NCBI GenBank assembly: GCA_023515795.1 | Contig: JALGPX010000097.1 | Span: 1-54,011 of the forward strand | DNA length: 54,011 bases | From: Amoeboaphelidium occidentale | Taxonomy: Eukaryota; Aphelidiomycota; Aphelidea | Reading direction: 5' to 3' | Shown: piece after piece, positions 1 to 54,011 of the stretch | Numbering within the stretch: position 1 is the first letter of the stretch | Layout of the letters: each line of letters starts with the position of its first letter | The notes under the pieces: generated by a model | Databases searched by the model: none | Told to the model about the DNA's origin: nothing | Seen by the model: only the letters and a program-made list of their open reading frames with translations | Position numbers and translations under genes: made by a program

Positions 1-1334
1 TACCTGGGATCCTCAATGGTGCCAGCAACATAGTCTCCAGCGCGGGATCCATCATCCCTCCAACACAACAAGGTTTCTCCAACATAATCAATGGTCGATC
101 TTCATTCCCAAATACCACCGCTGAAGGAACAAGTTTTGCATCGAATGTTAGTGAAATCAAGAGATTGTGCTACGACTTGAATGCAAACTGTCTTGTTTTG
201 TTTGGTGAAACCGTTGAGAACTGCAGCAACAAGTACTATCGGTGTTTGGAAGAATGTGCTGTTGAGAATGCTCCGTTCAATACCACACAGAGAGCATATC
301 AAATCTTTGGCATACCAGATTCTTTACCGCTGATCACACAACGTCCAGCAACCAACGAAACAGAACCAATGGTACCTGGGTTTAACACAACGTTTGTACC
401 AGCTCCAACAATTGATTTCATTAATGCTTCTCAAACTATTGTACAGCAGACTACTGAAGCACTACCTTCTGTTGTTGTTGCGTCTCCATCGATAACTGTA
501 CAAACTGCATTGGTGGTACCAACTTCAGCAGCAAGCTCATTGATTCCTCCTGCTCCAGCTACCACAACAACATCATCACTTACTTCAACAACCACGATTG
601 TCACACAAACACCAACTGTTCCACCTCCACCTCCACCTCCACCAGTTCAGAGGAATCTGCCATCGTTTGATTACCAAAAGAAGAATATCAGGGCAAGGAG
701 TGTTGACTATTTGTTCGTTGACCCACAGTCGTTTGATTCACCACTTAGCGTTGAAAACAGAACTAACGTGTTCTGCTATTATGACATGGTTACCATTGCA
801 ATGACTGACAAAGATCAAGACAAATTCAATGCCATGGGACTGTCCGTGTACGATGGTAAATCCGCAAACTTTATCAAATTCACCGAGTATGACTTGTTGA
901 AACCATTCATTGACGCCAGATTCGCGAGAGCAAAGAGACTTGGTTGCACTGGAATACTGTGGGACATTCAAGATATCAGACTGATTGCCGCTCTGGTCGA
1001 CTTCTCCATCACTGACGAGATTGTTGTGGACTATGTGAGGAAACTCTCTGAAGCTGCCAAAGCTGCTGGTTTCAAAGTAGGTTTGCAGAGTCCAGGCTAT
1101 TATACCAGCGTCGTGAAGGACACGCTTGATGTGATTCTGAGTATATCCTGTGATTCTGCTGGTACTTGTGCATTCACCAAGGAATTCTCCGATAGTGGCA
1201 AGCCTGTGTTTGACGTCGAAATCGGTAGGACATCAGCGCCTATTTGCAACGGATGGAACAGATACTCCATCTCAGGTGTTTTCAAATCAGCGGCCCTTGA
1301 TGGTAATGAGGGACCGCAGACATGCGCCGCCTAA
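1..1334 (+). CDS. Secreted GH114-like (polygalactosaminidase fold) protein, 5' partial
   Basis: The reading frame is open from base 3 to a TAA at 1332-1334, so the gene begins outside the window; about 443 residues are seen. The N-terminal part has a short Cys-rich stretch (CYDLNANC... CLEEC), then a long Thr/Pro/Ser linker ending in eight prolines, as in O-glycosylated secreted proteins. The last ~220 residues (from about base 670) match the layout of the GH114 endo-alpha-1,4-polygalactosaminidase TIM barrel: VDYLFVDPQSF, FCYYDMVTIA, RAKRLGCTGILWDIQDI, AKAAGFKVGLQSP and GKPVFDVEIG. GH114 enzymes cleave galactosaminogalactan. The usual acidic pair is only partly present: WD of ILWDI fits the first Asp, but the family's NEQC-like strand reads SISCDS. 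A binding or altered role is possible. A second member lies at 24402-25193. DUS3 starts only 55 bp downstream. Confidence 0.75.
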   Translation, partial: PGILNGASNIVSSAGSIIPPTQQGFSNIINGRSSFPNTTAEGTSFASNVSEIKRLCYDLNANCLVLFGETVENCSNKYYRCLEECAVENAPFNTTQRAYQIFGIPDSLPLITQRPATNETEPMVPGFNTTFVPAPTIDFINASQTIVQQTTEALPSVVVASPSITVQTALVVPTSAASSLIPPAPATTTTSSLTSTTTIVTQTPTVPPPPPPPPVQRNLPSFDYQKKNIRARSVDYLFVDPQSFDSPLSVENRTNVFCYYDMVTIAMTDKDQDKFNAMGLSVYDGKSANFIKFTEYDLLKPFIDARFARAKRLGCTGILWDIQDIRLIAALVDFSITDEIVVDYVRKLSEAAKAAGFKVGLQSPGYYTSVVKDTLDVILSISCDSAGTCAFTKEFSDSGKPVFDVEIGRTSAPICNGWNRYSISGVFKSAALDGNEGPQTCAA

Positions 1335-1389
1335 GTTAAATAATATATCGTTTTGTTCGAATTGCTCTATTGACATTTCTGATCAATCT

Positions 1390-3087
1390 ATGGATACCAT
1401 CGAAAATGACTCCAGGGATATCCCACGAACTGGATACGCGCCAATTAAAGCAGAGTATATTATCCAACGACAGCAGCACACGATAGAAGCAACAGAGGAT
1501 GGCACAGAAAGCAAAGAGAAACGCGAAAAGGGAATGAACAAGAAGAGAAACTTCAGCACTTTAACAAAATCTGAGGTGCGTGCTAGAGATCTTTGCTTTT
1601 ACACGGCCCAAGGTGGAGAATGCCCCAACATAGCGGGAGACAAGTGTAAGAAGGAACACGATGTGAAGGAGTATTTGCAGAATAAGGAACCTGATTTAGA
1701 GAACGTCAAATGTCCCTTGTACTCTTTACACGGTTCCTGCCGTTACGGGCTTAAATGTCGCATGCACCGCGACCATTGCGTTTATGATCTGTCAAGTCTG
1801 GACGATGGTTTTGTTATCCTTAAGAAGGATGTTGTTGAGGAGATGAAAACAGAATTCAATTTAATCTCGAAAGAAGTTATAAGTTCCCTGAGGGCCAAGA
1901 AATACGCATTTGACAAGACTAACGGCTTATTGTCTCCGGAAAAGAATGAAGACCAAGTGGGCGCAGTTGTTACAGATGACGATAAAGACAAGGCTGCGAG
2001 AAAAGATCGTTTCAAGAATGTCTTTAAAGATAAGACCTACTTGGCTCCATTAACTACCGTCGGCAATTTGCCTTTCAGAAGATTATGTAAAGAAATGGGT
2101 GTTGATATCACGTGTTCTGAAATGGCATTAGCTGAGAATATCGTTTACAAACCGTCTGGTCAAGAAATGGCACTGCTTAAGAGGCACAAGTCAGAAGATA
2201 TTTTTGGTATTCAAGTATGCGGTGCTCATAAAGATTTGCTCATGAAAACTGTTGAATTTATAGAAAACGAATGTTCAGTGGACTTTGTTGATTTGAATGT
2301 TGGTTGTCCCATAGATTTAGTTTACAAGCGTGGCATGGGCAGTGCATTACTTGGCAGAGGACATAAACTAGCTGATATTGTATCTGGAATGTCTAGTGTC
2401 GCTCAAAATATTGGGATTACTGTAAAGTTGAGGACTGGCATAAATAAGGGAAAGTATCTAGCTCAAGCACTTTTGCCATCATTAAAGTCTGCTGGTGCCG
2501 ACTTGGTTACTTTACATGGTCGCACCAGGGAACAAAGATACACAAAATTACCGGACTATCAGTACATTGATCAATGCGGACAGACTGCCTCTAGAATAGG
2601 TCTCCCATTTTACGGAAATGGAGACATCATGTCTTATACAGACTACTTTGACAGACTAGAGAATAACCACATTGATGGTCTTATGCTCGGAAGAGGCGCA
2701 TTAATTAAGCCGTGGGTTTTTACGGAAATTAAGGAGCGAAGACACTACGACATTTCTGCGAATGAACGTTTTGACTTGATGAAGAAGTTCTGCGAGTTTG
2801 GTTTGGAGCATTGGGGCACAGATAACGAAGGAATCAACAAAACACGAAGATTTCTACTGGAGTGGCATTCTTTTCACTGTAGATACATTCCTGTTGGTTT
2901 ACTTGAAGTTCTGCCGCAAAAGCTCAACGAGAGACCTCCTCCATTTCGCGGCAGAAATGAATTGGAGACATTGCTTGCTTCTGATAATTCTGCAGACTGG
3001 ATAAAACTATCTGAAATGATACTCGGTAAAGCAGATTCTTCATTTGCATTTACGCCGAAGCACAAGTCAAACAGCTACGAAGGTTGA
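1390..3087 (+). CDS. DUS3: tRNA-dihydrouridine(47) synthase
   Basis: This 565-residue protein reduces a uridine in the variable loop of tRNAs (position 47) with an FMN cofactor. The N-terminal third carries two CCCH zinc fingers typical of Dus3: CFYTAQGGEC...CKKEH and CPLYSLHGSC...CRMH. The TIM-barrel Dus domain begins near YLAPLTTVGNLPFRRLCKEM. It has the catalytic cysteine in LNVGCPIDLVYKRGMGSALL, the VKLRTG strand, the LHGRTREQRYTK segment and the phosphate-binding GNGDIMSYTDY...GLMLGRGALIKPW segment. I chose the ATG at 1390 (MDTIENDS) because upstream codons in the same frame overlap the previous gene. No intron is seen. Length and domain order are normal for fungal Dus3. Confidence 0.96.
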   Translation: MDTIENDSRDIPRTGYAPIKAEYIIQRQQHTIEATEDGTESKEKREKGMNKKRNFSTLTKSEVRARDLCFYTAQGGECPNIAGDKCKKEHDVKEYLQNKEPDLENVKCPLYSLHGSCRYGLKCRMHRDHCVYDLSSLDDGFVILKKDVVEEMKTEFNLISKEVISSLRAKKYAFDKTNGLLSPEKNEDQVGAVVTDDDKDKAARKDRFKNVFKDKTYLAPLTTVGNLPFRRLCKEMGVDITCSEMALAENIVYKPSGQEMALLKRHKSEDIFGIQVCGAHKDLLMKTVEFIENECSVDFVDLNVGCPIDLVYKRGMGSALLGRGHKLADIVSGMSSVAQNIGITVKLRTGINKGKYLAQALLPSLKSAGADLVTLHGRTREQRYTKLPDYQYIDQCGQTASRIGLPFYGNGDIMSYTDYFDRLENNHIDGLMLGRGALIKPWVFTEIKERRHYDISANERFDLMKKFCEFGLEHWGTDNEGINKTRRFLLEWHSFHCRYIPVGLLEVLPQKLNERPPPFRGRNELETLLASDNSADWIKLSEMILGKADSSFAFTPKHKSNSYEG

Positions 3088-3227
3088 TACAGAAATAGAA
3101 GCACTATTAGAGAATGTGTAGTTTTGAGAAGTGGATCTTGTGCCTATGTGGTAATTTACTATTAAGTCGCAACTTTCGCTACAGATTTTGAACATCACAA
3201 TTTTTGTTGCAATCAAGCACATCGGAG

Positions 3228-6200
3228 ATGTGGTCCATTCCAGCCAAAGTAGAATTAACGCCGCTTTGGGACACCATCAGAAGCGACAATTTATTCACAA
3301 TTCAGAAGTCAAAATCATCGCAGGGGATCATCTGGAAGTCGCTGGTTGATACGATCCAGAACGTTTTAGATACAAAGCAGTTACCGTTTCGAATAGTCTT
3401 CTCGCCGTACTTTTACACATCTCAGAAGGAGCAGAATGGATCGAATTCTTTACAGTCTACTGAAGCCTCAGTGTATATCATCGCAGTGTCTCAGAGCTTA
3501 CAGGGTCTTGAGGAGGAATGGAAGCAGTGCGAGCGATGGACTACAGAAGTTGCAACGCTGACTGAGAGTTCAGACATTGAGTCGTTCGTTCTGACGAAAA
3601 TCCATTCTTTGGTTGCATCGTCTTCCGCTGGAGAGCAGCTGGATGAGTTCAATACGTCTCAAGATGAAAAGTTTAGAAATGCTTCAAGATCGTTTCGATT
3701 ACTGTTTCAGCAACAGTTTCCCTCAGCCACAGGCGAAGAACGACTGGTCAATTTCTATCCTTGTGCTTATCAAAGGTTCCAGAATCAGGGCTGGCTTTAC
3801 ATCTCTCAGAACTACTTGACATTTTACTCTTATGTCTTGGGTGTCGAGACGAAATTGTTCATTCAGATGAAAGATATACTGGAGGTTAAGAAGGAACGCA
3901 CTAAGCGTGGTCTATTAGACGATGGTCTTAAAGTTGTCACAACTGACAAGAAGGATCATCTTTTTCTGAATTTAGTGTTTCATAGGGATGAAGCGTATGA
4001 TTTGATTGAGAATCTAGGCAATGAAGCAGTCACGGCTCTCTTAAAACAGAGTGTCCAAGATGCTCCTGGTGCTGATATAAGTGGTTCCGCTGCTGGTATC
4101 AGCAAGACCGCTGCGTTTTCTTCGTCTACACCATCTGCAGACTCAACTTCTTCAGACATAAGTGGTTCAGTTTCAAAAAGGAAGAATGCAAATGCGACCA
4201 TCACAAAGACTTCTTTGAAGGAGAACCTGGAGGAGCAGAAGAAGAATTCACTGTTCCAAGATCTATTTCATGTTCCTCCCACAGAAAGGCTTTTGATTGA
4301 AATAAGAGCGGTACTGTTTCTTCCAGATGATGCAACTTTTCCTAAACAGTTTGGGCGCTTCTTTTTATCGGAAAACTTTTGTTGCTTTACAGCGTACAAG
4401 AGGACTGAATGTATGTTAACCCTTCCTTATTTCGCTATAAGGCGTCTGGAAAAGATAAACACGTCATCGCAGATTATCGCAATTACCATAACTACTTGTC
4501 ATAATCTTAAATATTGTTTTCAGTTAGGTACAGAACTCAAGAAGATTGATGAAGTATGCGGTGCTTTGACGGATAAGCTGAGGAAGAATGCCGTTCTTGC
4601 CAAGAAACTAAAGGGGTTTGGTGAAAATCTAACTTCAGAAATGCTATTTGAAGGAAAGACGCAAGGATTTGTTGGCGGGCTTGGCTTAGAATACGGATTT
4701 CCAGGTGACGCTAAAAAGAACAAAGAAAAGGCAAAGTTGAAGTTTTGGATGACTTACTTCAGAGAATGTGGAAGAAACTTGTCGTTGATAAAGACTGAGA
4801 AATTCTTTAGACTTATCAGAATTGGACTACCAAGCGTGCTAAGAGGCGAATTATGGGAACTCAGCTCTGGAAGTATATGGGAGCGTTACATGAACGATGG
4901 TTACTATCAGAATCTTTTAGAAACCAACAAGAATAGGAAAAGTATGAGCATGGACGAGATCGAGAAAGATTTGAATCGAAGTTTACCAGAGTATCCGGCA
5001 TATCAGACAACAGCTGGAATCGATGCATTGCGAAGGCTTTTAGTTGCCTATTCTTTCAGAAATCCTGAATTAGGATATTGTCAAGCGATGAACATTGTCG
5101 GTTCCATTTTGTTGATATATCAGACCGAAGAACAGGCTTTCTTCACACTGGCTACAATGTGCGAGCGACTTCTTCCTGGATACTATTCAACTACAATGTA
5201 TGGTGCCATGAATGATCAACAGGTGTTTGAAACACTTGTCACAAAAACAATGCCAGTCGTAAGTTCTCTTTGCATTCTTCATAATCTGTTCTAGCTCGTC
5301 AAGCATTTTCAAGATAATGATATTCAGCTGAGCGTTGTCAGCTTGCCGTGGTTCCTCACACTTTTTATTAGCTCTATGCCACTTGTATATGCAGTTCGTA
5401 TACTCGATTGGTTCTTCGTTGATGGACCAAAGGTTTTGTTTCAAATTGCTCTTGCAATTCTAAAAATGAACGGAGAAGATTTATTAGAAGTAAAAGATGA
5501 CGGAGAGCTAATGAATGTTTTGAAAAAGTCATTTCAGCAGCTTGATGATCTGGTATTGACACCTCTAAGTCCTGGAAAGCAGTTAACAAAGTTCAATCAT
5601 CTCATTTTGTTGGCTTCAAGAGAATTTAGAAACATCACTCACGAGATGATTCTTGACATGAGAAAGAGCCATCAAATGAAAGTTGCTCATGGCATTGAAT
5701 CTTTTGCGAAAAGAACTGTAATAAGAAATATTTCAGATAAATGCAAACTGACAAAGGATGAACTGAACGATTTGTATGAAAGATTCTATTCAGTTCAATA
5801 TTACGCCCAAAAACAGATCCAGGAAGGGTCGCCTTTTGATCCTTCAAGAATGGACTATGATTGCTTCTGTAAACTTCTTAGTGAAGTCTGTTTATTTGCT
5901 CGGTCAAAATCACCTACTGCACAGAGCCCGAAAGCTGCAAATTTTGAGAAGAATTTTAACCGTAAAGATCCCGGGGATGAATTCAACAAGAAACTATTTG
6001 CCTTCATGGACAAAAATAAGAAGAGTGTTCTCCGACTGGACGACGTAGCTGTAGGTCTTGGTTCAATTGTTAAAGGAGATTTGTTGGCTAGAATTGAATG
6101 GCTATTCTCATTATACGACTCCGATAAAGATGGTCATCTGATTAACGATGAAATAATATCTTTGTCTGAAGGACTATTTTACTTGCTAAATAACTACGGG

Positions 6201-7010
6201 CTAGAGCCGGTGCAACAAGCTGTCGACGAAGAAGATCTTATTGATGTCAGCAATCCAGGGGATGACGAGAAATTGAAATCTATGAGTACATTTTTGAACA
6301 AGTGCTACGAGTTTTGTGATATCATCAGAGATTCTGAAAATCAATCTTCCGTTTTTACTTCAGAGGCAGAACAGGGCGCGGTTATAACTAAGCGGAAACT
6401 GTCTGTCGCGGCCTTTAGAGCTGTCGTACTGGCTGATAGTTTTCTGGAGAGGTTCTTCGATAAGGGACTGGTGGAAGTGTTTACGGCTCATCTAAAACAC
6501 CCATTCATTCATCAAACTCAAGAGGTTGTAAAAAATGAAAGACAACAAATACTAAGCTCCTTGTGGGATAGTAGCAAGAGCTTTTTGAGTTTGCGTAAAG
6601 GGATGCTTGGGAAGGCTTCATCAAAGAAAGATTACGCTGCTATTGAAGGCGGAGATGATGAGTTGATAAGTTTAGCTGGAGCTGAATCGCCAAGAGTTTC
6701 AGTATCGTCTCAACAACAAAAGTACCCCGTAGTTCCTTCAATGACTCCTCCTATGCTTTCATTGATGGCTGATATTCAAGGCTCCATAATTGACAATGAA
6801 AGACCGGCCATGGAAGTACAAAGTAATCAACCTGCTGACATTCTTTCTGAAGTCGACAAGCTTCTTAATGATCTTGATGTTGATATTACTGGCAATGCTG
6901 CTGCTGATGAGTCCATGGATGGTGAGCTGGAAATTCCCAAAACGAAGAATACCAAGAACGTCTCAGACACAGATATTGACAAATTCTTTTCAGAACTCGA
7001 AATAAAGTAA
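3228..7010 (+). CDS. TBC1D8/9-type Rab GTPase-activating protein (GRAM-GRAM-TBC-EF hand)
   Basis: Two exons, 3228-5258 and 5295-7010, are joined across a 36-bp phase-0 intron (5259-5294, GTAAGT...CTAG); the product is 1248 residues. First GRAM domain: about residues 175-285 (NFYPCAYQRF, GWLYISQNYLTFYS). Second GRAM: about 340-450 (GRFFLSENFCCFTAY). The TBC domain begins about residue 530 and has both catalytic fingers: IEKDLNRSLPEY (IxxDxxR) and GYCQAMN (YxQ), so GAP activity toward a Rab is expected. Just after the splice site SLPWFLTLF is the conserved TBC segment. An EF-hand-like loop, LYDSDKDGHL, follows at about residue 950. The order GRAM-GRAM-TBC-EF is that of metazoan and fungal TBC1D8/TBC1D9. 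A low-complexity acidic tail ends the protein. The ATG at 3228 is the first in frame. Confidence 0.95.
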
Positions 7011-7070
7011 ATTCACTTAAAACGCAAATGGTCCTCATCTTTTTTCGCGGTATTCGCGACGAATGCTTTC

Positions 7071-7079
7071 TGTTTCAAC
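7071..7079 (+). promoter_or_regulatory. TGTTTCAAC promoter-motif candidate upstream of the FAM161-like gene
   Basis: TGTTTCAAC lies 56 bp before the ATG at 7136. The same 7-9-mer in either orientation recurs close upstream of many other starts in this window. Its function is inferred only from this recurrence. Confidence 0.35.
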
Positions 7080-7135
7080 TTTATTTTTAGATTTTTTGAT
7101 AAGGAGCTTCAAGAACGACTTTCCGGCTTGCCTTC

Positions 7136-8338
7136 ATGGAACAAATAAGACGTAATGATCTCTTTATAAACACTAAATTATTGGATAAACCAGAAGAATT
7201 GGATGATGACTTTATAACAGCAGCGGATGCCTTGTTACAGCGTCAGCGCGAAGTTCGGCAAGCAATCGCAGAGCTCAGACTATCTGGTTACACAATTGGC
7301 AACAGAAATAGGCCGTATGCTGCTTCAGATACCCAGAAGACAACGAAAGATATGCTGAATAGCCCTGATATAAATGGAAAAGATCAAAATCGTAATCATT
7401 ACGCCAGAAGATGCTTAGAGGAATACCTGGCTCAACGAAAAGCAAAAGAAGAGGAAGAGCTCATTAGAGATTTTAAGGCACGACCTGCTCCTGCTACGTT
7501 TCGAGTACCCATCCTTCAGAAAGTCACAGAAAAGCAGAAGGATCATCACCGCATAATGATGGAAAGGGAAAAGCTGACACGAGAAACACTCAAGAAGCGA
7601 CTTAACGAAGCACAGAAGAGGGTTATTCCAAACCCACAGTTTAAGGCACGCCCGCTACCGAAATATCTTGAATCGAGGCCGAAACTTTCACCAGAGATAA
7701 AAGCACAGAAAGCGTACAAGGACGACTTTGAATTTGTGCCCAAGAAAAGAAAGGAAGTTCCTGATTTTAGAGCGCTTCAATATGATTTCCAGGTGCAATT
7801 GGAGATGGGGAGACTCAAATATTACGAGGATATGGGCAAGATCCCTGTCGACAGAGGACACAAAAGGCAACAGACAACAAAGAAAGAGTCTAATCTGACA
7901 CAAGAGAGCAAAATAGCTCGTAATATGACATTGAGAAAGCCGAGAGTCACACGATCTTTCACGTTAATGAAACAAGCAACTGAGAAGAAAATAGCCGAGT
8001 TCAACCGAAGAGACAGAGAGGCGAAAGCCAAATTAGCACGCAATACTGCTCGAAAATCATTATTAGGAGCAAAAATCCGTCACGCTCTAAGATACACCGA
8101 CAAGCTTCCTTCAGACAAGCGTTCTCATAATTCAAACGTGTCAAGTGAAGCGAAATTTGCACAAAACAGTCAATACAGACAGCATCTTGATGATGTTTAT
8201 AAAAACTTGGGCGAAAGGCCATGCATGTTTGAACGCATAAGTATTGAGCGCGCCATCAAGAAAGCAAACCAATATTATGAAGATATCATTTCACATCACG
8301 GTCTCGACAAGGGTAAATACTCGCAGAATCGAAGATGA
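7136..8338 (+). CDS. FAM161-like centriole/ciliary protein
   Basis: A 400-residue, highly charged, helix-rich protein. It has the hallmarks of the FAM161 (UPF0564) family: repeated basic phrases FKARPLPKYLESRPK and DFKARPAPATFRVP, the segment PDFRALQYDFQVQLE, and the C-terminal GERPCMFERISIERAIKKANQYYEDI, which matches the family's RPYLFE...-type helix. Human FAM161A and FAM161B sit in the centriole inner scaffold and at the ciliary base and bind microtubules. The gene therefore suggests that the organism builds centrioles and a flagellum. Single exon; the ATG at 7136 is preceded by a TGTTTCAAC motif. The match is by motif pattern, so the exact orthologue (A or B) cannot be given. Confidence 0.75.
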   Translation: MEQIRRNDLFINTKLLDKPEELDDDFITAADALLQRQREVRQAIAELRLSGYTIGNRNRPYAASDTQKTTKDMLNSPDINGKDQNRNHYARRCLEEYLAQRKAKEEEELIRDFKARPAPATFRVPILQKVTEKQKDHHRIMMEREKLTRETLKKRLNEAQKRVIPNPQFKARPLPKYLESRPKLSPEIKAQKAYKDDFEFVPKKRKEVPDFRALQYDFQVQLEMGRLKYYEDMGKIPVDRGHKRQQTTKKESNLTQESKIARNMTLRKPRVTRSFTLMKQATEKKIAEFNRRDREAKAKLARNTARKSLLGAKIRHALRYTDKLPSDKRSHNSNVSSEAKFAQNSQYRQHLDDVYKNLGERPCMFERISIERAIKKANQYYEDIISHHGLDKGKYSQNRR

Positions 8339-8420
8339 TTGAATCATATATCGAAATCAGGGGCTAAAACAACTTGTCACATGTAAAGGGGCTGCTTGAA
8401 TATATTTTTGATATTGAAAA

Positions 8421-8978
8421 ATGAAATACGCGGCACTTTTAACAATTATCTTTGTCTCTCAAGCTCTTGGAGCACCAACTTTGAATGGCGAACAACAGCT
8501 GAAACAAGCTCCTCAAAGCGAAGCAATCGCTCCTTCTTCAGATAAAGCGCCAACGGTTGCAAAACCTCAAATGTCTGCTCCAGACGTACCAAGGTCCACT
8601 GGGCCGGCACCTCTGGACGGTTCTAAGGCTCCTTCTTCCGACGCGAAAACACCAAAGGATCCTGTTTCACGTGCTGGTTCTACAAAACCTGCAAAATCAG
8701 TCCCAGCTTCAGCAAGTTCCGCTAAAAGCTCTCCCGCTAAAGCAGCAAAAGGCAAGATCAATGTTCCTATTTTGGCAGCAGCTGGAGTTGCAGGTGCAGC
8801 GGGAATCGCGGTCGGTTACGCTTTAGGCGACGATGTTGATGAAGAACAAATCAAGGGCGCAGTCAAGCACATCAAAGAACTAAGCCAAACACCTGAAAAC
8901 GACAGTGAACCTCAGACTGATGCGTTCTTAGACAATGATGAAGCCGATGAACTAAATGATGACGTCTATGAAATTTGA
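8421..8978 (+). CDS. Small Ala/Pro/Ser-rich secreted or membrane protein, unknown function
   Basis: 185 residues. The N-terminus (MKYAALLTIIFVSQALGAP) is a clear signal peptide with a likely cut after LGA. Residues ~20-110 are low-complexity Ala/Pro/Ser/Lys sequence with no domain that I recognise. Residues ~113-135 (ILAAAGVAGAAGIAVGYALG) form a Gly/Ala-rich hydrophobic segment that could be a weak membrane helix, followed by an acidic tail. It may be a type I membrane protein with a mucin-like outer part, or a wholly secreted protein. Confidence 0.7.
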   Translation: MKYAALLTIIFVSQALGAPTLNGEQQLKQAPQSEAIAPSSDKAPTVAKPQMSAPDVPRSTGPAPLDGSKAPSSDAKTPKDPVSRAGSTKPAKSVPASASSAKSSPAKAAKGKINVPILAAAGVAGAAGIAVGYALGDDVDEEQIKGAVKHIKELSQTPENDSEPQTDAFLDNDEADELNDDVYEI

Positions 8979-9046
8979 TTAAATAGATACGTTAAAGGAA
9001 ATCTTCACATAAACTAAGCTTGTTCCATTGTCCCAACATGTAATTA

Positions 9047-9163
9047 ATGCGTCTTAATGACTTGAAACGCTTTCTTGAATGCCACACGAGACAAGATAGA
9101 CACGCGATTCAGGATTGGCTACTTTTAGGACACAAAGAAGACTGTATTCGTCTAACTTCTTAA
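9047..9163 (+). other. Possible upstream ORF (38 codons) of the TBC gene
   Basis: ATG at 9047 to TAA at 9161-9163 encodes a 38-residue peptide (MRLNDLKRFLECHTRQDRH...). It ends 4 bp before the ATG of the downstream TBC gene. The placement suits a regulatory upstream ORF. It could also be an independent micropeptide or chance. Confidence 0.3.
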
Positions 9164-9167
9164 CGTG

Positions 9168-18051: not shown

Positions 18052-19563
18052 ATGATGAAGAACCACACCATCGGCTACAAAAGGTTTCTGTTGTTTTGTG
18101 CAATTTTGTTCTGGTCCAGTTTGCTGTTGTTGAGGTTCAGCGAGCCTAATGCAGAGGCAAATAGTTCAATCTATGACACTGAGGATATACGCACACCATC
18201 AAACAAATTAAACTTGAGCCAAATTGAGACTTTCAACCGGTCGTTGGTATACTTCAATATGACCCCTGAATTGCATGAGAAACTTGAATACGCTGCACCT
18301 GGTAAAATGTTGGAACATTGCGAGAACAGAATTAACATTTGGTTACCGTCCTCGAAAGATTATCAAAGATTTGCCTATCTCAAAGATATCGTAAGTTATA
18401 GAGATCCCAGTGTTGAAGGCGGTGTTGGTACTTGTTTGGTCGCAAGGCGTCGTGATGTTGACAGCAGTACGAGACAAAACGTTATGAAACAGCTTTACAT
18501 ACCGCGAGTACACGGAACAAGGGCATGCGAGAAACTCCACAACTTTCAGAAAGTTAACCCAACATATCAGCTTTCCATAGAATGTTCTGAAACAGAAGAT
18601 ATCATTGAACCGGAAGTTAAGATTGAAGTGTATAATCCGTTCCTTATTACAGTTAATGATGCAATAATTAATCAAGTTGGCACTGTCATAAAAGGCATGT
18701 CAGTAATTGGTCTAATTAGTCCCTGTGCGGCTGCTTACAATGATAAATTCGATCCACCAGTCAAACTGGGACCACTAAAGTTTAGGAATGTCAGCATGTT
18801 GACTGAACACGATAAAGTGTTTGTGGTGTCGCAGATATGGGGAGACAACCATTATCATGCTTTAGTGGAAGATTTGCCTCGTATTGCATTTCATATTGAT
18901 GAACTTTTATCAATGTCAGATGTGAAGATTCATGTGACACAAGGTACGCAAGCGATGCTCAACTATTTAAATCTTTTGGGATTCCCTAAGGAGAGAATAA
19001 TTCAGGGTCCTGTTAATGCATCAACTGTCTTTTTACCTGAAACATCATTGCGTTGTGGCAGAGCTGGAGCAGAGCAGTTGTCCGAGCTAAGAAGAAGATT
19101 GAGGTTGGGATACGCTGAGAGGTTTGGCCAGACCACCGATAATGCTAAAAATAAGCTTCAAGGAGTTATTGTCAAACGCAAATCGGCAAGGTCAATTAAG
19201 AATTTTGAAGGTTTTCAGAAGCTTGTTGAACGATATTTTCCAGAGGTCGAATTCCATCTTTACGATGATAAGAATTTACCCACTTGGAATGAAACTTTTC
19301 GAATGTGGTACAATGCTGACATTGTTATTGCGCCTCATGGAGCTGGTCTATCTAATTCAGTACTGTGCAAAGAGGGAACTGTTATTATCGAGTTTATCAC
19401 GCAAGACACAAATTTATGCTTCATGCAAATGAGTTTAGATTTGAACTTTAAATATCATACAATGCTCCCTGAAGTTTCTAGCCATGGCGGTCCGATGATT
19501 GTTGAACTGGACGAGTTGGAGTTTTTGCTAATGGAGATAAGAAATGATATGTTTCAAGCATAA
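18052..19563 (+). CDS. GT61-family (DUF563) glycosyltransferase, type II membrane protein
   Basis: 503 residues. A short basic tail and a signal anchor (FLLFCAILFWSSLLLLRF) place it in the Golgi or ER membrane with a lumenal catalytic domain. The second half shows GT61 features: WGDNHYHALVEDLPRIAFH, GVIVKRKSARSIKNFEGF, and the conserved nucleotide-sugar segment YNADIVIAPHGAGLSNSVLC followed by VIIEFI. GT61 includes beta-1,2-xylosyltransferases and EOGT O-GlcNAc transferases; the acceptor here cannot be told. Several N-glycosylation sequons are present. Single exon, ATG at 18052. Confidence 0.85.
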   Translation: MMKNHTIGYKRFLLFCAILFWSSLLLLRFSEPNAEANSSIYDTEDIRTPSNKLNLSQIETFNRSLVYFNMTPELHEKLEYAAPGKMLEHCENRINIWLPSSKDYQRFAYLKDIVSYRDPSVEGGVGTCLVARRRDVDSSTRQNVMKQLYIPRVHGTRACEKLHNFQKVNPTYQLSIECSETEDIIEPEVKIEVYNPFLITVNDAIINQVGTVIKGMSVIGLISPCAAAYNDKFDPPVKLGPLKFRNVSMLTEHDKVFVVSQIWGDNHYHALVEDLPRIAFHIDELLSMSDVKIHVTQGTQAMLNYLNLLGFPKERIIQGPVNASTVFLPETSLRCGRAGAEQLSELRRRLRLGYAERFGQTTDNAKNKLQGVIVKRKSARSIKNFEGFQKLVERYFPEVEFHLYDDKNLPTWNETFRMWYNADIVIAPHGAGLSNSVLCKEGTVIIEFITQDTNLCFMQMSLDLNFKYHTMLPEVSSHGGPMIVELDELEFLLMEIRNDMFQA

Positions 19564-19732
19564 CTATGGTTTACTCATTCCTTCAGAAATAGTAACGAGC
19601 GTAAACATTTCAAACATACAACTTTTGAGAAGGCTTTATCAATAAAGTCTTTATTTTGAGCCTTTGCTTTAACTCGCGTAGCTGAAACAACATCACAGCG
19701 CATCGTTTCTGGCGAGCGAGACAACAATCAGA

Positions 19733-20692
19733 ATGGTCGCTGTCAAACCGGAAATTTGGACTGAAAAGTACCGCCCAAAAACATTAACGGAAGTCACTTC
19801 ACACTCCGAAATCACTTCGACTTTACGTAAAACTTCTAATCTGCCTCATTTGTTGTTTTACGGACCAGCGGTAAGTTCATTTACCCGAAAACATGCTGAA
19901 TTCTTAAAGGGCACCGGTAAAACGTCGACTGCTTTGGCGCTGTGCAGGGACCTCTTTAAGAATGAGAAGAGAGTTTTGGAATTGAATGCATCCGATGAGC
20001 GTGGCATTTCTGTTATTCGAGAAAAGATTAAAGCATTTGCAAAGTTGACTGTTGCGCAGAAGGAAGGCATGCCACAGTTTAAAGTTGTGATTTTGGACGA
20101 ATGCGACTCTTTGACTTCTGAAGCGCAGGCTGCTTTGCGTAGAACAATGGAAGTGTTCTCCAGGCACACACGATTCATTCTGATTTGTAATTACATTTCC
20201 AGAATTATTGAGCCTTTAAGTTCCCGTTGCGCAAAGTTTCGCTTTAAGCCTCTGCCAAGGGAAGTCTGTGTTGGAAAGCTGAAGCAGATTTGCGACTCTG
20301 AGAAATTATCAATTGAAACCGCGATTCTGGAGAAAATATGCGACGGCTGTGATGGTGATTTGCGAAGATGCATAACGCTGTTACAGACTTTGAAGGGAAA
20401 CTACGATTTAATTGATGATTGCTTGGGTGTTGTTCCTGAGAACGTCGTTGTTGATGTTTACTTGAAACAGGGAAATATCGATCATGTGCTGATGAATGGA
20501 TACTCACCATTTCAGCTTGTACTTCAAGTCTTTGATTATATTCAAATGGAACCAACAATGAGCAACAAGCAAAAGAGTTTGATCGCAGCAAAGTTGGCTG
20601 TAGTGGAAAAGTGTTTAATTGATGGTGCCTCTTCAAGACTTCAATTGCTGGATCTATTTTATTTCTGTAAATCTATCATGGCCTCGGCTTAA
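19733..20692 (+). CDS. Replication factor C subunit (RFC4 of human / Rfc2 of yeast type)
   Basis: An AAA+ clamp-loader subunit that helps load PCNA onto DNA. A 39-bp intron (19871-19909, GTAAGT...AAAG) sits inside the P-loop. It is a multiple of three without a stop, so the unspliced frame reads through, but splicing is needed to rebuild GPAGTGKTS (Walker A). Exons are 19733-19870 and 19910-20692; the spliced product is 306 residues. Other motifs: [29 protein letters not shown] (Walker B, DECD rather than DEAD), [28 protein letters not shown] (SRC arginine finger). ASDERGI...REK and ISRIIEPL favour the RFC4/Rfc2 group. Confidence 0.95.
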
Positions 20693-20747
20693 AGGAAATA
20701 AATGCCAGCTTGCTAAATTGTCTCGCTTGCTTGGGTGATTTCAAACT

Positions 20748-20755
20748 TGTTTCAA
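20748..20755 (+). promoter_or_regulatory. TGTTTCAA motif upstream of WD40 receptor kinase 1
   Basis: The octamer ends 7 bp before the ATG at 20763, the same kind of motif seen before the paralogues at 33765 and 37750. Confidence 0.35.
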
Positions 20756-20762
20756 ATTCATA

Positions 20763-23700
20763 ATGAGAACCACTCTATTGATACTTTTCATCTTTCATCT
20801 GCTTTTCCTTCATGTTGCATGCCTTGATCATATTAAAAGCTTCTTGTTACAGATCGACTTCACTGTAGTTCAGGCTATTATTGTTCAGAATGGATCGTTG
20901 TTCCACACAACTGGTATTGATATTGTACAGAAGGACACTGATACTGGACTCATAAGAAGAACATTGAGAGCACACAGTCAAGCTGTTCAGAATATGGTTC
21001 TGGTAGACAGGCAGACATTGGTTAGTGTTGCTTGGGATGATCTTCTAGTCGTGTGGGATCTGCCCACAGGATCGATCATCCGGAGAATAAATCTGACACC
21101 AAGGAATTTGTATCCGCAAAAGCTTTCATTCACTGATAGTCGTATAATTGTTGGAAATGCAGAAAATTCACTTACAATTGCGAACTATCAAACAGGGAGG
21201 ATTCTGAACACCCTTCAAACTGGCTCTGGAGTCTTGTCCATATTGGTTCACGATAATCTGATCTATATTGCAAAGAATGGTCCGGCTTATGTTGTAACAG
21301 TTTCTGCATTGAATGGTCTTCTTGAAGGCAGCTATGATGGTAACAGTCGACGCAGTTTGGACTCACATTTGTAGCACTTAATGCTCAGGTTAATCATATG
21401 ATCATATACAAGGATGTCCTTTATACTGGTGGTGACGGAAAAGTTGTGGTAGCTTGGAACGTTGATGATATAGCCATAATAAGGATGTTCAACGGTCATC
21501 AATTCAGCATTCAGTCATTGGTTGCTCAAAATGGGTACTTGTTCAGCGGAGACGCAAATTCCTTTATTTTCAAGTGGAATATTGAAACAGGCGAGTTAGT
21601 GAAAAGGTTTGTTCCGATTATGGAAGGTTTTCTATTGACGATGGCTATCGATGATGCCTTGTATTCCGGCTCAAGTGGTGCCATTGTCGTCAAAAGAGAT
21701 GTCGAGACTGGTGATATTCTAGATGTATTCTCTGGCTTTAACAAGAAACTTCGGGCAATAGCTCGCTGGAAGAATGTTTTAATAAGTGGGGGAGAAGATG
21801 GTAGAGCGCTGTTCTGGGATACAGATAAGAGTGTCGATGAGCCCTTTTGGGTATTATATCCTAACTATGGTTCAGTTTATGCGCTCATGGTACGAGATGA
21901 CAATCTTTACTCTGGAGGAATCAATGCTATTGTAGTGCAGTTTGACTTGATAAGTTTTCAAATGCAATTAAACTTTGTTGGGCACAACGATACTGTCCTT
22001 TCACTTGATGCAGATGATAAATACTTGTTTTCGGCAGGAAAGGATTTAGATATAAGAGAGTGGAACATAACTACTGGCGCTTCATTAAGACAATTTCTAA
22101 ATCATAACAGCGATATCAGTTCAATTCAGAAGCAATCAAATTTCCTTCTCTCTAGCAGCTGGGATACTACGGCTGTATTATGGGATTTAAATGGTGGAAC
22201 AATTTTCAAAGTATATCAAATCAAGGAAACTGTCTACACAGCTATCATGATCGGCGACATCCTGTACGTTGGTTGCTCTACTCTCGTAATGTTTGAAAAA
22301 CAATCCGGCTCAATGATCTTTACTGCTAACGGTGTTTCTGCTGTGTATGACGTTACTGCAGACTCTTTGTTTTTATACACAGCAGGTCTCGACCCAAATA
22401 TTTATGCTTTGCGACAAGATACACTTGAACTTGTAGCAGCGTTCAGAGGCCATTCAGACAGTGTGTTATCATTAGTGTTAGACAATACTGGGGTACTCTA
22501 TTCAGCAGCTTACGATGGAAGTATGAAGAAGTGGGATATGATATCAAAGAGAGTAGCATACTCTTTTGAACTTGTGTATCGAGGTGTGACTAGATTGCAC
22601 CAATTAGATGGACTATTAGTTGTTGGTCTAAGAAACGGAAGAATTAATGTTTACAACATTGACGATGGAATTGCTCAATATCTTATTCCTGGACACCCAA
22701 GAGCGATTACCTCTTTGATAACGTTTAACGGATCATTGTATTCCACGGGACTTGACGGCGCATTCAGAAAGTTTTCAGATTTGTCAAAACAACCGAGTAT
22801 TCTATTGAATACAACTTCGACTCCTTTGCTTTCTCTATCAAAAAATTCAAGGATGATGTTTCTTCTTGTTGGAGAGTCGGATATTATTTCATACGATCCC
22901 AAGATTTTTATGTTCACTAATTTTTCGTTCTCTATAGCAGTTCCACTTACATGTCTGGCTTCCACAGAGTCAATGATCTTTGCAGGCTCTCGATCTGGAA
23001 ACTTAATAGGCTGGGACATCTCATCACAAAATTTGCAATTCAATTACGCAGGGCATAACGGCCGTCTCAACGCCTTAGCTATAACTGATAAGAATATTTT
23101 TTCATCTTCTGACGATCAGACAATAATTCAATGGTCTATCGATAAAGTTGAGATCAAGCGAAAGTTTGTGAAATCATCTTCGAACCTTGGTCACTTAGGT
23201 CCAGTTAATGACGTATCTGTTTGTAACAACGTCTTGTTTTCTGCGGGATCAGATCTTGTTACTAGGCGATGGAATCTAGAGACTGGAAAGCATGAAGATA
23301 TTTACATTGGGCATTCAAAACCCGTTATTGCACTTCTCTGCTACAACGGATCTGTTTTCTCAGGAAGCCAAGATTTTTCAGTTCTGATGTATAGGCCATC
23401 ATTTCCACCGGCTGGATCATTTCCAACCACAACTTCCAGCTCTCTACAACGACCAACCAGGAGAGATCGCCAAGTAAGACTTTCTCAAAACGAAAGCACA
23501 GGAAACTCTTTTTCTGTGCTTCTGAGTGTTGTTTATGTTGTTATTTCTATTCTTGTGGGATGTGTATTGCTGATTTATGTATCGAACAGACTGCGCAAGA
23601 AAGAAATAAGTGAGCCGAAAAGTCCTGGAACCGATGATCAAAGTGGAAGAACTGACAGTTCCATCACAGATCTTGAGACCTTGATGAACACTTCTTTGGG

Positions 23701-24397
23701 ACTATCTAAGCACGCCGCATTAGAGTTTGATTCCAAAATGTTTCGACCTTCAAAAAAGATTGCTTCGGGAGGTGGAGGGGAGCTTTACATCTCTCAGGTT
23801 TTGAGTCCTTTACTAGCGAAAACATCTGGAAATGAGGTTATCCAGAAAATTGTTCATGTTAGGTCAAAGCAAGCAGAAGAAATTTTTCACAACGAGGTTG
23901 CAATCATGGTTATGCTGGGTGTATATCCATATTTTTGTAAGATATATGGCTACACTCTTCAACCTTTGTCGATGATTCTGAAGTTTTATACTGGCGGATC
24001 TCTCTCCGATTTTATAAAGAAAACATCTTTCACAGCTAGAGTTGATGTCAAGATATTAAGGGAGATAGCATCTGGGTTATCTGTAATGCATTCACATTAT
24101 CTTGCGCACTGTGATATGAAACCACAGAATGTTCTCGTGGAGATTATTGATAATGTTCCCTGTATAGCTATTACTGATTTCGGTATCACAAGGATTCTGT
24201 CTGATAAGATATTGGCTTCAAAAAAATTCAATGTGCTGAGTACTAAAGGTCTTAGTGTTCATTACGCGGCTCCTGAAGCATTTACAATTTTTAGGAGTAA
24301 AGTTTACGTGAAAGCAGATTTCAAAAAGTGCGACATTTATTCTTTTTCTTGTATTTTATATGAAATGTTGGGCAGAAGATTAACATGGAATCAATAG
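20763..24397 (+). CDS. WD40-ectodomain receptor protein kinase 1
   Basis: Two exons (20763-21339, 21375-24397) are joined across a 35-bp phase-1 intron (GTAACA...TGTAG), giving 1199 residues. A signal peptide (LLILFIFHLLFLHVACLDH) is followed by about 21 WD-like repeats of ~41 residues (for example DDLLVVWDLPTGSIIRR, SFIFKWNIETGELVKRF, RRWNLETGKHED), enough for three seven-bladed propellers. Then come one transmembrane helix (~905-930, VVYVVISILVGCVLLIYV), a conserved juxtamembrane motif (TDLETLMNTSLGLSKHAA) and a kinase domain from ~985: glycine loop IASGGGGEL, lysine in VIQK, HCDMKPQN catalytic loop, TDFGI, AAPEAF, DIYSF. The protein stops at RRLTWNQ, before subdomains X-XI. By topology it is a plasma-membrane receptor kinase; the ligand is unknown. 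It lacks the four introns shared by its paralogues. Its stop codon lies 4 bp from that of the convergent GH114-like gene. Confidence 0.9.
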
Positions 24398-24401
24398 ATC
24401 T

Positions 24402-25193
24402 CTAGCATGTTTTTGGCGTCTCCAAACCGCTCATTGTTGATCTAAATATTCCATGAATGCCATTCTCCTTCCAAACTTCACACGCTCTATAATTTTCTTT
24501 AGTTTCAACATTGAAAACTCTCTTGTTATCGCCCGATAATTGCTTGAATGCGTTACACTTGCCATGTCTGAAGCAATCCGAAGTCACAAAGACATCAAAC
24601 AAGACCTTTGATTCTGGTAGAACAAAGACAGACTGCAACCCAGTTTTAAAACCAGCGAAACGTGTATGACCAGACAGAAACTTCATGTATCTCAAGATCG
24701 TTTGTTCATCAATCTTGTAATCTAATTTAATTCTACGAATATCATGATGAAAGTTCCATAGAATCCCCGTGCAATTAAATTTTCTAGCTCTTCTGATTCT
24801 TGCCATGACAAACTTTCTCAATATTGCAGTATCATTGATTTTGATATAATTGGCAGAGATCTTGTCCTTGTAAGGAACACTCAGAGCCGAAGAGTCAAAT
24901 GCAGACTGATCCTTGTCCCATGCGTATATCAAAACAGCATGAAACCTGCAAAAGAGATTCTTGGCTTTAACAGGCCCAGCGATAGTCTCAGCAGACGCAA
25001 ACAGATAGTCAACGTGACGAGCATTTGTGATATTAACATTTTGACTATCAAATGTGATATCACACTTTGCAGTTTTGTTCCAATCCTTGGGAACAACAAC
25101 AAAATCACCATCATATGGAGCACATAGACCAACACCAGCCATAACTACGACAGCGACAAGATATATAACTCTAAAAGCACAAGGTTGCATCAT
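24402..25193 (-). CDS. Secreted GH114-like protein (second family member)
   Basis: 263 residues, with a signal peptide (FRVIYLVAVVVMAGVGLCA). The domain parallels the C-terminal part of the protein at the window start: ARHVDYLFASAETI, LFCRFHAVLIYAWDKDQSAF, RARKFNCTGILWNFHHDIRR, FAGFKTGLQSV and NKRVFNVET. Here the acidic residue of ILWD is Asn (ILWNF) and the NEQC-like strand reads FVTSDC, so GH114 catalysis looks doubtful. It has no Pro-rich linker. Four or more Cys (LFC, FNC, SDC, GKC, ACE) suggest a disulfide-stabilised extracellular fold. A carbohydrate-binding role is possible. Confidence 0.75.
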   Translation of the reverse strand: MMQPCAFRVIYLVAVVVMAGVGLCAPYDGDFVVVPKDWNKTAKCDITFDSQNVNITNARHVDYLFASAETIAGPVKAKNLFCRFHAVLIYAWDKDQSAFDSSALSVPYKDKISANYIKINDTAILRKFVMARIRRARKFNCTGILWNFHHDIRRIKLDYKIDEQTILRYMKFLSGHTRFAGFKTGLQSVFVLPESKVLFDVFVTSDCFRHGKCNAFKQLSGDNKRVFNVETKENYRACEVWKENGIHGIFRSTMSGLETPKTC

Positions 25194-25280
25194 TAATCTA
25201 AGATATTGTTACAGAGACGCTCAAACGCTGTGACACAGGGATGACTTGTGCAACCTGAAAACGACGTCGTAAATTTATTC

Positions 25281-25601
25281 CTAGAATCTGTCATCCTTAA
25301 AATCGTCCCACTTGAGCCTCCTTCTGGCCTCTTCCTTTGCCCATGCGCTCATTTCATCTTCAGGCTTGTAATAGTTTAGCACAAAGAACACTAAAGTCGT
25401 CCCACCAAAGAGATATTGCCAAATTATTTCCGGAAAAAGCTTCTTCCTTCTGTACCCTGGCGGTGCAGGCTAAACAGACAAAGTAATAAGACAAATACTT
25501 CAAAGCGAATGAATTACGGGTATATTGAAAAGGTGTCCAGTTGGTTCGTTGTAGCCTTTGTAATGGCCACCGGAAGCGAATCTCTTAAACACGCGGATCA
25601 T
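25281..25601 (-). CDS. Complex I subunit NDUFB11/ESSS-like
   Basis: A two-exon gene of 90 codons that a plain ORF scan misses. Exon 1 is 25601-25518 (MIRVFKRFASGGHYKGYNEP then TGHLFNIP). A 48-bp intron (25517-25470, GTAATT...TTTAG) follows, and exon 2 is 25469-25281 (PAPPGYRRKKLFPE, then a membrane helix WQYLFGGTTLVFFVLNYY, then KPEDEMSAWAKEEARRRLKW). The pattern GGHYNEPxGxLF...PPG...YYKPDxxxxxWAxEEAxRR fits the single-helix accessory subunit of the mitochondrial complex I membrane arm. The basic N-terminus serves as a presequence. It shows that the organism has respiratory complex I. Confidence 0.82.
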
Positions 25602-25687
25602 TCGAAGGAAACGAAGGACTGTGAAATAGAATCAGATTTTTAATTAAAGAATTACACAAAGATAGGACCATCCTCATGATTAACATG

Positions 25688-26345
25688 TCAGAACGTATCA
25701 ATATCAGCAGGAATGCCAAAGTTCTTCTCAAAAGCATCCTGATCCATCATGAACTTGTCTCTACAATAGGACTGCAGCGCAAAGATGTTTTCTGTCCACA
25801 AGTTGACGCTTTCCTTCAGAGTGGAAATCTGTTTCTTTTTTTCTTCGTACGCTTCCGGATCGTTAACTTCGTACTTTTTCAGTTCAGCTGAAACCTTTGC
25901 AACTTCGGATTCTAAGCGGGACAATTCCTTCAGCTTTTCGTCCCTTTCAGCGCTCTCAACTCTCAGCTCACTTTCCTTAGTAATTCTTTCTTCAACTTTT
26001 AAAAGTTCCTGTTCAACTTCTTCCAATTCATTCGTAAACTTTTCCAATTTGTTCTGTCTGGTGATTTTCAGTGTGGATGGGAATGACCAGAAGTAATTCG
26101 AAGTTCCGATTTTCTCCATTTGGATTTCACCATCAGCCACGAGCATCTCCAGAACTTCCTTGACACTCTGCACGACGATGCCCTTTTGCTTCGGTGCAAT
26201 TTTCTACATACCGAAATCGCAGTTAGCCTCGCCCTGAGGAATGTACCTCGAGTTCCTTAAGAGTGTAAAAGTCCTGAGACTCATGGAATATTTCCAACAT
26301 CTTCTTTGACTTTTCCTCAAATGATAATCCCTTCTTTTTTGTCAT
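25688..26345 (-). CDS. MND1: Meiotic recombination factor MND1
   Basis: Two exons: 26345-26247 (MTKKKGLSFEEKSKKMLEIF, then HESQDFYTLKELE) and 26203-25688, across a 43-bp phase-0 intron (26246-26204, GTACAT...TGTAG, with CTAAC as a possible branch site). The 204-residue product matches the usual Mnd1 length. Landmarks are KKKGLS at the N-terminus, the winged-helix part (KIAPKQKGI, SVKEVLEMLV, IGTSNYFWSFPS), a long coiled coil, and the C-terminal WTENIFALQSYCRDKF and FGIPADID. Mnd1 works with Hop2 to help Rad51/Dmc1 strand exchange, so this species very probably has meiosis. Confidence 0.95.
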
Positions 26346-26364
26346 GTTTCGGAAACAGAAAAGA

Positions 26365-26373
26365 GTTGAAACA
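26365..26373 (-). promoter_or_regulatory. TGTTTCAAC motif upstream of MND1
   Basis: On the minus strand TGTTTCAAC ends 19 bp before the MND1 ATG at 26345. Confidence 0.35.
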
Positions 26374-26428
26374 AAGCAAGCTGCGCGATCGCTTCAACGA
26401 GGTGTTCTGCTGTGAAGGCGTTTATTTT

Positions 26429-26896
26429 CTATTCAGGCTGTTGTTCCAGTTGCGCTTTCAAAGATTTGATCTCCATGTACGCTTGTGATAGTTCCGACAA
26501 GGCTTTCATGCATACCTTTTTACCCTTCTGAACTTCTTGTCTCAACTGAGATATTTCGTCTGATGTACTGGTTTGACTCATAATGATGTTGTATAAGTGA
26601 CCCCGTAATGTTCTTATGACAGTATCCTTCTTGATCAGCTGTGCTTTCAGTTGATACTTCTCTTTGATAAAATCTTCCATATCAGTACTTCGACGCTCGA
26701 TCATTTCTAGTCTTCTTTCAATGTCTGTTAGGGTACTATTAGCTTTGATATCACTATGTTGCTCAAGCTCATTCTGTAAGTGTTCCAACTTCTTCCGAAC
26801 TTGATCAGATTGTTCCTTGATCTTTTGTGTGCTCCACTTTGTGGTATAATCAATAACGGAGTTGGTATCACTTGTTTCAGAAGATGTATCATCCAT
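26429..26896 (-). CDS. Small coiled-coil protein, unknown
   Basis: 155 residues, ATG at 26896. Almost the whole length is predicted coiled coil (QVRKKLEHLQNELEQH, IERRLEMIERRSTDMEDFI, ISQLRQEVQKGKKVCMKALS, EIKSLKAQLEQQ). The N-terminus is acidic and Ser/Thr-rich. There is no signal peptide or membrane segment. I do not recognise the family; a cytoskeletal, centrosomal or tethering role would suit such a shape. Confidence 0.75.
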   Translation of the reverse strand: MDDTSSETSDTNSVIDYTTKWSTQKIKEQSDQVRKKLEHLQNELEQHSDIKANSTLTDIERRLEMIERRSTDMEDFIKEKYQLKAQLIKKDTVIRTLRGHLYNIIMSQTSTSDEISQLRQEVQKGKKVCMKALSELSQAYMEIKSLKAQLEQQPE

Positions 26897-26914
26897 TTTA
26901 AGAGAGAAAAAAGT

Positions 26915-27442
26915 TTATTGTATTCTTGTTATACTTGCAAACTGTATTGATGGATTAGAAACAAGACTGTAATCGTCTACAATAGTGAGCTTGATCGCAG
27001 TATAGTAATTTACACCTTCAAGTCTGAGCATTCTTAGAAAAGTGCCTCTTTTTGATTTCAGTAGAATACCATTAAAGTTTTTGTCTATAATCAATTCCAA
27101 AGCATTGGTACAATCAGCTGATAGAGCCAAAGTGTATGCATTGTTCCGAAGGACTTGAGGAAATCCTTCTGGTAATGTATTTAGAACCAAACATACTTTC
27201 TCTCCTGATAGTAATTCTAATGTCGTAACAGGTTCATAAAACTGCGTCGTGAATACCAAAGTGAATTTATCGTTTACACAATCAGAGGTATGTGAAACAA
27301 GTGACATATTAGACATTGACGTAAACTTGAATGCAGCACAAGACGTCGCATTATTATAATCGTTTATAGTAAACAGGGCTAGAGGTTCATCAACTTGCGC
27401 TTTGAGCAAATTTATGAAGAGTATCAGCAGAATCAATATCAT
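26915..27442 (-). CDS. Small secreted protein, unknown
   Basis: 175 residues. The first in-frame ATG is at 27442 and gives a standard signal peptide (MILILLILFINLLKAQVDEP); no earlier ATG exists in frame. The mature part has two to four Cys, several N-glycosylation sites (YNNATSC, SNMSL) and alternating strands, like a compact beta-rich domain. No family is recognised. It is divergent from the gene at 27522. Confidence 0.7.
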   Translation of the reverse strand: MILILLILFINLLKAQVDEPLALFTINDYNNATSCAAFKFTSMSNMSLVSHTSDCVNDKFTLVFTTQFYEPVTTLELLSGEKVCLVLNTLPEGFPQVLRNNAYTLALSADCTNALELIIDKNFNGILLKSKRGTFLRMLRLEGVNYYTAIKLTIVDDYSLVSNPSIQFASITRIQ

Positions 27443-27521
27443 CCCAATAACAAGATTCAACACAGAGATGGCCAATCGAGACACAGAATTGTAACATTGA
27501 ATAGGAATTCTTGTTATACAA
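27443..27521. promoter_or_regulatory. 79-bp bidirectional promoter region
   Basis: The divergent ATGs at 27442 (minus) and 27522 (plus) are separated by only 79 bp, which must contain both transcription starts. No TGTTTCA motif is seen here. Confidence 0.5.
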
Positions 27522-28187
27522 ATGTTAAGAATAGCTTCTGCAGCAATTCTGTTATTGTTTCAACTTATAAACTGTCAACAGATCATCATAAAGACGCCTT
27601 ATGATGCCAAGACTGCACTGGCAGACGCTGCTGAACTAAGACCAGGTATCGCACCAGCAAACTTTTATCAATGGAGCGAAGACCCACTAGACCCAGAGAA
27701 TCACTTTCACGATCTGGATAATTCCCATCAAACTGTGATCAGTACATTGTTCAAAGATGGCATGATAAGTTTGAAGTTGCTGAATTTTTGGTATGTGAAC
27801 AAAGTAATAGGAGAGAATGTATTTGTAAATGCTACACAGGGTATCCAAGGAAATGTACATTTTGCGTGTCAGAAAATGGGTTCTTACTGCGCTGAAACCA
27901 TCAAAGAAGTGTTATCATCACGAAATGGAACTGCATTAGTATCTAACGACGTCTTGGAGGATCATTTGGGCGCATACACTAAACTGTTTGTAGAGATTAA
28001 GGTTTATTCTGATAAGATTATGAATGATGTTCAAGTCGAGCAGCATGAACAACTTATTGACATGATCGATTTGTATAGTCACAATATCTTGAACGAAGCA
28101 TACAGAAGAGGAATTCCGCTTGCAACATTGACTGCCTGGTTAGATGAGCAGAATGCTGCTGCAAATGCTACAGCTCCAAACTCTTAG
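27522..28187 (+). CDS. Secreted protein, unknown
   Basis: 221 residues: signal peptide (MLRIASAAILLLFQLINCQQ), then an acidic, helix-rich mature part with two Cys (FACQKMGSYC) and N-glycosylation sites (VNATQG, RNGTA, ANATAP). No catalytic motif or known domain. It lies among several other small secreted proteins. Confidence 0.75.
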   Translation: MLRIASAAILLLFQLINCQQIIIKTPYDAKTALADAAELRPGIAPANFYQWSEDPLDPENHFHDLDNSHQTVISTLFKDGMISLKLLNFWYVNKVIGENVFVNATQGIQGNVHFACQKMGSYCAETIKEVLSSRNGTALVSNDVLEDHLGAYTKLFVEIKVYSDKIMNDVQVEQHEQLIDMIDLYSHNILNEAYRRGIPLATLTAWLDEQNAAANATAPNS

Positions 28188-28338
28188 ATACCTTCGAGGA
28201 GCATTGTTCTTGAATGGAAACTGTCGTGATGTATGATTCGATCCCTTGTTGCTAATCCAACGATCATGTTGCCTTTAGAAAAAGAATATAAACAATGCTC
28301 TCCAAACTTCTCATTTAATTCCAGAAAAGTATCCTAGA

Positions 28339-28668
28339 ATGAGCTTTAACTCAAGTACGCCTGCACAAATCCACCTATCTCGCACAGAAGAGAAGCTTGT
28401 CAAAGCAGAACAGTCACTAGAGAGAAAGATCAAGAGGTTATTCATGCCAAAAACAAGAACAGATAATATCACATTGATGGAGAACTATGATGATTATGAC
28501 CCAACAGCTGAAAATCTACGTGTTAAAGTTACGAAACCAAAGTCAGGAAAGATGTCTAAGTTTGTTTCATCAGATTCGCTTTCAAGCACGTCTTCATCAT
28601 CCTCTAATGAGGAACATACCAAAAGGATTAATCCTGTCGCTAGTTTCCTTGCTGGCAGAAAAGTCTAA
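28339..28668 (+). CDS. Small basic protein, unknown
   Basis: 109 residues, ATG at 28339. The N-terminal half is a charged helix (SRTEEKLVKAEQSLERKIKR); the C-terminal half has a Ser run (SSDSLSSTSSSSSNEEH). There is no signal peptide. A good start context, a stop, and a following AATAAA-like sequence (near 28680) support expression. Function unknown. Confidence 0.55.
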   Translation: MSFNSSTPAQIHLSRTEEKLVKAEQSLERKIKRLFMPKTRTDNITLMENYDDYDPTAENLRVKVTKPKSGKMSKFVSSDSLSSTSSSSSNEEHTKRINPVASFLAGRKV

Positions 28669-28771
28669 CATACTATTCTTAATAAAACAATTTGCATATT
28701 ATGAATCGTGATTAGGACGTTTGTTTCATCTAGCAGGATTCAGCAGAATTTCTTATTTAGAATCACTTGAT

Positions 28772-29332
28772 ATGCGACTTTACGCTCTAATTGCACTGAT
28801 ATCATGTACATATTGTTATTTTGGAAACAGAGTGGCGTTTGTAACAGACAGCGATCTTTCAACTTGTGCTGCAAGAAGACCTATGCCGTATCCAGGATCT
28901 GGTTCTGTGTATCCATTGGGTTTTGACGATCCAGACGCATGTTCTTCAAAACAAGCTGATACAGGATTCTTTCATGAGCTTCGCGATAAGCCTGCGCTAG
29001 CTTTCAATTATCGTTACAACTCAGATTCTTTCATATGGCAGTTCACATGTCTTGTTCAGATTGATATTGGAAATCCAAGTACCAGCATTGTTGGTGCTAC
29101 AGATAACTGCGACGTACGCGATCCTAAAGTTTTAAAGTTTTCTCTGAACAATGAGAATGGTCTTGTTACAGCAACTGGAGCTGGAGGTAAACAATACAGA
29201 ATAATGAAAGACAAAAGCTCAAAGTTAATGATTGCAAAACTCATAAGTCAAGACGTATCTGATGCTGCAATATTGGCGAATGATCAACTAGAAAAGGTTA
29301 TATTCATTAATCACACACCGATAGAAGCGTAA
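28772..29332 (+). CDS. Secreted protein, unknown
   Basis: 186 residues from the ATG at 28772, chosen because it gives a signal peptide (MRLYALIALISCTYCYFGNR). The mature part has about five Cys and reads as a beta-rich domain (SFIWQFTCLVQIDIG, KVLKFSLNNENGLVTATG). Not recognised. It is convergent with the EF-hand gene, with 3 bp between stop codons. TTTGTTTCATC lies about 45 bp upstream. Confidence 0.72.
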   Translation: MRLYALIALISCTYCYFGNRVAFVTDSDLSTCAARRPMPYPGSGSVYPLGFDDPDACSSKQADTGFFHELRDKPALAFNYRYNSDSFIWQFTCLVQIDIGNPSTSIVGATDNCDVRDPKVLKFSLNNENGLVTATGAGGKQYRIMKDKSSKLMIAKLISQDVSDAAILANDQLEKVIFINHTPIEA

Positions 29333-29335
29333 ATC

Positions 29336-30004
29336 TTAATAGTGACCACTCTGCATGAATTCTTCAACTGAAATAAAGCCATCATTGTCAATATCGTCTT
29401 CTTTTAGAACGTGGTCAACCATGTCTTCCATCGCAATCAATAATTTTCGTCTGGAATGGTGACCAACGTTTTGTCTCACTTGTTCGTCTTCAGGCGTAAA
29501 CTCTTCGTTCCAATGCGAAAATGCGTGTAACAGTTCACTGCCGTCAAGATAACCGTTATTATCTTCATCGTGTAAAGAGAACCAGTAGTACAGCATATCA
29601 AGATCTTCATCTTCTGAGCTGAAGTCAACAATATCATTCTTGATGGACTCAATCTTTTGAGCAATTAATGGATCATCATGAACTACATCAGCTTCTTTCA
29701 ATTCTTGTTCTATATCCTTCTTGATCATGTTTACTACTTCTTTTTCTGGCACGACACCATGTTTAAGTTCTTGCAGGTGCATTTCAACTGGATCTGCAAC
29801 ACCGTCCATTGTAGGATCTTGATCTTGCACTACTTTTCTCATAAAGTCTTCAGCATGTAGAAGATAATGACTTGCTAGGCCCACACTGCCTGGTGGCCTG
29901 TTTAATCGATGAGGATAACCTGATCCGTGAGCGTAAGGCCTAGACTGAATTGCAAAAGTTAGAGCTGTAATGATAAGAGCAAAATTGAGTGCAAATGAAG
30001 ACAT
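29336..30004 (-). CDS. EF-hand secretory-pathway protein (MCFD2/NUCB-like)
   Basis: 222 residues: signal peptide (MSSFALNFALIITALTFAIQ), a His/Gly/Pro-rich start, a helical middle, and two canonical EF hands at the C-terminus (DEDNNGYLDGSELL and DIDNDGFISVEEFM). Small secreted proteins with paired C-terminal EF hands include MCFD2, a cargo receptor partner in ER-to-Golgi transport. The match here is by architecture only. The C-terminus is not a KDEL-type retention signal. Confidence 0.8.
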   Translation of the reverse strand: MSSFALNFALIITALTFAIQSRPYAHGSGYPHRLNRPPGSVGLASHYLLHAEDFMRKVVQDQDPTMDGVADPVEMHLQELKHGVVPEKEVVNMIKKDIEQELKEADVVHDDPLIAQKIESIKNDIVDFSSEDEDLDMLYYWFSLHDEDNNGYLDGSELLHAFSHWNEEFTPEDEQVRQNVGHHSRRKLLIAMEDMVDHVLKEDDIDNDGFISVEEFMQSGHY

Positions 30005-30324
30005 TGATATTATTGAAATTAAAAAAGATATTGTTCATGTTGTTGTTTAAAAGCACGGCCAGCATGAAACAACGCGAGCGTGGCACACTGATCAAACGCA
30101 AGCTGAGGATAAACAAAAAATGGAGTAAGAATCGGGATAATGTTATGTCTTTATCAGCAGGAATGCATGAATGCTCTGCAAGGCTCATGTCGATAGCTCC
30201 TTCTTATCTGATATTTACGGAATCATCAGAGAATCGGTTGTGTTGGTTGTGATCAAGCATCAGAGATTCTAAAACAACAACACAGATGCGCTTGTTTTTA
30301 GCTTGAGGCGCCTGTTTCAACGAA
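30005..30324. promoter_or_regulatory. Divergent intergenic region with two TGTTTCA-type motifs
   Basis: 320 bp between the minus-strand EF-hand gene and the plus-strand membrane protein. TGAAACAAC occurs at 30064-30072 (minus-strand GTTGTTTCA, for the EF-hand gene) and TGTTTCAAC at 30313-30321, only 3 bp before the ATG at 30325. No gene is supported here. Confidence 0.45.
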
Positions 30325-31470
30325 ATGTCAGACAGTGAATCCTCCTCAGCTGATGATACTGAGGTAGACTGGTCTTTTATGCCATGGGTACAAGTTCCTG
30401 TTGATCAAGATATGATACAGAACCAGAACATGGTTAAAACAAGACCTTCAACTCATACGAGCGAAGATAGAGCAACTAAAAGAGCTTCTCCTACTTCGTT
30501 TTGTTCTACTCCCACACCGTTTAGTCCTTCCGGAGCATTATCACTTAAGAACAAGACAGATTTTGAAAACTCTAGTGGAGTCAAGATCATTATTCCAAGC
30601 AAGGCTGTTCTAAAAGATACTGATGATAACACTGAACAGATCGAATTGAAGGAGTTAAAGAACAAATTTATAGGCTTTCAAACCAAATGGTCAAGTTTTG
30701 ATGGCGGCACTCTGTTATGGGATGTTATCCGTTTGTGGACATCTGATCGTCCTGATGGTTACATGAATTGTTCAAGCGCTAGATTATGGAGATTCTTGAT
30801 ATCACAGCTTGGGTTGTTTTTGTTTGTTGGTTTGTCTTTGTATTTGGTGTCTACTGAGATGAACTTGAGACTGCTATTTGCTGGTTTGTTACAATCCACT
30901 GATGATACTATTAGAGGAGTTATGCTGATCGTTGTTCCTGTGATTTTTATACTTGCGTGGTATGTTTTTGCGTTGATGCAGGAAGCGAGATGGGTCTTGA
31001 TGATTCGATTTAATTATGTTCTGGCTGTTCAGTTTGCGTTGTTTTGCGTATGTTTCTCTGCATTGATGGCAAAGTATTATCAATGTGAAAATCCAATATT
31101 CTGTTCAATGTTCTCTTTATCTCTTGCTATATGTCAGACTGTGTTTCATTTTGTTTCTGTTTATACTTCCATGTCAGAGATTCAGATGATATTGTTTTGG
31201 ATGATTTATTTAGTTTATGCGATATTTTTGGCTCTGTTATCAATTGCTTCCTATTCTTCTTTGATCATGACATCCCTTGCTACTTTTGCAGTGTTCTATT
31301 TTTATCACAGTGCAGTAATTGCATTTCATTGTTATGCTAAACTTGGATGGCTTGGGTATGATTGGACAAATCCTTTCATTATTCCTTATGCTGCTGTTTG
31401 GTATATGGATGGTCTAGACCCAAAGAGGTTCTACAAGAAGACTAGTCTGATGAATGATCAAAATGTCTAG
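30325..31470 (+). CDS. Polytopic membrane protein, unknown
   Basis: 381 residues. Residues 1-~130 are acidic and Ser-rich, probably a cytosolic disordered region. From ~155 there are about seven hydrophobic helices (LGLFLFVGLSLYLVS, GVMLIVVPVIFILAWYVF, VLAVQFALFCVCFSALM, MFSLSLAICQTVFHF, IYLVYAIFLALLSIASY and so on). The tail (WTNPFIIPYAAVWYMDG) is cytosolic or lumenal. No transporter signature is recognised. Single exon. Confidence 0.75.
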   Translation: MSDSESSSADDTEVDWSFMPWVQVPVDQDMIQNQNMVKTRPSTHTSEDRATKRASPTSFCSTPTPFSPSGALSLKNKTDFENSSGVKIIIPSKAVLKDTDDNTEQIELKELKNKFIGFQTKWSSFDGGTLLWDVIRLWTSDRPDGYMNCSSARLWRFLISQLGLFLFVGLSLYLVSTEMNLRLLFAGLLQSTDDTIRGVMLIVVPVIFILAWYVFALMQEARWVLMIRFNYVLAVQFALFCVCFSALMAKYYQCENPIFCSMFSLSLAICQTVFHFVSVYTSMSEIQMILFWMIYLVYAIFLALLSIASYSSLIMTSLATFAVFYFYHSAVIAFHCYAKLGWLGYDWTNPFIIPYAAVWYMDGLDPKRFYKKTSLMNDQNV

Positions 31471-31583
31471 ATAATCGAGTATCTAGTGAAATTAATTAAC
31501 TAAATGACAATTTTTGAATTCGAAACAGTTTCGCTTGACTGTTTGCTCCTCAAGCTTTTTTCAAAGCGACGACATCGAATAAA

Positions 31584-32625
31584 ATGAAAATTACAGTTAA
31601 AACTTTAACACAGGCGGTTATCCCGCTTACCGTTGAACCTTCAGAAAAAGTACGTTCCATAGCGCAGCAGCAAAACTTAATTTGAAGATTTCCAGCGTTA
31701 AGCAAAAGATTGCAGCACAAACCAAAGGAGAAACAGACAAAATGAAGCTGATTTGCAAAGGAAAAGTTTTAACAGATGAACAGACCATTGAAGACTTTGG
31801 AATCGTTGAAGGGGACTTTTTGGTTTTGATGGTTGTGAAGGCAAAAGCCGGTGGATCATCTTCAGCCGCTGCACCTGCGCCGACTTCAACTGTAGCGCCT
31901 AAAGCAGAGGAAAAACCAAAAGCTGCTCCAGCCCCACAAGCAGCACCTGCTCCATCATCAACATCCTCGTCTACCGGAGCTCCAGCAGAGTCACTTTTAA
32001 AGGGAAAAGAATTGGAAGATTCTGTGCAATCGCTAGTTGAAATGGGATACTCCAAAGAAGAAGTTCTGTCTGCTATGCGCAAAGCTTACAATAATCCTCA
32101 CAGGGCATTTGAGTATTTGGCGTCTGGTATGGCTGGTGGTGTTGAAGAAACAGCTGAAACGCAAGGAATTTTTCCAAGCGAGGTACCTTTAGGCGAGGAA
32201 GATCATGCAGAAATTGCTGGCATGGAAGGTCTTCCAAACTTGGACGAAATAAGACAATTAGTTCAACAACAACCACAATTACTCGAACCACTGCTGCAAC
32301 AATTGGCACAAACAAATCCTGATATTGTTAGAGCTATCCAACAAAATCCAGAAGCATTCTTGCAATACCTCAGTGGTGCAGCAGGAGCAGGAGGTCCAGG
32401 TCCTGAAGGCGCAGGTCAAGGTAAAAGTTTCGCGCTGTGAGTTTGAACTTTTCTTATTTATTAGTTACTGTGACTTTGACACCAGAAGATGTTGAGGCTG
32501 TTGAAAGGCTATGTGCATTAGGATTTGACAGGAACATGGCCATTGAAGCGTACATTGCATGTGATAAGAATGAGATGATGGCTGCTAATTACTTGTTTGA
32601 GAGCAACGATGATGATTACAATTAA
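31584..32625 (+). CDS. RAD23: UV excision repair / proteasome shuttle protein RAD23
   Basis: Three exons: 31584-31649, 31688-32420 and 32465-32625. Introns are 38 bp (31650-31687, GTACGT...GAAG, phase 0) and 44 bp (32421-32464, phase 1). The 319-residue product has the full Rad23 order: ubiquitin-like domain (MKITVKTLTQAVIPLTVEPS ... KGKVLTDEQTIEDFGI), Ala/Pro linker, UBA1 (SVQSLVEMGYSKEEVLSAMR), XPC/Rad4-binding STI1-like helix set (LPNLDEIRQLVQQQPQLLEP), UBA2 (VERLCALGFDRNMAIEAYIA). It delivers ubiquitinated proteins to the proteasome and stabilises the Rad4/XPC damage sensor. Confidence 0.96.
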
Positions 32626-32708
32626 CTATAAAAGAAACCTCATTCAGTTTCATTTCGATTTTTCCATCGTGTGGTGAATTTCCATGTGAAACAAATTTCC
32701 ACAGCGAA

Positions 32709-33616
32709 ATGATCGACGTTGCTTTGAAATCAGCTTGGACTGCATACACTGATGGAGTTGAGGTTTTGCACAACTCCGTATCATCATCTGGTGGTCCTAA
32801 TGAATGGCCTGAAACTATTTCGGCCGTCTTCATTTTCGTAGTCTTCAGCTATTTGGCTCAATTTGCATATGCCGCAAGTTTCTTCCCGTAAGAACTTTGA
32901 TTGATCAGCTTTCTAACTTTTAAGGTTAATTTCCTCTATCTGGGAGACCGGAGAATACAGAGGCGTTTCTGTGTGGTTCGTGTTGGTTGGAATTTTGCGC
33001 GCTTTGAGCGTTTATGTGTTCTTTGATGATTACAAACTTTGGGAGATTCTTCTTGATTGTGTCCCAGTTGCTGTTCTGGTAGTTGTGCTCGTAATTGCGT
33101 GGTTCAAAGGACTTTTCAAGAGAAAGTTGGATGCGCAAAGTGAAATGGTCTCTGAAAAGCGTGGAATTGTTTTGGAGGAACTTTCAAACTGGAAATCTGC
33201 CGGTTTAAAGTTTTTGGCTCTCGTTTTGTCTACAGTTGTGACTTTGCGTGATAACTCTGAGAATTGGAAGGCTTTGTTCTTGTTCTTGGGTCCGCTATTG
33301 AGACCTGTTCAGTATTACGTTCAGTGTGATCATTTACAAAAGAGAAAGTCTGTCAAGGGATTTCCTTTTAAAACAGCCTTCTTGTTGTTCCTAGATGGCG
33401 TTTTTGAGTGTGTTGGATATATCGCGTTGTGGTCTCGCCCTGACCAAATTGAAGCATTTTTGAAATGGAACTTATTGTTGAACCATTTGCCTTCCATTAT
33501 CATATGCTGCATGATAGTAAGTTCCCTTACAGAGGTTTCTAACGATTTAGATGGGTTGTTTCTTTTCATTCAGAGAGCCAAAAGCACCCAAAGAGAACGA
33601 ACAAGAGCAGGCTTAA
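32709..33616 (+). CDS. Polytopic membrane protein, unknown (three exons)
   Basis: Proposed exons are 32709-32887, 32925-33516 and 33551-33616, with introns of 37 bp (GTAAGA...TTAAG, phase 2) and 34 bp (GTAAGT...TTTAG, CTAAC branch-like, phase 0); the product is 278 residues. It has about six hydrophobic segments (ISAVFIFVVFSYLAQFAYA, VSVWFVLVGILRALSVYVFF, DCVPVAVLVVVLVIAWF, LKFLALVLSTVVTL, AFLLFLDGVFECVGYIALW, HLPSIIICCMI) and a short charged tail. The loop FLGPLLRPVQYYVQCD vaguely recalls XK-related scramblases, but I would not assign it. The end depends on the last splice call; without it the frame would run on to 33672. Confidence 0.65.
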
Positions 33617-33740
33617 TTTGTAGTTATGACATAAGTAACGGAATAAATCAGAAATTTTGGGGTATCACTTAATGACAGGGTTTGTAATCTGCGCGAGGAC
33701 AGATTGCTGCCAAGTTTGCTAGCGATCTGTTAGTTTTCTC

Positions 33741-33750
33741 TTGTTTCAAC
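33741..33750 (+). promoter_or_regulatory. TTGTTTCAAC motif upstream of WD40 receptor kinase 2
   Basis: Ends 14 bp before the ATG at 33765. Confidence 0.35.
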
Positions 33751-33764
33751 TCTAACTACTCATC

Positions 33765-36700
33765 ATGAAACAACATGAACTATTCAAAGCCTGTGTAGTA
33801 GTATCATTCAGCTACTTCGTATCTGGTCTTGAGCATGACAAAAGCTTTCTAGTTCAAGATAGTTTTGGAAGCGTGGCCTGCTTAGCTGCTTACAACGATT
33901 CTGTGTATATCGCAAATTCAAACGATGTAGTTCAAAGGGATACTGAAACAGGAGATATACAGAGGACATTCAGAGCTCATCAGAACTCCATTGTATCGTT
34001 TATTATTTCTGAAGACTCTAGGATGATTACATCGGCGTACGATGATTTGATAATTATTTGGAACCTTCATACTGGTTCGATCTTGAAAAGGATTTTTGTC
34101 GGAGCATCCAATACCCAGATCCAGAGCATTTCATATCAGAACGGAAAGATTATAATGGGAGGAGCTGATCGCAAAGTAAGGCAGCTTGATTTGGCCACTG
34201 GTCGAGTATTGAAAACTTTTGGTAAGAGAAATGCCTTGAACGCACACTAAAATTCCTCTAGATCTCAATGAATTTATCATGAAAGTTTTAGCACAAGATG
34301 ATCATGTATTCGTTGCAAAGACAATGGCGCCCTTTGTCATCAAAATGTCGATTTTGGATGGTAGACCTTTGATGTTTTACACAGGCCACTCTGAGTCGTC
34401 GGCTTCTATCCACTTGTATGAGAATATTTTGTTTTCTGGGTCAGTAGATTCATCTATACTGAGTTGGGATGAGAGCAGCGGGGTATTGATTCGATCATAT
34501 CAAGCGCATTTCGGCTTATTGTACGTGGTCGTTGTCTACGACGGACTTCTTTACTCCGCGGGCCTAGACAGAAGAGTGATTCAGTGGAATATTGAAACAG
34601 GCCAAATAATCAAAACATTTTCCTCATCGTCATTTACACAAGCAATAATGTCTTTGGCATATTTACCCCAGACGTTGTTTTCTGGATCTGCTGATGCTAC
34701 AGTAGTGAAATGGAATACTACTACTGGTGATGCTTTGATATCATACAAACGGAACTTTAGGAAACAGATAGTTGTTGGTGCATGGAGAAATTTGGTTTTT
34801 AGCGGCGGAGAAGACGTTACAATCAGGATCTGGGACTCATCTATTGATAGTTTGGATTCTTTCTCAGTGCTCTTTACCGATACAGAGTTTGTCTTTGTCT
34901 TGCACGTTTACAAAGATTTCCTTTTTTCTGGTGGACCAAGCAATTTATTACGCCAGTGGGATCTAGTGGAGTTAGAGTTGACGGCAAAGCTTGAAAGTTA
35001 GTTTTGCGCATAATGGAAATTAAGATTTAGGTCCCACATCAGGCTTCTCTGCCATTGATTCAGATCAGTCGTTTGTTTATGCTGGAGGGCCTCGTGCGGT
35101 TATTTATCGATGGAATATTTCATCTGGAGCTTTGACAAAGTCTTACGTGGGACATGCCGCTGCAATTCAATCAGTGATTATTAATCCTGCATCAATGTAT
35201 TCAGGGTCTATGGATAGTACAATGCGAATCTGGAATATTGAGTCTGGTGAAGTTGTCCGAACTTTCAACAGTAATTTCCGTTTCGATTCAAATAACATTC
35301 TAGGTTTTTACGTTGTTTATGATGTGTTGCTTTCTGAAGATCTTCTCATCGCATGCGCGTTGTCAAGCATGGAGGCGTTTTCATTGACGTCTGGCCAGAA
35401 GACAATCTTTTTGGAAGGTCGGTCCTATCAATCGATTTTATAATTTTTAGAGACTTTTGCATGCACTTGTATTGTGTCAAACGGAAACCGTGCATTCACG
35501 GCTCAAAGCGATGCTTCAATAAGAGTGAGGGATTTGTTTACTTTGAGTATCCTTGAGACGTTCCTAGGGCACTTAGATTCTGTGATTTCCCTCTGCTTTG
35601 ACGACTCATACAATCTGTACTCGACTGGATTCGACGGATCAATTAAGAAATGGAACATGGCCACAAGAAGAGTAGCTTTTTCCTTCGAAGACAGGAATAA
35701 TTCAGTGACAAGTTTATATGCAAACGAAATTAACTTGTTCGTCGGGTTGAGAAAAGGCTCTATCGTTCAGTACAACGTTGATAATAGTTACTTTATGCAA
35801 GCAGCAAATATTCACACTGGTGTGGTTTCTTTACTTCTCGCTGATGACGATTTCATTTATTCCTCTGGGATAGATGGTTTGATCATCCGTCACTCGGCTA
35901 TTGAAATTCAGAATCATACGATAATGCACAATACAGAGGGCAAAAATCTAAGGGGTCTTGCATTTACTAAGTTCCTTATAATTTCGATTGAAGAGGATAC
36001 AAAGATATTGATCTTACCTAAGAACAATACCGGTCTAGTAAGAAAGACAGACGTTCAAATTCCTTTAGTTTGCATTACCGCAAGAGATTCAGAGTTAATT
36101 GCTGGTTCCAGATCAGGAGGTATATATGCTTGGGACATCGAGACTCTGAAATTAAGCTTCGAATTGAAAGGTCATTATTCTCAGGTTAACAGCCTTTTGC
36201 TCGTTGAAAATTGGCTGTTTTCTGCTTCTAGTGACAAAAGTATTATAATGTGGTCATTGCAAGATAAAAATGTGATTTACATTTTCCAAAGAAGATCTGC
36301 CACCGCTTTGGGTCATTTAGGTCGAGTCAATGATGTCACATTTTGTTCAAGTACATTGTTCTCTGCTGGAGCAGACCTATCTGTGCGCCGATGGAACGTT
36401 CAGTCAGGACGTCACGAAGGTGTTTACTTTGGTTTCTCAAAGCCTGTAACAAATGTTCTTTGCTACAATTCCTCACTATTCGCAGGAAGTGAAGATTTTT
36501 CTGTTTTGATGTTCAATCCCAGTCTTCCTCGACAAACAATTTCTTCAATATCAAGCTCAAGGTCTTCAAGATCAGCAAGTACTGAAAGACGTCGAATGGT
36601 CGTGAAGGGAGCGCCTCTTGAAAATTCTAGGGCGATCAACGGTCAAATCCTTCCATATGCCGTTATTTCTGTTATTGTTGTGTTACTGGTCGTAATTTCA

Positions 36701-37516
36701 GTATTCTTATTATACAGAAGAGCGAAAGTAAAGAGCTTTTCGCCATATTCATTAACGACGACTTCCATGACCGCTAGTCAGACTGTTACAGATTTGGAAA
36801 CTGTCGTCAACTCTGTCTTGGGTATCTCAAAACATGCCGCGTATCTCTGGGAAAGTTCCGTTGTTGCTAAAAGTAAGAAACTAGCTACAGGAGGCGGTGG
36901 TGAATTGTTTCTTGCAAAGTTGATGGATTCGAATCTAAGAAGGAGATACGGCGATCAAGTGGTTCAGAAAATTACGTTTGTCAAGAGTAATCTTACGGAA
37001 GATGCTTTTTATCAAGAAGTCGGAATAATGATCATGTTGAATTCTTTTCCCCGCTTCTGTAAAATACTTGGTTACACAGAGAACCCTCTCTCAATGATTT
37101 TGAAGTATTATTCGGATGGTTCACTTCATGAATGGCTTATGAAGAATCGTTACAGCTCCGCAATTTTGTTGAAAATCACGAAAGAAGTGTCTGAAGCATT
37201 ACAGACAATGCATTCATACTATTTGGCACATTGCGATTTAAAGCCTCAGAATGTTTTAGTACAAGTTGAAAAAGGTATTCCTTCTTGCTCTTTGACCGAC
37301 TTTGGTATTGCCCAAATTCTTTCGGATACCATCATTGCGGCGAAGGCATTCAATTTAATCAGCCTAAGAGGTCTTTCAATTCCTTTTGCTGCACCAGAAG
37401 CTTTCAGTCATTTCAGATCAAAAAAATATAGTGGGGCTGATTTCAAGAAATTTGACGTGTACTCTTTGGCATGTGTTATGTACGAAGTAATCAGTAGAAA
37501 AACGCCATGGTCTTGA
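33765..37516 (+). CDS. WD40-ectodomain receptor protein kinase 2
   Basis: Five exons: 33765-34221, 34262-34996, 35031-35270, 35304-35417, 35451-37516 (457, 735, 240, 114 and 2066 nt), all separated by phase-1 introns of 33-40 bp; the product is 1203 residues. The intron at 35271-35303 is a stop-free multiple of three and is recognised by comparison with paralogues. Signal peptide, about 21 WD-like repeats (DDLIIIWNLHTGSILKR, RVIQWNIETGQIIKTF, DLSVRRWNVQSGRHEG), helix ~917-941 (AVISVIVVLLVVISVFLLY), juxtamembrane TDLETVVNSVLGISKHAAY, kinase from ~988: LATGGGGELF, VVQK lysine, FYQEVGIM (alpha-C Glu), HCDLKPQN (~1108), TDFGI, AAPEAF, DVYSL. It ends at RKTPWS, directly before the region that should form alpha-F to alpha-I. 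Polyadenylation-like AATAAA occurs near 37540 and 37560. Confidence 0.92.
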
Positions 37517-37730
37517 AACTGTTCACTTGCGATTGCAATAAAAGCTATGAATTTACCTAAATAAATCCATCGGAGTTCTTAATACGGTTGGTATCTGACT
37601 AATTATTACCCTAGATAGTCTGATCGAACTTCAAAGTGATCTGTTTCATTCTTGAATGGCAGCGGACTGAAGTCAAACATTTGTTGAACGATCGTTTCTG
37701 GTGGTAGATCAAAGACGTCATAAAGAGGCA

Positions 37731-37738
37731 GTTTCAAC
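37731..37738 (+). promoter_or_regulatory. GTTTCAAC motif upstream of WD40 receptor kinase 3
   Basis: Ends 11 bp before the ATG at 37750. Confidence 0.35.
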
Positions 37739-37749
37739 TTATTTCAGCC

Positions 37750-40700
37750 ATGTTCAGCTTACTTATTTGGATATTTGCTACTCTAACATTGAGCACTTCA
37801 CTTCAACATGAAAAGAGTTTCTTGGTGCAGGACGGTGCTTCAGTGATCACTACAATAGCTATTTACCAGAACTCTATACTACTGACGTCTTCCAATGATA
37901 TCATACAGAAGGATATTGGAACAGGTCTGCAACAAAGAGTATTTAGAGCTCATACAAATCAAATTCTGTCGTTTGGGCTGACCAATGATTCCAGAATGAT
38001 AACGGCTGGTTGGGATGACATGATCATCGTTTGGGATTTGAAATCTGGATCAATAATGAAGAGGATATGGTTGGGATCATCTGACACAAATGTCCAGAGT
38101 GTATCATTCTGGAATGAACAGGTTATAACTGGAGGTGATGATGAGAAGATCAGAAGAGTTGATTTAACAACCGGAAGGGTGAGCAGGACCGTGGGTAAGT
38201 TATAAGTACAATTTTGCTGAGTCCCGTAGATTTAGGAGAACAAATCTTTTGTGTTCTTGCATATGGTGATTTTGTGTTTTTGGGCAGAAAGAGCTTTGAT
38301 GCTGAGATTGCGAAAATCCGTCTTCTGAACCTGAACTTCGAAATTGGATTAGATGGGCATTCTAATACTGTCATCTCATTACATCTTGATAACAACATCT
38401 TATTTTCAGGATCAGTTGATACTACAATTATAGCATGGAATCCGGACACAGGACAGCAACTACGAAAATACTTTGGGCACGTTTCGTATGTTTGGGCTTT
38501 AAAAACAGTCGGGGAACAGCTTTATTCTGCTGGAAATGATCAGGTCATATTCAAATGGAATATCAATGATGGCACTTTGATCCAAAAGTTTCCTCGGTAT
38601 CATATCAATAAGATCACGAGTTTGGCCATAAAAGATGATTCAATCTTTAGTGGAGCATTTGATACAGAAATCGTAAGATGGAACTTAACCACATATCAGT
38701 TCATACAAGTGTACAAAACCAGCCGATTAATGCTAAGGTCTGTCGTTGTCTGGAATGATTTTGTTCTAAGTGGAGGTGACGAGTCTGTGGTTGCAATATG
38801 GGATAAGTCAACAGATAGCATAGAGCCATTATCAATTTTAAGTGGCCATCTCAAACCTATTAATACCATGTTTATTTCTGGAGACTGGCTTTTTACAGGA
38901 AGCAGTGATGCCACGGTAAAACAATGGGAGTTGATAGACCTAACACAAATTGGCGAGTTTATCGGTAATTTCCAGCTCTATTTGCTAACATTCAGGACAT
39001 TTCGATACTGTTTCGGCCTTGACAGTTAGCGAAAATATCCTTTACTCCGGAGGAAACGACTTGGAGATAATCTTGTGGAATATCTCATCGAAAGCGAAAA
39101 TTGACGGGTTAAACAGCCACACAGATGAAATAACATGCTTGACAGCAGAAAAAGAGTTACTGTTTTCGACATCGTATGATGAAACTGTAAAAATTTGGAA
39201 TAGGGATACAGGAACTCTAGTTCAAAATTTTCAAGGTGATTTTCGGCGGTAAGAGACTGATTTTTTTAGCCACAAACTTTGTTAAAGCAGTTGTTGTACA
39301 GGAAGATCAAATGGTCATTGGCACTTACGGCGGATTATTCAAAATTCAGATTTCAACGCTTTCAAATATAGCGGAACAACTTGGTAAGATCTTTATAGCA
39401 CATTTAACACATTTAGAGAATTTTGCATGTACTAGTATAGTCTGGAGAAACCCTCGTATTTACAGCGCATACGTTAACGGCGTGATAAAAGTAAGCGATT
39501 CCGAAAATCTGAACGTTTTGGGATTCTTTTATGGCCATCAAAATATTGCTTCTTCTCTGTGCTTTGATACCTTCGGAACATTATTTTCGGCAAGTTTCGA
39601 TGGATCTACCAAGAAGTGGGATTTGGTAACAAGAAAAGTCGCATTTTCATTTGAGAATAGGCGAAACTCTGTCACTTCCCTTGCCGCTTCTGGAAACTTT
39701 CTTTACACGGGATTACGGAATGGCTTAGTCAACAAGTATGTCACAGACAATGCGATGCTGTTAGTATCCAGCAAGTTTCACGAAAAAGATGTTACATCAT
39801 TGATTATTGGGGGAGGTNNNNNNNNNNNNNNNNNNNNNAACTTTCTTTACACGGGATTACGGAATGGCTTAGTCAACAAGTATGACACAGACAATGCGAT
39901 GCTGTTAGTATCCAGCAAGTTTCACGAAAAAGATGTTACATCATTGATTATTGGGGGAGGTCGGCTGTATTCTACAGGTCTTGATGGACTGTTAATCAGT
40001 TCAAATTTTAGTTTTGATCAAGAACCTTCAAGAGTCTTCATTTCTCCCAACGCAACACTGAAGAGTATTATATTTCATTTAAACTCATTGGTCTTCATTG
40101 AGAATGATAGACTGATACTTCAGTATCCATTTAATGGCACCATGTCTACAACTATTTTTGTTGAGTCCAATGTTCCGATTACTTGTTTGGCGGCCGATGA
40201 TGAAAGGATTTATGCAGGATCCATATCTGGCGCCGTACTTTCTTGGAATGCTAATAATTCTTTATTCCAATATGAACTTAAAGGTCATACATCGAAAGTT
40301 AATTACATTCTTCTGAATTCAAATCACCTCTTCTCCGCTTCTGATGACCAGAAAATAATTAAGTGGTCATTAATTGATAGAGTTACGACCTTAGAACTAA
40401 AGCGAAATTCACCTAACACACTCGGACATTTGGGTCCAGTTAACGCATTGTCGTCATGCAAAGAATATTTGTTTTCAGGAGGTTCAGACCTTACTGTGAG
40501 GCGATGGGACGTTGAAACAGGAAAACATATCGATGTCTATTTTGGCTTTTCCAAAGTTGTAACAAGCGTTCTGTGTTTTAACAATTCGGTGTTTGGTGGT
40601 AGCGAAGACTATTCTGTGCTGCAATTCAGACCGGGGTTTAAGAAAGATGAATCGACATTCTCCACCCCAGAATCTACTAAAGCTTTTGATAACAGAAAAA

Positions 40701-41626
40701 GAACAAAAGCTGTCGCAGCACCTGCAAAACAATCTTCTTCAAGAACTGAATCCCTCCCCTTAATCATATCTTTTTCAGGTGTCGCTTTCTTGATATTTCT
40801 TGTAGCGACGATCTTTGTTTATTTGAAGAAGTTTGCTAGCAGAAAATCACCTTTAGAATCCAAAAAGACTGAGACTGACGATTGTGGCTTCACGGTTACA
40901 GATTTACAAACTGTAGTCAACACCGTTTTGGGAATATCTAAACATGCTGCATTCGTTATCCCAAATTCAGCATTAGCCAAGCAAAAGAAGATTGCTACTG
41001 GAGGAGGAGGCGAAGTTTATTTGGCAAGAATAATGGAACCTGACTTGAGGACAAAGCACGGTGATGTTGTGATCCAGAAGTTTGTTTTCATTAAGAACAG
41101 CGCCAGCGAGGATTCATTCTACCTGGAAGTAGGCATTATGATCATGTTATTGGCATATCCTCATTTCTGTCAGATAATCGGCTACACTGAAAATCCTTTA
41201 TCTATGATTTTGAAATTCTATCCCGATGGATCTTTGGAAAGCTGGCTACGTAAAAATTCCTGCAACAAGAATGTCATTGGTAAGGTTTGCAAAGATATTG
41301 CAGGAGCTTTACGTATCATGCATAGCCTTCATTTGGCTCATTGTGATATTAAGCCTCAGAATGTTCTCATTGAAGTTATGAACGGCGTTCCTTCATGCTT
41401 CTTGACCGACTTTGGTATTACGCAAGTTCTTTCTACTGAAATAATTGCAGTCAGATCATTCAATGCGATTAATTTGAAAGGTCTATCGATTCCTTATGCC
41501 TCACCAGAAGCTTTCAGTCATTTTAGGTCAAAAGCTTACACAAGAGTCGATTTCAAGAAGTATGATGTTTTCTCGTTGGCTTGTATTATGTATGAAGTAG
41601 TAACGCACAAAGCACCATGGTCTTGA
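37750..41626 (+). CDS. WD40-ectodomain receptor protein kinase 3
   Basis: Five exons: 37750-38194, 38230-38964, 38996-39235, 39270-39383, 39417-41626, with phase-1 introns of 31-35 bp. An assembly duplication plus 21 N (144 bp, in frame) lies in the last exon; without it that exon is 2066 nt, exactly as in receptor kinase 2, and the protein is 1199 residues. Signal peptide (MFSLLIWIFATLTLSTSLQH), about 21 WD-like repeats (DDMIIVWDLKSGSIMKR, QVIFKWNINDGTLIQKF), helix at ~909-935 (LIISFSGVAFLIFLVATIFV), juxtamembrane TDLQTVVNTVLGISKHAAF, kinase from ~986: IATGGGGEVY, VIQK, HCDIKPQN (~1103), TDFGI, ASPEAF, DVFSL. It ends at HKAPWS. Head to tail with genes 2 and 4, about 200 bp apart. Confidence 0.92.
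39695..39961. other. Scaffold gap (21 N) flanked by a 123-bp duplication
   Basis: 39695-39817 and 39839-39961 are the same 123 bp with one mismatch (GTC vs GAC, Val vs Asp), around N at 39818-39838. This is an unmerged contig overlap inside receptor kinase 3, not a real extra propeller blade. Confidence 0.9.
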
Positions 41627-41822
41627 AACTGGTTTAGTTCGCGCATAAACCATGAAATAGAGTATCATCAATGATTAGGATCATAATGGCTACCATGAAA
41701 CTTCAGCCTAGATAAATCAGAGACGCTTTGCTTCAAAGGCGCTGTAAAACTCCGTGTGTGCAGTCTAAACTTACACACTTCAAACGCTTGCCGTCAAACA
41801 ACTTTATTTCACACTTATTAAC

Positions 41823-44800
41823 ATGTTGCTCTCGTTGTTGACAATATTAGCCTTTATCCCACTGGCTTCATTACTGCAGCATGAGAAGAGCTTCAAGTTT
41901 GATAACGCTGCCTCTTCTGTATTTGCTCTAGTATTGTACAATCGATCATTGCTGATAACATCCTCGAATGATGTAGCACAGATTGATATTGAAACAGGAA
42001 TCTTACAGAGAAAGTTCATTGCACACACAGCTCGTTTAAGCAGTATCTTGGTTGTCAACGGCTCCAGAATGATCACATCAGGGTCAGATGACATGATCAT
42101 CGTTTGGGACTTGGTAACTGGTTCAGTGTTGAAAAGAATCTGGCTACAATCTTCAAGAACATCTCCTTCAGATTTCTCATTAGATGGCAATAATTTGTTT
42201 GTAAGTGGTACCGATAGTTGGGTGAGGATCGTAAACATGGTCTCTGCGAAAGTTGTGCAGAGCTTCAGTAATTTCGTTCTTTGCCGCTGATCATTATTTT
42301 AGATGTTAATGCAGCTGCAAATGTGATTGTTGCACAAGATAACTACTTTTATGTTGGCAAGGAAGAAGTAAGCTCTCAGCTGGAAAAGTATTTTGTCACC
42401 GGATCGTTGATCTTGGACTATATGGGCCATACCAATTCTGTATTCTCTTTACTTCTCTGGGAGGAGACGCTATTTTCTGGATCGTCTGACAGCAAAATTA
42501 TCTGCTGGGATAAAGCCAATGGCCAAATGATCAGAACTTATCTCGGAAGCACTGATGCAACCTTTGTTTTATCTATATATGATGATTATCTATACTCTGC
42601 CGGTCAAGATCGTTTCATTATGAAGTGGAATATTGAATCGGGAAGTATTGTTGAAACTTTTCCGAAACCTCACACTGGTTTCATCTGGTGTTTTGCCTTC
42701 GAGCCAGGTAGTTTATTCTCTGGTTCTAGTGACACGACTGTCATCAGATGGGACCTTAATACTTCTTCAAGAGTATTTACATACACTGGCCGTAATATAC
42801 AGCTGAGATCCGTTGTATTGTGGAGAAACTTGGTTATAGCAGGTGGTGATAATCTGGCCTTGACAATTCAAGATACGACCCGCAATTCCATCTTCCCAAT
42901 TGAGGTGGCTTCAGGCCATTCAAAAGACGGAATAGTTTGTATGATTTTACTGGATGATGTTCTTTTTTCAGGAGGTGTCGATGCAACTATCAGAAGTCGA
43001 AATTTAATCGATTTCACTGACCTTAACATTTACTATGGTACTTTGGTTAAATATGGGTTCTAACCTTTAAGGCCATTATTACACTGTGACCTCGCTTGTT
43101 TCAGACCTTCTGTACCTGTATTCTGGCTCTGTAGATACTACCGTTATCCGATGGAATATCTCCTCAGGGTTAATCGACAAAGAATACATTGGACATGATG
43201 CAATGATACGAACAATTAAAACTAGAGAGAATTTGCTTTATTCTGGAGCTTCTAATTCTAAAGTGTTTGTGTGGGAAAAAGAAAAAGAAAACACTTTTAC
43301 TATTCTCTATTGTAAGTGTTGACTGAATTTTAACAGTTTAGCTTCCACTGACATCAGCTCAATTTTCATTTATGGCGATGCTCTTCTGATCGGCGCTAGG
43401 GGCATATCCTCCGTGTCTGTTATTACTTACGAGATTTTAGCTTGGCAACAAGGTGGTTTCTTATCTATGTTAATTAACTTTGGGTAGAACCTCATCAATG
43501 TATGGAAATAGTTGCGACTGTAAATCGGATCTATACAGCACACAGTGATGGTCTTATAAGAGGAAGGGATATTGGATCGCTTACTATTATAGAGTTTTTT
43601 CAAGGGCACACTGATACGGTGGTTTCAATAAGCTTAGATAATGCGAACGTTTTATTTTCAACTTCATTCGATGGCTCGGTAAAGAAATGGAATATGGCAA
43701 CTAGAAAAGTTTCATTTTCTTATGAGAATCGAAATGGTTCCGTTACAGCATTGACTGCGTCTAATGGTATCTTGTTCGTAGGTACAAGAGAAGGTATTAT
43801 CAATTCTTTTATCATTTCAACTTCTTACATCATCAAATCTACCAATTTCCATAAAAGTTCTGTGACATCGTTAGCGCAATCTGATGATTCAATTTTCTCT
43901 TCTGGGATGGATGGTAGGATCATTGGGCTCGATAAGGTAGACTATTCGAGCTCAATTGAATTGTATAATGCTGAATCCTTTCCTATCACAACTATGACCT
44001 TGAATGCAATGAATTTGATTTTGGTTAAAGATGAAAACGAGATCATTATTCTTCCCAGATTGAACTTTAGCTTTGATGCCAGAAGTATTGAGTCTAATCT
44101 GCCGCTTGTCAGTATTGTAGCCAATGGAGATATGATGTTTGCTGGCTCAAGAACAGGTTCAATTATTGCATGGGATGTAAAGTTTTTGGAAACTTCATTC
44201 ACCCTTGAAGAACACAACTCTCAAGTTAATTTCCTTTTAATAACAGATTCTTTCCTGTACTCAGCATCAAACGACAAAACCATCATTAAATGGTCTATAG
44301 AACGAAGGCTTCCAACGGTGTCATTCAAGAGGCTCTCTGCTAGTGCACTAGGTCATTTAGGTCCTGTTAATTCCTTATCTTTATGCAAAGGCACTTTGTT
44401 TTCTGCTAGCTCTGATTTGACCACACGCCGATGGAATACACAGACTGGAAGACACGATGATGTATATTTTGGTGCTTTAAAGTCTGTTACAACTGTTGTC
44501 TGTTACAATGGATCTGTTTTTGCTGGCAGTGAGGATTTTTCTGTACTTATGTATGTACCGATTCTACCGGTAAATGCGGATACAAAGATCGCATTGAAAA
44601 CTTCAAGAAACAACCTACGCAGCGTGAGAACTAAGATTGCTATTAGATCAACCTCTTTGAGCTCAGAAACATCACAGACTGCTCTTATTTCCGGTGGAAT
44701 ATTTGGCGCCGTCATACTTGCAGCAGCTGTTATGGCTTATTTCTTCCTTTTATCAAAACGAAAGATGAGAAAAACTGGTAAAAATTCATCAACCGAACAA

Positions 44801-45547
44801 GAATTCTCAGAATTCACTACCGATTTAGATACAGTTGTGAATACAGTGATCGGAATATCTAAACATGCTGCTTACTTAGTTGAGAACTCCAGCATCGGTA
44901 CTGTCAAGAAAATTGCAAGTGGCGGCGGAGGGGAAGTTTATTTAGCTCGTGTTATGAAATCTTTTTCGAAAGAAAAAACCGGAGTTTTGGTTATCCAAAA
45001 GAAAATATTCGTGAAGGATCGCATAACTGAAGAAGCTTTTTATCAAGAAGTTGGAATTATGATAATGTTATCACCATTTCCAAACTTCTGCCGTATTATT
45101 GGTTACACAGAGAACCCTTCTTCAATGATCTTGCAATACTATCATGGTGGTACTTTGCAGAGCTGGATCCAAGGCAACAAGATTGGTCAGGCTGTTATAA
45201 TGAAGATCTCGAAAGAAATTTCATCAGCTTTAAATGTGATGCATTCCCATTATTTGGCTCACTGTGATCTTAAACCTCAGAATGTGCTAATTGAAGTTTT
45301 TGATGGAATTCCCACTTGCTATTTAACCGATTTTGGTATAACGCAAGTTCTGTCAGAAAAGATTTTAGCGTCTCGTGCGTTCAAAGTTATCAATCTTCGG
45401 GGATTATCTGTATGGTATGCTGCTCCAGAGGCTTTCAGATGGTTCAGGACCAAAGTATACAATGGAGTAGACTTTAAGAAGTTTGATGTCTATTCTTTTG
45501 CGTGCATTGTCTTGGAGCTTGTGACCAGAAAAACTCCATGGAGCTGA
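41823..45547 (+). CDS. WD40-ectodomain receptor protein kinase 4
   Basis: Five exons: 41823-42267, 42303-43037, 43072-43311, 43342-43452, 43488-45547 (445, 735, 240, 111 and 2060 nt). Introns are phase 1 and 30-35 bp; the 30-bp intron at 43312-43341 is the shortest in the window. The product is 1196 residues. Signal peptide (LLSLLTILAFIPLASLLQH), about 21 WD-like repeats (DDMIIVWDLVTGSVLKR, RFIMKWNIESGSIVETF, DLTTRRWNTQTGRHDD), helix at ~907-932 (LISGGIFGAVILAAAVMAYF), juxtamembrane TDLDTVVNTVIGISKHAAY, kinase from ~982: IASGGGGEVYL, VIQK, HCDLKPQN (~1100), TDFGI, AAPEAF, DVYSF. It ends at RKTPWS. AATAAA follows at ~45588. Confidence 0.92.
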
Positions 45548-45893
45548 GCAAACCTTTAATGCGGAATTAAATTTTTTGAAACCTTTGAAATAAATTTTTT
45601 AATTGGGAGAGCTTGTGGTTTTTAGCGGTTACTCATACTTCGTCATTTCTTTTGGGAAACTTCACGCGTTTTTACAACACCAGACAGTCATGTGGTAAGA
45701 AATAACTACAATTGATAACTCATCATCTCTAAGAAAGGAGTTGAGTCGTCGTTTGTATCATTTTTTGCACGTGATCCTCTCCCGTAAAACTCGAAAATCA
45801 CGAAAAATGCTACAATTTAGCCCCTTTCTTTTCTCTAAGTTCTTCTGCCTCTTGAAACTCAATTCTGACAAGATTTTTATCAAAGTATTAATC
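45548..45893. other. Intergenic region, no gene seen
   Basis: About 345 bp between receptor kinase 4 and the oxygenase remnant. It contains AATAAA near 45588. The oxygenase reading frame is open upstream to about 45741, with another in-frame ATG at 45807, so its start could lie further 5'. Confidence 0.45.
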
Positions 45894-46588
45894 ATGCTTC
45901 TAATTTTGCTTTTTGTCGAAGGAAATCCCGCCTGTTCGTCTTCGCTCTCGCAAATCTCTTACCACCAATGCATGAGAGCTCGTGCATCTTTCATGAAGAG
46001 CTTGAAAGAGAACGGTTTCTCCTTTATCAAGCTTAAACAAAGTCCTGAAATGATTGAAAAATGAAACCCATATTGGTTGATGTGGAAAAAACTCCTAATA
46101 TGCCATATTTCTCCTTCTACGCGCCATCTTATCTACAAGATGGCGGCTCAGCTTTCTTTGGGATTTCCGGCCGTTCTGAAACTCCTAATTATGAGCAAGA
46201 AGGCCCTGAAGAGCAACTTGTAGGATCTACAGCATCAGAAGTCCAAAGGAACTTGAGACAACTTTGCAAACAGATTGGCTTGGAGTTTGATGGTGCAAAT
46301 ATGTATGTTAATATGAATAATGCATCACCAGAGTAACCATATGAATTTAAGGCACATATCGACAGAGGATGTTCTCTGGCTTTCCTTTCTTTTTTAGAAG
46401 AGGAGACAGATAATACGGGATTATTTATCATTCAGTCAGGTGTTAAAAGGTACGTAAAACTTCCAGATGATGGTTACTTCATCGCTTTTTCCGGGAACGA
46501 GTTTCCTAAAGATCTTGGTGCTAAGCCTTTAGTACACGGGGTTGATGGTGTAACAAAGCAGCGCACATCTATTCTTTTCAGGCAATAA
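45894..46588 (+). pseudogene. Broken secreted 2OG-Fe(II) oxygenase (isopenicillin-N-synthase-like)
   Basis: Three pieces line up as one 2-oxoglutarate/Fe(II) dioxygenase. Piece 1 (45894-46064) has a signal peptide (MLLILLFVEGNPACSS) and a DIOX_N-like segment (FMKSLKENGFSFIKLKQ), then meets a stop. Piece 2 (46061-46336) resumes in another frame right at an A5 run (GAAAAATGAAAC), so a one-base indel there would join them, and ends at an in-frame TAA (46334-46336). Piece 3 (46337-46588) continues in the same frame with the metal site: HID (H-x-D), then PLVHGVDG (second His) and KQRTSILF (2OG-binding Arg). Two independent lesions argue for a pseudogene; sequencing error is the alternative. No splice choice that I tried removes both lesions while keeping the conserved residues. 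Confidence 0.7.
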
Positions 46589-46757
46589 AAGCTTGATTTT
46601 TCCCTTTTACAGACTCTTACACAAGATTTTATCACAGAGCGTTTTCAAATAAATAGCCATAGAAAATACTTCTGGTGATTTCACTGGTAATACAACTCAC
46701 CCCCTTCTTTGTTCTCCGAATCAAAAAGCGCAAAGATCTTGCCTTCGAAGATAAGGA

Positions 46758-47217
46758 ATGTCGCTTCAGAGCCTACCACCAGAGTTGCTAGTAATGATCG
46801 CGATGGACCTTCAATTCGAGGATCTTGTCAACTTTCAGAGATCGAGCGCGATTGCTTTAGCTGCAACATGTGATGTTTCTTTTTACTGCCATTACTTAAC
46901 AAAAATTTCTACCTATGATACTATAAATATGGCCTACTTTTATAAAGAAAGGATACCGAATTTTAAGGAGGTTTTGGAGCGGCTAATGGAAAACAAATAC
47001 GAATTTTCTGCATTCTTTTACACCAATTCGTACAAGAAGCTGGATGATGATGATGTATGGATCGCGGAGAGTGAGAATGAGACTGAACTTGAACGCATAG
47101 GCCGTGAAATTGGTGACGCTTTTGCATCTTCTGCTTATGATCTTACGTCCTTTTCAGACATAATTAACGATGTATTGCAAGAGGCAGTTAGGGGCGTAAG
47201 GTTGTTTATTGAATAAA
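46758..47217 (+). pseudogene. F-box protein truncated by telomere-linked repeat
   Basis: The ORF starts at 46758 with an F-box (LPPELLVMIAMDLQFEDLVN), which in intact proteins binds Skp1 in SCF ubiquitin ligases. It continues with an acidic helical region. Native sequence appears to end at about 47187 (LQEA). The last nine codons (VRGVRLFIE) are translated from TTAGGGG plus the start of repeat unit U, which recurs at five further places nearby. The substrate-binding C-terminus is therefore lost. This 152-residue product may be non-functional. Confidence 0.75.
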
Positions 47218-48416
47218 TATGCTTGTACATAAGTAACAATTCCAACAGGCTGCGAACACAGAAACCAGATGTTTGATCTGATCACTATATCGGGCCTGGA
47301 GTAAAAAAACTTAAATTGTCCGAGTGAGAAACTTCTTGTAACAACCTGAAACATCTCCAGCTTTACCTCAGTAACCTTCCAGCGCGACTACTGTGAAGAC
47401 ACAGTATAGAACCTCGATTGGAGGAGGGAGATAAATATGGAAAAACTCCCCTATCTGTGTGGTGCCATATTGGCGTCCATTGAGGATTAAAGGGTATAGT
47501 GAAAAATCAGTGTATCTCTTGAGATCACCGCATTAAAAACTATGAGTGAGCAGTGTATCACGGTACCTCTTCCGATCAATTGGATCATGGAGGATGAAAG
47601 GAAAGAACAGTAGCGTAACAAACCTCCCCGTGAACTGCTTGTATCTTTGCTGCTTCAGTGAAAAGGTTTCTAGGTAGGAGAGTTGCTCTTACTTCAGAAT
47701 CCCGAACTAATTGAAGTTCTGGCGTGACAAGTCTTAAGGATAGATGTGATGAAACAGACTCATCGGAGTCATAGATATCACAGGCTCGTTGGAACTAAGT
47801 GGTGTGTTGTGTCTTACAGATAGAGAAACCTATTTAATAGCACTTGGAATAAATTGGCTTCAAAGGACTGGTGTTTTACTTCATCGCTCAATAAATTGGT
47901 AATCTCGCGAGTCAGATCACCTTCAGTCGCATAAACTTAAGACAATATCATGATAACTGACTTCTAGGTGTTACTTCACAAGGTGATATTGAGGGACATT
48001 GGCCCTTAGAAGTGAAATCTAGAGTTGTTATGATCATTCCATCCTTTGAGACAGAAAGTCACAGGTTACTGTGATAATTCGAGACATTTGACTTTGAATC
48101 GTTCTACCATTGAGTAGAGACTTCACTTCACCTTAACAATGAATGCTGATGAGGAACAGTGATTAAGTCTAGTGTTTTACTTTTGCTGAGAGTGATTGAA
48201 TCTCAACCTCTACTTGAATAGCCATCACAGGGAGCAGCTCCGAAATTGTATATATAACATAACCAAAAGTCTAACAGTAGCTGAAACTGTGCCCATTAAC
48301 TATGAATATTTAAGCACAGCTAGAATAAATCACAAATAAGTTTGAATCTCAACAGTTTTGACTGTAGTGCTCGGCGCGAATACAGCTCTTTGATTTAAGG
48401 ATTTGAGCGTCGATTC
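47188..48416. repeat. Subtelomeric repeat unit U, copy 1 (longest), with TTAGGGG junction
   Basis: TTAGGGG (47188-47194) fuses the broken F-box gene to GCGTAAGGTTGTTTATTG, the left edge of unit U. Copy 1 is the longest. The end of the window (53805-54011) is a diverged copy of about 47390-47580, so U is at least ~400 bp and may reach beyond 48.2 kb. On the minus strand the unit ends with TTCAATAAACAACC about 20 nt before the junction, an AATAAA polyadenylation signal placed as in a transcript whose 3' end is at the telomere side. There is no ORF over 70 codons on either strand and no reverse-transcriptase motif. Confidence 0.7.
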
Positions 48417-48591
48417 NAAATTGTATATATAACATAACAAAAAGTCTAACAGTAGCTGAAACTGTGCCCATTAACTATGAATATTTAAGCACAGCTAGAA
48501 TAAATCACAAATAAGTTTGAATCTCAACAGTTTTGACTGTAGTGCTCGGCGCGAATACAGCTCTTTGATTTAAGGATTTGAGCGTCGATTC
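48243..48591. repeat. 174-bp duplication around a single N (contig join)
   Basis: 48243-48416 and 48418-48591 are identical apart from one base, with N at 48417. This is an unmerged contig overlap in non-coding subtelomeric DNA. Confidence 0.85.
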
Positions 48592-48934
48592 TTTCGGTGC
48601 TGTTGTAATTACACCATTAATTAAATCTATGAAAGTTAAGTGTTTAGTTTAAATACAAGGATTAAAATGACTTTTATCGAGTTATCATGCCATTTTTTGA
48701 GTGTATGGTAGAGTGCAATTCATACTTGTACTCCACATTTTTAAAACTGAATATATAAACAGCGTTATGGAACGCTTTGTTCAAATTATAATATGTGTTG
48801 TTTTTACTTATGACATGGGTAAGTAAAGCTTATACACTTATCAGCACCATCCACATCAACGAGCATCTCCTCGATAGACTATCTGTCACAATTACTTGAT
48901 ACAGAGCAGCATAACCGAGTAAATTCCGCTCAAA
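48592..48934. other. Non-coding subtelomeric DNA with repeat R2
   Basis: No gene is seen. Repeat R2 begins at 48849 and runs to 48961; a diverged copy is at 53218-53330. Confidence 0.55.
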
Positions 48935-48961
48935 CAACCTCTCGATCAGAGATAGTCATAT
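48849..48961. repeat. Subtelomeric repeat R2, copy 1
   Basis: About 113 bp (ATCCACAT ... GATAGTCATAT) that recurs at 53218-53330 with roughly 10-15 percent difference. There it is followed by TTAGGG-like sequence and unit U. Confidence 0.7.
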
Positions 48962-48967
48962 GATTAT

Positions 48968-49402
48968 ATGAGAAGAAAATCTTCGACATGCAGCTTAAGA
49001 TCATCCTTCTTCTCCTTCTGTAAGTTTTCTATCTCGTTCGAAGTACATTATTTCTGTAATTCTTTGCGTGAAAAATCTAAGCCATTTGCTGACTTTTCTA
49101 TATCTCTAGGGAAAGTTATAACAGTTTTATACTATGCTGATACTCAGAGATGTGGAATGAAATTGTGTTCATCTAGCTACTACTGGAGATATTGGATGGT
49201 TAAGTGATCAAACATGCTGGGACAAGATAAGAAGCAACTTGCGATGTCAAGAGATGTAAGAATCTTAGATGCGCTACAAAAGCCTCGTAACAATGATGAC
49301 TTATACTTACAAAGACATGATTTTGACCCCAGTTTCAGCTTGGATTCACTAATCACACATTATCCTGGCTACAATAAGATAATCAACGCCATGTTTCACT
49401 AG
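48968..49402 (+). CDS. Possible small gene (two in-frame ORFs split by TGA), copy 1
   Basis: Two ORFs in the same frame, 48968-49207 and 49214-49402, are separated by a TGA. The second encodes MLGQDKKQLAMSRDVRILDA and on to SLITHYPGYNKIINAMFH. In another frame, ATG at 48988 begins a signal-peptide-like run (MQLKIILLLLL) ended by a GTAAGT-type donor, so a spliced secreted Cys-containing peptide is possible. I could not find an intron that joins all parts in frame. The second copy (49450-49884) keeps the same TGA. A decayed gene is equally likely. Confidence 0.3.
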
Positions 49403-49449
49403 GACAGAATCAAAANCAACCTCTCGATCAGAGATAGTCATATGATTAT

Positions 49450-49884
49450 ATGAGAAGAAAATCTTTGACATGCAGCTTAAGATCATCCTTCTTCTCCTTC
49501 TGTAAGTTTTCTATATCGTTCGAACCACAATATTTCTGTAATTCTTTGCGTGAAAAATCTAAGCCATTTGCTGACTTTTCTATATCTCTAGGGAAAGTTA
49601 TAACAGTTTTATACTATGCTGATACTCAGAGATGTGGAATGAAATTGTGTTCATCTAGCTACTACTGGAGATATTGGATGGTTAAGTGATCAAACATGCT
49701 GGGACAAGATAAGAAGCAACTTGCGATGTCAAGAGATGTAAGAATCTTAGATGCGCTACAAAAGCCTCGTAACAATGATGACTTATACTTACAAAGACAT
49801 GATTTTGACCCCAGTTTCAGCTTGGATTCACTAATCACACATTATCCTGGCTACAATAAAATATTCAATGCCATGTTTCACTAG
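49450..49884 (+). CDS. Possible small gene, copy 2
   Basis: Near-identical to 48968-49402, including the TGA between the two ORFs. Differences are a handful of substitutions (for example EPQYF versus EVHYF and KIFNAMF versus KIINAMF). Same caveats as copy 1. Confidence 0.3.
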
Positions 49885-50079
49885 GACAGAATCAAAATGG
49901 CTTGAAACCGGTGGGAAAACCATTAAGATTTCGTGAAAAGAAGAAAGATTCTACTTGGATGTAACCTCGTGATGTGGTTGAATCCAATCAAATTGCGATT
50001 CACTCCTTAAAATGAAACCACGCTCAGATTCAAAAAAATATAAAAAGCAGAGAATTCTGGCCTTTTTTTCTTTATTGAA

Positions 50080-52372
50080 ATGAAATCTTCACTTTTACGC
50101 TTCATAGTGGGCTCGATGATGCTTTCTTATGCTATCGCTGTCCCGATGCCTGGTTCAGCAGTATCAACTTTTAGAAGAGGTTCTGCACAAGAAGCATCAA
50201 ATGAAGTACAATCGGTACCAGATGCTTTAGGCCCAAACTTCAATAATCATAAGAAGGTGAAACAAAAATGTGGTGCTGACAAGTCTGAAATTCTTCGAAG
50301 CCAACAGTTGTCTGCTGATTTCATTGAAGTTCCAAGGTTTGAAATTTTTACTACAAAAGATGCCAAAAATTTACGTGCTTGCTTAGCAGCAACAAAGTCT
50401 TGGGTTGAAACGCTGAGTACAAGCAAGCCCATCAAAATAGGACTGCTAATTAAGAACGCAAATGAAACAGGCGACTTCCTGATGGATGAAGGGCTGTTTA
50501 ATGAGTCCGCGAAAGTGCGTTTTAGCCTTGACCTCAAAGCGACAGGCGTGGGAAACTTGGAGAAAATCGTTGAAGCATTGAAAGTAAACCCGGCAATTAA
50601 GTCATTGAACTTGAAGTCTAATTCTATTGAAGATGAAGGTGCAAAAAACTTGGCTGAAGCATTGAAGAAGAATACTGCACTGCAATCATTGGACCTGGCG
50701 GAGAATTCTATTGGCCCTGAAGGTGCAAAAAACTTGGCTGAAGCATTGAAGAAGAATACTGCACTNCGTGCTTGCTTAGCAGCAACAAAGTCTTGGGTTG
50801 AAACGCTGAGAACAAGTCAGCCCATCAAAATAGGACTGCTAATTAAGAACGCAAATGAAACAGGCGACTTCCTGAATGATGAAAAGTTGTTCAGTGAATC
50901 CGACAAAGTGCGCTTTAGCCTCGTCCTTAAGGCAATAGGCACGGGAAACTTGGAGAAAATTGTTGAAGCATTGAAAATTAACACGGCAATTAAATCGGTG
51001 GACTTGAGGTCTAATTATGTCGGAGATGCAGGTGCGAAACACTTGGCTGAAGCATTGGAGAAGAATGCTGGACTTCAATCATTGGACTTAGCGTTAAATT
51101 CTATTGGCCCTGCAGGTGCAGAATACTTGGCTGAAGCATTGAAGAAGAATACTGGACTTCAATCATTGGACTTGAGGTCTAATTATATTGGCCCTGCTGG
51201 TGCAAAGGACCTGGCTGATGCATTGAAAGTGAACTCGGCAATTAAGTCATTGGACTTGAGTTCTAATTCTATTGGCCCAGAAGGTGCAAAACATTTCGCT
51301 GATGCATTGACGAACAACACTGGACTTCAATCATTGGCCTTGAGGTATAATTCTATTGAAGATGAAGGTGCGAGATACTTGGCTGAAGCATTGGAGACGA
51401 ATCCTGGACTTGAATCATTGGACTTGAGTTCTAATTCTATTGGCCCAGAAGGTGCAAAAAACTTCGCTGATGCATTGAAGAACAACACTGGACTTCAATC
51501 GGTGGACTTGTGGTCTAATTATATTGGAGATGAAGGTGCAAAGGACCTGGCTGAAGCATTGGNACTTGGCTGAAGCATTGAAGAAGAATACTGCACTTCA
51601 ATCATTGGACATGTGGTATAATTCTATTGGCCCTGCAGGTGCGAAACACTTGGCTGAAGCATTGAAGAAGAATACTGCACTGCAATCATTGGACCTGTGG
51701 TATAATTCTATTGAAGATGAAGGTGCAAAATATTTGGCTGAAGCATTGGAGACGAATACTGGACTTCAATCATTGGACTTGTGGTCCAATTCTATTCGCG
51801 CAGAAGGTGCAAAACACTTGGCCAAATCATTGAGGACTAATACTGCACTGCAATCATTGAACTTGGCGGAGAATTCTATTGGCCCTGCAGGTGCGAAACA
51901 CTTGGCTGAAGCATTGAAGAAGAATACTGCACTTCAATCGTTGGACCTGGGTTATAATTCTATTGAAGCTGCAGGTGCGAAACACTTGGCTGAAGCATTG
52001 AAGAAGAATACTGCACTTCAATCGTTGGACCTGGGTTATAATTCTATTGAAGCTGCAGGTGCGAAACACTTGGCTGAAGCATTGAAGAAGAATACTGGAC
52101 TTCAATCATTGGCCTTGAGGTATAATTTTATTGAAGATGAAGGCGCAAAACACTTGGCTGAAGTTTTGAAGAAAAATACTGCGCTTCAATCATTGGGCTT
52201 GAGTTATAATTCTATTGGACCTGCAGGTGCGAAACACTTGGCTGAAGCATTGAAGAAGAATACTGGACTTCAATCATTGGACTTGGGTTCTAATTATTTT
52301 AGTGATGAAGGCGCGAATGCTCTTAGAAAATCAATTAAAGGGAACAGAAAAATTTTAATAAGTGGAATTTAA
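50080..52372 (+). CDS. Secreted leucine-rich-repeat (RNI/NLRC3-type) protein, composite of contigs
   Basis: Starts at the ATG 50080 with a signal peptide (LLRFIVGSMMLSYAIAVPMP), then an N-terminal region of ~140 residues (RACLAATKSWVETL, IKIGLLIKNANETGDFL), then an array of ~28-residue (84-bp) repeats of the ribonuclease-inhibitor type (LQSLDLxxNSIGPEGAKxLA + EALKKNT), ending at TAA 52370-52372 after KSIKGNRKILISGI. Single N at 50766 and 51563 mark contig joins. After 50766 the N-terminal region repeats in diverged form (LRTSQPIK, FLNDEKLF), so at least two paralogues or alleles are stitched together and the true repeat number is unknown. Such folds bind proteins; an extracellular binding or effector role is inference. 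Confidence 0.7.
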
Positions 52373-52437
52373 TGCAAAATTTATGTTAACTGAATTCCAC
52401 AAATAAATTTATTTTTGACCAAAATAACCGAGAAAAN

Positions 52438-52585
52438 TGGACTTCAATCATTGGACTTTAGGGTTAGGGCGTAAGGTTGTTTATTGAATAGGTTAGGGGC
52501 GTAAGGTTGTTTATTGAATAAATATGCTTGTACATAAGTAACAATTCCAACAGGCTGCGAACACAGAAACCAGATGTTTGATCGT
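52438..52585. repeat. LRR fragment joined to TTAGGGTTAGGG and unit U (copies 2a and 2b)
   Basis: 52438-52456 is LRR coding sequence (CTTCAATCATTGGAC). It runs straight into TTAGGGTTAGGG (52458-52469), a 20-bp start of unit U, then a second TTAGGGG (52493-52499) and a longer start of U. N at 52437 and 52586 bound this small contig. It is an independent example of a coding sequence broken and followed by telomere repeat plus U. Confidence 0.75.
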
Positions 52586-52586
52586 N

Positions 52587-52730
52587 GCGAAACACTTGGC
52601 TGAAGCATTGAAGAAGAATACTGGACTTCAATCATTGGACTTGGGTTCTAATTATTTTAGTGATGAAGGCGCGAATGCTCTTAGAAAATCAATTAAAGGG
52701 AACAGAAAAATTTTAATAAGTGGAATTTAA
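52587..52730 (+). CDS. Duplicate of the LRR gene 3' end (contig overlap)
   Basis: Matches the last ~140 bp of the LRR gene (same stop) and its 3' flank as far as AATAACCGAGAAAA. It is another contig representing the same locus or a close paralogue, here continuing into sequence R3 and unit U. Confidence 0.75.
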   Translation, partial: AKHLAEALKKNTGLQSLDLGSNYFSDEGANALRKSIKGNRKILISGI

Positions 52731-52777
52731 TGCAAAATTTATGTTAACTGAATTCCACAAATAAATTTATTTTTGAC

Positions 52778-52840
52778 CAAAATAACCGAGAAAAATGAAT
52801 AACGGCCGAGCCCCGCCAAGAATTATGAGACTATGTTCAG
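52778..52840. repeat. Repeat R3 (LRR 3' flank), copy 1
   Basis: GACCAAAATAACCGAG through GCCCCGCCAAGAATTATG to CTATGTTCA; a second copy is at 53026-53090. Each copy leads directly into unit U at GGGCCGTAAGG, without a TTAGGG tract. Confidence 0.7.
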
Positions 52841-53024
52841 GGCCGTAAGGTTGTTTATTGAATAAATATGCTTGTACATAAGTAACAATTCCAACAGGCT
52901 GCGAACACAGAAACCAGATGTTTGATCGTGGCCACTATATCGGGCCTGGAGTAAAAAACTTAAATTGTCCGAGTTGAGAAACTTCTTGTAACAACCGTTA
53001 AACATCTCCAGCTTCACCTCAGTA
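52841..53024. repeat. Unit U, copy 3
   Basis: Starts at GGCCGTAAGG and runs to the N at 53025. Same order of landmarks as copy 1 (TATCGGGCCTGGAG, AAACTTCTTGTAACAACC, CATCTCCAGC). Confidence 0.8.
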
Positions 53025-53025
53025 N

Positions 53026-53090
53026 GACCAAAATAACCGAGAAAAATGAATAACGGCCGAGCCCCGCCAAGAATTTTGAGACTATGTTCA
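53026..53090. repeat. Repeat R3, copy 2
   Basis: Near-identical to 52778-52840 (AATTTTGAG instead of AATTATGAG). Confidence 0.7.
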
Positions 53091-53209
53091 GGGCCGTAAG
53101 GTTGTTTATTGAATAAATATGCTTGTACATAAGTAACAATTCCAACAGGCTGCGAACACAGAAACCAGATGTTTGATCGTGGCCACTATATCGGGCCTGG
53201 AGTAAAAAA
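53091..53209. repeat. Unit U, copy 4
   Basis: Starts at GGGCCGTAAGG and is cut by the N at 53210. Confidence 0.8.
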
Positions 53210-53217
53210 NCAAAACT

Positions 53218-53330
53218 ATCCACATAAACAAAACTCTCCTCGATAGAAGATCTGCAACAATTGCTTGATACAGAGCAGCATAACCGAGTAAATTCTGTTC
53301 AATCGACCTCTCGATCAGAGACAGTCATAT
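53218..53330. repeat. Subtelomeric repeat R2, copy 2
   Basis: Diverged copy of 48849-48961. Here it leads into ATTAGGGTGTTAGGG (53354-53368) and then unit U. Confidence 0.7.
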
Positions 53331-53353
53331 TTCTTCCGAGTAAACACCTTTTC

Positions 53354-53600
53354 ATTAGGGTGTTAGGGTCTTGGTTTAGGGGCGTAAGGTTGTTTATTGA
53401 ATAAATATGCTTGTACATAAGTAACAATTCCAACAGGCTGCGAACACAGAAACCAGATGTTTGATCTGATCACTATATCGGGCCTGGAGTAAAAAAACTT
53501 AAATTGTCCGAGTTGAGTAACTTCTTGTAACAACCGTTAAACATCTCCAGCTTCACCTCAGTAACCGGTCCAGCGCGACTACTGTGAAGACACAGATTGG
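53354..53600. repeat. Degenerate TTAGGG tract and unit U, copy 5 (right-truncated)
   Basis: ATTAGGGTGTTAGGGTC...TTTAGGGG precedes GCGTAAGG. The unit ends abruptly at CACAGATTGG (53600) and is followed immediately by fresh telomeric repeats. The same point in copy 6 continues (CACAGATTGGAACCTCG), so copy 5 is truncated there. Confidence 0.8.
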
Positions 53601-53621
53601 ATTAGGGTTTAGGGTTAGGGG
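53601..53621 (+). repeat. Interstitial telomeric repeat (TTAGGG-type)
   Basis: ATTAGGGTTTAGGGTTAGGG, about three telomeric units, sits between truncated unit U copy 5 and copy 6. Confidence 0.85.
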
Positions 53622-54011
53622 CGTAAGGTTGTTTATTGAATAAATATGCTTGTACATAAGTAACAATTCCAACAGGCTGCGAACACAGAAACCAGATGTT
53701 TGATCATGGCCACTATATCGGGCCTGGAGTAAAAAACTTAAATTGTCCGAGTTGAGAAACTTCTTGTAACAACCGTTAAACATCTCCAGCTTCACCTCAG
53801 TAACCGTCCAGCGCGACTACTGTGAAGACACAGATTGGAACCTCGTTGGAGGAGAGTGTAAAATATCGAAAAGCACTCCCAACTGTGTGGTGCACTAACG
53901 CGTCCTTTTAATAGGATAAGGGTGATAGAAAAAAAACAGATCTTACTCTTTGAGTAGCTGAAATAAATAACTATCGAATAGTAGTATGATACGGTACCTC
54001 TTTTGTGATCA
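53621..54011. repeat. Unit U, copy 6 (runs off the window)
   Basis: Starts with GCGTAAGG and continues past the truncation point of copy 5. It then matches 47390-47580 with moderate divergence (TGTGTGGTG, ACGGTACCTCTT). Confidence 0.8.

What the first reader, a model, noticed from the sequence alone, without database searches (positions are those of the whole stretch)
20763..45547. Four receptor kinases with a ~21-blade WD40 ectodomain
Seen: all four ~1200-residue products have a signal peptide, about 21 WD-like repeats, one membrane helix, and a kinase domain with Gly loop, Lys, Glu, HCDxKPQN, DFG and APE. Known: WD40 propellers are almost always intracellular, and receptor kinases normally carry LRR, lectin, Ig or PQQ-type ectodomains. 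Inference: these are membrane receptors whose sensor is three stacked seven-bladed propellers, a design I do not know from any described family. Rapid tandem expansion suits a role in sensing partners, hosts or rivals.
Basis: partly seen in the sequence, partly recalled or inferred. Interest (0 to 1): 0.92.

Follow-up and report, generated by a model that had tools for sequence, protein, structure and literature searches.

The report
Triple-propeller receptor kinases of an aphelid
A single-celled parasite of algae carries a large family of receptor-like proteins built from three ring-shaped sensors, one membrane anchor and an unusually short protein-kinase domain, a build not seen in the databases searched here outside this organism and unnamed environmental relatives.

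Summary
The window lies in the genome of the aphelid Amoeboaphelidium occidentale. Four + strand genes (20763-24397, 33765-37516, 37750-41626, 41823-45547) encode ~1200-aa proteins: N-terminal hydrophobic stretch, 21 WD blades, one TM helix, conserved juxtamembrane motif, kinase. An AlphaFold2 model of a full-length paralogue has 83 strands, i.e. three seven-bladed propellers. The genome holds at least 64 such kinases, 61 with the WD ectodomain directly upstream; every family hit with an NCBI name is A. occidentale, the others are unnamed metagenome proteins.

(1) In all 37 copies whose ends I held, the kinase stops 1-8 residues after the tryptophan that follows helix F: helices G-H-I are absent and no downstream exon was found, while catalytic residues are invariant in 33 of 33. 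(2) The catalytic loop is HCD, i.e. non-RD, as in plant pattern-recognition receptors.

'Rapid tandem expansion' is not supported: the four are 35-42% identical and fall in different clades. A 2022 genome paper, which I could not read, is cited for receptor-like kinases of aphelids, so part may be in print.

Best reading: type I membrane receptor kinases; location, ligand and activity unproven.

The parts
20763..24397 (+). G1, WD40-TM-kinase gene; exons 20763-21339 and 21375-24397; 1199 aa
   Evidence: gene model
23513..23575 (+). G1 transmembrane segment (residues 906-926)
   Evidence: hydropathy
23660..24394 (+). G1 juxtamembrane motif plus truncated kinase (ends ...LTWNQ, stop)
33765..37516 (+). 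G2, WD40-TM-kinase gene; exons 33765-34221, 34262-34996, 35031-35270, 35304-35417, 35451-37516; 1203 aa
36647..36709 (+). G2 transmembrane segment (residues 915-935)
36779..37513 (+). G2 juxtamembrane motif plus truncated kinase (ends ...KTPWS, stop); AF2 model mc606842f2b23
37750..41626 (+). G3, WD40-TM-kinase gene; exons 37750-38194, 38230-38964, 38996-39235, 39270-39383, 39417-41626; contains a 21-N gap
40763..40825 (+). G3 transmembrane segment
40889..41623 (+). G3 juxtamembrane motif plus truncated kinase (ends ...KAPWS, stop)
41823..45547 (+). G4, WD40-TM-kinase gene; exons 41823-42267, 42303-43037, 43072-43311, 43342-43452, 43488-45547; 1196 aa
44687..44749 (+). G4 transmembrane segment (residues 911-931)
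44810..45544 (+). G4 juxtamembrane motif plus truncated kinase (ends ...KTPWS, stop)

Best explanation
These are four members of a large, lineage-specific family of type I single-pass receptor kinases of Amoeboaphelidium occidentale. SHOWN by sequence: one open frame holds a triple seven-bladed WD propeller, a stalk, one TM helix, a variable linker, a strongly conserved juxtamembrane motif and a kinase with every catalytic residue but no helices G-H-I. INFERRED: the propeller tower faces outside (or a compartment lumen) and binds protein or glycan ligands, plausibly of algal prey, neighbours or self. Ligand binding clusters receptors; the stalk, TM and linker act as an unspecific tether (mean pairwise identity ~16%) that brings the juxtamembrane-kinase modules together. 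As non-RD kinases they may not need activation-loop phosphorylation (recalled for the class) and may phosphorylate, or dock, a shared downstream partner. The missing G-H-I surface may be supplied by a partner or replaced by the conserved FRxK segment after APE.
Against: No expression, localisation or activity data. Sequons are at or below chance and ectodomain cysteines few (4-8), so secretion is not corroborated; the N-terminal stretches of G2 and G3 are weakly hydrophobic. In 9 likely orthologue pairs with both regions, the ectodomain is less similar than the kinase in 5 and more similar in 4: no arms-race signal. Mutating either residue of the APE-Glu/Arg pair strongly impairs PKA (PMC3415842, passages), so activity cannot be assumed. 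The third propeller had no fold-search row of its own and is inferred from strand count.
Confidence: 0.62

Rival explanations
1. Receptors of an internal membrane: the propeller tower samples the lumen of the ER or a digestive compartment and signals stress or content, as IRE1 and PERK do.
For: Same order, lumenal propeller-like sensor then TM then kinase (IRE1/PERK recalled). Sequons at chance level do not favour a surface glycoprotein.
Against: At least 64 divergent copies are far more than a housekeeping stress sensor needs; no RNase or other domain follows the kinase, the ORF stops 1-8 residues after the final Trp in 37 of 37 copies with a held end.
Confidence: 0.15
2. Decoy or scaffold receptors: the cytosolic part is a pseudokinase-like platform that binds ATP or a partner kinase but does not transfer phosphate, because helices G-I and the Arg partner of APE are gone.
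For: Helices G-I absent in the 37 copies looked at and in the model; PKA mutants of either residue of the pair are badly impaired (PMC3415842, passages).
Against: Pseudokinases usually lose catalytic residues (recalled); here Gly loop, Lys, Glu, HCD, Lys, Asn and DFG are invariant in 33 of 33, with kinase dN/dS 0.18 and 0.08 in two pairs.
Confidence: 0.25
3. The kinase is completed by a further exon that was missed, so the domain is an ordinary one.
For: The genes have short introns, so a small last exon could be overlooked. My profile came from 8 kinases of this genome chosen as its best Pkinase matches, and its reach to tyrosine-kinase-like C-lobes was not tested.
Against: That helix G-I profile scores 12.9-52.8 bits in leave-one-out tests on the 8 but at best 1.7 bits in up to 900 nt after the stop of 37 copies; only 234 and 197 nt separate G2 from G3 and G3 from G4. 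The genome-wide Pfam search lists no C-terminal Pkinase piece on the window contig, while it does for some other split kinases (best candidates only). Of six NCBI models of A. occidentale paralogues, five end at the same place; the sixth (P0004) is a fused, partial model.
Confidence: 0.03
4. Bacterial-type WD40 Ser/Thr kinases acquired by horizontal transfer.
For: WD40-kinase proteins of bacteria or unnamed origin are among the next-best hits.
Against: Order is reversed: of 19 non-family hits that I picked, the kinase motif was found in 16 and lies N-terminal in all 16, although one (P0073) gave no WD match with my pattern; about 18-32% identity; genes here carry introns.
Confidence: 0.05

Closest known systems
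Plant non-RD receptor kinases (FLS2, EFR, XA21)
   Same: Ectodomain, one TM, juxtamembrane, non-RD kinase with Cys before the catalytic Asp (PMC3411088, passages); large families (recalled).
   Different: WD propellers in place of leucine-rich repeats; helices G-I absent; common descent was not tested.
IRE1 and PERK (recalled)
   Same: Propeller-like lumenal sensor, TM, kinase.
   Different: Three full WD propellers; truncated kinase; no RNase; at least 64 copies.
Bacterial WD40 Ser/Thr kinases such as that of Thermomonospora curvata (PkwA, name recalled)
   Different: Opposite domain order in the 16 hits checked.
Receptor-like kinases of aphelids (Mikhailov et al. 2022, Curr. Biol.; not held)
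   Same: Same organism group; A. occidentale is one of the three aphelid genomes that PMC10608142 ascribes to that paper.
   Different: Unknown: I read only one citing sentence on the kinases. Whether the WD ectodomain or the truncated kinase is described there I cannot say.
Eukaryotic-like kinases (ELKs)
   Same: Shared core up to helix F without the EPK G-H-I subdomain (PMC3415842, passages).
   Different: These keep an EPK-type activation segment with APE; in ELKs it is short and other helices follow F.

Membership tests
Eukaryotic protein kinase (as defined in PMC3415842) | Core catalytic residues (Gly loop, Lys, Glu, H-x-D, Lys, Asn, DFG) | tested here: met
   33 of 33
Eukaryotic protein kinase (as defined in PMC3415842) | Extended activation segment ending in APE | tested here: met
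   APE Pro 33/33, Glu 32/33
Eukaryotic protein kinase (as defined in PMC3415842) | G-H-I helical subdomain with the Arg that pairs with APE Glu | tested here: not met
   37 of 37 distinct copies with a held stop end 1-8 residues after the Trp; no G-I profile hit downstream; AF2 model ends with helix F
Non-RD receptor kinase | Cys or Gly in place of Arg before the catalytic Asp | tested here: met
   Cys in 33 of 33
Non-RD receptor kinase | Role in recognising microbes or other non-self | not testable with these tools
   needs experiment
Plant RLK/Pelle receptor kinases | Kinase monophyletic with RLK/Pelle | not tested
   no reference tree was built; the 50 VIA rows shown are tyrosine or tyrosine-kinase-like kinases by their titles
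WD40 beta-propeller | Seven four-stranded blades with WD repeat sequence | tested here: met
IRE1 | C-terminal RNase domain after the kinase (recalled) | tested here: not met
   ORFs stop at helix F
Bacterial WD40 Ser/Thr kinases | Kinase N-terminal, WD40 C-terminal | tested here: not met
   Reverse order here; kinase N-terminal in 16 of 16 comparison hits with motif, 19 examined

The most novel reading that the evidence does not exclude
An active eukaryotic receptor-kinase class that works without the G-H-I subdomain: at least 64 non-RD, triple-propeller receptors forming a recognition repertoire in a unicellular parasitoid, convergent with plant pattern-recognition receptors and breaking the rule that the activation segment and the G-H-I helices come as a pair.
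Probability: 0.35. Interest if true: 0.85.

Novelty: new variant of a known kind. Interest (0 to 1): 0.62.

Why it matters
[quoted passage not shown] Aphelids are close to Fungi, so a repertoire of at least 64 receptor-type kinases with a triple-propeller sensor gives a direct handle on how such a parasitoid may recognise algae or its own kind. The kinase is also a natural test of whether the G-H-I helices and the Glu-Arg pair, held to define eukaryotic protein kinases, are needed for activity.

Tried and rejected
Missed last exon: rejected by the helix G-I profile and the short intergenic gaps. Splicing artefact: rejected, G1 joins about 17 blades, TM and kinase in one frame, and L059 and L060 are single frames. 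Pseudogenes: rejected for the intact copies; broken or partial ones exist (for example C73:68831 and C97:85067 with stops, and several short rows). Match ends say nothing about truncation, because the query itself ends at helix F; I use only held ORF ends and full-length Pfam profiles. N-glycosylation as topology evidence: no excess over shuffles. Variable propeller face: loops ab and cd and strand d vary most, bc least; WD40 fold constraints alone may explain it, so I claim nothing. Position near contig ends: 46 of 50 within 20 kb against 35.3 expected, on the 23 of 35 contigs whose length I had; contigs may simply break in repeats. dN/dS for a third pair was dropped because the region split failed. 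In one search, G1/P0001 has no kinase to compare, and for L040/P0116 the ectodomain boundary was set badly (550 columns). The kinase tree had an unsettled bootstrap and 33 of 88 inner branches drawn open. A kinase-group placement was not attempted. Literature: aphelid+genome+WD40+kinase gave 1 paper, on small GTPases (listing); aphelid+receptor-like 3 (listing; part of one Discussion and passages of another seen); aphelid+receptor kinase 1 (passages); WD40+receptor-like kinase+early-diverging fungi 0; the six-term ectodomain search 7, none relevant by title. Passage searches: PMC11767097 and PMC6299283 hold neither kinase nor WD40; PMC8657485 and PMC10406608 hold kinase but not WD40; PMC10608142 holds kinase once and no WD40. 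IRE1/PERK features and the name PkwA are recalled.

Full report
OBSERVATION. The four genes are real. Removing short GT-AG introns gives four proteins of about 1200 residues without internal stops, aligning over about 1190 columns at 35-42% identity. Pfam finds WD40/propeller models in the window exons tested and a Pkinase match in the G1, G2 and G4 exons given. The join of WD blades, TM and kinase does not depend on splicing: it lies within one open frame of G1 (1017 codons) and within single frames of 1211 and 1248 codons in two paralogues.

ORGANISM. The window is contig C4 of an 11.3 Mb genome in 204 contigs. Proteins P0002, P0005 and P0127, named Amoeboaphelidium occidentale at NCBI, match loci of this genome at 100% over 690-720 aa. 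It is therefore that aphelid (phylum Aphelidiomycota), a group described as parasitoids of algae (PMC10608142, abstract start).

TOPOLOGY. A hydrophobic TM segment occurs in 33 of 33 distinct last-exon ORFs, and its kinase side is the more positive in 33 of 33 (mean net charge +3.4 against -0.2). With the N-terminal hydrophobic stretch this points to a type I protein. Sequons are not enriched, and the N-terminal stretch of G2 and G3 is weakly hydrophobic; no predictor for signal peptides was available.

FAMILY. In this genome at least 64 kinase stretches (46% identity or more, 220 aa or more) belong; 61 have an ectodomain stretch just upstream. Of the other three, one is cut by a contig start, one has an in-frame stop and one (C199) shows only weak WD matches. 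Of 75 ectodomain stretches of 260 aa or more, 72 have a kinase just downstream; 26 of 26 neighbouring pairs within clusters share a strand (from the lists; lower bounds, because the search scores only its best candidates). More divergent kinases (31-43% identity) include some whose full-length Pkinase match also stops early, for example C185 at 211, C6 at 214 and C177 at 212 of 263; several have a weak WD stretch upstream. In three protein searches (14 and 89 with capped candidates) every family hit with an NCBI name is A. occidentale: 15 of the 67 family rows bear that name and the other 52 are metagenome proteins without an organism name. Family and other hits part at E 7e-147 against 1e-37 and 2e-9 against 4e-7 (identity 40% or more against 28% or less); the first non-family row has E 1e-49 at 21% identity, and one short family fragment lies below it. 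Whether other aphelid proteomes are in that database is unknown to me.

EVOLUTION. Kinase and juxtamembrane motif are conserved among paralogues (61% and 64%), blades 14-21 less (45%), stalk, TM and linker hardly (about 16%); propellers 1 and 2 are the most varied of the folded parts (34% and 31%, ten full-length proteins). dN/dS is 0.23 and 0.20 for the ectodomain and 0.18 and 0.08 for the kinase in two pairs (dS above 1 in the second pair, so rough). Ten copies compared have a likely metagenomic orthologue (best match), G1 and G3 among them; G2 and G4 do not (best 58% and 64%). Among nine pairs with both regions the ectodomain is the less similar in five and the more similar in four. G2, G3 and G4 fall in different clades of a 93-row kinase tree, with moderate support and an unsettled bootstrap. 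So the repertoire looks old and kept by purifying selection; 'rapid tandem expansion' is not what these four show.

MECHANISM. Most likely a set of type I receptors with a varied propeller tower outside and a shared juxtamembrane-kinase output inside; clustering through an unspecific tether would explain why stalk, TM and linker are free to vary. Ligand, location, activity and partner are inference. A scaffold without phosphotransfer (0.25) and an internal-membrane sensor (0.15) remain open.

PRIOR ART. PMC10608142 (part 1 of its Discussion) says that earlier data [Mikhailov et al. [quoted passage not shown] That paper is not held. So receptor-like kinases in this group are in print; the WD ectodomain and the truncation may or may not be. 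My literature searches turned up no description of either, within an open-access library only and mostly from listings and passages. [quoted passage not shown]

VERDICT. Real, well supported as architecture, larger and odder than reported because of the kinase that stops at helix F. A new variant of receptor kinases, not a new kind of system.

Noticed in passing
window 39818-39838: 21-N gap inside G3, flanked on both sides by a near-identical stretch of roughly 120 nt; relative P0020 has it once, so this is an unmerged contig overlap.
   Followed up: yes
L042 and L045 (C85 and C119): Closest paralogue pair: kinase dS 0.28 but ectodomain dS 0.85, and the L045 kinase groups with L042 and P0017 rather than with P0022, whose best own-genome match is L045. 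Suggests gene conversion or ectodomain swapping.
   Followed up: partly
G000 C85:3885-5327, C97:34035-35480, C185:10744-12705, C6:964-2877, C87:27253-29199, C76:40866-42794: Divergent kinases (33-43% identity) each with a weak WD stretch beside them: perhaps an older branch of the same design. For C185 and C6 the full-length Pkinase match stops at 211 and 214 of 263; the ends of the others were not examined.
   Followed up: partly
G000 C177:13338-14084 and C15:8926-9576: Related kinases (38-39%) in very long open frames (4694 and 3198 aa as listed); architecture not examined.
   Followed up: no
G000 C143:103590-104537, C197:41711-42661, C123:178-1128: Ectodomain stretches of the family with no kinase within 600 nt downstream; possible soluble or broken copies, one at a contig end.
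   Followed up: no
window 24405-25193 (-): ORF with a glycoside hydrolase GH114 domain (Pfam E 6e-15), converging on the end of G1.
   Followed up: no
window 3204-10964: RabGAP-TBC matches in three ORFs (3204-5291 with GRAM, 5343-7007, 9165-10964).
   Followed up: no
window 50080-51570: Leucine-rich repeat ORF of 497 aa downstream of the cluster.
   Followed up: no
window 18052-19560: Glycosyltransferase family 61 ORF upstream of G1.
   Followed up: no
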